A stretch of 64,000 bases of DNA. It comes from Phanerochaete sordida (Eukaryota > Basidiomycota > Agaricomycetes > Polyporales > Phanerochaetaceae). A program made the position numbers and the translations under genes. Shown here piece by piece: positions 1 through 64,000 of this stretch (the first letter of the stretch is position 1; every line of letters begins with the position of its first letter). Where the stretch lies: the NCBI GenBank assembly GCA_019973155.2, contig BPQB01000058.1, positions 142,862-206,861 on the forward strand, read 5' to 3'. Below the pieces are notes generated by a model, which was not told the origin of the DNA, made no database searches, and saw nothing but the letters and a program-made list of their open reading frames with translations.

Positions 1-870
1 CCAACATGCCGCGATATCGCGCAGAAAGCTAGGTCTGGGCGACTGAAGTGAGCGGATGCGCCCTGGCACATTGAGAAACTGACGGTTGACCACTTTTGTA
101 GGCGAATATTCGGAACAGGCGGTCTATTAATAACGTTTTGCTCCACCTGTGCTGCAATAAGGGTGGGCGCAGCTCCTTGTACCTCCATACCAGGGGCAAT
201 TCAAAGCGTTTTGTTCAAGCAAGCCGGAGTCGGTACGCACCATGTCTCGAGGCGCGTCTAGGCTTCCATCGAGGCACCTCCATGACGAGCCGCGTTCTGT
301 TGTACCGTGGACTCAATGACGGCATATACCGCTTTTCGGCGTGCCTGGTCGTCGTTTCCCGGCGCTCCAACGATGCACGGCTCATCGGACCGCCTCGCGC
401 AGTCAGAATTGTGAATTTGTGCCGACTTCGTCACTACTCCTTCCAGTGCTACTAACATAGCCATGTTGTGGGTTCAAAGTTTTGCTGAAATCTACTTTGT
501 GCGAGCCTCAGCGATCTCATTCCGCATTCTTTACAATCCAGCGTCATGGAACCCTCATCTGCCACCGCAAGTGACTGAACGTTATCCTAGACATGCCGCT
601 GTCACCCACTCTGCCGGCGGATGTAACTCGTTCTCTTGCCATACAACCTCAGCGTAGCTCAACAGTACGCACAAGTGCAAAGCAGCATGCACATGGTGCG
701 TTGACAGAACATTACAAATGCGCGCCACCATGCGACCACCGACACTCGCTCATTGGTCCAACTATCATCTAGGGGCTCAACGTGGGCCTTCAAGAGCGGC
801 AAAATCGGAAGTACGCTGTCTGGGACGGAATTCGGCACACAGAAGAGCTCTTGCTGGAGCCGCCAAGACG
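1..870. other. Intergenic, no gene recognised
   Basis: Only short open frames without recognisable motifs, several of them starting at TTG. The last part is the promoter region of the G1 peptidase gene that follows. Confidence 0.5.
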
Positions 871-878
871 TATAAATA
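871..878 (+). promoter_or_regulatory. TATA box of G1 peptidase gene 1
   Basis: TATAAATA lies 82 bp before the ATG at 953. The second G1 gene has CATAAATA 73 bp before its ATG, so the core promoter is conserved between the two copies. Confidence 0.7.
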
Positions 879-952
879 ACGACTGAGCTGTGCTTAGACG
901 TCCTCAGGGCCTCCACCTTCTCTCGTCTTTCAGATATTACCACCGCAGAGCT

Positions 953-1890
953 ATGCGCTCCTCAATTCTTCTAGTCGGCGCACTGCTCGCTGCGACTGCC
1001 TTCGCATTCCCCTCTTCGAAGCAGCGCTTTGCTTCCCGCATGGCGCGTCGCGCCAATAGCACATCCCACCTTACCCCTGCTAAATTCGACGCTACCACCG
1101 CGCGTCGCGCCATGTACTCGTCGCACCCGAAGATCACCAACGAAACCCACGTCCAATACAGCTCCAACTGGGCTGGTGCTGTTATCAACTCATACGCGGT
1201 AGGCCCCCTGCCCGGGCAGTATATTGGGTTCTTTCGCTAATACGGATACCGCAGGGCGCCTGGTCCTCTGTCCAAGGAACGTTTAACGTCCCAGTGCCCG
1301 GCCCCGCGCCTGGCCAGAGCGTAGGCGCTGCGTCCGCCTGGGTCGGCATCGATGGCGATACCTGTGGAAGTGCTATATTGCAAACTGGCGTCGACTTCAT
1401 CTACGAGAACGGCGGTGTCTCCTACGACGGTGCGTGACTTTCAACGCTCTACCGGACAAGCGATCTGACCGATGTGCACGTACAATTTCCAGCCTGGTTC
1501 GAATGGTACCCCGACTACGCCTACGACTTCAGCGGCATCACGATCAGCCCCGGCGACAGCATCACCGCCATCGTGGAGGCGGCGAGCACGACCCTCGGCT
1601 ACGCATACCTGATCAACAACAGCAACGGGCAGGAGGTCGGCGTCGAAATTTCGAGCCCGTACGCGCTCTGCGAGCAGGACGCGGAGTGGATCGTCGAGGA
1701 CTTCGAGGAGAACGGCGGGCTCGTGCCCTTCGCGAACTTCGGCACCGTCACCTTCACCAACGCCGGCGCGTACGCCAACGCCGGCGGAGGCCTCGGCCCC
1801 AACGCCGGGATCATATTTGACATCCAGCAGGGATCCGTGCTTACGAGTGTTTCTGTTGGTGGTGGCAGTGTCACCGTCAGCTACGTCTAG
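953..1890 (+). CDS. Secreted glutamic (G1, eqolisin) acid peptidase, intact copy
   Basis: Predicted secreted acid endopeptidase of MEROPS family G1 (scytalidoglutamic peptidase type), which uses a Gln/Glu pair at low pH. Three exons fit: 953-1198, 1255-1429 and 1493-1890, giving 272 aa. Residues 1 to about 20 form a hydrophobic signal peptide (MRSSILLVGALLAATAFA), followed by an Arg-rich propeptide. The mature part starts near SSNWAGAV. AWVGIDGDTC..AILQTG carries the expected catalytic Gln, WFEWYPDYAYDFSGI is the family signature, and AEWIVEDFEENGGLVPFANF carries the expected catalytic Glu. The frame is open to a normal stop at SVTVSYV. The nearest gene, on the opposite strand, begins the DUF6533 array. 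Assignment rests on family motifs; exon limits are inferred from frame and GT-AG signals. Confidence 0.92.
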
Positions 1891-2287
1891 AACGTCAGTG
1901 CGGATGAAATCATGGGAGTAGTGTAGGAGCGGTAAGAGCGACCTTCCTTGGTAGTAAATTGGATCCGAATGCATCTCGCCTCGGATGCCGAGCTTATGGA
2001 AATGCTGATAAATATACGTGCTAAAGTAGTTGGGATATCTCGTCCATGGTCGTCCATCGTCTTCTGTTTGCAGCCCGCTGGCTCAGCTCCCTCGCTAAGC
2101 ATTCTTAGACACCGCAAGGTCTCACGCATTGCTAGAATACGAGGGCAGGATTTATATAACACGTCAGCGGTACGCCAAGATTCGATGAACAAGTACAGAG
2201 AGCACAGCTCGCGCAATGCTTACTTCTCCATGCAACATGGGAAATACTCAGCGTGCGCCGACGTAAACGTGTACCCTGTGCTTGTAG
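1891..2287. other. Convergent intergenic spacer
   Basis: About 400 bp between the ends of the + strand G1 gene and the - strand DUF6533 gene. It should hold both 3' ends. No other feature was recognised. Confidence 0.5.
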
Positions 2288-3928
2288 CTAGATCATGGTG
2301 CTTGCCTCCTGACCCGATGAGCCAGTTTCGTCATTGACGGTATGTTGCTCTAGCTCTGCCGCACTTCCATGGTCCAGGGGCTCTCCGAGGTTTCCGAGAA
2401 ACGTCGATGGTGGCCTGAAGTTAATCGATGAGCCGGTGCCCGATTGGCCCGCGGCAGCTTCATGTTCCTCGGAGTCAGGCCGCCGCAGGTTCATGATGAA
2501 GCGCTGCACGAGCACAGGGGGCTAGAGAGGGGATACACAGTCAGAGCACAGCACACGAGTCACCAGCGTAAACGTTACCATGAATTCGAGGATCTCGTTG
2601 ATATAGCCTCCCTGCGCGCATGTGGTGAACCACGGAGAAATACCAGAGATTGGTGCGCCGACATACCTCGAGACTTGTGGTCTTGGGTGTCGCGGCTTGG
2701 AACGCGTTGATAGCTAAAAGGGCTCTGCGCAAATCAAAACAAGGACCGAGCCATAGCCCAAATAGACTAACATAAAATATAGCGTGCCTGCGGGTATGTC
2801 AGCGCGCTCAGAATACTTTACGATCCGTAATTATGACCGCAAACGCACCGTCTCGGAGAAGGATCGTGGCGACGGATGAGTGGAGTTTCAGACGGCGCAT
2901 GTGCCGGAACTGCTGGAAGGACTGTGCCCATGTCGTGACGAGGACGAGGGCATCGAGGGCAATGGCGCTGGCTCTCGTACCCACGATCACTGTATCGCGT
3001 GTCTGTATGAGCTAGTTATGGGGATTGCTCGGAGGACGCACACCTGCAGCAGTTATGAGAGCTGCGCGGGCGAATCAGCGTCGAAATAAACTTACTTTGT
3101 GGCTAGTGCCGGTGAGACCGTGGTCGTCTGCACACACGACGTTGTCTGCGGCACATGTGTGATTGTAGTTTTTGATACGTTCAGCTGTGCGCAGGCCGTC
3201 ATGAGCGGATGGATATTATGAGTTGGCTGACGTACAATATTTGTTGCGATCGGGACAAGGCCGAGGATACAAATAGCAGCTGGGATGAGATATCTCATGC
3301 GTACGACCAGAAGCAGCGCGTATACGCGCAGAGCCGAGAACACTTGGCATCCAGTCAAGTTCTCGTAGTATAGTAACAAACGAGGAACTCACAGGTAATG
3401 ATAATTAGATTGACGAGAATTAGGATAGTGCTTGTGACGAGCACGGTTTCGCAGCTTTTATATGTGCGGTGTCGACGTGAGACATCACACAAATCGCTAG
3501 TCGCTGGAGAACGTCTACGGAGTTGCCCGCATGTGAGCGTTGTACTCTGGCAGATAGATTATACTTACACCTCGCTTGCGTGGGCAAGGGAATAAATGCA
3601 AGGATGGGCTCGACAACCATGAGCCATCTGGTGATCACCAGGAGAAGCGATACTGCGTTGAGCTTGCGATTCCAAACTATGGACACCTCTTGGTCGAATG
3701 TGATAATATACTCGTAGGCCGCGACCGCTAGTAAAGTGGCAAACTATCAGTGGACGACCTGCGTCGTTGAACATGCAGAAAAGTACCCAGTTGAGCAAAG
3801 GCCACATCCGTGGTGGTGATACTGGCCAGCGAGGTTGATGAGAACGTCAAACATGCGTACATGCCCAAAGGAACAAGAACGTACAGGATATCGACCTGTT
3901 CGGCGAGGTCCGGGGCGCCGCCAGACAT
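2288..3928 (-). CDS. DUF6533 seven-helix membrane protein, copy A
   Basis: Integral membrane protein of the basidiomycete DUF6533 family; the function of the family is unknown. The ATG at 3928 opens MSGGAPDLAEQVDIL. The core exon (about 3725-3570) reads AAYEYIITFDQEVSIVW followed by the helix SLLLVITRWLMVVEPI. Further exons give VFSALRVYALLLVVRMRYLIP (about 3340-3220) and TRASAIALDALVLVTTW ending in TILLRDG (about 2990-2825). The cytoplasmic-like tail has VQRFIMNLRR and FLGNLGEPLDHG. The 16 nt microexon is 2772-2787 and the putative 2 nt exon is GT at 3042-3043. One of only two array members on the minus strand. A TATA box lies 50 bp upstream. No frame break was seen, but the splicing is inferred. 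Confidence 0.82.
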
Positions 3929-3977
3929 TTTACAGTGTAAAGACCGGTCTACAAGGCGGACGGCTTCGGATTGAGGC

Positions 3978-3985
3978 TATATATA
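3978..3985 (-). promoter_or_regulatory. TATA box of DUF6533 copy A
   Basis: TATATATA 50 bp before the start codon at 3928, read on the minus strand. Confidence 0.6.
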
Positions 3986-3989
3986 CGAG

Positions 3990-6130
3990 TGAGGGAGAAA
4001 CGCACGCGACAGAGCCGTTGTCGAGCTGTGCGCGCGCAGCAAAGATGTGCGCGACTCTGGAGGCTACCTGGCGCCGCCCATCTGTGTCAAGCCGAAGCTG
4101 CAGACAGACCCGGTCGGAGCTCCGCGCTGATGGACAGCTCTATTTTTGCTGAGTTTGACCTCGGGTGCTCTGCGCCTGTGCGCTGCTCGCAGAAGCGTCA
4201 GTTCGTCGTCGTCTCCCTGCACGGCGCCGAATCGGCAGATGCATGAACGGATATCGAAGAGCGTGGAGTAGATATTGCCTTGGAAAATATCCCTTCTATG
4301 TAGTAGCAGTGCAGCGCTCATATCAGGATGGGGCCGCTGGACTTACAAGGTTGGCGGACGACGATCCCACGCAGAATATCCTAGGAAGTATGCAGTCCCA
4401 GGACGGCGCAGCGGTATTCAGCCTTTGGAGCCACACGCTGTGCTGGCAGCGCTTGGCCACGAGAAGCTCCACACTGTCTGCGCCCTATGTCGACCCTCAT
4501 CATGGAAGCATCCTGGGGTGCGACGCAAGGAATAGAACGCTGCACACCGGCACATTTGGTATTCACCGGACCATGAGAATCGGACGGTCCAACTTCCGTT
4601 GTGAGTACGGAGCGCAGCCTGCGTGCGAAGACTTGCGGGTGAGAAGAAGATGGAGCGGAGCGGCATGAAACTTACTGACACTGCAGCTGTCTGGAAAGGC
4701 TGCGGCATCAGGCCCTCTGATGGGTATACAATCTTCTGTGGGAGTCTAATTACGGGCACAGCATGATTGACAGCACGTACCACTTCAACGTAGTCGCCAG
4801 ATCTGTAACAGGAGCACGGCCTTTGCGGTGATGCTGCGAGTTCAAGGCGGGGGTTTGGCAGTACTCGCTCCTCGTCTTTGCCGTGCCGTTGTTGGTATGG
4901 CAGCTGCTGCCACGAGAGCCGGACCGCTGCGCTCGTAGCAGCAACCCAACGATGTTAGCCGTTGCCCTTCAGTTCTACTTTGGTTCTGCTGCCAAGGCTC
5001 GTCGCTAGTTTCAAAGGGGGAGCACGAGTTACAGCGCCTGAAGGCCTGACCGAGATCAGCGACCGCGCGTAATGATAACGAGGGACAAGTCCAGATGCAT
5101 GAAATGAGGGGTATCTGCAGGACTATGGATGCCATGTCGGTAGGTCGTCACCCGCTGTCGAGCTTCGTCCCGACGACGTCAGTGATTGCCGGTCTCCTCG
5201 TGGCGCTCGGAGAGAGCCGGACGCCTCACGTGCTCGGCATTTAATATTTATTCCTGCTTCCGGCGGCAACGTCTTCTTCGCCGCGGCCGTGTTGAATTTT
5301 GAGACATCTTCTGCGCGACCATTTCCGACGCAGCGCTCCGTCTATGCTCGCGCTACTTGGACCTGGTCTCTCGTGGTCTTCCGCTCATGTCTGGGCGAAT
5401 CCAAGTTCGTCTAAAAACCCGACCTAAATGTTGATATCGTCGTCTTCCATCGGGGAGGAATGAGTCAGGTTCACAACTGGGTACGTGCCAACCATCCTTG
5501 GGCCCATATCGTACGTCCTGATTTTGGAACACGGCTGAAGGTGTCTCTCAGCGCGATTGTCCAGGGAGGCCAGTCATGTGGACCCACTCAATGATCCGCG
5601 CGCTCAAGGCGCCGTTTGGGTGATCCATCCTTCATGATTTTCGGCAAGCAGATCACGCTGCAGAAACGTCCGCGGGATTTGCAGTGCGGTAGGACGAGCT
5701 ATGATCTGATAGGTACCCGCGGCTTAGCTTTACGTTAACAAGATCGACATCAAGCAGATGATGCAGATCACCACATGCCTTGGGGTGTACTTGGTTGGAT
5801 ATTAGTTGGATATCGTCCAGCTCCACGCAAAACGCCGTTAAACCGACGTTATACCGCGTTTTGCAGTATTCCCCCAGCTATACAGGTCCTATCTGGGCCA
5901 CCTGCTCTAACACGACCCCTACACTAATCCCCGCCCGACCCGCCAAGCAGCCAAGCATTCGACCAACCGCCAGCTGACGTTCGCCGGGGCCGCACGCAAA
6001 CTGCCCCCATCTTGGCTGATCCCCGAGGCGTGCCTTATTGTCTCGGAGCGATCGCAGGACTGATGCCCCGCCATCAGAACAGTCGATGTGAGCATCGGGC
6101 GTGCTCTGAGCGCTGCCGAGGCTGGTTCGC
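3990..6130. other. 2.1 kb intergenic region, divergent between copies A and B
   Basis: No coding region with recognisable motifs. It includes the conserved upstream block at 5196-5240, described separately. Open frames at 4165-4668 and 4842-5135 lack family motifs and consistent splice structure, so they are not called as genes. Confidence 0.5.
5196..5240 (+). promoter_or_regulatory. Conserved upstream block with CACGTG, before copy B
   Basis: TGGCGCTCGG at 5201 is followed by GAGCCGGA and CACGTG at 5227-5232. The same arrangement occurs at 14801 and 18988. Each copy lies 980-1050 bp before the ATG of a DUF6533 gene (B, E and F). CACGTG is the binding core of bHLH factors in general; a regulatory role here is inference. 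It could also just be a remnant of segmental duplication. Confidence 0.4.
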
Positions 6131-6135
6131 CGCTC

Positions 6136-6141
6136 TATATA
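6136..6141 (+). promoter_or_regulatory. TATA box of DUF6533 copy B
   Basis: TATATA (in CTATATAG) 44 bp before the ATG at 6180. Confidence 0.6.
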
Positions 6142-6179
6142 GTGACCTTGCCCTATCCCAGGGATCGACTACGCAACCC

Positions 6180-8016
6180 ATGTCGGACTCGAGTGATGAG
6201 CTGGTGCAGATCTTACGGACGGTGTGCGTACCGTCTTTCCTTGCATTCCCGTCGCGCTAACCCACCTCGCTATGTCCCCAGACAGCTTGAGGGGTACATC
6301 GGCTGGTCGCTCGTGTGTGCGTCCTCTCTCTGTTCGCGCTCTCTCAGCCGACTGACAGCGCTTGCAGGCCTGCTGATCTACGAGATCGTCATCACGATTG
6401 ACCGCGAGATATCCACCGTCTGGCGGCGCAAGTTCAGCGCGACGTCGCTGCTCCTGCTGAGCACGCGCTGGCTCATGCTCGTGAATCCCGTGTTCGGGGC
6501 ATGGGAAGGACCTGTAGTGTGTACGTCGACTCGCTACCCTCTGCCTTTGGGTACCCGCGCTGACTCGGACCTTTCTTCGTCAGATGTCGCACTGGCCTCC
6601 GAGTCGGCCCTTCGCTGACGCAATGCCGACTTCGTAGATGCAGGCCGCTCTATCTTCTCCGCGGCGTCGCGAACCTGATCGTCACGGCCCTCATCGCGCG
6701 TGAGTCCTCTCCACGCCTGCACATTCCTTCTCTCATCTCGCGCGCAGTGTTCCCAACGCTACGCGTGTACGCATTCTGGAAGGATTCGAAAATCCGGTAC
6801 CTCTTCCCGACCCTCATATGTGTCCTCGGGCTGGTACCGGTCGCTACAAACAGCGTACGCTGTCCCCAATTATAAAACTCAAATTTGATACTGATATTTT
6901 GTAGTTCGTTCTGGCGCGCACCGCGGTCGTGTACGAAGAGACGCCGTACTTCTCCGGCTGCGCATACATGACCGACATCTCGCCCGGCCTGACCACGACG
7001 TGCGTGCGCTTCAAGTTTCCTCGGCCTGGCGAGTTGATGACGCGCTGACACAGTTCTATCTAGGTGTACGTCCTCCGAGATACAGCGGCAGCCATCAGCG
7101 TGCTGACACTTCAACCGACAGTGCTCTACGCTACGCGCTGCAGTGCCATCGCGTCCGACCTCCTCGCAATCGTGCTCACCTGGGTGCGCTCGTATCGGCT
7201 GTTTATCGGCATGCGCAGCGTCCAGAACGGCACGAGTGTCACCGGCGTGCTGCTCCGCGACGGTACGCACTCCCTGCGTTTCAAAGCGGACTTGGCGTCG
7301 CTCACATTAGGCTCGTGTATGACAGGGACTGTGTACTTTGGGTGAGTCGGCTCTCGGCTCTGAACCCACGCGGGACATAGGCTGATACGCTGCATCGTAG
7401 CGCCCTTCTCGTCATCAATATCCTGCAGCTTCTGTCATATTCGACCGCGCTCTCGTCTACACAGGTCCGTCGCCTGAACCACCTCCTACCACCTCTCTGA
7501 CCCTCACGCAGATCAGCTACGCCTCGTCCTTCCTCATTGCCCTCGTACGTCCCGCCCTCCCACTGCTTCTCCTCATCCACTCACCGCTCCCCCATCTAGC
7601 CCCCGCTCCTCATGCAGCGCTTCATGATGAACCTGCGCACGCTCAGCGGCGCGCCGGGCGACACGCGCAGCACGTCCGACGCGCGCCACTTCTCGCGCTT
7701 CTCCGTCAGCTTCCGCGTCCCCGTCGAGTCGGACTTCCTGGGTAATATTGGGGAGCCGCTCGCACCCGAGGGCGAGACGGGGAGTCTGGGATGGGATGGT
7801 GAGGAGGGACTGGGGGATGGGTTTCAGGATGTATTGGAGGAGGGGTTGGAGCAGAAGATGGGTGGACGAGTGGGAGAGGAGGCGGTGGGGCGGGACGTCG
7901 AGAAGCTGGGATATGCGCGGTCTGGCGTGGACGACCCCGATGCGGGAGCTTTCTCGTTTGCTCTGCCGGACGCGAACTCCCAAGAAGACTTCTCGCGGGG
8001 AGCGAAGGCGTTATGA
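6180..8016 (+). CDS. DUF6533 seven-helix membrane protein, copy B
   Basis: Multi-exon DUF6533 family membrane protein. It opens MSDSSDELVQIL. The core exon (about 6369-6520) encodes LLIYEIVITIDREISTVW and the helix LLLLSTRWLMLVNPV. Later exons give LFPTLRVYAFWKDSKIRYLFP, ATRCSAIASDLLAIVLTW and GVLLRDG. The tail exon (from about 7600) has MQRFMMNLRTL and FLGNIGEPL, followed by an unusually long acidic, Gly/Glu-rich extension of about 80 residues that the other copies lack. The putative 2 nt exon is GT at 7064-7065, flanked by introns of about 64 and 56 nt, each with a CTGAC-like branch motif. The 16 nt microexon is 7326-7341. The frame is continuous when spliced this way. Function unknown. Confidence 0.86.
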
Positions 8017-8905
8017 CGCCGTCTTTCATGGCGTGCATCCCTTCTGGGCGGTGAGACAGACATTCTCACTTCGCATTCACGGCAGCTTACATAATCACCA
8101 GGGCTAGACCATCCAGACCGTCCGAGACAGTCTATATTTCTCGTTGGATCAACACTTCTGCTCGCTCGCGAGCCTGTATCAATTTAAATTAACATCACCT
8201 TCGCCCTGTGAGGATGGCCCGACGGAAGATCGCGGCTGATGCACCCACGGACTCGACACTACACATCTTAGCGAAAATCTCCTATCAGCCATCCTTCATC
8301 TGTCCATATACACGCAAAAGCGATGCTTGTTATGCCTGTTACCAGCGTCCGGGCCAGACGAAGGCGAGACTGCGCGATGGCGTCATCAGGTGCGCATCCT
8401 CCCTGCACCGGTTCTGAAACGCTCACCGTATCGCAAGCTCCAAGCCAAGCCCAATCGGCATCAGTGATAAAGGTGGGCGCAGGTCCCTGGCGCGCGACGG
8501 GGATGCAGAGCCGTGCTGCAATGTTTGTCTGGTGAGTTCTCGTCTGGAGTCCGTTCCCGCCACGGACATCGGCTTACTGCAGATGTCTTGTGAGCTCTGG
8601 CGCGAAGCAAAACTAGCCCAGCTGCTCTTCGCTGTTCTGTCCAGAAGCAGCCCAGTGCGGCTGTCGAAAGTCCATGATCGCTTCTTCCTTGCATAGCTTC
8701 TGCACACAGCTTGTGTCCTTCGCCTTCGAAGGAGGTCCTTCGACCAGGATCATCTTCGCAGCATCTCATCGATGATGTAACCAGGTCCGACAACCGCCCG
8801 CCGAGACGAGCCTAGCGCGCGGCGAATTGATGAGGGCGCGCGACACATGCCTCCCCTGACGAATTGGGGACCTTCCGCGTGTTCCAGTCCAAGCGGAAAA
8901 TCGGT
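8017..8905. other. Intergenic region between copies B and C
   Basis: About 0.9 kb. Short frames on both strands have no recognisable motif. Nothing else was supported. Confidence 0.5.
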
Positions 8906-8909
8906 TGCG

Positions 8910-8915
8910 TATATA
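8910..8915 (+). promoter_or_regulatory. TATA box of DUF6533 copy C
   Basis: TATATA 64 bp before the ATG at 8974. Confidence 0.6.
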
Positions 8916-8973
8916 CACCTGCATGCTCATGCCGCCTCTTTGTCCGGGTTTCCGACCGCGAGTTTGAGCACCG

Positions 8974-10761
8974 ATGGACCCCTCCGAGAGCCAGCTCGTG
9001 CAGGTGCTGCAGGCGATGTGAGCACGTCGTCGCCGCGGCTGCGCATGCGCTGACCCCGTCTCTAGCCGCACCGGCGGATACGTCGGCTACTCGCTCCTGT
9101 GTGCGTCCTCTCTGTCCAGCTGTGCTCGTGACGCGTCGGGCTGACACGCCGCCAGGCCTGGTAGCCTACGAGTACATCATCACCTTCGGCCAGGAGGTCG
9201 CCGTGGTGTGGCGGCGGAAGCTGTCCGTCGTCTCCGTGCTTCTGCTCGGCACACGCTGGCTCATGGTCGTCAACCCGCTCATTGGCAACTTCTCTGGCCC
9301 GACGATGTGTGAGCCTGCACGCCTCTCACCCGTTTTCCATGTCTTACCATCCGCATTGTGCAGACGTCCGGTTCTCGTCGCATGGGCTGCGCTGCTGACG
9401 ACGCGTGCAGATGTCGGCCGCTGTACACCCTCACAGTAATCCTGTGGGCGATTATCACGCTTATGATCTCATGTGAGCACCAGTGGGCTCCTTCCGCGCG
9501 CCTACGCTTACCGCCCGCATAGTATTCCCAGCACTGCGCATATATGCGCTCTGGAGGACATCCTGGGTACGCTACATCTTCCCGGCCCTTATTCTTCTGC
9601 TGGGGACGGTCGCAATTGGGACGAACATCGTAGGCTGCATTTACTCACGTCCAAGTGCCGCCATAAGACTGATATTCCCCGAGTTCGGCCTCACTCGCAG
9701 CGTCGTCTCCTACGACCCGGCACTAGACACCTGCGTCCAGAGCACCGTCTTCTCACCCAGCCTCGGCAAAACGTACGCCAACGCACCTCCCATAACGCTC
9801 CCACCCCTGACCCCATCCCCACAGACGTACGTCCCCGAGCGATGTCGGCAGCGCGCGCGCTGACGCCAGCGCCTAGTGCTGTACCTGACGCGGCTCACCA
9901 CGATCGGCGCGGATGTCCTCGTCCTCGTCCTCACCTGGATCCGTTCGTTCACGCTCTTCCGCGAGGCGCGGCGCATCTCGGGCGCGTCGTCGGTCACGGT
10001 GGTCCTCCTGCGAGACGGTGCGTGCCTATCCCACTGCGCGCGTTTTTGGAGCTGACGGGCCGGTGTACTAGGTACCATATACTTCGGGTTAGTTGGCCGG
10101 TGCTACCGTTGGGAACATTCTGGGCTGACGGCAGCGCAGCGCCGTCCTCATCATAAACATCCTGCAGCTCCTAACGTTCACCGCTGCAGCGGGCCTGTCC
10201 ACGGTACGTACACCACCACACTTGACATCTATCTGCCTCACCGACAATATGCGCACAGGCAACATACGCCGTGCCCTTCTTGGAATCACTCGTACGCCCA
10301 CACTCCTCCTCGCGTCATGTCACCAATGACCGACCGCTGACCTGTCCGTACAGCCGCCCCTCCTCATGCAGCGCTGCATGCTCAACCTGCGCACGCTGCA
10401 CAACGCAGGCGGCGACGCCTCCGAGGCGCCCCTCCCGTCGCGCCTCTCGCTCGCCTTCCGCGCGCCGACCCTTCTCGGGGATGCTGGCGGGGAGCTGGAC
10501 TACGGCTACGGGCTGTACAGCGATTTGCCGGGGTTGTCCCAGGATGAGTTGCACGACTTCGACATCTCCGACCCGGGTAGCAGTCTGTCGTCGGAGGGCA
10601 GCGCGTTAAAGTCGCGCGCGCTGCATGCAGAAGAGAGTACCGGCGGCACCGTCCCGCAGAGGTCTCCGCGCTCGTCGCTGCGCTTTGCTATCGAGAGTGG
10701 AGGTCTCGCTGTCAGCTCTGATTCCGCGCCGCATGACGTGGTGTGGGAGTGGGATCCATAG
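8974..10761 (+). CDS. DUF6533 seven-helix membrane protein, copy C
   Basis: DUF6533 family membrane protein, head-to-tail behind copy B. It opens MDPSESQLVQVLQAM, close to copies E and F. A 35 nt second exon encodes RTGGYVGYSLL. The core exon (about 9156-9308) reads LVAYEYIITFGQEVAVVW, then VLLLGTRWLMVVNPLIGNFSG. Later exons: VFPALRIYALWRTSWVRYIFP, LTRLTTIGADVLVLVLTWIRSF and VVLLRDG. The tail has MQRCMLNLRTL (Cys replaces the usual Phe) and a weaker LLGDAGGELDYG. The putative 2 nt exon is AC at 9825-9826, the 16 nt microexon is 10072-10087, and a 33 nt exon encodes ATYAVPFLESL. No frame break seen. Function unknown. Confidence 0.87.
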
Positions 10762-11440
10762 TCTCGGACGGTTCGCACCGTAAGTGCTCGAATCTCGGTT
10801 GCAGTTGGGCTGTAATTAGAACATGCTCGCGCACGACGTCTTGATGTCTTTCGTGGATATATAACGGGCGCGCATATCTGCACTTATCGTAGTAAGATCA
10901 TATGTTCAGTGCACCGCATAGCAGGAGGAACGGCATCAGTTATGCTTGCTCATACGGCGTGTACTCTCCCTTTTTCCGTACGTTCCGTGGCAACTTCGTC
11001 CAACGGTTAACCTGCCCCACTGTCTGATGCAAATGCATCTTCTGTATGGAATGGGTTCGTAAAGTAGATGTCAGGGTTGTGAATACATCGTGGCATCTTG
11101 ATATTATCCGCGGACTCTTGCAAAGGTGTGAGATACAGAGACACAAAGATAGCATTCTGAACACGAGTTGATGTTGGACCTTCCCATCTCTCATGTTCTG
11201 GTCAGTATATAGCTCACCGGTGGGCAAGTGATCTAAAATATACGACAGAGTTTAAGATGTGTCTGTAATACGGTTTGACGTATTCAATTCATACATCGCA
11301 ATGCTGGAGCCGTCTCGCCAGATACCCATGTCAGTCTGGACCTTCTATCTGAGACAGATGGGTCATCACCCAATGTTAACTTATGTACACAGCCTTGCTG
11401 AGCATGGGGCTCCCGGCTACGATTCCATATAGACCTGTCA
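10762..11440. other. Intergenic region between copies C and D
   Basis: About 0.7 kb, AT-richer than the genes. No gene or repeat was recognised. Confidence 0.5.
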
Positions 11441-11445
11441 GCGCA

Positions 11446-11450
11446 TATAA
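11446..11450 (+). promoter_or_regulatory. TATA box of DUF6533 copy D
   Basis: CATATAAG; TATAA lies 65 bp before the ATG at 11511. Confidence 0.55.
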
Positions 11451-11510
11451 GCAACGAAGTCTTCATGAGAAGCATCCAGAGCAACTCTACCCCGTACTCC
11501 GCAAGCCAAC

Positions 11511-13144
11511 ATGGCCGACTCAACCGCTACTATACGTGAGGTGATCGACACCATGTACGACTGTATCTTCTTCCTCATCTCTGGCTTCTGACTGATTTTT
11601 TCTGCGTACGTAGAATACCGGATACTTACGTCGTTTGCTCGGTACTGTGTATGCTATCCTTTACAGCTCTTATCTTCACGTTGCACTAATTTCTCCTTAT
11701 AGGTGTCGCAGTCTACGAGTACATCATAACATTCGACCAAGAAGTCGCTGTGGTCTGGAAGAGACCCTTCACTGCAGCATCTCTGTTGCTGCTAAGCAGT
11801 CGCTGGCTCATGGTTGTGGGCCCAATCATCGCGTTCAGCCCCTCAACCGAGACTTCGTGTGAGCTCCTTCAAGTACAACTAGCTTATAGGCTCTAAACGC
11901 CACTTTATCCAGACGTTGTTCATCACCCGCTGTTGGCGTTACCTCTGACGCCACGGCCATGTGAAGCTGCAGACCTCAAAATATCGCCACCACGCTGGCG
12001 TATCTAACAGTGCTTACGATTGTACCATGTAAGGACCTTTCTCAGCTATACTGCGAGGTCTGATGGCGTATGCGTAGTGGTTTTTGCCCTTCGGATGTGC
12101 GCTATATGGCATGAAACACGGATGAGATACTTGTTCTCTTCCGTCATCATAATCCTCGGTTTGGTACCGCTGAGCGTCAATATTGTGCGTCTCCACATCC
12201 AGAATTATACCGCCCCTTGTGTCCCTGCTGACCTCGATTCTACGACAGCTCGGGGAGGTCCGTACTCAGGTTGAATTTGTGGATCTCCCCGTGGTACCGT
12301 TTTGCGAAAGTCACTCTGAGTTCTCGCTAAAGCTCGGCTTGAGGTGCGTATCAGAATTGCGCAGCTCCATGGCTCGAGGCTAATTAATACCGGAAGACGT
12401 GTGTTTGAAATCTCATGATAAATGCGCGCCACAAAATGTCTTACTTATGTTCACAGTCACGTATGCCGCCAGAGGCTCTACCATTGCTTGTGATATGGTG
12501 GTCCTGGTACTTACATGGATCAAGACGTTCCGCCACTACAGAGAAATGAAGCTGCTTAATATGGGATCCTCGATCTCCTCTTTGCTTATCAGAGACGGTC
12601 CGTCGTCATGGTCGAATTTATTCTTTGAGATACTCATGCAGCGGCATGTTGTACCACTCCAGGCACTGTGTATTTCTGGTAAGCATAAAATCTGGAGGTA
12701 CATATACAAGGGGATTACTCATCAGGGCTTCTGTAGTGTGCTCCTTTGTGTCAACATCTTGCAGCTGGTCACATATACCACCAAGGCTGCATCAACAGCG
12801 GTATGTATATACCTGTGTGTGTGTTGACAAGCATTAAATGTATGGATAACTGCAGGGTAACTATGCGGATACTTATCTTCAGGCAATGGTACCGCATCTC
12901 TCATTGCAGAGGCTTGGATTTTATGTGATAACATGACTGTACACAGCCTCCGTTGCTTATACAGCGCTTTATGCTAAATCTCCGCCAATTCCGCTCGGAG
13001 ACCGGTAGAAGCAGCGACGAAGGGCAGCACGGGATGCAGTCCACTGTTAATTTTGCAGCACCTTCTAGATTCCTCGGAAATATTGGAGAGCCCCTGGACT
13101 ATGGCAAGTCGCAGGATGTAGCGTATGGTGGCGAAGACATATAG
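11511..13144 (+). CDS. DUF6533 seven-helix membrane protein, copy D
   Basis: DUF6533 family membrane protein, opening MADSTATIREVIDTMY. The core exon (about 11702-11859) encodes VAVYEYIITFDQEVAVVW and SLLLLSSRWLMVVGPIIAF. Later exons: ALRMCAIWHETRMRYLFSSVI, RGSTIACDMVVLVLTWIKTF and SLLIRDG, then LLCVNILQLVTYTT. The tail has LIQRFMLNLRQF and FLGNIGEPLDYG. The putative 2 nt exon is AC at 12397-12398 and the 16 nt microexon is 12663-12678. Codon use is less GC-biased than in B, C, E and F. The fourth exon (about 11960-12030) is the least certain. No inactivating change is certain. Function unknown. Confidence 0.78.
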
Positions 13145-14454
13145 ATAAATATCACGAGCTATGGACGCCGGCGCTGGAACTTGTGGAAGAATGACAGAGC
13201 AAGCAAGGCGAAAGCATTACAGACATAGACGATGCAGCTAAAAGCGAGCTGGTACTTAACGGACAGACTCAACAAAGCGCCGGATATCAACCAGGTGATT
13301 GTCATTATTCAACGTTTCGCTGTAGAGCTGACTAACCTCACTGTTCAGTTTGACGGCGGTGTAACTGTATTGCGTACACAACCGCCCAATGTGGGACGAT
13401 ATTAATCACTCTGCTATCAAATGCTTTTACGACTTTGTTACGACTAATTGCTTTGTTGAAAGGCGTTGTCGCGCGGACGTGGGTGGCGGTCAAGTAGCAA
13501 ACGCGCGAGCGTTAGCAATTAATTCAGTGAGCCCTATGTACCCACGACATGACTCGATGCTTAACTACCGATCTCCAGGTACACCGCGATGAGACTAAGA
13601 GAGACAAATACGTGTAAACAAATAGCGCACGAGCGCCGTTAGCGCGAGCTCGGATTAGCGAAAGTCCGTGCATTCTGACATTCTTTGCACTTGTTTCTCT
13701 TCCGCCACATACGGGTGTCACGCAGGTTGACGGCCTGCCGGCGAGCCGCACTGCACATCACCGGCTGCCGGCGGCGGCCAGAGGACGTCGGCGTCGTCGA
13801 GACACGCGGCACCGGTGCGCGCCCCCGTGCACCGCGGACATCCCCACTGTCGGGCACACAAGCACGCGCGCAAGCGACCCCGTAGTGCTCAAGCGGAGAG
13901 CGTGTGCTGCAGAACCACAGCACGTCTCTACGCCCCCTTCCGCGCCTTCTTTGCATTCCTCGCTGCCGCCACTGCCAGGAGCGGCGCGCTTTCGCGATCG
14001 GCCTCGCCGCCGACAACTCCGCGGCCCTCGAAGCAAGACGCATACGTGTATCGTGCACCTGTAGGGCATAGAAGACATCTCAGTCCTCGCAAATGCGGTG
14101 TACACCGCGACGGCGCACCGCAAGCTGCACCGCTTCCGCGTCGCGAAGGCGAAGCTGGTCGAGGCGCTGTGGTGCGCGGCTCGCGTGCACATCAACTACG
14201 ACATCAGTAGACATAGCGCGGAAAGCCAGCACGGTAACACGTTGCTAGTCTGGGGGAGTACGCCGCGCTCGTCGCGGGCTATGAACATGCTTGCGATGGA
14301 GGACGCGCTGCGCTCGATGTCGGGTCACGGGAAACTCATGGCGGGGAGGTTTATGAGAAACAGGACGAGCATGCTCTTAATACTCACGGTGCCGCATGGC
14401 GAGCTCGAATGGTTGGTAGATTCTGAGGAGATACATGGCCGGCTGGTAGTTAGC
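13145..14454. other. Intergenic region with a coding-like stretch
   Basis: No family was recognised. Between about 14068 and 14454 the + strand has a frame, without an ATG near its start, that reads like protein (for example HRKLHRFRVAKAKLVEALW). It may be an exon of an unknown gene or a relic. The segment 13740-14010 is strongly GC-rich. Confidence 0.35.
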
Positions 14455-14460
14455 GCTTCC

Positions 14461-14500
14461 CTCGTGGCGCTCGGAAGAAGGCGGCACCCGCTCCGGCACC
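14461..14500 (+). repeat. Partial copy of the conserved upstream block
   Basis: TGGCGCTCGG at 14465 is followed by related sequence (CACCCGCTCCGG), but the CACGTG is missing. The next 60 bp resemble the sequence after the other copies at 14801 and 18988. It is a third, partial copy close to the one at 14796. Confidence 0.4.
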
Positions 14501-14795
14501 TCCTCGCCTGTGCGACCTAGTTCAACTTTTCACCATACATTCTGTCCGTGTCACATACAACCTGACGTCGCTCTTCCCACGAACCTCACGATCCATGTAG
14601 ATCTTGGTGTGGACCTCGAACAGGTTGTACTGTAAGAGCCCGGTCCTCAAGCAGCCTCTCCTGAGCGTAAGTTCCGTCTCCGCCTCTGGAGCCCAAGGAC
14701 TGCCCCACCACGACGCTTTGGAGCGTGGCCCAGTCCCTGGTTGCGGGTGTCCGCCGTCGACTGCTCGCCGCCGGCAGCAGAACAATCGACGCGCC

Positions 14796-14850
14796 CATCT
14801 TGGCGCTCGGCAGAAGCGGCACTGGCCACGTGCACGGCACCCGCTCCGAG
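14796..14850 (+). promoter_or_regulatory. Conserved upstream block with CACGTG, before copy E
   Basis: TGGCGCTCGG at 14801 and CACGTG at 14827-14832, then GGCACCCGCTCCGAGG. It is 1018 bp before the ATG of copy E. It matches the block before copy F and, more weakly, the one before copy B. Confidence 0.4.
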
Positions 14851-15732
14851 GCTCCGGCCGCGCGTCTCTTTCCGAGCGACGTTCGTCTTTTCGTCATACC
14901 CTCTCTTCGTCCTCGGTTATACAACCCGGCGTCGCGATGCTCGCCAGCTCGGCTTGCCAGATATATTAGCTTAGGCTTTTCTGAAGGCGTACGCTCACCA
15001 TATCTTTGTTTCTACGCCCCCAAAGTCTCGGCAGGAGGGCGACATGGCTGCTCGCTGGCAGAGGAGCGCGAAAGCGACGCCTTCGTTCTGCGATGGCTCG
15101 CACTGCAAGGGTTGCAAACAGCTGAGTCGCAACAATGGGACCATCAGGTAAGCTATACCTCGTCTCCGCCTGATCTCACAGCCCTCATTACCGAGCGATA
15201 TTGTGCACAGCCTCCGCGGGCATGTGTTGATGAGACAGCGCGACCGTTCGCTCATCGCGCTCAGGAAGACCTCACAGTGCTATCTTTGCATGCAAGCTTT
15301 GTGTTAGCACCGGACAGCGGCAAAATCTGCTTGTGAGTTCATGATGAACGCCGCGCCCGGCGTGTGTACTACGCACGACTCACGGGCTGCGATCCAGGGC
15401 CCGGGAGAAGCGCTGCCGCGCGCGAAACTGGAGCTCAGCAATGCACTTTGCATTCGGACTCGTTGCACACACATCTATTGGTTCCTTGGCCCAAACGCTC
15501 TACACGTCACAGCGCAGATCCCAGGGCAGCGGCACGCCGAAACATACGGATTCTGTGTCACGTCGATCCCGGCCATCGCTTGTCGCTTCCGCCGCTATCG
15601 CGCGGAGGCTTCTTGCCGCCAAGGGTAGCTTCTCGTGATGCCATCGCACATCTCCCTCTACATGAGCTGGTATCTTTCAAATGGTCGAGCGGCGTTCACA
15701 GCCATACCCAACGGACGGGACTCGCCGGTGAG

Positions 15733-15738
15733 TATATA
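15733..15738 (+). promoter_or_regulatory. TATA box of DUF6533 copy E
   Basis: GTATATAC 86 bp before the ATG at 15819, the same spacing as in copy F. Confidence 0.65.
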
Positions 15739-15818
15739 CCGTCTTCGCAGCCCTAGGCCCTCAGGGAAACCTGCGTTCCTTTAGGTCTGCTGCTCTTTAC
15801 AACCTCCACTCGACCCCC

Positions 15819-17541
15819 ATGGACCCGTCCAGCGATGAGATTATGCAGATCCTGCAGCTGATGTACGCCGTCGTACCTCGACGACGCACGATAACGCGTG
15901 CTAATTCCGTCCATACAGACGCACCGGCGGCTACGTGGGCTATTCAGTCATGTGTATGTATTCGTGCGTCTCTGCTTCCTCGTGCTAAGCAATCTTCTCT
16001 TTCTAGGTATTGTTCTGTACGAGCTTGTCATCACAATCAACCAAGAGATTGAGGTCGTCTGGAAGAGAAACTTCACCATCGCCTCGCTGCTGCTCTTGAG
16101 CACACGCTGGCTCATGATTGTCAACCCGATTGTTGGCAATTTCTCGGGCGAGACGATGTGTAAGTCAGCACCGCCTTTCCACCACTCTACAGCGCTCATG
16201 TGCTCTTCCTCAGAAGACCCCCCGCGTCACGCGCGCTCGGAGCTACGCTGAATACACGAACAGATGCAGGCCGCTGTACACCCTGACCATCGTCGTCTAC
16301 GCCGTGATCACGTTCATGGTCTCACGTACGTCCATACTCTTAGCCGTCCAGGCAGCACGAGGCTCATCTTCTGCAGTTTTCCCTGCCCTGCGCATATACG
16401 CGATCTGGAAAGGAACGAAAGTCGGACTGGTCTTCCCTCCAATAATCTTCGCGCTAGGCGCGGTTGCCATCGGGACGAACATCGTGAGCTCCCCCTAATC
16501 TAGGCGATACGCCAGAACGCTGAAGGCTATCGCAGTTCGGCCTCACCCGGAGCACGGTCATGTATGATCCACTGTTTGACACATGTGTTCAGGCGAGCAG
16601 TGTCTCGCCGCATGTCAGCACAATGTACGCGTCTGTGCTACCCTGAGCTCTGCCCTTCGCTCACAAGTGCTCGCAGATGTACGTCTTTCTCTCGGGCCAA
16701 GTCGCCGCGGCCCAGCAAGCAGGTCTTGCTGACACTTGCGCTCAGTGCTCTACCTCACCAGGCTCAGCGCAATTGCTGCTAACGTTCTGGCGCTGGCGCT
16801 CACGTGGATCCGCTCGTTCCGGTACTTGCAGCAGGCGCACCAGCTCCAAGACGGCGGCTCGTCGCTGACTATGATCCTCCTTCGTGATGGTACGGATTCA
16901 AGCCCTCGTGTCTCCTTCGGTCTTCTGACTCACGGTGGTTCTGCTAGGCACAACATACTTCGGGTATGACAGCACGCTTTTTCACGTCACCATCATCTCA
17001 TTCCCACTCAAGTGCGCTCCTCGTCATCGACATCCTCCAGCTGGTCACATTCACCGCCGCATCTAACCTCTCTATGGTACGCCTGCCTCCTCCCGCGCAG
17101 CGCGCCCAGCTGAACGCCACGCCCAGCCGACATACGTCGTGCCCTTCCTAGACTCCCTGGTACGCCCTCCCCATCCCTCATCTCTGCATCCGCCCCCGCT
17201 GACGCAGCCCGCAGCCCGCGCTGCTCACGCAGCGCTTCATGCTCAACCTGCGCCAGCTGCGCGGCACGCGCGACGCCGCGGACACCGCGCCCGCGTCGCG
17301 CCTCACGCTCAGCTTCCGCACGCCCACGGGCTTCCTCGGGAACGCCGGCGAGGACCTCGATTATGGGAGCTATGAGGAGGAGGAGGATGGGACGCTCGGG
17401 GGTGGGGGGTACCAGGGTTCGATTCGGCGGTCGCGGTCAAGGCTTGATGGGGAGGCGAAAGCTGCGGGTGCGGATGGGCTGGAGGCTGGTTGTTCAAATG
17501 GTGATTTTGTGTCGGCTTCTGGGCACGTCCTGGCGATATGA
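15819..17541 (+). CDS. DUF6533 seven-helix membrane protein, copy E
   Basis: DUF6533 family membrane protein of about 350 aa, the closest relative of copy F in the duplicated unit. It opens MDPSSDEIMQILQLM, then RTGGYVGYSVM in a 35 nt exon. The core exon (about 16008-16159) encodes VLYELVITINQEIEVVWKRN, then LLLLSTRWLMIVNPIVGNFSG. Later exons: FPALRIYAIWKGTKVGLVFPP, LTRLSAIAANVLALALTWIRSF, MILLRDG and LLVIDILQLVTFTAA, then a 33 nt exon PTYVVPFLDSL. The tail has LTQRFMLNLRQLRG and FLGNAGEDLDYG. The putative 2 nt exon is AT at 16677-16678 and the 16 nt microexon is 16948-16963. About 12 exons; the frame is intact. Function unknown. Confidence 0.9.
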
Positions 17542-17799
17542 CGGCTAGGCACCATCTGGGAGGGCGCATGAGCCGGGCGGGTACAGTATATTCTACCTGT
17601 AAGTCGGTATCAAGCTTTCGTTTTTGCATGACAGCTGAAATTGAGGCATAGAATATTATTTCCAGTGATCCTTGGGAGCACATGGACGAGAGGAACGTGC
17701 ATCGAATGTTCAGGGCGGACTAGATGCGAATCTAAAATTACGAACAGACTATCGGACATATCTCCTTATTACGGACATCGTAGTAATCTTAACGACCAT

Positions 17800-17884
17800 C
17801 GAGAGCCCGAGCTCGCTCTGCCAGCAGGACGCGGAGTGGATCGTCGAGAACTTCGAAGGGGGCGGTGCGCTCGTCCCCTTCGCG
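17800..17884 (+). pseudogene. G1 peptidase fragment at duplication breakpoint
   Basis: About 85 bp encode SPSSLCQQDAEWIVENFEGG and GALVPFA, the segment of a G1 peptidase with the catalytic Glu, then a stop after an unrelated GAAATATAA. It begins exactly where homology between the two duplicated DUF6533 units ends. The peptide is closest to the second G1 gene (25.0 kb) and to the relic at 42.5 kb. It is a gene scrap and cannot encode an enzyme. Confidence 0.8.
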
Positions 17885-18964
17885 GAAATATAATGTTCGA
17901 TGTGCCACTCGTCGCATGCGCCACGCCCTTGATATAAATTCAACCTGCGGTGCCGTTAGATCAGCTGTGCTTCAAATGTTATCACCACGACGAGGGTTAA
18001 ACGTCAAACTATATCACAGCCGTACCTTGCAGCTGGTCACAGGGAGTGAACATCTCAGCCATCTAGAAGGGTGATGCTTTGAGACTATGAGGACGGGGTA
18101 ATCTTGCATGTAGCCTTTGCTACCTGATTCCGCTCTTCATCGCGAGGCTTGCATGGATTTGGTCGTAAAAAGAACAATCTGCGCGGGGAGAATCGAACCT
18201 ACCGGCACTGCATCTGCTTCGCGATCGTGTAGCATCATGTGCGTAGCGATGTTAGTTCGAGTGCAGAAGATGCGAGCGGAACTACCGCGGAACTCCGGGA
18301 CGCTCGCCCTCGTTGGCGGTGTCCAAACCTATATCAATCCTAGCATGGCAGCAGCGAAGCCTCGAGAGCGTGGTGGTTGCCACGGCCGTCATAGCGTCAA
18401 TGGCACAGAGCTGCTCTAGGCGGTAAGCAGTACTCAGGACATCGCTTCCCAAAGATGGAAGCATGAGATACACGCTGACCTTCAGGTGATGAGTGCGGGA
18501 TGTGGATGAGATGCTCCACACAGGGCGGCGTAAATTGCCGGCACTGGCTAAGACCGAACGTAATGCATCTAATATGAGCCGTGCGATAGCAGGGAACATA
18601 CAGAACACCTGTCCTGGAATCGCTGGTGTGGGCTCAAGATACTCGCATAGCTCGTTGAGCCACTTATCGCATGTGCCACACATTCAGCAGAAGTGTCTCT
18701 ACAATCTTTTACCCCGGTCAGTATGTCGTCAGATCCACCACGACGTCGAGGACGCGGGCTCGGGTCTCGCCTGTAAAGAGCTTGCCAAGGCTTGGAAGCT
18801 TTGAAAGCTTGCAGAGCGTTGAAAGATAAATGTGAGCGACCTCGTACAATTGTAAGGCTCATACCAGAGTCCAGTGTCGAGCAATATTCGTTTGCTAGGA
18901 CTCACCCCAGCCTATACAAAGTGGTTGAGCAGCGGAGTCAGCGGGAAAGAGGCCTTTCCGCCAG
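17885..18964. other. Spacer between duplicated units
   Basis: About 1.1 kb with no recognisable gene. A GGTTCGATTCTCC-like string on the minus strand near 18190 was considered as a tRNA end and rejected. Confidence 0.5.
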
Positions 18965-18980
18965 CTGAATAATTGGCGCT

Positions 18981-19040
18981 TCCCTGGTGGCGCTCGGTCG
19001 GAGCCGGAAAGTCCACGTGAGCGGAATCCGCTCCGAGCAT
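18981..19040 (+). promoter_or_regulatory. Conserved upstream block with CACGTG, before copy F
   Basis: TGGCGCTCGG at 18988, GAGCCGGA, then CACGTG at 19014-19019 and CCGCTCCGAG. It is about 1050 bp before the ATG of copy F. Regulatory function is inferred only from recurrence and position. Confidence 0.4.
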
Positions 19041-19952
19041 CCGGTAACGGCGCCTTTTCTTGCAAGAACAGGTTCGACTTTCCACCACGACTTCTGTCTC
19101 TACCCTGTTAGATATAACATACTCCTCGGCGCAGGAAATATTGATTCTCGCCAGTCCTACTTTGTGCCTCGCCTGAAGCTGCGCCTGCAGCCCTCGGCCC
19201 TTCATAACACGCTTTGACCCACCACACGGCGGCTGGGCTCGACCGCGGCATGACATCCGCTATTCCCTCTCACGGAGGACCGCGAACACGACACCTTCCG
19301 TCCAGGGTGGTCAGAACGATTCCAACGAGCTACAGTATAGTCATTGCAAGGACAAGTAAGCGACACCTCATTTCCGTCCGGTTTCACAGCCTTCATCATC
19401 GAGGGATATTCGTGCACAGCATCCACGGACATGCTTTGACGGCATGGCAAGACCACCATCTCATCGCGCTCAGGAAGACACGTACAGTGCTATTTCTACA
19501 CGAATGCTTGCTTCTGGATCTGGACAGTAACAAACCTCAGTGAGTTCATGATGAAGGCCGTGCCCGGCGAGTCCGTCGCGCTTAATGTACGGGCTGCGAT
19601 CCAGGGCCCGGGAGAAGTGCAGCCCCCTGCGAAACTCTATACTCAGCAGTGGAGAGCTTTGCACTTGGGACTCTCAGCTAGGATTCTGCTCGTTACCGTG
19701 GCACAAACCATGCGCACACGTCATAGCGAAGATCCCAGGCCATTTGCACACCGACACATACGGATCCTGGCTCGACGTCAATCCCGGTCATCGCTTCTCG
19801 CTTATTTAGGCTTCACACTGGACCATATTACCGCGAAGGTTAACCTCTGATGGTCCCATCGCACATCTCTTTCACAGGCTCTACATGAGTTCACATCTAT
19901 CAAAGGGTCTGGCGGCGTACACAGCCATGCGCGTCGGATAGACCTCAGTGAG

Positions 19953-19959
19953 TATATAT
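19953..19959 (+). promoter_or_regulatory. TATA box of DUF6533 copy F
   Basis: TATATAT 86 bp before the ATG at 20039. Confidence 0.65.
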
Positions 19960-20038
19960 CGTCCTCGCCGCCCGCAAATCTCATGAAAAATTGCGTCTCT
20001 CCAGCTCTGCTGCTGTTTCCAACCATCACTCGACTCCC

Positions 20039-21760
20039 ATGGACCCGTCCACCGATGAGATTTTGCAGATTTTGCAGCTGATGTACGCGGTCGTACCTCA
20101 ACGACGCACGATAACGCGTGCTGACTCCGTCCACACAGACGCACCGGCGGCTACGTGGGCTATTCAGTCATGTGTATGTGCTCGTGCACATCTGCGTCCT
20201 CGCGCTAAGCAATGTTCCCTCTCTAGGTCTTGTTCTGTACGAGCTTGTCATCACAATCAACCAAGAAATCGAGGTCGTCTGGAAGAGAAAGTTTACCATC
20301 ACCTCGCTGCTGCTCTTGAGTACCCGCTGGCTTATGATAGTCAACCCGATTGTTGGCAATTTTTCGGGCGAGACGATGTGTGAGTCAGTCTCGTCGAACC
20401 ACCATTTCTGCAGCACTCAGACGATCTTCTTCAGAAGACGTTCCACGTCGAGCGCGCTCAGAGCTGCACTGAATACATGAACAGATGCAGACCGCTGTAT
20501 ACTCTGACCATTATTATCTACGCAGTGATAACGTTCATGGTCTCACGTACGTCCATACTCTTTGCCGTCCAGGCGACACGAGGCTCATCTTCTGCAGTCT
20601 TCCCCGCCCTACGCATCTACGCGATCTGGAAAGAAACGAAAATCGGACTGGTCTTTCCTCCAATAATATTCCTGCTCGGCGCGGTCGCCATCGGGACGAA
20701 CATCGTGAGCCTCGCGGAGCCAGACCTTGCGCCAGAGCGCTGATAGCCACCGCAGTTCGACCTCACCCGGAGCACGGTTATGTACGACCCGGTGCTCGAT
20801 ACCTGCGTCCAGGCCAGCAGATATTCGCTGCATGTTAGCACAATGTACGCGTCTGTGCTACCCTGCGCACTGCTCGTCGCTCACAGCTGCCCGCAGATGT
20901 ATGCCATTTTCTCTGGCCAAGTTACCGTGGCTGCGGAAACCAGGCCTTGCTGACACTTGCGCCCAGTACTCTACCTGACCAGGCCCACCGCAATCGCCGC
21001 TAACGTTCTGGCGCTGGTGCTCACCTGGATGCGCTCATTCCGGCACTTGCGACAGGTGCACCAGCTTCAAGACGACGGCACATCGCTGACAGTGGTGCTA
21101 TTGCGAGACGGTACGACTCTTCGCCTTCGTGTACGCCTCGGTCGTCTGACTCGCGGTTGGTCCGCTAGGCACAACGTACTTCGGGTACGGCAGCATGTTT
21201 CTTCGTCGTCGCTATCTCATCTACTCCTCCAGTGCGCTCCTCGTCATCGACATCCTCCAGCTAGTCACGTTCACCGCTGCGACTAGTATCTCCATGGTAC
21301 GCCTGCCTCTGTCCGCAAGCCACGCATAAGTAAAGTAACTCGCACAGCCGACCTACGTGGCGCCGTTCCTGGACACGCTGGTACGCCAGCCCCAGCCCTC
21401 CCCAGCCACCCACGCTGACGCCTCCCGCAGCCCGCCTTGCTCACACAGCGCTTCATGCTCAACCTGCGCCAGCTCCACGGCACGCGGGACACCGCGGACA
21501 CCGCGCCCGTCTCGCGCCTCACGCTCAGCTTCCGCGCGCCGACAGACCTCCTCGGGAACGCCGGCGAGGATCTAGATTATGGGAGCTACGATGAGCGTGG
21601 CTCAGACGGTACGCTAGAGCGCGGTGGGTACCAGGGTTCGGGTGAGCGGCCGCTGTCGACGCTGGGAGAGGAGCCGAAGTCTGCGAGCGCGGATGGCTTG
21701 GAGGGCGGCTGCTCGAATGGTGACGGCGTACCAGGTTCTGGTGCCGTACTGGCGATATGA
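20039..21760 (+). CDS. DUF6533 seven-helix membrane protein, copy F
   Basis: DUF6533 family membrane protein, best-resolved member. Exons of roughly 44, 35, 154, 64, 104, 92, 2, 120, 16, 66, 33 and 331 nt give about 350 aa. It opens MDPSTDEILQILQLM. The core exon (about 20228-20379) reads VLYELVITINQEIEVVWKRK, then LLLLSTRWLMIVNPIVGNFSG. Then come LYTLTIIIYAVITFMVS, FPALRIYAIWKETKIGLVFPP, FDLTRSTVMYDPVLDTCVQ, LTRPTAIAANVLALVLTWMRSF, VVLLRDG and LLVIDILQLVTFTAA. The tail has LTQRFMLNLRQLHG and LLGNAGEDLDYG. The 2 nt exon is AT at 20897-20898 and the microexon is 21169-21184. Sequence and spacing show a recent duplicate of copy E. Function unknown. Confidence 0.9.
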
Positions 21761-22017
21761 CCGCGAAGCGACATTTGGGAGCGCGCATGAGCGGAGCGGA
21801 TAAATTATTGCCACCTGTGAGTCGGTATCAAGCTTTCGTATCTGCATGACAGCTCATAAAAAGGGACAGATAGTTATTGCCGCGTCATCCAGGAGCACAT
21901 GGACCAGACGAACGTGCACCCAGTGCGCAGGGCGGGCCTAAAGGCGGGCCTAAGATTACGAACAGACTATTGGACATGTCTCTTTATTACGGACGTCGCA
22001 GCAATCTTAACGACCAT

Positions 22018-22411
22018 TTCATTCTCTTCTGTTAGCTAACCTGTCCGAACCGACTGGTCCACTAATCGCACATGTGTCCTGTGACGATTATGGGAGGCGC
22101 GAGCTCACAGTTACAAGGTCTGTAGCATCTGTCGAAAGCGGATCAATACCACAAGAGTCGGGTGCTTTTAACCACGGGTTCGAGGAGATATTCCGCTGAT
22201 CAGGATACCATCAGACCTTTCCAGGTACCGCTCCATAAACGTTCCTATCCTTGACGATGTGCGCGAGCGCGAGATCGTCGCTCAGGCGGGCTGTATCGCT
22301 GCTAGGCACCTTACTCGCTCAAGGGGCGTGTTACAGCCTAGTTCCGAAGGGGTGAGTTACGCCGTGCATCCATATGGTCGGTGTCAATGGGAAATATGCT
22401 GGCATATAGCT
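22018..22411. other. Intergenic region upstream of the second G1 gene
   Basis: No gene recognised. It holds the promoter region of the interrupted G1 gene. Confidence 0.5.
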
Positions 22412-22419
22412 CATAAATA
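22412..22419 (+). promoter_or_regulatory. TATA box of G1 peptidase gene 2
   Basis: CATAAATA 73 bp before the ATG at 22485. Confidence 0.6.
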
Positions 22420-22484
22420 CCTGCGCAGAGATCGTTGCCGACCGCGAGCAAACTCTGCACGTCCTGGCTCGGCCTATCTACAAG

Positions 22485-25241
22485 ATGCACCCCCACGCGC
22501 TGCTCACCAGCCTTCTCTTCATCACCATCGCCTTCGCGTTCCCTACCGCGAAGGAGCGTTTTGCCAGTCGCATGGCTCGCCGAGCGCAAGGCGCGGTCTC
22601 GGCGCATGGGGGCATCCAGCCGTGCCGGGTGTGCCGATCCGCAGGCATCTCTCGTCCCAAGATCTCCAACGCTACCCACGACTCGGTCAGCTCAAACTGG
22701 GCGGGTGTGGTGCAGAGCAGTGCCCCAGTGAGCCCTCCGTGGCTTTCGCACTGCGATGTTGCTGACGGGGCCGATACGCCAGGGGACTTGGGAGAGCGTC
22801 ACCGGCACCTTCGTCCTCCCGCCCACGCTCACTCCTCCCGCGGGAGAGAGCTGGGGCGCGTCGACCGCGTGGGTAGGCATCGACGGCGACACGTGTGGGA
22901 CGGCCATCCTGCAGACGGGTGTCGACTTCATGATCGACAACGGCGTGACGACGTACGCCGGCATCAGCAAAATGTCACCGTCTTGGGCGCGTCTTGGGCT
23001 TGACGCAACGGTCTTGAGAGTGTCTTGGGCTTGGTGGACCGTCTTGACAATTGACTAGGACTTGCTCAGCAGTGATGAAATACAAAATTGACCATAAAAT
23101 ACGTAGAAACTCCGGTATAGTGCAATCAACGTCTGTATTGGCTCGCGGTGCGCATGGATTGTCCTAAGCAAGCCGGGACGCGACTTCGAATGGGTGAAGC
23201 GCCAACTAGTCCCGGGCGCTTTCCTGTCGGGAGCGCCCAGTTACGGCAGCCCGGGACTTTTGAGTCGCGACTTTGCTCTTCGTTGCCTTCTCCCCTCCGA
23301 CCTCGCTAAGCACAACCTTTCCCCCTCTCGTATGATCGGTCTGTGGCGTCGCTGACTGCTTTATAGTAGAGCGTATCAGCTAGGACCTAGATAACGAAAA
23401 TCCCAGAATCTCTCCCCTTCTCCGTGCTGCTAGCCTTGTCCCTCCCTCCCGCTGATACCGCAAGGCATCTTCGAACTTACTTGGAATACACTCTACAACA
23501 AATCCGGTTCGGAATAGTGAGTAAAAGGTGTTCGCGAGAGGGGGGTCTCCAGGACCTAGGTCCCAGCTGATACGCTCTAGTATCCTACAACGCAAGACTT
23601 CAGACTCCAAAGACGCGCAACACGGCTTGAACGTGGCCCTAGCTGGCGGAGGAGACGTTGACGGGCAGCCGGAGAGTGAGGTGGCAGGGGATTGGGTACT
23701 GCAGTCAGCTGAGCACCATCATGCGCCGTAGGTGGTGTGTATGCTGTGTGCTTTGCTGCCTGCGATCTTCTGACGAAGGAACAAGTGCAGGTTAGGAGGG
23801 CGGCAACGACGCGACCACCGCTGAGGGAGAGGTCAACCGCAGCGCGGGTTCCTGACAGCGCGTGCGAGGCGCCGGAAAGATGCAGCGGCGGAGGAAGTGG
23901 AACGGCGGCTGGACGAAGGACAGCAAGAACGGTGTGTACCACTAGTATGTCACTGACGTTGGAGTCGAGTCGGAGTAAACCAGCGCGAAAGAATAACTAT
24001 ACTGACTTCAGTGCATACCCGCCACCCAACGAGCAAACAATGAACACGAATGAAGGGGGCACTGCGACGCGCTGCATGCCTTGCGGCCGGAGCAGCGAGG
24101 AGGGCCGCACCTAGGCGAGTAACGTCTATGCCCCTGCTCCCCTGCACCTGCTCCTTACAATGACGCGTCTGCCCAGATGATAGGATCCTGCCGATCGCCA
24201 ATGAGACGGAATTCTAGGTCGTGCTGAGACCGCAATGGTAGGTGAGTCAATGTCTTACAATTAACTTAACACCGCGCTGACAGCCCTGAGCAGAGTTCCG
24301 TGCACACCTCTGTGCGGCAGTCTGCCTCCAGCATGAGGAGCGGCGAGATGAACATACTCTGGCCTACGAGCTGGTGCTGGTGTTGCCTATCCCCCACCAT
24401 GACGGTCGACGTCCTACGCCGCCTGCACAGCGGGTCATGCGCTGCGCACTGAGACTTCCACCACCTAGCTCCCATGGCGATAGCTATATAGCGTAGATGA
24501 TTACATGTGTACATAACTCGAATTGAGCAATATATACGTTTTGAGCAACGATATTGTGGCTATTAAGTGGTCTGGAAGAGTGGCTTGAGCAGGAATTGAA
24601 CCCAGACGCCTCGTCTTGCCCAAGACCAAACGGTCTTGGCAAGCCATTTGACCTGGCTGGAATAACACACTCTGACTTGCGGTAAGACGGTGGCTTGAGC
24701 GTCTTGAGGGTGTTGGCCAACACCCTCAAGACGGTCTCCAAGACGGTGACATTTTGCTGATGGGTGCGTTCCCCGGGACTGTGTCATACATTCATCCCCT
24801 GACGACACTCGCGTAGCCTGGTACGAGTGGTACCCCGACTACGCGTACGACTTCACGGGCATCGATCTCAGCGGCTGGGACAGCATCACCGCGACCGTGA
24901 CCGCGACGAGCCGGACATCGGGCACCGCGACGCTCGAGAACACGAGCACCGGGCAGACCGTGTCTGTCGAAATACAAAGTTCAAGCTCGCTCTGCCAGCA
25001 GGACGCGGAGTGGATCGTCGAAGACTATGAAGAGGGCGGCGCGCTCGTGCCCTTCGCGAGCTTCGGCTGGCTGGGCATCACGGGCGCCGTCGCGACGAGC
25101 ACGAGCGGGACGCAGGCGGATCCCGGCAGCGGGACGGTCTTCAATATGGAGCAGAACGGGGTGCTCATCGCGACTGCGTACGGTTCGGGGACCAACGTTC
25201 TCTTTGCGACTGGGCAGGATATTGGGCAGACAGGCTTTTGA
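22485..25241 (+). pseudogene. G1 (eqolisin) acid peptidase gene interrupted by a 1.8 kb element
   Basis: Second secreted G1 glutamic peptidase gene. Exon 1 (22485-22727) gives MHPHALLTSLLFITIAFAFP, a signal peptide and propeptide start. Exon 2 (22783-22960) carries AWVGIDGDTCGTAILQTG with the expected catalytic Gln. Exon 3 (24817-25241) carries WYEWYPDYAYDFTGI and AEWIVEDYEEGGALVPFASF with the expected catalytic Glu. Without the insertion the exons would be in frame for about 281 aa, with no other break. A mobile element (22962-24762) lies at the donor of intron 2: the left copy of the donor became GGCATC, while the target duplication leaves an intact GGTGCGT on the right. Probably inactive, unless the element is spliced out as a long intron. 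The insertion looks young. Confidence 0.88.
22962..24762. mobile_element. Non-autonomous DNA transposon with 25 bp perfect TIRs
   Basis: The ends are perfect inverted repeats of 25 bp (starting CATCAGCAAAATGTCACC). They are flanked by GG at 22960-22961 and 24763-24764; comparison with the other G1 gene shows that the empty site had one GG, so this is a 2 bp target duplication. Both subterminal regions carry many GTCTTG/CAAGAC repeats, including short palindromes such as GTGTTGGCCAACAC near 24711. The 1.8 kb interior has no recognisable transposase. Short target duplication plus subterminal repeats resembles CACTA-like (CMC) elements, but the terminus is not CACTA, so the superfamily is undecided. 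Confidence 0.85.
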
Positions 25242-27929
25242 TGTGTGGAATTTGGATAGCTTGCGGGTTATTGCTGTCTCTCGTCCTTATAGCTTTGATA
25301 GGACCTTCCTACTTGAAGATTACAGCGGATGGAGCTTCAAAGCCGAGGGCTAGAATGTTGCCCCGGACGATACTATTACTCTATTACTCTATTATTATGC
25401 ACATCGACCGAAAGTAACAGTTCTATACAATTGCCCAGCGAGAGGCCTAATGACCTGGGGGGTTCATTCAACCTGAGCCAGCTTATGTACCTACCCCTCG
25501 TCTCACTCGGGTCCTGCACTCGGGTCTCCTCCGTTCCAGCATCTAGAATGGTCACGGTCCCGGCCGCTTCAGACGGTAGACGTGGCATATCCGCGACCAT
25601 TACCCCGGTTCAAAACAAACGGGTCCGCGGCAGGCGGTCGACCGAATTCCCCCACTTCTCTCTCTCTCTACCAGCTCGACGTGCCCCAAAGCTCCCGTCT
25701 GCGTCGCAGCAGCAGTACGTCTTCGTCTCATTCAGAGCTTGGTCCTCCTTTCTTTGCGAAGGGTGATTTGCGCGGCCGGCAGGGGCCTGGCGATCTTCCC
25801 AGAGGCGGTATGGTGGCGCGCGAGCGCGCATGAGCAGGCCGCGAGGCCGGCTACGTACCGCGCAAGAGCAGCAACAACCTCAAAATTCGGGGTCAGAGCC
25901 CAGCTCCGAGCAGTGGTGTTGAGGTGCAGCGCATGTGTGCGCTGCAGAGGACGAAGAGGTGACACGATCGGCGCGCGACGCGCAAGACCATGATCGTGCA
26001 GAGCGAAGCTAGGGATGTCTGGCACCCTTGAGCTTGACCCGCTAACAGACATCGAATAGGCAGATTCACCCACTCCGCCCCCCGACGCATACGAGCTCAC
26101 GCCGCCGCTCCCGACGACTTCCGCTCGACTTTCGCAGCGTGCTGCTCAATCCCGCCGTCTGACCGCACGGCGATAACATGCGGCGACGCGGCTCCGGCAT
26201 CAGCTGCGTCGGGCCGACGTGGCTCGAACTCGCGGTTCGGTGCCAGGTTACAACGCCGCACTCGACGCGCCGGACTTGAAAGCCGCGGACGTCGAGTACG
26301 GGGTCGAGCACGCCGCGGGCACCGTCGCGGACGGAGTCGAGCACGCCGCGGTGTCCGTCGCGGGCACCGTCGCGGACGACACAAGTGCGGCACTGCTCGC
26401 CTTACGCACAAAATGCGCACGCCAGCGGCGCAAAGCGTTTCCGTGCTTCGGCGCGCTGTGCTAGCTCTTCTCATGGCTCAGTTCGAACGACAGCTCGACA
26501 GGCCCGCAGCTGCCCACCAGCTGCCCACGGCTCAGCGACACTAAGACGTGAGTTGCCGAGTTATAAGAACACGCCGCTCGTCATCAGACTCACGTTCAGC
26601 GGTATGACCAGCAGCAGGACGCTGCCGCAGTGGTACTACTCCTGGCGCGCTCTACGCGCCTCACTAGGCCCCTTCCGGACGACGTCAAGAAGACGTACAC
26701 GGGGACTGAGTCGTCGAGATGGTGTGTGCATGCCACCGCTCTCCGTGCGATGCAGACGCTGATCCTCAGGCCTTAAGGCGATGGGCCAAGACCGGCGCAG
26801 GGTTGCGCGCGGTCGAGATCGTCTTTGATACCGTCGTATCGGCTGTCGTGCAGCACGATCTCCGAAAGCACATGTGGCGCAGGCAGCTATACGAGTTACG
26901 GTGCGTACCATCCATGCTGCTATTGCCCTTCGATGCTCGAGACCAACCCACTCTGCTGCATGCATGACAGAGCCTAGAGGTGAGCATCGAAATTTATTGC
27001 GTGTTCATGTGATCCTTCTACATGTATCATACTCCGCTACCGCTACTACGCGCCTAATAATATTTTACTCTCAAAATCTTTGGAGCTGTTTAGGTGATCC
27101 TGGAATTAGGACGGATTCTCGCGGTCTACCACCGCATGCCGGGCAGTCTCCATGAGTCACAGGACAAGGAGATCGCGGTATTTCCTGGCAGTAACCGAAA
27201 TGGCGGTAACATACGTCCCTAACTTGAACGATACCTTTGTCTCGCTGCTTTACCCCCATGTTGCTACTTATGTTAGATTTGGAGCGTTCAGTCAAATTTC
27301 CGGCTGGAGCGGAGCAAAAATATATCTTTGTAAATTCGTCTCCTCACCGGAGCGGAGCGGAGGGATTTCTTGTCCCTATATACATACTCGTCACCAAGGG
27401 CTCCATCCCGGAGATTCATTTAGTTATCATGCCGAACTTGAAAGCTTCGATGACCTCCTAGCACCCTGAAGCGCTGGAATAATTGGCCCAAATCATCCAG
27501 GATGGCTCGCGCAAACTCCTCAGCAGCAGACGACGTTGAGCATGCACTCGGCAGCAACCTGAAGACATGTTGCTCTTTCTTCTTATTTGCCATCCTTGTG
27601 ATCGTGGACAGACGATCGTTCGATGCCGTGCGTGCACCGTGTAGGACGTGGTATTGACGAGGTTGTATGGTAAAAATAGACATGAATTGGCAGGCGAGGC
27701 GCGCATGTCGGTGCTGGTGGACCCCAGGCGCTTTTGCAAAGAATCTACTGGTGTTACATGTCGTGCTCAAGATCATCATCTTCTAAAGTCTGGCGTGTCG
27801 AGTTGACCTCGCACATAGAACAGACGTCTGCGCGCAGCGCGGTAATCAGCGTCGTCGCTTTCCACGCCCGCGTGATACAGAACTAGCGCGACGTACCCAG
27901 GGAAGTCACGACCGCCCTATGCAGCGGGG
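25242..27929. other. 2.7 kb gene-poor region
   Basis: No family recognised. Contents: a short GC-rich tandem repeat (26303-26379), and a + strand stretch near 26690-26930 that reads like coding sequence (RPLRRWAKTGAGLRAVEIVF) but has no clear start or partner exons. Short repeats of GGAGCGGAGC-type sequence occur near 27310-27360. These may be decayed gene or element remains. Confidence 0.4.
26303..26379 (+). repeat. Short GC-rich tandem repeat (33 bp period)
   Basis: GTCGAGCACGCCGCGG starts at 26303 and again at 26336, followed by two GGCACCGTCGCGGACG-type segments. On the + strand it lies in an open frame with GVEHAAGTVADGVEHAAVSV. No known protein recognised. Confidence 0.6.
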
Positions 27930-29533
27930 TCACGCTGGCAGCCCTCGCCCCAGCGCGTAACACTCGCCATAGTCGTCGTCGTCCTCCGGCCCCTCCGCCG
28001 GCCCGTGCTCGAGCGGCTCGCCGATATTGCCCAGGAAACTCGGTGGCGGCGCCCGGAAGCACAGCGGGCGCAGCTCCGGCGCGCCCGCGCAGCTGCTTGC
28101 GCTCGCCTCGCCCGGCGCGCGCGTGAGCTGGCGCAGGTTCAGCATGAAGCGCTGCACGAGCAGCGGCGGCTGCGTGCCGTCAGTATCAGCGCGCGTGCGA
28201 GCGTATGGGGAGGAGGGGCGTACGAGGTAGAGCATGAAGATGTTGGAGTAGCTGCCCTAAGAGAGCGTGAGTGTGGGGAGAAGCACGGGGAGGAGGGGAG
28301 GCGCACCCCGACGGCCGTCGTGTTGTACGTCAGCAGCTGGCAGAGGTTGATCACGAGCATGATTCTGCGCTCGTCAGCACATCCTCCGCATCACTCTGAC
28401 ACCACTCACACAAAATACAGCGTCCCTAGCGCACGACCCAGCCATCGTCAGCACGCGCGGAACAACAGTATGCACAGGACGCACCGTCGCGCAGCAGGAT
28501 CGTCGTGACAGACGACGCCATGCGCAGCCTGCGCATCTCGCGGAAGTGCTCGTACGACTTCACCCACGTCGTCCCGAGCACGAGCGCTTCGAGCGCGATC
28601 GCGCTCGTCGTCGCCGTGTACAGCACTACCTCCAGAACCCTATCAGCGGCGCACGCCCCGCACTACACAAGTACGCACGTCTGCGGCGGGTGAGCGCGGG
28701 GAGGAGGGAGGAGGGAGGACGGGGCAGGCGCACCTGGTCTCGAGCGCCTCCGAGAGCGCGATGACGGTGTACCCGCCGGGCGGGACGGGCACGAGCGTCG
28801 TGCGCGCCCACTTGTACTTCGCTACCATCAGCCGTGCGCCCCTTCCCAGAAATAAAGCCTCACGGTGTTCGTCGCGACGGGCACGAGGCCGAGCGCGCCG
28901 ACGAGCGCGGGCACGGCGTAGCGCAGGCGCCCGCGCAGCAGGATGGCGTAGACGCGCAGCGCGGAGAAGGCTGTTGAGTGGTGAGATGGGAGGTGGGAGG
29001 GAGGGCGGGAGGGAGAGGGCGTACCGGCGACGACGGTCAGGCTGAGGGCGTACGTGATGACGGTGAGGCGCCAGATGCCTTCGAAGCTTGTGCGCGGACG
29101 TCAGCGAGTGCCGCGGCCTACGCCCAAACGTACGTCTGCTCGGCACGAGATGTCAGCGACAAGCGTCGTTACCAGCGGGCATACACTCACACCGCGCGAC
29201 AGACGTAATCGGGATATTCCCCGCGATGGGTCCGAGCAGCATGAGCCAGCGGCTCACGAGCAGCATGGCCGACGGCGCGGTGGGCCGGCGCCGCCACACG
29301 ACGTCGACCTCGCGGTCGAGCGTGACGGCGTACTCGTACACGACGAGCGCTGCGCGCGCGTGAGTCCTCCACATTTTTGGTGCGCGGCGGCGGGACGCAC
29401 TGAGCATGGCGACGAGCACGCATTCCTCGACGAAGCTGCGTTGGTGTCAGTGAGAGCGCGACGGGTGCGGGGAGAGGGCGTACTTTTCTTCGGCGGCCTC
29501 CACGGCGCTGTGGTACGGGGCGTACGAGGACAT
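27930..29533 (-). CDS. DUF6533 seven-helix membrane protein, copy G
   Basis: DUF6533 family membrane protein on the minus strand, in a very GC-rich stretch. It opens MSSYAPYHSAVEAAEEK at 29533. The core exon (about 29355-29205) reads VVYEYAVTLDREVDVVWRRR, then LLVSRWLMLLGPIAGNIP. Later exons: FSALRVYAILLRGRLRYAVPA, TSAIALEALVLGTTWVKSYEHF and TILLRDG. The tail has LVQRFMLNLRQLT and FLGNIGEPLEHG. The putative 2 nt exon is AC at 28679-28680, the 16 nt microexon is 28410-28425, and a 33 nt exon encodes GSYSNIFMLYL. The frame is intact with this splicing. The opposite orientation implies a local inversion or inverted duplication. Function unknown. Confidence 0.84.
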
Positions 29534-29583
29534 GGCGGGGCGCGGGGGCGGGGGCACGTGCTGGCCGCCGCCCGCGTCCCGAG

Positions 29584-29591
29584 TATATATA
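29584..29591 (-). promoter_or_regulatory. TATA box of DUF6533 copy G
   Basis: TATATATA 51 bp before the start codon at 29533, read on the minus strand. Confidence 0.65.
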
Positions 29592-29599
29592 CGGGGGCC

Positions 29600-31083
29600 G
29601 TTTTGATAGGGTGGCGTCAGGCACGTCGTGTATATCACTGTTTGATGGAGCCGCGGCACCGAGATTCGCGAGATTCGAGACGCCGGAGGACGCGGCGGCG
29701 GGGATGATAGTCTGGTATGGCGTACATGGCGACGCGGCGGTTCCTGTCTGAAGTCGTGGACAGCGTCGTGCAGGCTCGCTGACCCGTAGGGAGCGAGGAC
29801 GCGACGGTGACTTGGAGACGCGTGTTCATGGCGGAGGCGACGTTTTCCCTGCAAGCCATGAGCTGGTGATCAGAGTGTGGGAACGGTGGCGGCGGGGACG
29901 TCACCCATGACTTCAGCTTACTCTTGGCTGATATGTCCGTTCGCTAGATGTTGCGCAGGCCCATGATGTGCGGGAATGTGCCCCGTCTCCGAGCGCCGCG
30001 GGATTCCTTCACCTCCAGATTCCGGATCCTCTTCCAGGCGTGCGGGCGTACAACGACGCGACGAAAACGAGCCTCGTTCGCCTCGAATCGCTGGGTGGTC
30101 CTGCACTCGATAGACCGTCGCGCTGCGCACGGTTATCGCTGTTCGCAATGTGCAGATTGTCCTTGTTTCCTTTCGGCTCGCGCAGATCTGTGTCAGCTTA
30201 ATTACCGTCGATCGACCTTCTCCACACGACGATCCGCGAGAAGACCGCGGTAGTCGCAGCCGCCGGCTCCTCCCTTTGAAGGAGCTCAGTCAGAGGCGTC
30301 TTCGCGCTCCATCTCGTCAGGCACACCGTTGATCCGCTCGTACCCTCGCAGAGGCGATGCTTATCTCTTCTTCCGCTAGTGACCGACGAGGACGTGCAGT
30401 AGCGCCATCAGGTGCGCAATCTCCTGCACCGCACCCTTGCTATGGAACGCATATTAAAGGCCCCATGCACTAGAAGCCAAGCGTAAGATAGAGCTCCAGA
30501 GACGCATTGACATGCTCACATGCTATGTTTTCTGTTGGATGCCGCTCCCAGGACGGGGATCAGCGCGTTGCCACGGCTTCCTAGACCGGAGCCTTCCTTA
30601 GGACCTCGCGGACGACGCCCTCGCCGAGCAGATATACGCCGCTGTCCCCGCCCCACGCCGCCCCCGCCGAGCCTCCCGCGGAGCACCAGAGAGTCCCCGC
30701 GCGGGCCCTGGCACAGGGGGTAAATCAGTGGCGGAACGAAGCCGACGACCGCTTGCCCAGATGAGCTAGCGCACTGCGCAATGATGTGATGGCACCTCCC
30801 TGCATCACAGAAGGGCCGACGCAAAAACCTCTCACCTACCTCTAGCGGCCCTTTCAGCTTTCGAAGGCTGGTAAACGTTCCACGAACCGCATTTCATCGC
30901 GCCGCTGACGGCCGCGTGGTGCGGTCGAGGTGGAAGTCGAAGACCAACCCGCCGCACGGAAGCATCGGCACCGGCATGCCGATCAAACGCCACCAGGCAT
31001 CCGGCGATCACCGGCACCGGTGCACCGCCGGCGTGTTCGTTTGCTTCTGGCTTCCGCTCCCACCTCCGCGGACCCCGTCCGTA
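29600..31083. other. Intergenic region before the KDZ-type element
   Basis: No gene recognised. Its end (about 30960-31025) carries a dispersed repeat that recurs near 49239-49275. Confidence 0.5.
30985..31025. repeat. Dispersed repeat, copy 1
   Basis: CGCCACCAGGCATCCGGCG followed by ATCACCGGCACCGG. A similar string (CGCCACCAAGCTCCCGGTA, then ATCACCGGCACCG) occurs at about 49240-49273. Both are in open minus-strand frames beginning MPVIAG/MPVITG. The nature of the repeat is unknown. Confidence 0.5.
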
Positions 31084-31546
31084 ATCCCTCCCAGTAATAT
31101 GCCCGGGAGTGGCAACATCGATGTTCCTCAGTAGTCATCGGCGACATTCAGTGAGGCTCAGTGAGGCTTAGTGGGCCTTCCCGGTGGCACACGCTGGTGA
31201 ACGGTGGGAAACATCGACGGTCACTAATGCATTCTGGGTGTCATCGCCCACTACCGACGGTCACCGAAGTACAGCGGACAGGCCCGCTGATATTCACTGG
31301 CACACAGCGGTCGATGGTGACTATTGTGAATTGTCAGTAAATGATATTGCACGCGATGAACGACTCGCGCTTGGCAGTGAAAAAGCCTCAGTAAGGTGCG
31401 CGCGACCATAGCAAGCACTCCGTCAACACGCGGGAACCGTCTGCTAAAATGAGAACGCTGTTTATGGCTTCGGTCTGAGCGAGATGGGAATACAAGGGGT
31501 CATTTCCTTACAATATTTGAGTACTGGTCTACGCTACAGGGCTGTA

Positions 31547-33741
31547 CTACACATTCTCCCAGAACTCTGCATCGAGCGCACGATCCTTGCGGCTTATCCG
31601 CTTTTGAATGTCCTCGGCAAAGAGCAAGAACAAAGAGTGCATGAAGAGGTCAAAGTTGACGTCAGTCATGTTGCGAAGCGGGGCTTCGTAACCCTTGAGC
31701 CAGGCATTGAATTGCTCAGCTGTCTCCGTGTTGAATGCCCGAGTCTGGTGAGCTCGCCCTTGCGCGTCCCTTTCCACTCGCACGAGATCCGGCTGCGCAC
31801 CATTTGTAGGAGCAGGATTACACCACAGACGACAGAGAATATCGGTGGACCGATGGTTGATGTAGTGGAAGGCGTCGACAATGTATTTCGTCGTCTTCAG
31901 CCACGAATCATTCGCGTTCTGCGTTACGATGTGCCGCAAAAGATCGCACGCATCATCGTATGCCAGAAAGCTTGGGCGAAGATTGTCGTGTCCATCCCAA
32001 ATCCTGTTCATGATAGACAGGACTTGAGGCGTGCTCTCCGATCTATAGCACTTGCCCCAGCCGATAGGCATTCCGCAAGCCCACTGGACGGTCTCGACGC
32101 AGTAGACCGTTCGAGCGCGGAAGGTGTGGACCACGTCGGACCCTGGAGTCTCACCAAGTGCAGGCAGTTGCAGCTGGAACCCATCGGCACCATCTGCCTG
32201 CCTGCGATCTCGGATTACTCGCCTCATCGTCGGATATGATACGCGCTGAAAGCGGTTTATCCAGGCCTTCTCCCAGTCCGAGTGTGCAGGGTCGTCGCAG
32301 GTCAGAGCATTTCCAGCGCGCCGCGGGCGTCCGCATGGCATGATGCCGCATAGATCTTGCAGCATCGGGAGATGCGCAGCGCAAAAGCGGCCGTTCTTGA
32401 AGTTGGCGAGCGGTGCTGTACAATCGTCGACGGCACAGATCTGAACAATCGACATAGGTAAGTATACAGCTTGAATACATGCATGCAAGCTTACGCGATG
32501 TCCCAGAACCTTTCCGTCCATTACCGCCATGCGAACGTAACCTCGAGGTGCGTTCCCAGGTGGAGCTTCATGTCTAGGAGGCCTTCTGGGCAGTCCAGTC
32601 GGAGGCTGTTGGGGCTGTCCTGCGTCGTCGTCCTAGCATGAATAAAAGGTTAGTGTTTTATTCTAGCGATATAAGCTACGGTTTATCATACCTGGTTTAT
32701 CTCCGGAATACCCTCAGCATGCGCCATACCCCCACTCTCCGGATCGTTATCCAGAATCGCACCCTCGTCGAGCAAGTCGCGACGGTACCGCTTCCGGTGG
32801 GTACAATCCATGCATCCGTGATGCAATGAGGCGACCAATACTCCACCATCCCTCCCAATCGCATCGCGCATGTATTTCGCAAGGGAGCCGCTGTCAAGGT
32901 TGGCTGGACAGGTGAACGAGGCGGAATGCCCATGAGCGAGGAGCAAACGGCGACCGAAGTGTTCGAAGAATAGACGACGCGATTGGCGGTTGGTAATCTT
33001 AGGACCGTCGCGAATCATTGCACTTGTCCACTTGGCAAAATTTGACCATCCAGCTCGGAACTCCCGGATCGCATTTTCCTGGGCCAGCGCAACTCGGCGG
33101 TCAATCCACAGGCCGTGCTTCGAGATTCGCAGGTGTGTGGCGTCATAGTCCAGTCGCTGAAGGCGTTCACCCTGGGCACCGGGATATGTGATGCGGTCTG
33201 GATAATAGTCCGCGGCACAGGATGGGCAGTGGCCGACAAGAAGAACGCCCTTGCGCCACAAAAATCCGGCATCTAAGACGCGAACGTCCTGGGACCGTGT
33301 GCGAAGTCGGAGAGAGCGAAAACGTACGGTAGGTGGACAGCGAATGCAGGATGTGTGGCGGGAGGTAAGGATTATTTTGGGGAGCTGCAAAAGCAGTGAA
33401 TATGGCGTGGCATCTGCGCTGATGCCCATGTATTCGTGAAGCATGTCGAGATCTCTTGCAATAATCTCCGCGCGATCTTGTGCCATATCGAGGTCATGTA
33501 GAATATCGTCCTCATCTTCGGCATTTGGTCCGAGAAATGAACGAGCTATGATCTTCACCGCGGCTGAGATCCATGCGGTATTCCGTGGCTGTCTCGGCTC
33601 TGCGCGTTGACGAGCATGAAGCGCCAAAACAGGCCCGAGAGACGCAATGGTAGCGAGCACCGCTAGAGTCTGAGGTATAGGCAAATATGCGGGGAAGTAA
33701 GAGTCGAGAACGAGGAGAAGGTCCTGGATGGTAGCCGGCAT
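31547..33741 (-). CDS. KDZ-associated CxC5/CxC6 transposase-like protein
   Basis: Predicted transposase of the KDZ group. Three in-frame exons (33741-32692, 32632-32495, 32440-31547) give 693 aa. The N-terminal part has paired cysteines CIRCPP and GHCPSCAADYY, as in the CxC5 cysteine cluster. Exon 3 begins CAVDDCTAP, then FCAAHLP and CGIMPCGRPR, as in the CxC6 cluster. The C-terminal RNase H-like part has LAYDDACDLLRHI, VDAFHYINH and TAEQFNAWLKGYEAPL; the Asp residues and the Glu match the acidic triad pattern expected of this fold. The start at 33741 is the first ATG; the longer frame opens only with TTG. No frame break, so it may still be active. Family assignment is from remembered motifs. 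Confidence 0.78.
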
Positions 33742-33928
33742 GTCGAAGGGGCAGTGATGGAGGAGACACACACTGTCCAGGCTACCCAAAATTATTTTCG
33801 TAGGCGGCGTCCTGGCGCGCGGAATAAGGCTGATATTTCGGCCGAGAGGATGCGCTGCAACTACATTTATTGCGCAGAACCCGACACAGACAATCTAGCG
33901 ACAGCAATCGCGGGACATGAACTACAAT

Positions 33929-35977
33929 CTACGGACTATCGAGAGTAACAGAAGTGAAGCGACGGGCTTTAGTCTTCTTTTCGGTCTCAGAGGACGAGTC
34001 CGCACTCTCCTCGACCTCTTCGCGAGCCCTCTTCTTCTTCTTGCCATACTTGTCGAGCGACGAGGCGGAGGCCTTCTTTGCAGAAGCCTTGGATCGGCGG
34101 GCTTCAAGGGCTGCCTCCTGCCAGTCGCAAAGCTGCGCACGAGTCATGGCCTTGAAGCGCACCTTGTGATCGCCTTCAGGGTCATCCCACCACGCCTGCA
34201 AGGCTGGTAACTTGGTGAGAAGCTCTTCGCTGAAGAGCTTGGCATCCGAGTTGAACTGGGAGGGCTTCATACGGAACGCTTTGATGAGTTCGACTTGCCT
34301 GAAGGTCTTGCCGCGGAACTGTCCGGCAGACTTCTCTTCTGTAGCGTCGTAGCGCGGACGTTAGCTGGTAGAGAAGAGGGGAAGAATAAATACGCACTCT
34401 TATTGATCTTGTATCCGCCACCGCTCTGGGCCCAGTCCTTGGCGTTGAGCTTCTCCATGGCGGCGACGATAGCCTTCCTGCGACGAAGAACGTTGATTGC
34501 CTTCGCCGCCTTGGGCCATGGCGTCTTAGGACCATCGAGGAAGCTGTTGAGGTACTTGACGATGCCTTCGAGCTCGTCATCGTCGCTTGAGTCCATGTCG
34601 CTGGTCGGCTCCAACGAGGTCGGCTCGGAACGCTGGGCAAGGGGGCCCGGGACCTCTACGATGTCCGGATCGTGTTCGTCCTCGGGCTCCTGCTTGAAGG
34701 CTGGCTTGACGGCCTTGGAGGGTGGCATGTCTGCGTTCTATGCGCAAGATATTACGAACCGTCGGCTGAGGATGAGCGATGGGCGTACCTTCGGTACCTT
34801 GGAGCTCAGATAGAGCTCGCACACCAGCACAGACCGGTCGCCCTCGGTCTCGCGAAGAGGGAACGAGTTGGGACGGTCAAGCTGCAGAGCGCCGTGCTTC
34901 TTCCCATTGAGAACGTCCTCGACAGTGCCGACGTTCACACGGTTCCCAGATGCCGTCGGGCCCATGCGATAAATCCTACCGCCGCGCTCTGGAGACAATG
35001 TATCAGATCTAAGACGATGGAGCGATAAGATATGCAACTTACCCTTCAGCGGGCTGCTCTGGGCGAGCGCCATGGGAAGGAGGTCGGAAAGGTTTGCCAC
35101 CGTACGCTGCACGCCGTCCACCGTACGCTGCTCAAGGAGGCCTTTGCGTCCAGCAAGCCAGACCTCTTCTCCGGGGGCATTGGCGTTGTCAAAGTCTTGA
35201 AAGCGGATGACAATGTTCGCTGGAAACACACAGATTAATATAATACATTTGACACGGTGTAGACTGTACATACCGCTATTCACCTCCAGCGTCGGTGCGC
35301 TGTTCCTCTTAGGGGTAGTAGGAGCCTTCTTCGGACAGCTGGCAAGCTTGTCCAGTTGATCCATAGCGGTATCGGTACCATTGGAACTGGGAGGGGCCGG
35401 GGAGCTTTTGTCGCTGATATCCGAGGTATCAGGGCTCTTGCCTCGCTCATCTAGCACATCAAGGTTAGCATGAGTGTTCCTTGGATGCATACTAAGGATC
35501 TGACCGTTGAAAATCTCGTTCTGCGGCAGAACGTCGGCCGACAGGGGCACATGTTGAGGTGGCGGGTCCGCTGTGATACCTTCCTCGTACAGCTTCTTAG
35601 AGGCCCTGTAGGTCAAGCGTTAGCGGTACGTTGACGCTATATCGGACGGTGACGCACCCTGTGGGGGCCTTGTCGCCCTTGCTCCCCTCTTCGTCGTCCT
35701 CCTTCGCCTTGTCTGCGCTAGTTTTGGCGCCATCTTGACCAGAAGCCGGTCTGCCGGTCCCTTCAGCTCCAGGGCGGTAGGTGACAAGCTTCTGCCAGTC
35801 GGGGTTGGCGCAGACACGTTCCTGGTTGTTCTTAACGAAGGTCTTGATGGCGGCGATATAGTCTTCTTTGATGCGAGTCGATTTTACATCTTCTGTGATG
35901 CCCAGCTTCTCAGCTATGTTGACCAAGGACGGCTTGCGCCGTGACTTGTTCACGGGCCCAGTAAGGACGTTCGACAT
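33929..35977 (-). CDS. Lysine-rich, SAP-like partner protein of the KDZ-type element
   Basis: Unrecognised protein encoded upstream of the transposase on the same strand, within the same TIRs. Six exons fit (35977-35658, 35605-about 35274, 35219-about 35042, about 34990-34790, about 34736-34397, about 34340-33929). The N-terminus (SRRKPSLVNIAEKLGITEDV, then ADYIAAI-like helix KEDYIAAIKTFVKN) resembles a SAP-type DNA-binding helix pair. The middle has Ser/Pro/Asp-rich linkers and IRFQDFDNANAPGEEVW. The C-terminus has WDDPEGDHKVRFKAMTRAQL followed by a KYGKKKKRAREEVEE basic-acidic tail, likely nuclear. Being inside the element suggests a role in DNA binding or transposition, which is inference. 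Exon joins in the middle are less certain. Confidence 0.6.
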
Positions 35978-36890
35978 CGATGAAGCGTAGTGAGAGAGGC
36001 AGAGAAGCGGGGAGTCCGGGAGAAAAAGACTGACCTTGGTCTTTTATGTGCTGACCGCTTTAGCACGATACTTGTCACGCTTCTAGGCATGAATGACTAC
36101 CTTACTGTGTTCTGGCTGTAGATGCGGTTTGCCTCGCACGTTCTATAGCACAGATAGATACACAAGACCATGCGCATATATCTATAGAAACTCAGAATGC
36201 CATGGCGTGGTCCAGGAGGCCAAAATTGCGTTAGAGGTACAAAGGCATTTGGCCGGGTACATACCTTAAAAGTGCGATTTACGGCAGGATACGTATTTTC
36301 CGCCGGAGCGACTGCCGCATATAGTCATATCGTGCAGAAAACGTGGAGTCTGAACCGCCAGATCCAGGTCTTAAATAGGGGCCTGAGCTGCCTCTTCGAC
36401 GAGAGTCAGCCAAAGTGGGAAATCATGTCACACAATGTGACCAGCCGTCACCCACGTCATACTGCCGTCTCGTACAATGCGACGGTGCACAGCAGACATA
36501 GCTGTATGTCTGTGAGGCTCGCCAAGAGACGTAAGGTATGGCTGCAGCGCAGCGGCAGCCGTTGTACGCTAGCAAAGGTCAGTGGCACCCACCGGGCATG
36601 GGAACAGTGCACACCGTCGACGATTTCCGTACGCTGCTGGGTAACGATGTATACTGATAGGCAACGTTGCTACTCACCGTTGCATCCTGCAGCTCATTGA
36701 TGCACGGAGGTAGCTAGTGAAGGCCAGTGGAAGCCAGTGAGTGACAAACAATGGCAGCCAGCGGTGCGCGCCATCAACCCAGCGCGGCCCAGCCAAATTT
36801 GGCAGGCCTCACCGGTGAACACCGGCGACTGCCGCTGGACATTGGCGGACACTGAAGTTGCAAGTCCCGGGCTTATAACTCATCCCTCCC

Positions 36891-38203
36891 GCCTCCTCGG
36901 CCGACCTCGACCAGAAGAACGCAGGATATCTCGGACCGGAATTCCGGCACTTTGCGCGGCGAGCGCACTGCCGTGGCTACGTGCCAAGTCCCGAGATCGG
37001 AGTCACTGGCACCTGCTCGCGTGCGAGGCCTTCCTGTGCGTATTTCCAACCACGTGATGCGTTGACCCAGAACCTGCGGGATTAGTTTGAGGACAGCTAT
37101 TATTGTGCGGTGCGCTGCGGGTGACAAGGCTTGGGGTCAGCCAGTGCGGATCTTCGAGCGCAGGAGTACGTTCAATTTGTACTCTAGTCATTCTCGAAAG
37201 GCTGAATGACAGCAACTCTATAACAATAGACCCGCACCTCACGCTCGCGCACGTGCTTTCAAACTCGCGGCAGGCGGTCGCGATGCCGCAGAAGCCGCTC
37301 GAAGTTGAAGCGATGGGCCCAGCGCGAGTGGGATTTCACAATCACCTCCACCGACGAGTTCCGCGCGCTTCGCGGCCAGCCTCCCTGTCCCGCACATCCG
37401 CCTGCTTTCTATTTGAATGAGTATATTTGCGCTTCCCCAGACGAGCTCCGCATGTCTCGGGGTCAGCTTCCCTGTCCTGCGCCTCCGCCTGTCTTCTATT
37501 TGGACGAGTATATCCGCGCCTGCCGTGCTGCCACCGGGCAAATGAGATGCAGCGCCCGTGAGTTACCTGCTACCCTTGCGCAGCTGCCAAATCACTCACA
37601 GTCTCTTGCAGTGCGATGGGGTGCTGTACTAGAAGTGGAGAAGGTTCGGTGCGTGTTCTGCGGCTATCTCATTTCGCAGTAGGTATCAACCCTACGGACT
37701 GCCTGGTGACGCTGCGAGTGATAAGCTCGCATATACGGCAGTGATTTACTTTGATGTATTACGCTGAAGCTTGGCCACGGTTTTCGATGCTCCGGTGCTC
37801 AATTCCCCCCTGCTTCCCAGTCCTTGCCGCCCTCCACAAGCTGGCTCAAATGGCCTTCAAACACAAGACCAAAGGTGCGCGGCTAAGAGTTGCACCCAGC
37901 CATAGCACGCTAATACTAGCTCTCCAAGAAGGGGCAAGCTTCTGTATAGACCTACGCTCGGAGAGCTGCAGATACACCAACGTCCGCGATCAGCGCGCTA
38001 TCTTCGTCTGTGATGGGATGCCTGCTCGTGGTGGTGCGAGTCGCGACGCCGGAACAGATGCATTAGAGCTGATATCTCGCGTAGATCGGCGACGCGGAAA
38101 GCGTGGAAGCGTGCGCGACCTGCGGCCCGGTGCGTCAGGCTACAAAACTGCTCGCTAGAAGAGCGCGGCAGGATCCGTTCGTTATACCATTGCTCAGGCG
38201 AAC
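36891..38203. other. Intergenic region between the KDZ-type element and copy H
   Basis: 1.3 kb with no recognised gene. It contains a two-copy 87 bp tandem repeat within an open frame (37356-37525). No convincing TATA box was seen before copy H. Confidence 0.45.
37356..37525 (+). repeat. Two-copy 87 bp tandem repeat in an open frame
   Basis: The unit starts at 37356 and again at 37443. Translated on + it gives GQPPCPAHPPAFYLNEYI and GQLPCPAPPPVFYLDEYI. The spacing is a multiple of three and several differences are synonymous, but there are also many amino-acid changes. The surrounding open frame (to 37682) has no ATG near its start. It may be an exon of an unknown gene. Confidence 0.55.
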
Positions 38204-39904
38204 ATGGCTACACCACCCGCCGAGCTGCAGGACATCAGAGATGCGTACGACGTCTTCACTTGGCAGCTTCGTGTGCCGCGTCTGATATGTGAGATGTAGC
38301 GTCACGGACTACTATATCGCCTGCTCGCTATTCGGTGCGCTCTTCAAAGAGCATGTCCTGGCCGGGCCTCGCTGACGCACGTTTCTAGCCTTGATGGTGT
38401 ACGAGTACATCACGACGTTCGACCAAGAGGTCGCCGTTGTCTGGGGGCGGAAGTTCTCTGCCACATCGGTCCTGCTGCTGGGAAGCCGTTGGCTCATGGT
38501 TGTGTTTGCATACCTCGTGTTTTACCCCGGGCCCGCCAAGTGTAAGTTCCCGGATATTCGGCTGGCATCGTCTCATCCAACTAACGCCTATACCCAGACG
38601 TCATATCACCGTTGCTCTCTGACGCTCAGGCTGACGCTCCAGGGACAATCTGCAAGCTGTCGCGACGAGTTCACAGCGCTCGGGGCCATCTTTATCACCG
38701 TGCTGATCGTCGTCCCGCGTGAGTGCTGCTGAGCCCTGCTACACGTCGTCTGACTGGCTGCCCCAGTGTTCTCCGCTCTGCGCGTTTACGCCATATGGAA
38801 AGCGTCGAGCTGGAGCTATGTGTTCTTCTTCAGCACGCTCCTGCTCGGACTTGCCCCAGTGGGCGCAAACGTCGTGCGTTTCGTCGCTGAGCATCACCCC
38901 GCTATTGTCCCAGGATGCGTGTGTGCTGATTCAATGGCAGTTCGGCTGGGTCCGGACGGAGATATCATACGTCGACGTCCCCGTGCTGCAGAGCCAGTGC
39001 GTCTACTCCATCAACGTCTCGCAGACGCACAGACAAGAGTATGTCAAGAGGTGTAGCTGCGTGAGGCAATGTTGATCTCTTCTCGCAGATGTACGTCCGT
39101 CTACAAACCTCTGCTCGACGGAGCTCAACAGGCCGTGTAGTGCTGTACATCACCCGAGGCTCGGCAATCACCTCCGACCTGTTAGTCCTGGTGCTTACCT
39201 GGGCCAAGACGTTCGGCCATTTCAGAGAGATGCAGCGGCTCAACATCGGCTCCTCCGTCTCCTCCATTCTTATTAAAAACGGTATGGACATCTCGTCTCT
39301 GTACAGCTCATGGACGCTCATGCCTATTCCAGGGACCATTTATTTCATGTACGCCGAGAATAACTCTATTCCCTCATGCGCTAGACCGATGACATCGCGC
39401 TTTGTAGTGCACTTCTCTGCATCAACATCCTGCAGCTCGTGACCTATAGCAGTAACGCGGTGGTAGGCACGCCACTTCCCACACCAGCCAAAACACTGAA
39501 CGCGAAGCACTGTCCCAGTCGAACTACGCCGAAAACTACCTCCAGCTACTGGTACATCAGTCTCCTCCATGCAAGACCAGTGCTGACGACCGCGCCTGTC
39601 CCAGCCCCTGCTTCTCATCGAACGCTTCATGCTGAACCTCCGACGGCTCAGCCCCGGTAGCAGTACCGGCTACTCCGAGTCGCACCCGACCGCGCTGTCC
39701 TCCGTAGATTTCAGAGCCCCATCGGGCCTGTTCGGCGACCTCGGCGAGCCGCTGGAGCATGGACAGTCGCTCGACGTCGACGAGGGCGGCGGCGGCGATG
39801 CTAGCACAGGCGCTGCCGAAGACGACCTGGAATATTCGTTGCAGGATGCGGAGGCTGGACGGAATGGAGTGGCGTCACCTGTGGAGGCGGATGACGCAGC
39901 TTGA
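38204..39904 (+). CDS. DUF6533 seven-helix membrane protein, copy H
   Basis: DUF6533 family membrane protein. It opens MATPPAELQDIRDA, and a 35 nt second exon follows. The core exon (about 38390-38541) reads LMVYEYITTFDQEVAVVWGR, then LLLGSRWLMVVFAYLVFYPG. Later exons: FSALRVYAIWKASSWSYVFFF, TRGSAITSDLLVLVLTWAKTF and SSILIKNG (LIKNG instead of LLRDG). The tail has LIERFMLNLRRL (Glu for Gln), LFGDLGEPLEHG, and a Gly/Asp-rich end. The putative 2 nt exon is AT at 39089-39090 and the 16 nt microexon is 39333-39348. Unlike its relatives it has no clear TATA box 45-90 bp upstream. Frame intact. Function unknown. Confidence 0.83.
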
Positions 39905-40486
39905 GAGAGGATGCAGCCTGTAAGCTGCGGGATGTGTGCGGAGATGCGGTACGTGCCGCGACTATTTGCCTCCCTCAGCGTGCAGCTGACTCGTCAGTCA
40001 GCGCCCTGTATCCGCTACTGCCCTGACGTACGCAATTCAGAGCGCGTACATGTCGTATATGAAAGCCGAATATGATTGCTATCTCCTGATGCTATGCCAG
40101 GCACGCGTCGAGGACATAGGGTGGTGCGGAAATCAATAATCGAGGGCGGCAATCCGGCCTCGCGCGGCGTATTTTGAAAATGTCATGCAGATTTTTACTC
40201 ATCGCATCCTTAGGTCCTCCTGACCATCTGCAATGCGATTCAGTCCGCTTGCATACATCTTCAAGCCGTAGAAGAGCTGGACTACGCTGATACTGCCGCA
40301 GATAGCACTGACGGCGGACCACGTATGGCTCGCAGCCCAGGGCCGCTCCCACAAGCATCAAACGTTGACTGATCCGCGAAATAGGCGCAGAAATTGAGAA
40401 GGCCCTGGCTCATATCAGACGATCCGGTTACGTTCTTTGGGGATAGGATCTCACGCCTCTCCGGTGCCCGGAGGCGCCGTTGCTCA
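39905..40486. other. Intergenic region between copies H and I
   Basis: About 0.6 kb. Nothing recognised. Confidence 0.5.
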
Positions 40487-40492
40487 TATATT
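40487..40492 (+). promoter_or_regulatory. TATA box of DUF6533 copy I
   Basis: CATATATTG; TATATT lies 43 bp before the ATG at 40530. Confidence 0.5.
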
Positions 40493-40529
40493 GTGCCTGC
40501 ATGGATGAACGCGAATTAAAACAGCAGTC

Positions 40530-42159
40530 ATGGCAGACTCCACGGAAGAGACACGACTCGCATTCGAAGCGTTGTGAGTGTCGGACCATCACGAATTACA
40601 TACACTCGCTGTGGCTAACCCTGATATCAGCTTAGCTAGCGATTATACGGCGTGCGCACTGACAAGTACATATTTTTGGTCGCAATAAGCGGTCCCACGC
40701 ACCGCTCACGCGCCCCACAGGTCTTGTCTGCTATGAGTACATCATCACCTTTTGCCAAGAGATAGACTGCGTGTGGAAGCGGCCGTTAAACGCTACCTCG
40801 CTGCTGCTCCTCTCGACGCGCTGGGTCATGGTAGTCAGCCAGCTCCTCTGGCACCCTGTGTCAAGCGATTCCCAGTGTACGCTCTATCATGTCTAGTACA
40901 AGACGAGAATTCAGACTGACCTCGCTCGACGCATCGCCAGACGTCACGTCCGTTCCTCCTTGCCGAGCTCTGTTTCACCAGGGACGAAAACTGCTTTACA
41001 GGTGCCAGCTATGGGCCTATGTGAACTACACCCTCATTCTAGTGACGTGGGCCCAGATTGCCTGTAAGCTCGCAGGTCTTCGCCTTCAAACCGTCTGACA
41101 GAGAGCCGCAGTATTCTCTGGGCTGCGAGTATACGCGATTTGGCGCAGGTCCAGCTTTCGCTACCTCATTTTTCTGACGGTCGTTGGCTTTGGCTGCATC
41201 CCTATAGCCACGAACTCGGTACGTCATGCTCGTGGCTATATCCCTCTGCCATTGAACCAGCAGCTTCCTGCCAGTTCGCACTGTCTCGTATCCAAGCAGT
41301 CTACGAGGGTTCACCTATTGGCAACTGCGCGGATGTTGTAAACGTCTCGGACAGTATGAACACCATGTATGTCGCCGGTGTAGTGACCTCAGCACAGCAG
41401 AACTGACCACGTGTTTATCAACCGCGCAGAAGTGCGTATGACCGCGCCTTACTCCCTGGGATCGCAATGACGCGCTCATTCGCAGTGCTATACCTGACAA
41501 GAAGCAGCGTGATTGCAGCCGACGTGCTGGTTCTCGTCCTGACATGGATCAAAACATTCGTACACTGGCGTCAGCTGCGCCAGATCGGTATCAAGCACTC
41601 AATTTCGGCCCTGCTCCTTCGTGACGGTATTTACACCTCCCTGTCTACCGTATCGATATGCACCTGATACAGGGGCACGAAAATAGGCACTGTGTATTTT
41701 TCGTCAGTCATTATATCCCTGGCCGTGCAGAACGCACTACTCACACACGTTGAAGAATACTCTTAGCCCTGAACGTCACACAAATTCTGACTTACGTCCT
41801 ACCAAGCGCAAATGTGGTGTGTCACAGCTATATATTACCGCGTAGCTCCTCGTTCAAGTCATTTACAGGCTCCAGACATCACCAGCGCTCTACTAATTAC
41901 CATGGTGCGTGCCAGGTACAAGGCTATGGTCCTCAGACTCATTGCGTCCTCGCAGCCACCCGTACTCATTCAGCGGTTCATGCTGAACCTGCGATCATTC
42001 GATATCTGTGCAGACCTGTCTACATCAGGCGATCATCGTCTTTCCGCGGACCTGTCAGTGCAATTCAGGAGACCGAGTAGCTTCCTAGGGAATATTGGGG
42101 AGTCTGTGGATATCGGTGAAGATGGCGAGGGCATAGCTGATACAGAATATCGGGAGTGA
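40530..42159 (+). CDS. DUF6533 seven-helix membrane protein, copy I
   Basis: DUF6533 family membrane protein, opening MADSTEETRLAFEAL. The core exon (about 40722-40877) reads VCYEYIITFCQEIDCVWKRP, then LLLLSTRWVMVVSQLLWHP; Cys replaces the Asp of the usual TFDQE. Later exons: FSGLRVYAIWRRSSFRYLIFL, TRSSVIAADVLVLVLTWIKTF and ALLLRDG. The tail has LIQRFMLNLRSF and FLGNIGESVDIG. The putative 2 nt exon is AA at 41430-41431, with ACTGAC and AATGAC branch-like motifs in the flanking introns. The 16 nt microexon is 41687-41702. Frame intact when so spliced. Function unknown. Confidence 0.82.
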
Positions 42160-42237
42160 TTGTAGCATAAGTGGCTATATTGCTGCCTATGGCCGAAATG
42201 CAGTGTCATCGTCATATAGCTAGCCAAAGTCCCCATA

Positions 42238-42845
42238 TCATAAACTCGTCTTCCCAATGTCCTGACTGGTAGCGAACAGAACATCGATTCCAGAACCGTA
42301 TACAGTCGCGATAAGCACTCCGTTCTGCTCCATATTGATGACAGCCCCGCTGCCGGGCTCCGCTTGCGCCCTCGCCGTGCTCATCGCCACGGCGCCCGTG
42401 ATGCCGAGCCAGCCAAAGCTTGCGAAGGGCACGAGCGCGCCTTCCTCCTCGAAATTCCTCGGCGATTTGCTCCGCGTCCTGCTGGCAGAGCGAGCTTGGG
42501 CTCTGGATGTCCACCGAGACGGTCTGGCCGATGTTAGTGTTCTCGATTGTCGCGGTGCCCGACGTTCGGCTCCACTGGGCGTTTGTCGACCACGCACCTG
42601 CAGTAGACGTCGAGCTTCGGTGCCGCGACGAGGCTCGCGCGGAAGCTCGCGCCCATGCAGTGCGTTGCCAGTCGATGCCGAGCTCCTGTCCGATTGTCGC
42701 GCATTGTCCATAGGATCCCAACAGCTCCATAGCGCGCCGGGATACTTCGCGAGCCAACACATGGCGTTGACTGGTGCGCGGGCTGCGCTCGAGACGACGA
42801 TTGCCCTTCTCGCTGTCGAGTTCGAGACATCGAAGAAGCCGTCTG
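42238..42845 (-). pseudogene. Chimeric relic: oxidoreductase fragment joined to G1 peptidase fragment
   Basis: On the minus strand, 42845 to about 42605 matches an internal exon of the MDR oxidoreductase at 54.4 kb: FFDVSNSTARRAIVVSSAAR, LAKYPGA, then after a frameshift FRASLVAAPKLDVY. From about 42580 to 42238 it continues as the end of a G1 peptidase: SGTATIENTNIGQTVSVDIQ, SLCQQDAEQIAEEF, a frameshift, then FASFGWLGITGAVAMSTARA and so on to the last residues KTSL. Both parts have lost frame, so no product is expected. The join is at similar sequence in the two genes (about 42575-42605). The oxidoreductase piece begins at an exon boundary of its intact relative. Confidence 0.85.
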
Positions 42846-42850
42846 AGTCG

Positions 42851-45230
42851 TGATTCAGTACAAGCCAAACGTGACGCGCACATACGCACCGACGATGCAT
42901 GTGGTAAAGCGTGCGCATCGGGGTGGAGCGTGCGCATCGGGGTCAGAGAAAAGCTACATGTTTATGCTTTCTAAGCACGCACAGGCCATTGCAAGAGGCT
43001 TTAGCAGGGCGATGGTTGCCGGTATCGCAGCCCTGACGAAGTCCTTGACCACAGCTTGGTCACGACCGCAGTGCGCTGTCAGATCGAAGCCCTTCCGCTG
43101 GCGCGAATCTCTGTAGCATGTACACGGTATCACTTGCGGACACACATGTCAGCATCTCATCTTCATCGGATCCAATTCACTACGTGCCTATGAACCCGCA
43201 GATCGTCAGGGCTGCTGCACTCAGCTGTCTTGGCGACGACGCCTAGGCCAAAGCTGTGCCTCAGATGGGCAACCTGGACAAACACTAAATTCCCCAGCCC
43301 AGTTTCACCAGCGGTGCGAGTTGCGTGTAGGTTACCAGATCAAAGGTCTAGCAACAGTTTGCTTGCGGTTACTTGCGATCGCGGCCTAACTAGCCGCGAA
43401 GGTGCGAGGGTCTTTGTCAGGAAGAAAACGCGTGGATTTTGAGGACAACGTGATCCGCGGCGTGTCCTGGATTCTGTGGGGCCTTCGTTTAGGGCACTAC
43501 TCGTGGAGGCTTCCTCATTGTATGATCTATCACAGCATCTGCGCTCGCTGGGCACAAGGTCAGAATATGGCGACCAAGCATGAGGTAGGCATTGAAAAGG
43601 CTTGGATATTCAGGGTTAACGAGATGTCGTCGGCGTGCAATGTGGTCAACTACGGAGTTTCGCGTCTGTGATGTGGCGAAGCTCAGACGATGTCACGAAT
43701 TGAGAGCGTTCATACGCACCTAGATCCCTCTCTGTCCCTCCCGCGCTACATGTGAGGTCACCTATCTGTCTTCCAGCATAGCTTGGATCGCCGAAAGGCA
43801 CCGTATGACGTAAAAGCAGCAGCTACGGCATCGGTAGCGGTTGGTACGCTCCTTGGGTTGCTAAGGCTCCTCCCGGATGTTCAGGGTCCTCGCACTGCCT
43901 TGTGATGAGGGAGAACGACCGACCCAGCGATCGTATGAGAACAGGATGCGCCTCTATGCGTTACGATCAAAGATAGGTGGATGTGTTGACCAAGTATATG
44001 AGAGAGGTGGTGGAAGGAAGATAAGGTCAAGCGACGAAGGCTGGCAGATGTTGTGGCGTGGGAGAAGCGGGTACCCGGCACATTGCATCATGTCCACGTT
44101 GATAACATCGCCTCCATCGCTCCAGTGGTGCGTCCATGGCCTAAGTTATGGTTGAAAGTAGGTAAAAACATCAGTCAACGTCTCATGGCCAGAAGCGTCC
44201 TTGCAACGCACGTGTCTATATCATGCGTTTGTGCTTGACAGCTTGGTGGCTAGGAACAGTCAGCACATGGACGCCTGCATGTTTGCGCATTACTTGTTGA
44301 ATTACGCGTACGGCACATACCTTCCGAATCAACGACCTTCGTAACGCAATTTACCTCACGCGGAGCGCACTGGAACCATGCGTGTTGCACGCTGTCCACG
44401 GCCTTCAAAGTGGAGTCGCAGCAGATCACGCGGTTGTGTCAGAACCCGCGCTGGCTGTGTGGCGGTCAAATGTTGCTAACTGCGTCGGGCAATATTTTTC
44501 GAAATAGAGTTTGTTTTCATTGGACTGGGTAGGCCTTGGCTGATATGCGCGACTCAGTACTGTACCCCAAAACGTCAGAGAATCTCCCACAGTCCTGCAA
44601 GGAGGGAGATTCGCGAGCTGGATCTGGCTTTCCTCAAATCCCGCCACTCACATGCATCGATGCTCTCGATTCCTCCTGCGAGAAGGTAAGTCCTTTCGGC
44701 AGAGATGAGAAGCACGATGTGGTCTACGGGCGCTGGGCTAAGTTCTCCGGAATAGCCTTATCAGATCCTTACAAGATATGGCATACGCGCACCCTCTTCA
44801 TTTACAGTGTCTTCGGACCGCAAAGTCCCACGTTCACTACGGATAATTCCTCGTCCGCATGGTATAGGTACTCTACCGCAAGATTGTGCCCGCGGCGCAT
44901 CTTCCAGAGTGCTCGCCTCGACGCTCGAGGATGGGAACATTGAAGCGTTAGCAGGTATACTACGGCGCCCATACAACGTCCGCAACGTTCCGGTCCGCCG
45001 CTACCGCATCTTCTCATCATAAAACCAGTGTGATCGCTCGCAGGTCGTCCCGCAATCTTCACTGTCAAATGTGCCGTCAGATTGTGGAGATCCGTTCTTC
45101 TCCGCTTGGTCGTAGAGCACGACGGTATTCTGATGTCGCGAGGGCGTGCATTTACTCAGCGCTGGGACGAACGGTCCAGCGCGGAGGATTGTGCAATCGT
45201 AGACGCCAGAAAGCGCAATCCCACAGCGCA
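42851..45230. other. 2.4 kb gene-poor region
   Basis: Several short frames with no recognisable motif. No repeat or RNA gene was supported. Confidence 0.5.
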
Positions 45231-45235
45231 TATAA
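45231..45235 (+). promoter_or_regulatory. TATA box of DUF6533 copy J
   Basis: CATATAAC; TATAA lies 46 bp before the ATG at 45277. Confidence 0.55.
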
Positions 45236-45276
45236 CCTGGATCTGTTCTGCGTTTCAGGCAATCCATACACCCACC

Positions 45277-46933
45277 ATGTCTCATCTGTCTGCAGAAGAC
45301 GTACAAACAACGTGTGCACTCCTCTCCTCTACGTGCGCATATTCTGGTCGCCCTCGCTAATTCTTTGTTACTCGTTTAGCATTATTTCCAACTGCGTGGC
45401 CGTCTCTCTGATAAGTATGACTTGGCCATACCTCGACGAGCGACATTATTGCTAATTACTTCGTTCTAATCAGCTCTTGTTGCCTACGAATATGTACTGA
45501 CAGCCGCTCAAGTGTACTGCGTTGTATGGCACCGCAGATTTACCGCAGCGTCGCTCCTTCTGCTGGGCAGCAGATATCTTATGCTGGTGGGGCCTGTTGT
45601 CCCTCTGCTTACTGTCTTGTCGCAAACAGGGTGTAAGCAATTCGTTCTTTCTGGATGTGGCGACGTTATTAATAAACAAATGCTCCCCTAGATGTACGAC
45701 TCCCTAGTCCGTGACTTTATAGGCTCATAGCTTCACTCCGTCTCCCAAAGCTGCCAGGCAGTATGGATTCTGGGTATGGTTTTATGTGCCGCTAATCAAG
45801 CTGTCATCACCCGTGAGTCTTTCTGCCATACATGAGTGACAGCACACTGATATGTGATCAAGTATTCTCTGCTCTTCGCATATATGCAATATTGGGGCAT
45901 GAGCGAATGCGGTATATCATAACAGCTACGATTATTATCCTAGGTTCTACTCCAATTGGAGCAAATATTGTAAGCCCTTTGGCCACCCGAAGTACTCGCA
46001 TAGACCACTGACTTGCTCTAACATACTTGCAGATCGTCTGGTCCCATCAAACAGTTCATTTACAGTCCCAGCTGGCTATATGCACCAAAACTACCACAAT
46101 GTCTGCCTCTTTGGATAAAACGTATGCTATTCCTCTACGTCCTCGTGCAAGGCCTCTCATTACCATTCCAGATGTACATCTGTCATTCCTAATTGATTTT
46201 GGGTAACAGCAGGCTGACGGACGCATCTGCCAGTCCATCTGCTCACGAGAATTGCGTACATCGTCGTTGATGCAATCGTACTGGGGGTTACATGGGCAAA
46301 ATCGTTTCGCCACTTCCAGGAGATGAGACGTTTGAATCTCACTTCGTCCGTCGCGAATATCCTTCTCCGAGATGGTTGGTGCCCACCTGCAGTTTCCTAT
46401 GGTAGACTCATTATAAAACGATGATAGGGACACTGTGTTTTATGTCAGCGTTACTGTTCCAGCAGCGAATCTGCCGCTCATTTTCCGCAGAGCTCTGCTG
46501 GCCATGAACATATCGCAAGCATATACGGGCACCGCTCCTAATGTAGGCTTCACGTTAGCACCTCAGATCCCTCCATGCATTAATTTTGTTCATCCAGGGA
46601 AACTATGTGGACAGCCTTCTCGACTGGCTGGTCAGCTGCATTTCGACGCGCTATATAACAAGTTTTCTCTGACCGTTTTTTTTTCTACTGTAGCCTCCTC
46701 TGCTGGTGCAACGCTTCATGCTAAACCTCAGATATCTCAATCAGAAGCCCAACGAGACCGCTACAGCTCTAATTCCATCGCTTCCCCGATTCTCAACCGA
46801 TCTTAGAGCGCAGTCGAGCTTCCTTGGGAATATCGGGGAGCCCCTGGAGCACGTACAGGCCAAAAATCCGGAGGACGGATTGAATGATTGTCAATCAGGT
46901 GCCTCGATACATAATCTACGAGACGTGGTGTAG
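45277..46933 (+). CDS. DUF6533 seven-helix membrane protein, copy J (divergent core)
   Basis: DUF6533 family membrane protein, opening MSHLSAEDVQTTCA. The core exon (about 45473-45633) reads LVAYEYVLTAAQVYCVVWHRR, then LLLLGSRYLMLVGPVVP; the usual TFDQE is replaced by TAAQV, the strongest departure in the array. Later exons: FSALRIYAILGHERMRYIITA, LTRIAYIVVDAIVLGVTWAKSF and NILLRDG. The tail has LVQRFMLNLRYL and FLGNIGEPLEHV. The putative 2 nt exon is AT at 46172-46173 and the 16 nt microexon is 46428-46443. The frame is kept, so it is called a gene, though relaxed constraint is possible. Function unknown. Confidence 0.74.
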
Positions 46934-49238
46934 AGTTTGGCGACGACGTCTTCCTACAAGGTCGTGCGTAAGAATTAATTCCTGCTGGCCAGAGATGACA
47001 GTGTTGTATCGACTCACGTCAGCCTGCGATTAGAGTTGAGGAAGTTGTTCTGCAGGGGAATCGTGCGGCGTTCCAGTTGAGAACAACGAGGTTTTGTCAA
47101 AGGTCCTCGTGCTGGCTGCAGTCAGGGTGCGCCCGGACCGCCCTGTTTACACCGCGCCGGTTGATCAGCGAATTACGCTCCTCTGCGTGTGGAAAAGCAT
47201 GTAAGCTGACTGGAAAACCCAGAGGTAACTGCGATGCGCCCAGTCCGCCACCGCCACACGAGCACCGGCTTGTCGCCGGGAGAGAACGCTGCCGTGATTT
47301 TTGACGCTGCCTACAGCTGGGCGCATCACTTCAGATGCATTGCGCAGGGACGGATGTGACGGCGAAAATCCAAGTCATCCTTCTTGCCAAAGATACAGGC
47401 GGTCAGCCCTGTAGGAGCTGTGGCGCCGGTAATAATAACGGCGATGTCTGGCTTCATGGCACCAACGCCGGAGAGACCCTGCCAAACATCGCGAGACAGG
47501 AAATACACGGTATACCGCGAGATCATACTCACAATGCTCATACTGCAGCTTACGGGCTGATCCGTACATTGTGATGCCGTCTTTGCGGTAACTTGGCACC
47601 TTTGAAAGACGCTGCGAGGAATGATCAGATCTGCACGACGCGCCCTTTATCCTGACGGCATACCAAGACCTTCGCAGAATTTAAAAGACCGTACCGCAAC
47701 CACGGCTTCGCTCGTCCAGGCCTACCGTCAAGCGCGTCAGCGACACGACCGCATGAGAAGATGAATGAGGCTCACCTGCCATTCAGTCGATTGTGAGACT
47801 CGAATGTGCTCAGTGAGCTCGTAACATCCCTTGCCATCGCGTCGCGTATGGAGCCTCAAATTGACCTGGTATTTTTCTCGGAAATGCGGCCATAGTCGGC
47901 ATGCAAGGGAGAGGCGCGGTAGCATAGATATGCGTGCCGAGTACCTCGCGCTCGCGATGGCAAAAGTAGCAGGCAGACCATATGCGCTCCTTGTGAAGCA
48001 CACGCGCTAAGGTCGCGTACAGAGTTCGATACAGAGTCCGAATTCGGGGGCTATGATGTCCGGGAAGGCTTGGCATGGTGTGAGCAGAAGGGAGCATCGG
48101 TTCATATGCCGCAGCGCAAGGCTATGGCCGAATAATGGATTTCTAATTCAATGGACCGTCTTTGACCAGCGGAGATGGTTCGAAGTCCTGGTGAGAACGG
48201 ACAGCTAAGCGTGCGCATGCGCCCGACGTCCACGCACGCTGTCCAGGTGGGGTCCCCAGGTGCACGCGGCGGGGCAATGTGTCTGGTTGGCTGGAAACAT
48301 TCCATATCCGCGCAATGTGGAATCTGACGGCGATGTTGGTATTCCGAGGCCCTTGTCGAGATCACCAGGAAGGATTCTATGCGGGCGGCGAAGCGGCCAA
48401 GATAAGATGCGCCCGCGACATCTGCGCATCGCGAAGAGGTCAGAGAGTCGGTGCAAATACAGCCTGCTGCAAATTTTCTTACCTGTTACTTCAATTTACG
48501 GGGATCCTCATGATTCTCGGCTTCTTCAACGAGCGAGAGTTGAAGGTCGCGCACCCTGTTGAACTACTTGACAGCGTCCGAGAGGCAGAGTGCTAGCTTC
48601 GCTAAGTCTTCAAGCAATGTAATGAATCTGCGACAAGCCACTTGAGTCTATTTGTATATCGTGGGTAAATTCTGCGAAGCGCTTTAGGAACACTCAGGTC
48701 CTTTGGCTTCCAGAGAGCTCGCGCAAGGCGTTCTGGTCACGCAAAAGGACAGGAGTGCTTGGAGGTGTATCAAACCACAAAATGACTCGAGTGTAATCTG
48801 CACTTGAGAGACAAAGCTTGAGCAGGTTGTCTTTCGCGGCATCAGAGCAGGCAAGCGGCGCATGTTCGTTCGACGTGTCTGGAGCAGCTTTGCAATCGAA
48901 GATCTCTGAGCATGACTGACTTCACCTGCCAACTGAATATGGGCGCACCTTCTTCCACCGTATCATATGTCTCCCGCTGTCAGCCCTCCATTTCTTCGTT
49001 CTTGGGTCCATGCTCACGATAGAAGACGACCGGACTCGGACAGTGTTTGCGGCGCGTGGATGGGGACCTGGACGGGAAGCCTGCGGCAGTGGAGGACTGA
49101 GAAGAGGCGATGGGGATGGATGAATCTGCCCTCTAGCATGGAATTTAGTGGAAGAGTGGACGCGGAAGAGATGTGAGTCAACGGAGTAGCTGATTGAGCT
49201 GTGGTCGCATGTTCGGATAATCGAGTCGGCGCGGCTCG

Positions 49239-49275
49239 AAACGCCACCAAGCTCCCGGTAATCACCGGCACCGCT
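49239..49275. repeat. Dispersed repeat, copy 2
   Basis: CGCCACCAAGCTCCCGGTA followed by ATCACCGGCACCG, similar to 30985-31025. Confidence 0.5.
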
Positions 49276-50426
49276 CACCGGCCCGGACGTCTTCGAGCCC
49301 TACCGCCATTTTCCTAACGTTCCAGACTCACTGCGTGGACGGTTGGCGATATATCTGTCTGCAGGCTTCGGCATGGTAAATTACCTTCATGTGAGTGAAT
49401 TATGACAGTCAATATGCGGCCTCTGCTTTCCCGGAAGGCCAGCCAATTTTGAACAAATCTGCGCATCTTCGCAGGTCGATGCAGGGCAACGTGACACCGG
49501 GGACTACTTTGTTCTAGACAGCGTCGGACGGAACTCTACCGACAGGCTGTGTCCTGAGTGCGACAATGAAGACAGAGGCACCTGGCCTCCTTGCTCGTGC
49601 CGGGACGCATGCACTGTGATTGGAGCTTGTGCAGCGTATGACACTGGAGACTTTGCCGACCAGCGTTCTCGTCTTAAAGGGTCTTCTCCTACGCTCGTTT
49701 ACCTCTGATACCGGTACCGGCATAAGATGGGCTATGCAGTGCAAGGGTTCCTGCGCCGGTGCTGGGAGGCTTGAACGAAACGCGCTCGCAGGTGCCAGCA
49801 GGGCGGCGCCCGGTCGGTCCCATGTCTCCTACTACGCGAGCTTGAGGTCCTCACATTGCGCTGGAATCAAAGAATTCTACACCCGCTCCCGGCCAGTTCT
49901 CCCTTAGGCGTGTCACAGTTGCGGCAGCACCAAGACTTGCCCCGACTTTCCCTCCCATCTGCGCTTCGAGATATGATCTTGAGCTGTTGGTTATCTCGTC
50001 GGTGTGCTTCTCCCCTTCCTTGTTCAGTGCGGAAAGCTAGTCATGTGCCAAATGCTGCACCATTTGCTCACATAGCCGCGTCAGTATGTCTTTCAGGTCC
50101 GGATGTGGTACTTCCTTGCGACGCGCCTCAGGCCGTGGTGCGCAGAGGCTGTTGGGAGAGACGTTCGAGTTGAGTCGTCGCTTCCATTCTGTCGCATCTG
50201 CTTCTGACCCGCCTCATCGCCACCTTTTCCGCACCTAATCAGCTTCGCGAAGCAGATGCAAAACCTGTCGCCTTCCTAGTACGCGGAAGCCACGCCTGTA
50301 TCAGATCGTTGACTCCTCCGCGCACAGGATCTGCTGTGTGCGTGACGTGTATCTGCGGTGTCCATTACCCTCGCATGTTGATGAGCGTGCTCCCTACCGG
50401 TCGGGAAGATAGCTGAATTTGTGCGA

Positions 50427-50480
50427 TAAGCTTTGACGAGTATGCGATAGGCTTTGACGAGTATGCGATAGACTTTGACG
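50427..50480. repeat. Short tandem repeat, about 21 bp unit
   Basis: About 2.5 copies of a unit containing GCGATAGGCTTTGACGAG (GCGATAAGC, GCGATAGGC and GCGATAGAC variants). It would translate on the minus strand as repeated AYRILVK. Confidence 0.7.
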
Positions 50481-51703
50481 AGGCGGCTACAGCTGTGAGG
50501 TCTCGCGCAGATTACGCACGGTAGCGCAGATCGTAGGGGCATCGGCATCTGATGTCAACTCCCGAGAACGCCTTCGACGTCTTGTTCCACCTCGACATGC
50601 ATGCGGTGCATTGGATATGTACGTGGTCAAGTTTGCTCTGTTCCACGCCCGATCAAGATACTATCTCGCCTCGTGCTCCCTTCTATTATCCGTTCACCGT
50701 CCACGTCGGTGAGTGGGCTATACCTGCCGGAGTTAAATGGGCTCGTCTGGCAGATGTATGATGCCATGCGAGCCGTGTGGATGCTGGTGTAGCATCTGTT
50801 GAGTCTCGGGCTTCCTTCACGTCCAACATGACATCATATCATGACAACGGAACGTGCTGGACGTATGATTACGCCCAGGCTGGGCCAGTAGCGTCCCCTC
50901 AACACCAAGGTGATGCCTCGCATCTCACGTACATCATGATCCTGTAGGAAATGGAATAATAGGATGCAAGCCGTCAGATAGTGCGCTGTACATCACGATA
51001 TTAGCTTTCATTATGGTGGGAGATTCCACTGCGCATGTTCTGAGCTCCCATCCCGGCACAGGTGCGCTGGCACCCCAATCGCAATGCCACACGCTAGTCA
51101 GGACGGGGAGTGCTCTACATCCAATGCACAATCTGCATCTTCGCATGGGAGGAGATTCCTACTACAGCTCCGCCGAAACCGTGCGATTGAGATGATACCA
51201 TAGAAGTTGATCATTTGATTCAAAGTTTTGGCATTATGACAGGTGAAAGGTACATTTGACAGACCTGCAAACGATTGGTATCGACCCAATCGTCCTACGA
51301 CTGTTCTTGAAGATGACAGGAGGAGAACAAACGGGCATGCACGCTGAGACGTTCACGCCACGTTGTACGTCTTGCGCACAGTGAAGTACCTTACCTTCCT
51401 CAGCACCTCAACCAAGATAGTGAACAAGGTGAGCTCATGTAGCTTGCTGGGAGGATGCCGAGACTCATTTGGGCGTGTTGGAAGGTCTGGACAGAGAAAC
51501 GATGACTCCGTATACCTAGCATGAGCCTGCGGGAAGCTTGTACCCTCTGTCGCAACTATCAGGTCAGTGCAAAAGACCCAGGTATCTCATCGCGTCTTCT
51601 AGGAAGGATCCCTAGGAAACTGTCTGCGACACTGACTCGGAAGATGTTATCCTTCCGGTCATCAGGCAACTGCGTGTAATGCAGTGCTAGCCCGCGTGAG
51701 CCC

Positions 51704-51709
51704 TATAAG
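51704..51709 (+). promoter_or_regulatory. TATA box of DUF6533 copy K
   Basis: TATAAG 51 bp before the ATG at 51755. Confidence 0.6.
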
Positions 51710-51754
51710 TACTCTGTATACCACCTCACGCTTTCTATATTACACTTCGAAATC

Positions 51755-53409
51755 ATGTCCCAACTCTCCGCAGCGGATGCTCAGACCATGTAAGTGCCGG
51801 TTTCCTGTGATGCTCTCGGCATGTCTTCTGACGCCTTGATCGAACGTTGCACGCAGTCTCGTGAGCAACTACGTAGCTATCTCTCAACTCGGTACAGTTG
51901 GGCCTGCGTACGAACGATCCGCCCGCTCACTACCGTGACCTATGGCAGCCCTCTGCGTCTATGAATATGCCATGACATTTGATCAAGAAATAGCCGCAGT
52001 GTGGAGGCGCAAACGTACAGCAGCTTCGCTCCTGTTGCTGAGTAGCAGATGGATTATGATATTGGGGCAAGCAGTAATCTTTACTCCAGGGATATCCTGG
52101 ACAAGGTGTGAGTCAACATCACAACGGTGTAGACAAGTTCAACAATCTAATAAATCAACAAATGAACGTCTTCCGCTAGGCCTTCTCTAACCACCCTCGA
52201 GATTTGCATTATTCCCTTACCGGCGTCGCTATTGTATGATTTACAGCTGCCGAGCTAGCTTCATTCTACAAGATTTCACATTCGCAGGCGGTCAGGTCGT
52301 GATGACCTGTGAGTTTCGTTGCCATACCTGGCTCACAAAGCTCTGATCTTGAACCAGTATTCTCGGCTTTGCGAGTGCATGCTATCCTACTGCAGGATCG
52401 GGGCACGTATGCCATTCCTATGATTGTCGTCATCCTCGGCACTGTCCCACTCGCAACAAATCTCGTAAGCACGGCATTTGGACCACATGTCAGTCCCACG
52501 CTCAGCTTCACCTACACACAGTTTGGCTGGATACGTTCAGAGATTGTGTGGGCAGACGAATCTGCTTGTGAAAGCATACACACATTTTCTGAGCAACTGA
52601 ATAAAACGTAGGAGTGCGTTTCACATAGGGTCACCAGGCTATTTCTTATCACTGTTTCAGGAGTACGTCCGCAATCTACGCATGAAGCAGTCTCAAGGAG
52701 CCAGTAGCATAGTGCTCTTGCTCACGCGAATAAGTGCTATCGCCCTGGACGCTATCGTCTTGGCAGCAACGTGGACAAAGTCCTTTCAGCACTTCCGCGA
52801 GATGAGACGCGTAAACCTCAAGTCTTCCGTTACCAATGTATTACTCCGGGATGGTGTGTGTTCAGGCTACATAACGCCTCTCTTGGACGTGCTCAGCCGT
52901 TGGGATGGTTTTAGGAACACTTTACTTTGCGTAAGGGAGGCCTTCATGACGAGAATCCTCGGCTGATCATGACAGATCTCTTCTCGCTATCAACATAATT
53001 CAAATCCTGACGTTCAGCAACAACCTCTTCTTTGTAACTCCGTCCAATCGTGCGAAGATTCTCAAAGTGCTGACTATGTACACATAGTCGGACTATATGA
53101 CCTTCATATTGCAATCCCTGGTAGCGAATTTATTACCTACGCGGACTGCATTGCTTCTAAATACTTCTCCTCTAGCCGATTTTGTTGGTACAGCGCTTTA
53201 TGCTGAACCTGAGACAGATCAATCGGCAAGCTACTGAAAGCAGCGCAGCAGCGGGCCTACCGGGCTTCCATCTCAGCTTCAGGACCCAACCGGAATTCCT
53301 CGGAAATCTCGGCGAGCCTCTGGAGCACGGAAGAGTCGAAGAGCCGGAGGACTACGTGGACGAGGAGGGGCATAGCGAACCAGCACAGGAGGCGCACACC
53401 TCAGACTAG
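51755..53409 (+). CDS. DUF6533 seven-helix membrane protein, copy K
   Basis: Last member of the array; DUF6533 family membrane protein, opening MSQLSAADAQTM. The core exon (about 51948-52107) reads LCVYEYAMTFDQEIAAVWRRK, then LLLLSSRWIMILGQAVIFTPG. Later exons: FSALRVHAILLQDRGTYAIPM, LTRISAIALDAIVLAATWTKSF and NVLLRDG, then LLAINIIQILTFSNN. The tail has LVQRFMLNLRQI, FLGNLGEPLEHG and an acidic end. The putative 2 nt exon is GA at 52661-52662 and the 16 nt microexon is 52915-52930. Its N-terminus (MSQLSAADAQT) resembles copy J (MSHLSAEDVQT), its neighbour, suggesting tandem duplication. Function unknown. Confidence 0.83.
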
Positions 53410-53737
53410 CTGCGAGCAGAAATATTTATAAGCGTCTGTACGTTCAGCTTGTCCTGCGCATCGCAGACAAAAATAGACCGCACGCTGACCACACCCGTAT
53501 AGAATCGCCACAAACCTATAAAAATCGATATTCTGGGTCCAGAAGACACCGGCTGTCGCCAGGGCTGCGGCAAGATCCATATTTAATGACGCTTCAGCTG
53601 TGCAAATATGGTCACATACACGCTGCGACCCAAGATGTGTATTTATTAACGATATACAGTTGCTTTGATAGCAGATCGCACGCATATTGTAGACGGTATT
53701 CTACAGATCGATGACCTTGACGACCCTAGTGACGACA
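53410..53737. other. Convergent intergenic spacer
   Basis: About 330 bp, AT-rich, between the ends of copy K (+) and the oxidoreductase gene (-). No other feature recognised. Confidence 0.5.
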
Positions 53738-55145
53738 TCAGCGCGACACTACACCGCGCGAGCAAGGAGACACGTACAGCTTCCCAGTGTTCCCGCCAGA
53801 GAACAGCAGCTGGAACGCCTCGGGGGTGTTCTCGATGCCCTCGACGACGTGAAACTGGCTCTTCAGCTTGCCCTCGTGGATTACCTTCACAAGATCCGCG
53901 CGGCCCTCTGCGTAGCGGCTCTCGTAATCAAAGCTGCGGAGGTATCAGCGCGAGATCATGAGCGTGAATAGTGGGCGTACATGAGGAAACCCTTCATTGT
54001 CGCGCGCGCCATGACGAGTTGGAAGTAGTTCGTTATTCCCTTTGGTTTTGAGTCTGCGGCGGTTCAGCGGATAGACCCAAATCGCTACTGAGCAATAAGC
54101 TTACTGTACTCAGAGGTCGCGCCTGCAGAAGACTGTCAGCCGTTTTCTCCGCTATCACAGAACATCGGGGACGTACCACACAATATGACCCGCGCGCCGC
54201 GATTCAGCTGCGTGAGCGCAAGATCCAGGATCTCGCCGCCGACGTTATCAAAATACACGTCGAGCTTCGGCGCAACCGCAGCGAAGTCTGCGCGAAAGCT
54301 CGCGCTCTTGTAGTCGATTGCCTTGTCGACGCCGAGCTCGCGCTCGAGCCACGCGCACTTCTCGGGCCCGCCTGCGATTGCGACAACACGCGCGCCGGCG
54401 CGCTTCGCGAGCTGGCACACGACGTTGCCGGTCGCGCCTGCGGCGCCTGAGACGACAAGGGTCTCGCCTGCTTTGAGGTGCGCGACGTCAAAGAGGCCCT
54501 ATAGAACGAGATCAGATGGAATGGGTCGGCTCGAGCGCAGCAGGACTGACGAAGTACGCGGTAAGGCCTACGCGTCTAGGTCAGCGGAGAAGTCGATCTT
54601 TATGCGAGCTGTCGACGTACCGGTCGTACCAAGCGGCCCGAGCAGGTCAACCGGGTCGCAGCCTTGGGGGATGCTGGCGGGAGAGCGTGGTCACCACTAT
54701 GATGCGCCGCCCGACCGGAGCGGACCTGCTTACTCGACTTTCTGCAGCGCTTTCGCGTCGTGCACGCCGTACTCCGTCCATCCTGAAAACGTGCCCGTCA
54801 GCCTCGCAGCCTCGCAGCCTCGCTCAACAAAATTTGCCACACACCGACGAGCCCATCGACGAGGTCGCCCACCTTAAGGCTGCTGCCCGCGCCCGCCTCG
54901 ACGACGACGCCCAGCCCGAAGCTGCGCACGACGTCGCCGACCTGAATCGGCGCGAAATGCCCGGGCTCGGGGTTCAGCCAGCGCCGCGCGTGCGGGTCGA
55001 GCGAGAGGTAGAGCGTCTTGACGAGGACCTCGCCCGCCTGCGGATGCAGGTCGAGCGGCGCGCGCTCTACACGAAAGTGGAACGGCGTCGCGGCACCCGT
55101 GGGGCGTTCGCGCAGGACGATGCGTGTGTACGTCGTGGGGGACAT
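53738..55145 (-). CDS. NADP-dependent MDR oxidoreductase (alkenal reductase type)
   Basis: Cytosolic medium-chain reductase of the zinc-free, alkenal/prostaglandin reductase-like group, which reduces carbon-carbon double bonds of reactive enals and enones with NADPH. The ATG at 55145 opens MSPTTYTRIVLRERPTG. Exon 1 has LYLSLDPHARRWLNP, typical of the group. Later exons give WTEYGVHDAKALQKV, LLGPLGTTGLTAYF, then GLFDVAHLKAGETLVVSGAA with the nucleotide-binding AAGATGNVVCQLAKRAGARV. They continue through VYFDNVGGEILDLAL and ARVILCG to YFQLVMARATMKGFL and ENTPEAFQLLFSGGNTGKLY. About 8 exons, no break seen. No zinc-binding cysteine set is visible. A relic of one exon is in the chimera at 42.6-42.85 kb. 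Substrate unknown. Confidence 0.87.
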
Positions 55146-57606
55146 GGTGTACGGTGCGAGGCTAGCAGCGTGTGTCGCGCTGCTATATGTACGAGCCCCG
55201 GGCGGCGAAGCGGGACACAGCGCGGGCACCATGTGTGAGGCCTTTTGTGCGGAAGAGGCGCATGCTACCGTTGCTGGGCGACATTGTCCCGGAGGATGAC
55301 AGAGAGTCCTTGAGGTCGATTGGACGCAGAGACATGGGCCCGACGAACGCGGATGGAGATCACGGAAAAAGCTTGCCTTGGCGTCCCTCGAGAACGTTCG
55401 TCATTTGTAGAATTGACAATATAGCGTCATCATCGTGTTTCCGCACGAGGTCAGCGGCGGCAGAGTCGACAAAGTCTCACGGCTGCCTGAGTCACTTCGC
55501 GAGGAAGGCGGCCGGACATCGTCAGAGACAGGTTCCGAGGAGCGCCTACAGCAGGGCTGACGAGAACATGTGTACGTGGAGGCCGACAGGCGTGCACATG
55601 AGACAAACAGAGCACAGGGAAGGCAGATATGGGCTGGGATTAGGGAGGCCAGGAATCCAAGGGGGCAATGAGCAACGCTCGACGAATTGCCGACGAACGA
55701 CGGCGTCAGAGCGTGTTTGGGCATGAAGCCGAAGCTTATAGGATGGACAATCCGGTGCTGTGAAGTTTGAAGCTCAAGCTCAGGGATGACATACCGGACA
55801 TACAATTCGCTTTCCACAAGATATGGGTGCGCAATGCGCTGGACGCTTGGCTTTCCCATCTTCCCATCTAGGACGCTGCGGAAGGTCAGTTCATGTCGCG
55901 GGTTTGGGGCATCCGGGGAGCTCGAAACTCCGCTTCGGCGACACAAGAATCGGAGAGCCAGCCGCGGATCCTATTGATTGAATGCCCCCGGTGCCGGTGG
56001 GAGAACGTCTGCAAATCGTCCAGCATACCGCCGCCACGAAGCTGAGGGCAGTGCGAGATGACGTCGCGTCCCGCGGGGGCGTTAAACCTGCGAACATCCG
56101 ATGGCCGGGTCGACGAGAATCTTTCTAGTATAGGACATCCTTGACAGAGCTCGCAAGCCTGGCAGGGGCGTATTCAGCACACCGCTGCGTAAATGCATAG
56201 GCATGTGACGTACCCAATGGCCAGCCATCTCCGATACCTCCGTCTTAGGAACTCTCCATACCGTTAGCCATTATGTAAATGGTGAGCGACTCAAGCTTTC
56301 TCATAGAAGTCTTGAGGGATGCATGGTGTGCAGTGCGAGCGAAGAGCACGACAGACGGACAACGGGCGGGGTCTGGGCGAGCGTCCGGTGTTCGTCCAGT
56401 TGCCTATGGGGCGTGCGGCCCGATTGCCCGAGCTCAGTAAGACCTGAGGCCTGAAAATGCCTGAGAGCACGCTGTTGGAGGCATAGGGTGGGGGTCGCGA
56501 AGAAGATACACTTAGGGAAGGTCGTGGAGGGATGGAAGTCGGCCGGCCGGCCGTCGCTGAACGGATCACAGCGCCACAAAGGGTTCGGCTATCACCGGTT
56601 CGCCGACGCCCCGTGGGCCGTCTGCTGCTCTTTGCACCCAACGACGTCTGTCACCAATCCTTTGCCTATATCACACCTTAACCCTCGTGCGAATATTCCC
56701 TGCGATTCTTGCAGTGCCGCGCAGCCGAGTGCTTGCGACGTTTCTGTACCGGCTGCCCGACTGTGAATTCCGCTGGCATCCTCCGTAGAGCCGTCGGTAC
56801 CGGTAGCTCAGGGCAAGGCACGCTCGGGTCCTGTGCTAGGAGTCGCCCTGAGATGCACAGAAGCGCAGTACTTGGGTTCTCAGGAGAGTCTTCACCTAAT
56901 GTAGTGTGCAAACGTGCGTGCTCGGCTTCTGCAACGATCCTAACCGACTTCATGCCGACCATAGTTCCGGCGACGTGTCAGCTCGCAGAGCCGTGTCACA
57001 TGACATCGCAGAGAAGCTCGGGTTTTGCTACACATGCGACGCGAAGGTATGGGTGGCGTGATAACCCATGCGAAGAATATCCGAATTCCTGCAAGACCTG
57101 CGCTTTGGGTCTCGCCCCAACGAGAACACTCTGCCTTCGACATCCCAGACCGATAACGTCTATCGCATGCTGCCTAGGTCTGCACCCGGCTGCGCATCGA
57201 CTTGCAGCGATTATCTGATATTTTGGCCACAGCGAACGTGTTATCTACCCCGCATTACCCCGCACTCGCATCTGCGTCATGACTTTCCGAAATTGAACAC
57301 TAATAGCCTCTTTCCAGCACTCGATCCTAGCACCCGGATCAAAATTAATTTTACAATGCTCAAGAATAGGCTGCAGGAGGGCGACTTTCTACCGTGCCGC
57401 GCAAGGCAAGGGCTCCTCTGACGTTCGGTCCGTTTCTGCGGACCGCTTCGACTGTGGTCACAGCGCACGACACTGCGTGGACGTATGTTCGGCACGCCTA
57501 AGATTATTGACTCGTGCCGCCAAATTTCCGTGGAACTGACCAAAGGGCGGTCATGTCGATGAGGAGCGTCAGCAGGGCTTCGGCTCGTCTGGTACGGACG
57601 TGAGCG
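55146..57606. other. 2.5 kb divergent intergenic region
   Basis: No gene recognised between the divergent oxidoreductase and AA9 genes. Short frames on both strands lack motifs. Confidence 0.5.
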
Positions 57607-57614
57607 TATATAAG
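57607..57614 (+). promoter_or_regulatory. TATA box of the AA9 gene
   Basis: TATATAAG 78 bp before the ATG at 57685. Confidence 0.7.
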
Positions 57615-57684
57615 CTGCGCTCGCAAGTGCTCTGCTCTTCAGGCCACATACAAGTAGTCTCAGCACTCAAGCTCCAGCTCAGAG

Positions 57685-58882
57685 ATGTTCGCCTTTGCCA
57701 CTCTCGTCGCTTTCGCCTCCGCCGCGCTCCCCACTGTGTTCGCGCACGGTGGCGTTCTCTCATACTCCATTGGCGGCCAGATTTACGAAGGATGGTACGT
57801 ACACTCCCGTTGCACGACCGCTGCTTCCAGCTGACCGCCACACAGGGCTCCGTACAACTCCCCCGTCGGCCAGACCACCATCCAGCGCCCTTGGTCTACA
57901 TAGTGAGTGCCGTCCCGTTGCTCCGTGCCACAGTCTACTGACCACACCCACAAGCAACCCCATCACTGACCCGACGGATCCGACCCTGTCGTGCAACGAC
58001 GACGGCACCTCCGGCGCCCTGCAGCTCACCGCGACCGTCGAGGCCGGCCAGCCCATCACGGCCTACTGGAACAACCCATGGCCGCACCCCATCGGGCCCA
58101 TGGTACGCTCTCTGCCCTCCACCCCATTCCACCACTGACCCGCCCGCAGCTCACGTACCTCGCGCAATGCCCCGGCACGACGTGCACCGGCGTCTCGTCC
58201 GACACGCTCCAGTGGTTCAAGATCGACGAGGCGGGCCTGCTCTCGGGCACCGTCTACAGCGGCACGTGGGGCGACGGCAAGATGATCGCGGACAACTCGA
58301 GCTGGACCACGACGATCCCGGCCACCGTGCCGAGCGGCGCGTACCTCATCCGCTTCGAGACGATCGCGCTGCACTCGCTCCCCGCGCAGTTCTACCCCGA
58401 GTGCGCGCAGCTCACCATCACGGGCGGCGGCTCCCGCGCGCCGACGACGGACGAGCTCGTCACGTTCCCCGGCGGCTACAGCGCGAGCGACCCCGGCCGT
58501 GCGTGTCCCCTCCCTCCCCGCGCGCGAACTGTCGCTAACCGCTGCGCTGGCGGCATGCAGTGACGATCGACGTGTACAGCAACGCCGCGCAGACGCAGAC
58601 GACGTACGTCATCCCGGGCCCGCCGCTCTACGGCACGGGCACCGGCTCCGCCGCGCCGCCGCCGCCGCCGCCGAGCTCCGTCTCGAGCAGCGCGCCGAGC
58701 GCGCCGACGGGCCCTGCCGTCGCGCAGTACGGGCAGTGCGGCGGGCAGGGGTACACCGGGTCGACGACCTGCGTGTCGGGCTCGACGTGCACTGTTGTTA
58801 ACCGTGAGTCGTTTTCGGTGTTTTGGGCTGGGTGCGGTGCTGATGAAATGTGCTTGCAGCGTACTACTCGCAGTGCTTGTAA
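57685..58882 (+). CDS. AA9 lytic polysaccharide monooxygenase with C-terminal CBM1
   Basis: Secreted copper enzyme that oxidatively cleaves cellulose or other beta-glucans. Six exons fit exactly (57685-57794, 57846-57902, 57955-58102, 58150-58498, 58561-58803, 58860-58882), giving 309 aa. Residues 1-20 are a signal peptide ending TVFA; cleavage leaves His21 as the N-terminal copper ligand ([11 protein letters not shown]). WPHPIGPM supplies the second His and [12 protein letters not shown] the axial Tyr, completing the histidine-brace site. A Pro/Ser linker ([11 protein letters not shown]) leads to a CBM1: [16 protein letters not shown], then PYYSQCL at the end. All key residues are present. 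CBM1 targets the enzyme to crystalline cellulose. It supports a wood- or litter-decay lifestyle. Confidence 0.96.
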
Positions 58883-59122
58883 AAGGCGAGAGTATGCGGT
58901 CGGGGCTTGGATTCGGTTTCATGCGCGAGAAATGAGTGTGATGTATATATGCATGTATTCGAATGTATCGTATGTGCGGCGCTGGCGGGCCGAGTCTGCT
59001 TGTACAAGAAAATGCGTGCGGGTATTCAGGTTCGGTACAGTGTCATGCAAGGATTGCCAGATCATGTCTAGATGAAGATGCCAAGAGGTCGTTGTGTTTC
59101 TTCTGCGATATCTACAGCACCG

Positions 59123-60514
59123 TCAGCGCCCGACCCACACGAAATATCCAAGCAGACCCACTGGGCTCTCCCCCACGCTCTCGTCCTCACCGAACCCCAA
59201 CGCAAGCGGCGGCAGCTCGCACACCGCGACGGGCCCGATCTGCGCGGCGCTCGTGAAGGGCCCGATGCGCGCGGGCGGCGCGCCGTCGGCGGCGACCCAC
59301 GCGTCGGGCGCGACGTACGCGGCGCGCGCGCCGGCGATGCGCATGCGGCTGTTGAGCAGCACGAGCAGCGAGGTCGAGTAGAGCTTCGCGATGACGAGCA
59401 CGCCGCAGGAGTAGTAGCCTGCGCGGGGGAAGGCGAAGAAGAGGACGAGGTTCGCGATCGCGACGGTCGCTGGGCGAGCGGGTTAGTGGTGGGGGTGGGG
59501 AGGGGGGAGGGGGGAGGGGCGTTACCGGTGAGGGTGCCGGTCTCGACGACGATGCGGATGAGGCGGCTGATCATGGCTTTGGTTGCGGGGAACTGGACGT
59601 CTGCGTGCAGGAGCTGTGCGAGGTTAGAAGACGTACGACGGACAGGAGGGTACGCGTACCAGCCAGGTCGTGCATGTGGCTATCAACGTGTCACACAGTG
59701 CGCTTCCGCCGCTCCAGATCTGATATAGCAGGTTCAGTTGATCATCGACAGACATGATGCAAAGGTACAAGTTCGTACCGCCGAGCTCCACGGCGCAAAG
59801 TGCACGAAGTCGTCGACCGTCTGTACCATGGACAGCCGCACGCCGACAACGATAGCCGCAGCAACCTGCATGACAGCCAGCTGCTCCGAATTGCGTCAGC
59901 ATTGTGCATGCCAGGGCACGTATGGAGCGGCGTACAACCACGATGACGAGCCCTAGAGGCTTCGAGCCAGACAAGATGGACACGCGACGAGCGTAGAACA
60001 TCTGTACGATACCGCTTACTAGGTTTGATGTCAGTTTCTGTACTTGCTCGGAGAAGAGACACCTCACTGATGCCCGACAATATAGGGATCGTAAACCCGT
60101 CGATATATGCAGTAGATAGGATCTCCACATCCCCGAAATGTTGTGCAAACGCGCGATAGGCGGACAGTATCAAGAGCGCCGTCTGCAGGGTCTCGAGAGC
60201 GTACAGCGAGTAGACGACGGACTTGACCAGCCGCCTGTCTCTAGGGAACGCGAGGTAGTACAGATCTGTCGCTGTTGAGTCCGTCGTCGCGCACGGCGTG
60301 CCAAGAGGGACTCACAGACTTGGGATGAGAGGACGCCATAGCAGCATATGTTGAAGAGGTGCCCTAGCAGCTACAGGACCCGCGCGAGACCCGTGAGCAT
60401 GGTGCCAGCGCATCAGCGGAGATCGACCCACGAGAGGCCCAGCCCTGCGGGTTCGATCAGCAACGCGAAGTTGAACATCCAGCATCCGAGAAGCTCACAG
60501 ATTGAGGACGTCAT
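59123..60514 (-). CDS. DUF6534 seven-helix membrane protein
   Basis: Integral membrane protein of the basidiomycete DUF6534 family (function unknown), a different family from DUF6533. It probably starts at the ATG at 60514 (MTSSICELLGCWMFNFALLI). Then come GHLFNICCYGVLSSQ, YYLAFPRDRRLVKSVVYSLY, LETLQTALLILSAYRAF and VMQVAAAIVVGVRLSMVQTV. The diagnostic C-terminal block is TKAMISRLIRIVVETGTLT, intron, then VAIANLVLFFAFPRAGYY and AKLYSTSLLVLLNSRMRI. The family-typical LIR..VETG and SLL..LNSR motifs are intact. The tail ends GLLGYFVWVGR. Exon limits in the middle (59600-60400) are uncertain. It is on the far side of the AA9 gene from the DUF6533 array. Confidence 0.8.
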
Positions 60515-60654
60515 CGCGTGCGCTGAGCACGGCAGCGGGCATGGCTTTGCATGCAGGGGCGGCTGCCCGGTGGGCCGTTGGGCGTGCGGACTCTGGAGGG
60601 CGCACCGCGGGGGAGAGGCAGGGGGAAATGGTTCGTCTCCAAGGGAGCGGGCCC

Positions 60655-60661
60655 TATATAT
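60655..60661 (-). promoter_or_regulatory. TATA box of the DUF6534 gene
   Basis: TATATAT 141 bp before the proposed start codon at 60514, read on the minus strand. The longer distance may mean a longer leader or a different start. Confidence 0.45.
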
Positions 60662-60669
60662 GAGGGGGT

Positions 60670-61164
60670 ACGCCACTCGCCGTGGGATTTAATTAACCGG
60701 TGACAGCTCCGATGCGAGCTACGGGCGCGCTTGGACGCGCGAGGCGAGCCAGAGTCCGGTTTCGCGAGGGGAATCGGGACCTGGGCCTGAGCAGCGCATG
60801 CCAGCGCTCGCTGGCCTGTCGCTGGCTCGAGGGCCGTGCCTCCAGCACCTGCATGTTTTCTAAGCCTGCGCACCTCAGGCCATGGCACAGCAGATAGGAT
60901 TCAAGATACAGTTCGCGAGCACACGATGGTCGGCGTCGAAGGCCTGACAGCCGAGGACTAACCCAACGCAGAGATCCCGGGCGGGCGGGATTGATGCGCC
61001 TTTATGAAGACGCCCAATCTCATCAAGTCCAAATGCAGGCCTTGTGGTCACAAAATAAATATCCCCCGGCATCCCCGCAGACCGGACATCTTTCACGCAG
61101 CGCGAGAAACGCATGTCTCTCCTCGATCTCCATCTCTTTCTCTGTCGTCTCATGCCACGCAGGC
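60670..61164. other. Divergent intergenic region
   Basis: About 0.5 kb. The frame of the next gene is open back to 60991, but the sequence before the ATG at 61165 is low in protein-like features and is taken as leader. Confidence 0.45.
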
Positions 61165-62346
61165 ATGGAGCGGTTCTCGTGGACAGATAATCTGCGCGCG
61201 GCGTTTACGCCCTGTCTGGCATGTCTCCAGCCCCGCACGGGCGACGACGCGGAGGACGACGAGCGGCAGCAGCAAAACCACCACTATGCGTCGCGAGGGC
61301 CCGACTACGTCCCGCGTGCGCGGCCAGACGAGCTCGAGGGCCTCCTCCAGGACACGGACGACGCCGACACGATGTCGCTGCACTCGAACATCGGCCGCGA
61401 CGACCCGCGCAAGCGCAAGCGGCGCAGGAAACCCAAGGGCATCCGGCTCTTTGGCTTCGACCTCTTCGGCAAGCCGCCCATCCAGCTGTCGGACGACGAG
61501 GACGGCGTGTACCGCAGCCCGCGCTCGCGCACGATTTCGGCGTCGACGCTGGACTCGGACGCTGCGCCCTTAGACCCGTCGACTATCGCGCAGCTGTCTG
61601 CCGCCCGCGCCGCAGAAGGCGCTGCGCAGCTTGAGGAGGAGAGGCTGGCAAAAGAGGAGAGGAGGCGGCTGAGGCGGGAGAAAAAGGCTGCGAAACAGGC
61701 CGCGCTTGCGCTTGCACTCGAGCGCAGCCAGGACGAGTTCGAGGGATTCCCAGTACGTTCGCTTGTCCGCCCTGGACGCCTCCGTCTCACAGTTCGCTCG
61801 CAGGGAAGCGGACCGTCATACGTTGTGTCTCCAAGCACAGACGCACCCTCATCGTCCGGCTACTCCCAAGACGAGTTCGGGCCCTTCGAGCACGCATCTC
61901 CGCTCCCACCCCATGTGCGCGAAGAAACCGACGCCGACGGCGCTGATTTCGGCGGCGACGCCTACGCCCAGCGGCCGCGCCGGGGCAGCGCCATGAGCCG
62001 CTCCGCCTCCGACTCGCAGTCGCGCACCTCGGGCACGTCCTCGGCGCACACGCACGCGCACGCGAACCTGCCGCCGCCGCGCCGCCCGCAGTCCTCGCGG
62101 CGCTCGGCGTCGAGCGCGTCACAGTCGCTCTCGCTCTCGTCGCCGCCGCCGCACACGGTGTCCTTCCCCGCCGTCGCGCCGCTCGACATGGCCGCGCTCG
62201 CGGAGGCGCCCGCGGACGACGTGATCACGATCGATACCCCCGGCGGCTTCCCGAGCGGCGGCTTCCCCAGCGTCGGCTTCTCGGGCGGGATGCGCCGCAA
62301 GAACAGCGAGGCGGGCGTGTTCCTCGCGCGGCGCGGCGACGAATAG
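61165..62346 (+). CDS. Conserved-looking protein of unknown function, Arg/Lys coiled coil and disordered tail
   Basis: Unrecognised protein, 376 aa if a 51 nt intron (61753-61803, GTACGT to CGCAG, in frame) is removed, 393 aa if not. It opens MERFSWTDNLRAAFTPCLAC, whose early cysteines could be lipid-modified (inference). A basic stretch DPRKRKRRRKPKGIRLFGFD is followed by an Asp/Ser region. A charged helix EEERLAKEERRRLRREKKAA probably forms a coiled coil. The last 150 residues are Ser/Pro/His-rich and disordered, ending NSEAGVFLARRGDE. The start at 61165 was chosen because the N-terminus is compact there; an upstream in-frame ATG at 60991 exists. Function unknown. Confidence 0.75.
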   Translation: MERFSWTDNLRAAFTPCLACLQPRTGDDAEDDERQQQNHHYASRGPDYVPRARPDELEGLLQDTDDADTMSLHSNIGRDDPRKRKRRRKPKGIRLFGFDLFGKPPIQLSDDEDGVYRSPRSRTISASTLDSDAAPLDPSTIAQLSAARAAEGAAQLEEERLAKEERRRLRREKKAAKQAALALALERSQDEFEGFPVRSLVRPGRLRLTVRSQGSGPSYVVSPSTDAPSSSGYSQDEFGPFEHASPLPPHVREETDADGADFGGDAYAQRPRRGSAMSRSASDSQSRTSGTSSAHTHAHANLPPPRRPQSSRRSASSASQSLSLSSPPPHTVSFPAVAPLDMAALAEAPADDVITIDTPGGFPSGGFPSVGFSGGMRRKNSEAGVFLARRGDE

Positions 62347-62494
62347 ACGCGGCGCCCCGCTCGCTATACCCCCTTCCCACATCTATGACCACCCGCAGGA
62401 CACTTTGGATATATATAAACATTACAACATATGCGATTATAATACGTGCGACCGTGTAGCATGCAGTGGAGAATCCGGTTCGGAGCATTGTCTG
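62347..62494. other. Convergent spacer
   Basis: 150 bp between two convergent genes. AT-rich (ATATATATAAACATTACAAC), probably holding both 3' ends. Confidence 0.5.
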
Positions 62495-63658
62495 TCAAGA
62501 AGCATTTTGAGGCCCGCCGCCCACCGGGGACACAGGCACGGGCACGCCCGACGCGACCGCAGCGAGCGGCGGCGGGGGCGGCGCATGGCCGTGCGGCGGC
62601 GGGTGCACGTTCCAGCTCGCGTGCGTCGACCAGAAGGAGTCGTACGTGAGCGCCTGGCTCGTGCCGCCGAAGGCGGTCGCGCTGAGCGAGGGCGACGCGG
62701 GCGCGTTGAGCGGGAAGGGCGAGCTCGAGACGTACGCCTTGCTGAGGTACTGCTGCGGCGAGTACCCGCTCGCGCTGTACGTGCTGCTGCTGTACGCGGC
62801 GTAGCCCGGCGGCGTCGGCGTGTACTGCAGCACGCGCGCGGGGTAGTGCGCGTACGGGTGCGGCGCGTACGCCGCGCTGTCGTAGTATGCGCTCGGGTAG
62901 TACGGCGAGGCGGCCTTCGCGGGGCTCAGCGCGCCCATCGGCGGCGCGCTGCCGTCCGCGGACGCGTCTTGCGGAGGCTCGGGGGACCCTTGGTCGGTTG
63001 ATTTGCGGGCACTGTCGAGTCCGGCTCGCACGTCGCCGGCTGGCGGGGTGCCTGCGAGGAATGGATCAGTGGATGGACAGCTGTTCGGCCTGCATATACG
63101 CACTCGAGTCGTCAGGGGACGCAGACCCGCGGGGTGAGGGAGAAACTTGGGAAGAATCCGGAACTGCGGTGGCATTACTGTGCTTGTTCGGTTGAGTGCC
63201 TGCACCTGATATGGGCAGATCTGAGGGATGCTGTGTTGATACAGCAGACTCAGAATCTTGTGGTCGAGCAGATGTTGGATATGGAAGGGTGGGTGTAGAA
63301 CCAAGGCTACTTGAGGACGCGGAGTATAAGCTTGAAGCCTCCACGAGACGACGTCTTTGTGAATGTCGGAAGTACAGGTTTTCAACTTCGTTCAGGTTTT
63401 GACGTTGCTATGGAACAGGATGAGGGGCATTATCGAGCGCATATATGCGGTGCAAACATACCCAGCCGTGGTCGACCTTCAACTTGGCGTACTGCAGCCT
63501 GAGACGTAGCTGGCTACAAAGCTAGATGGCCTTGGTTAGCAAGGTCAGGGAGTAGACTAGATCGCCGGACGCACGTAGTTTGCCCTTGCTTTGTCCATCG
63601 CCGACTTCTTCCGCCGGTGTTCGGCAGCGGCAGAGACGTACGCCGCGGCGTCGGCCAT
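62495..63658 (-). CDS. Unknown protein with N-terminal basic helix and Tyr/Ala/Pro-rich tail
   Basis: Unrecognised protein. Exon 1 (63658-63575) gives MADAAAYVSAAAEHRRKKSA, then MDKARANY. After an intron ending CTGCAG comes YAKLKVDHGW; after another ending CCATAG comes QRQNLNEVENLYFRHSQRRR, and the frame then runs through Ser-rich sequence to about 63105. A last intron leads to GTPPAGDVRAGLDSARKS and a low-complexity tail (YYPSAYYDSAAYAPHPYAHY). It ends SPVGGGPQNAS. The helical, basic N-terminus with a disordered tail suggests a nuclear or regulatory protein, but there is no recognised DNA-binding domain. All joins keep frame. Function unknown. Confidence 0.7.
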
Positions 63659-64000
63659 CCTCGCAGGCGATAACCAGCCTTACGTGCTCCGGCGACGAGC
63701 ACAGTGGTCTGCACAGCCTCAGTCATATTATGCGTGGAGAGATGGCAATACTCACTGCGACGCAGTCTGTCCTGGACGCTTTTGCTGTCGCCGGCGTTGT
63801 CGTGGTCGTCGTCGACGCGCATGACCGCTGGGCCTGGAAAACCACTTTGACACGCGAGCGCCCACGTGACGTTAATAGAGAGCTTGCGATTCCGCCCGGC
63901 GGATGCCGAAAGCGTTGCGAAAGCGCCCAGAGCGGTTGCGGTTGCGCGCAAGCGGCGCGAGTCCAGGCATGTCGCGCAGGAATTCCTCTCGGGCCTTGTG
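63659..64000. other. Window edge, no gene called
   Basis: Open on the minus strand but without an assignable product. It may include leader or promoter of the preceding minus-strand gene. Confidence 0.4.

Follow-up and report, generated by a model that had tools for sequence, protein, structure and literature searches.

The eleven DUF6533 genes of the window analyzed here, a 64,000-nucleotide stretch of DNA from the wood-rotting fungus Phanerochaete sordida, encode receptor-like membrane proteins and very probably each contain a coding exon of two nucleotides, as does nearly every well-aligned member of the family studied in this species. In the same explanation, which is held with high confidence as a whole, the introns on either side are spliced sequentially and loop 1 of the window clade holds a stwintron. 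The DUF6533 domain (PF20151) scores above its curated cut-off in all eleven genes (W01–W11), and 150 matches to it were scored in the P. sordida genome, from which a family sample of 91 loci was fetched. As read from the sequence, the 2-nt exon is confirmed at its sites in the window and extends well beyond the eleven.

The original prediction gave a complete acceptor, two bases and a complete donor (AG|NN|GT) at eleven positions, all of which are correct in base and strand. Using a query derived from W08, a spliced aligner placed a phase-2 intron, two nucleotides and a phase-1 intron at these bases in 11/11 genes, with the second intron of W11 ended early at 38 nt. The result was again 11/11 when the query was a profile built on four proteins foreign to the genome, and also with family profiles, which give flanking introns of 50–68 nt, within the approximately 50–70 nt that had been claimed. 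Retrained splice matrices kept the exon in 10/11 genes. The proposed split into a loop segment and a helix exon holds, with the topology corrected: in a model, the segment corresponds to the loop joining helix 4 to helix 5, which is itself the "next helix". The sites are listed below, exon A being the loop exon and exon B the helix-5 exon.

W01, minus strand, 3042..3043: 2-nt exon GT; intron 1 3095-3044, intron 2 3041-2990; exon A 3184-3096, exon B 2989-2849
W02, plus strand, 7064..7065: 2-nt exon GT; intron 1 7000-7063, intron 2 7066-7121; exon A 6905-6999, exon B 7122-7262
W03, plus strand, 9825..9826: 2-nt exon AC; intron 1 9773-9824, intron 2 9827-9876; exon A 9684-9772, exon B 9877-10017
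W04, plus strand, 12397..12398: 2-nt exon AC; intron 1 12344-12396, intron 2 12399-12456; exon A 12249-12343, exon B 12457-12597
W05, plus strand, 16677..16678: 2-nt exon AT; intron 1 16625-16676, intron 2 16679-16745; exon A 16536-16624, exon B 16746-16889
W06, plus strand, 20897..20898: 2-nt exon AT; intron 1 20845-20896, intron 2 20899-20966; exon A 20756-20844, exon B 20967-21110
W07, minus strand, 28679..28680: 2-nt exon AC; intron 1 28733-28681, intron 2 28678-28626; exon A 28816-28734, exon B 28625-28485
W08, plus strand, 39089..39090: 2-nt exon AT; intron 1 39039-39088, intron 2 39091-39140; exon A 38941-39038, exon B 39141-39281
W09, plus strand, 41430..41431: 2-nt exon AA; intron 1 41367-41429, intron 2 41432-41485 (54 nt); exon A 41275-41366, exon B 41486-41626
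W10, plus strand, 46172..46173: 2-nt exon AT; intron 1 46122-46171, intron 2 46174-46233 (donor GTACAT); exon A 46033-46121, exon B 46234-46374
W11, plus strand, 52661..52662: 2-nt exon GA; intron 1 52608-52660 (weak donor GTAGGA), intron 2 52663-52712; exon A 52522-52607, exon B 52713-52853; lost with the retrained matrices

Across the family sample, the aligner was run without a minimum exon length. With the profile of four proteins from outside P. sordida, it chose the 2-nt exon at 57/91 loci (42/48 scoring at least 150, 15/43 below 150). Family profiles gave an acceptor and a donor directly flanking two bases, with normal introns on either side, at 60/91 loci, an 8-nt exon at five and no call at 26, every called length being 2 modulo 3; these counts are partly circular because the profiles were built from models already having the 2-nt parse, and the run with outside proteins is the independent test. 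About 13 of the 26 uncalled loci form a subfamily with other introns, none of them at the helix 4–5 site in the models inspected, which cannot date the change because its loop differs in length; seven remain without assignment. Among the 63 models scoring at least 190, the exon was found automatically in 60 and by eye in the other three. Forbidding the donor after NN at 56 loci cost 1.2 to 27.9 bits (median 11), so that the margin is small in a few. L025 and L087 were dropped as candidate fused intron-loss paralogues, since both show AG|CC|GT with introns on either side. L059 has perhaps lost its second intron, but its alignment is poor.

Splice signals were compared with dinucleotide shuffles in 60 intron pairs, all selected because they show the 2-nt parse. 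When each intron must be at least 40 nt long, YAG-N2-GTRNGY occurs in 48/60 intervals, against 0.3/60 in shuffles; other spacings from 0 to 15 give counts of 0–2. If any GT is accepted as a donor, N2 is found in 54 intervals, N6, which picks up the second GT of GTNNGT, in 41 and N0 in 11, with approximately 3–4 in shuffles. The flanking introns have median lengths of 53 and 54 nt, and their donor and acceptor consensus is ordinary. The CTGAC-like branch motifs noted earlier are present, as CTRAY, in 37/60 first and 27/60 second introns, but they are not special, because 160/353 ordinary introns also contain CTRAY. Donors following NN average 7.34 bits, compared with 6.48 for 317 ordinary donors (p = 3.7e-4).

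Homology fixes the frames of exons A and B separately, and in 60/60 genes the two differ by two bases; direct joining therefore breaks the frame, and the claim that two added bases restore it holds throughout, the frame being open with NN in 60/60. Absence of stops alone is not decisive, because after direct joining the wrong frame stays stop-free in 35/60 genes over the approximately 120 nt of exon B tested. The residue coded with the second NN base is Leu in 30 genes, Phe in 12, Met in 10, Ser in four, Ile in two, and Thr and Tyr in one each. This base is G in 1/60 genes of the set compared with shuffles and in 0/60 of the family-profile set, and G occupies the last exon base at 48% of ordinary introns (n = 353). 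The carrier proteins are diverged (median identity 27%) and their introns are alike only at the shuffled level; neighboring exon lengths are conserved across diverged loci (62, 98 or 107, 141 and 16 in the family profiles). The site is neither a zero-nucleotide recursive splice site (AG|GT, nothing retained) nor a stwintron, which likewise retains no bases, because the frame requires two retained bases in 60/60.

Skipping of NN always shifts the frame and, if the reading is continued along genomic DNA, a stop is first met after a median of 46 codons. The 2-nt exon might thus be real but alternatively spliced, its skipping acting as a frameshift off-switch, and a regulated microexon of Trichoderma Xlr2 is described in the literature (PMC11121469). 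Donors after NN are strong rather than weak, making this reading unlikely, and we infer constitutive use of the exon.

Intron-free relatives agree with the 2-nt parse. P0001 is an intron-free 345-aa open frame on a 1336-nt contig from another organism, and its P. sordida counterpart, the C86 gene, has 11 introns in its first 250 residues. Their alignment (...NNA-LLYFTRG) runs gapless through the helix 4–5 site only with the 2-nt exon AC of the C86 gene, exactly where the public model of this counterpart, P0015, has a frameshift. P0033, an intron-free frame of 336 aa on a 1904-nt contig, again from another organism, matches L013 at 255/324 aligned residues without gaps across the helix 4–5 exon and a second 2-nt exon in loop 1, which yields a Trp (TG+G) matching P0033; here the public model P0084 is frameshifted at a 2-nt site. 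Forbidding either exon leaves 254/324 identities, through one longer intron plus extra residues, at 20–24 bits lower. Both relatives (approximately 63–84% identity) are, given short contigs without introns, probably transcripts.

Alternatively, one intron could normally be retained, or the NN exon be extended into intron 2, lengthening the loop, an assumption built into several automatic gene models. Stop-free in-frame retention is possible in 13/60 genes, including W09, whose public model P0006 keeps intron 2 in frame as 18 additional residues, and some P. carnosa gene models carry from a few to about a dozen extra residues at the helix 4–5 junction. The same retention is impossible in the other 47 genes, the intron-free frames P0001, P0004 and P0033 (all on short contigs) have no insertion at the site, and intron 2 bears ordinary splice signals, leaving this explanation very improbable. 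At the junction, the P. carnosa models P0005, P0017 and P0055 read x-[C/R]-M-F, which would decode as NN followed by GTATGTTY; these gene models hint that the same site may be present in P. carnosa.

It had also been claimed that one intron cannot join the exons in frame. This stands for 47/60 genes, where no single intron has the right length; in the remaining 13, including W02, W04 and W07, a GC donor at +2 has exactly that length. A single GC-AG intron of approximately 110 nt, with its donor slid 2 nt downstream, could then join exon A to exon B, but all 13 candidate donors are the poor GCG..., the intron would be double the usual 54 nt, and the conservation of AG|NN|GT would be left without purpose, so that this reading deserves hardly any credence. 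Equally hard to credit are decaying paralogues or a faulty assembly in which chance AG-NN-GT motifs seem to mend the frame: the family is large and tandemly repeated and several public models are broken or shortened at the site, but frames open with NN in every gene, the excess of the motif over shuffles, the kept lengths of neighboring exons and the intron-free relatives all argue against it.

A 2-nt exon between two introns of approximately 53 nt, phase 2 and phase 1, therefore remains the preferred reading. The first NN base would complete the last codon of the loop exon, and the second would open the first codon of the helix-5 exon, mostly Leu, Phe or Met. The introns appear to be ordinary short U2-type introns that would be recognized by intron definition, and their removal would have to be sequential, since two bases leave no room for two spliceosomes at once. 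Of the earlier suggestion that recursive or stepwise splicing is needed, the stepwise part is retained, in either order, and recursive splicing is unnecessary at this site, because both introns carry complete ordinary signals. Stronger-than-average donors may offset the missing exon context; this is put forward tentatively, since donors after the loop-1 2-nt exon are not above ordinary ones (p = 0.91) and first-intron donors are stronger at both loops. This branch of the DUF6533 family probably inherited the arrangement from its ancestor.

The second 2-nt exon, at the start of helix 3, occurs at 38/91 loci, and both exons are present at 26/91. In ten of the eleven window genes, loop 1 reads instead as a [D2,3] stwintron that differs from the 2-nt-exon form by a shift of four bases, with an internal intron between nucleotides 2 and 3 of an external donor that its removal would rebuild (GT|ACGT).

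W01, minus strand, 3455..3570: loop-1 [D2,3] stwintron; external donor GT 3570-3569, internal intron 3568-3515, external remainder 3514-3455
W02, plus strand, 6519..6637: loop-1 [D2,3] stwintron; GT 6519-6520, internal intron 6521-6583, remainder 6584-6637
W03, plus strand, 9307..9410: loop-1 [D2,3] stwintron; GT 9307-9308, internal intron 9309-9363, remainder 9364-9410
W04, plus strand, 11857..11966: loop-1 [D2,3] stwintron; GT 11857-11858, internal intron 11859-11912, remainder 11913-11966
W05, plus strand, 16158..16263: loop-1 [D2,3] stwintron; GT 16158-16159, internal intron 16160-16213, remainder 16214-16263; rebuilt donor GTAAGA
W06, plus strand, 20378..20484: loop-1 [D2,3] stwintron; GT 20378-20379, internal intron 20380-20434, remainder 20435-20484; rebuilt donor GTAAGA
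W07, minus strand, 29087..29192: loop-1 [D2,3] stwintron; GT 29192-29191, internal intron 29190-29136, remainder 29135-29087
W08, plus strand, 38540..38656: loop-1 [D2,3] stwintron; GT 38540-38541, internal intron 38542-38597, remainder 38598-38656
W09, plus strand, 40875..41001: loop-1 [D2,3] stwintron; GT 40875-40876, internal intron 40877-40940, remainder 40941-41001
W10, plus strand, 45631..45750: loop-1 [D2,3] stwintron; GT 45631-45632, internal intron 45633-45691, remainder 45692-45750

For W07, W08 and W10 the acceptor was picked to make exon 3 62 nt, and the frame was checked to be open. The rebuilt donors are GT followed by ACGT, ATGT or AAGA; that of W11, which lies outside the ten, is poor (2.9 bits). 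The stwintron reading matches the expected length and gives an open frame in 10/10 genes and a Cys in 9/10 (W07 is the exception); after shuffling, 0.18 of 10 genes attain the score of the rebuilt donor. The C86 gene has GT{GTAAGT...TAG}ACGT in loop 1, in agreement with P0001. A plain 2-nt exon at loop 1 of the window genes was ruled out by the frame and by weak donors after AC. The strictly ordered, donor-rebuilding case in these genes is the loop-1 stwintron, which the original prediction did not include.

In the window clade, the 2-nt-exon site of loop 1 would have become the stwintron, its upstream intron lying four bases further downstream, within the donor of the second intron. Loop-1 states are clustered on the tree (15 changes, 31.4 when shuffled), which gives no direction of change, because 25/60 inner branches are weak and ten of the 63 rows are unclassified. 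On balance, we lean slightly toward the 2-nt exon and the [D2,3] stwintron being interchangeable states of one site, a route between tandem and nested introns over dozens of paralogues. In a host intron X-NN|GTACGT, a second intron 2 nt upstream of the donor would produce a 2-nt exon, and that intron, moved four bases further downstream, a [D2,3] stwintron. The shift could be neutral, because the RNA after the first splicing step is identical in both.

If this explanation is true, much of the very large DUF6533 family of P. sordida is likely to be misannotated by programs that forbid such short exons; the public models P0015, P0084 and P0006 shift frame or keep an intron exactly at 2-nt sites. 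The family would also offer at least 60 naturally replicated cases, differing in bases and donors, in which to study how the spliceosome joins two bases, bearing in addition on fixed splicing order and on intron gain beside old introns, and the loop-1 site would tie microexons to stwintrons, whose origin is under study. Correct gene models matter for function, because the family member SNB1 is described as required for mushroom development (PMC10949477). No published report of a 2-nt exon was found in the open-licence papers searched, nor, in those on stwintrons as far as their text was available, one of a basidiomycete stwintron. To our knowledge, 2-nt exons across a whole family, with two per gene in 26 loci, would be the first known case.

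Zero-nucleotide recursive splicing in Drosophila and vertebrates retains nothing, and its introns are very long. It resembles the helix 4–5 site in the stepwise removal of sequence where acceptor and donor adjoin; unlike it, P. sordida would keep two coding bases, between introns of approximately 53 nt. Exons of 1 nt are reported for plant APC11 (PMC4674806) and VPS55 (PMC8831610), which likewise are ultra-short coding exons between two ordinary introns, conserved and overlooked by annotation. Sequential intron removal is proposed for APC11, as here, and strong donors are noted for VPS55 (PMC4674806, PMC8831610). The plant exons are 1 nt long, belong to two gene families and are described as shown by RNA, whereas those of P. 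sordida are 2 nt long, belong to one family with at least 60 carriers and are known from sequence. Microexons described in P450 genes of Phanerochaete chrysosporium, of the same genus, are also very small, with introns often of 45–55 bp, but the shortest given is 6 bp (PMC1184071). Another fungal parallel, the 1-nt exon of Fusarium CYP621A P450 genes, has support from RNA reads and was argued from the same features, namely a phase conflict, a double-length intron, AG|N|GT and an intron-free relative (PMC12940212). That case concerns one orthologous ascomycete gene with an identical candidate AGGGT in all (PMC12940212); in P. sordida the bases vary, the family is large and paralogous, and 26/91 loci have two such exons. 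For loop 1 the counterpart is the ascomycete bioDA gene, in which splicing of a [D2,3] stwintron is reported as shown, the internal intron likewise lying between donor bases 2 and 3 and the donor being rebuilt after the first splice (PMC5639578). Unlike bioDA, the loop-1 stwintrons of P. sordida are predicted in a basidiomycete family from their nucleotide sequence, among paralogues with a 2-nt exon at the same codon.

The original prediction placed a 2-nt exon (NN) in loop 3 of each of the eleven DUF6533 genes of the window (W01-W11), between exon A and exon B (helix 5) and flanked by introns 1 and 2. All the stated sites were confirmed: the window sequence reads AG-NN-GT at the eleven positions given, and the 2-nt exon was picked in every gene by a spliced protein-to-DNA aligner written for this analysis, with no minimum exon length and an outside profile of four proteins from beyond the genome (P0001-P0004). 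The letters at six of these junctions, verified against the window sequence, are listed below.

Predicted exon ends around the 2-nt exon in six window genes
W03: exon A ends CGGCAAAAC, 2-nt exon AC, exon B starts TGCTGTACCTG
W05: exon A ends CACAAT, 2-nt exon AT, exon B starts TGCTCTACCTC
W08: exon A ends AGACAAGA, 2-nt exon AT, exon B starts TGCTGTACATC
W09: exon A ends GAACACCAT, 2-nt exon AA, exon B starts TGCTATACCTG
W10: exon A ends GGATAAAAC, 2-nt exon AT, exon B starts TCCATCTGCTC
W11: exon A ends GAATAAAAC, 2-nt exon GA, exon B starts TGCTCTTGCTC

The window covers 142862-206861 of contig C58 in Phanerochaete sordida, whose 40.8-Mb genome contains 150 scored DUF6533 matches among 203 candidates. 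Ninety-one loci were analysed (the 11 inside the window and 80 of the other 139), together with one additional family gene on contig C86. Using the outside profile, the 2-nt exon was chosen in 57 of the 91 loci (42 of 48 scoring at least 150 and 15 of 43 below), all 11 window genes included. Retraining the splice matrices on 353 other introns left 56 of 91 and lost W11; with the donor after NN forbidden under these matrices, the next-best parse fell short by 1.2 to 27.9 bits (median 11), in many cases by way of a different tiny exon or a displaced junction. Family profiles, whose counts are partly circular as they derive from the DUF6533 family itself, yielded 2 nt in 60 loci, 8 nt in five (L011, L014, L034, L037, and L047; e.g. 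TGCGAATC), and no call in 26. Among these 26, manual reading gave 2 nt for L054, L061, and L064 and 8 nt for L041 and L074, while L059 has perhaps lost intron 2; about 13, judged from exon lengths, form a subfamily with different intron positions, and the further seven have no loop-3 call. Both loop-3 microexon lengths, 2 and 8 nt, are 2 modulo 3. GC-AG introns follow a 2-nt exon AC in L040 (GCAGGT, family-profile model) and L064 (GCAAGT, by eye).

Two intron-free relatives from other organisms bear on the mature product. P0001, from a contig of 1336 bases, is an open frame of 345 aa. The corresponding P. sordida gene (C86:8658-10128) has eleven introns within the first 250 residues, including, in loop 3, a 51-nt intron, AC, and a 56-nt intron, and aligns to P0001 without gaps across this site. 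P0033 (336 aa, on a 1904-base contig) is identical to the model of locus L013 at 255 of 324 positions and aligns gaplessly over two 2-nt exons, GC in loop 3 and, at a second site in loop 1, TG, which yields the Trp of ESWC. When either exon was disallowed in L013, 254/324 identities were still obtained, via one longer intron and extra residues, at a cost of 20-24 bits. Given such long intron-free frames on short contigs, both are best explained as transcripts, and would show the mature product even as retrocopies. The predicted model of P0033 (m57fb3d3069f3, DUF6533) has seven helices and appears receptor-like, with Ste2 leading after re-alignment and weak Foldseek scores, and is at most a candidate class D receptor; one nearly invariant Cys lies at the start of helix 3 and another in the helix 4-5 hairpin.

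Public gene models show a frame shift, a kept intron, or loss of homology at the 2-nt exons (P0015, P0084, P0006 [PsYK624_125490], P0011, and P0013). P0015 (PsYK624_145520) joins the flanking exons directly and loses the frame at the 2-nt-exon codon; P0084 (PsYK624_123660) loses it at loop 1. The P. carnosa models P0005, P0017, and P0055 read x-[C/R]-M-F, as if decoding NN and GTATGTTY, and this sequence hints at the same AG-NN-GTATGT site in that species.

Recent copying does not explain the 2-nt exons, because the introns are saturated (median pairwise identity 0.73 over 300 sampled pairs, against 0.71 when shuffled) and the carriers are diverged at the protein level (median identity 27%). 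Chance was assessed in 60 tandem-intron intervals from 57 loci, selected for having a 2-nt parse. YAG and GTRNGY stand 2 nt apart, between introns no shorter than 40 nt, in 48 of them; dinucleotide shuffles give 0.3, and any other spacing from 0 to 15 nt is seen in 0-2. Accepting any GT as donor in these intervals gives 54 at a spacing of two, 41 at six, and 11 at zero, against about 3-4 in shuffles. A single intron of exact length is available in 13 of 60 genes, exclusively with GCG donors, and open in-frame intron retention is possible in 13 of 60. The further claim that the two bases restore the frame was borne out in these 60 genes, where all frames are open with NN and exon B is misframed throughout without it; the misframed exon B still lacks stops over the tested stretch in 35. 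The codon started by the second NN base encodes Leu in 30 cases, Phe in 12, Met in 10, Ser in 4, Ile in 2, and Thr and Tyr in one each; G occupies this position in one case of 60, compared with 48% of ordinary last exon bases.

A 2-nt exon, in phases 0 and 2, also occurs in loop 1, where helix 3 starts, in 38 of 91 loci (L009, L013, L018, L029, L032, L057, L065, L068, and others), and 26 of 91 have one in both loops. Loop-1 microexons of 5 nt (L088), 8 nt (L084), and 11 nt occur in one locus each. In the window genes the intervening stretch spans about 100-135 nt, mostly with a middle AG followed by an ACGT-like word. The reading E1/GT{GTRNGY...AG}ACGT...AG/E3 rebuilds GTACGT, GTATGT, or GTAAGA in 10 of 11 genes. 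Judged from sequence, this arrangement is a [D2,3] stwintron, with an internal intron between nucleotides 2 and 3 of the external donor, as defined in an excerpt of PMC5639578.

Putative loop-1 [D2,3] stwintrons of the window
3455-3570, minus strand, stwintron
6519-6637, plus strand, stwintron
9307-9410, plus strand, stwintron
11857-11966, plus strand, stwintron
16158-16263, plus strand, stwintron
20378-20484, plus strand, stwintron
29087-29192, minus strand, stwintron
38540-38656, plus strand, stwintron
40875-41001, plus strand, stwintron
45631-45750, plus strand, stwintron

The exception, W11 (52106-52246), has a long intervening stretch with no good rebuilt donor (GT+GCCT). In the other ten, exon 3 is 62 nt (in W07, W08, and W10 the acceptor was chosen to make it so), with an open frame in 10/10 and Cys next in 9/10; shuffled intervals reach the observed rebuilt-donor score in 0.18 of 10. 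The C86 gene reads GT{GTAAGT...TAG}ACGT, and P0001 shows nothing retained. The same reading gives a fair rebuilt donor in L051, L056, L070, L078, L084, and L086, L084 being readable either as a stwintron or with its 8-nt exon.

Between the 2-nt-exon form X/intron/NN/GTACGT and the stwintron form XNN/GT{intron}ACGT, the sole difference is in the position of the upstream intron, by 4 bases. In a tree built from 63 models, many of whose branches are weak, the 15 stwintron genes cluster (4 changes versus 13.6 when shuffled) and adjoin relatives with 2-nt exons. Stwintrons have been proposed to arise by small donor duplications of 4-7 nt (Lipomyces study, PMC7138796, in part), and types other than [D1,2] are described as rarely met in a section of PMC12403724.

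As both loop-3 introns have full splice signals and measure about 53 nt, intron definition is enough for them. Introns 1 and 2 would be recognised in this way and taken out one after another; sequential removal of two introns is proposed for an Arabidopsis 1-nt exon in a passage of PMC4674806. The donor after NN scores 7.34 bits against 6.48 for ordinary donors (p = 3.7e-4) and the first donor is also stronger; the second donor in loop 1 is not stronger than ordinary donors (p = 0.91). We infer both the splicing order and constitutive use of the 2-nt exons.

Other open frames of the window
31547-33789, minus strand, open frames lying between receptor-like genes, with the cysteine clusters CxC5 and CxC6 linked to KDZ transposases
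42212-42937, minus strand, open frame matching peptidase A4
57991-58563, plus strand, open frame matching an AA9 family enzyme

A literature search for "2-nt exon" by that wording found no report; PMC12940212, in the portion seen, cites exons of 2-5 bp elsewhere and argues for a 1-nt exon in Fusarium CYP621A in the same style as here. Extracts of other papers describe 1-nt exons in plant APC11 (PMC4674806) and VPS55 (PMC8831610), and exons as short as 6 bp in Phanerochaete chrysosporium P450 genes (PMC1184071). Ultra-short exons being already known, those of P. sordida are remarkable for their number, their variability, their pairing within genes, and their link to stwintrons.
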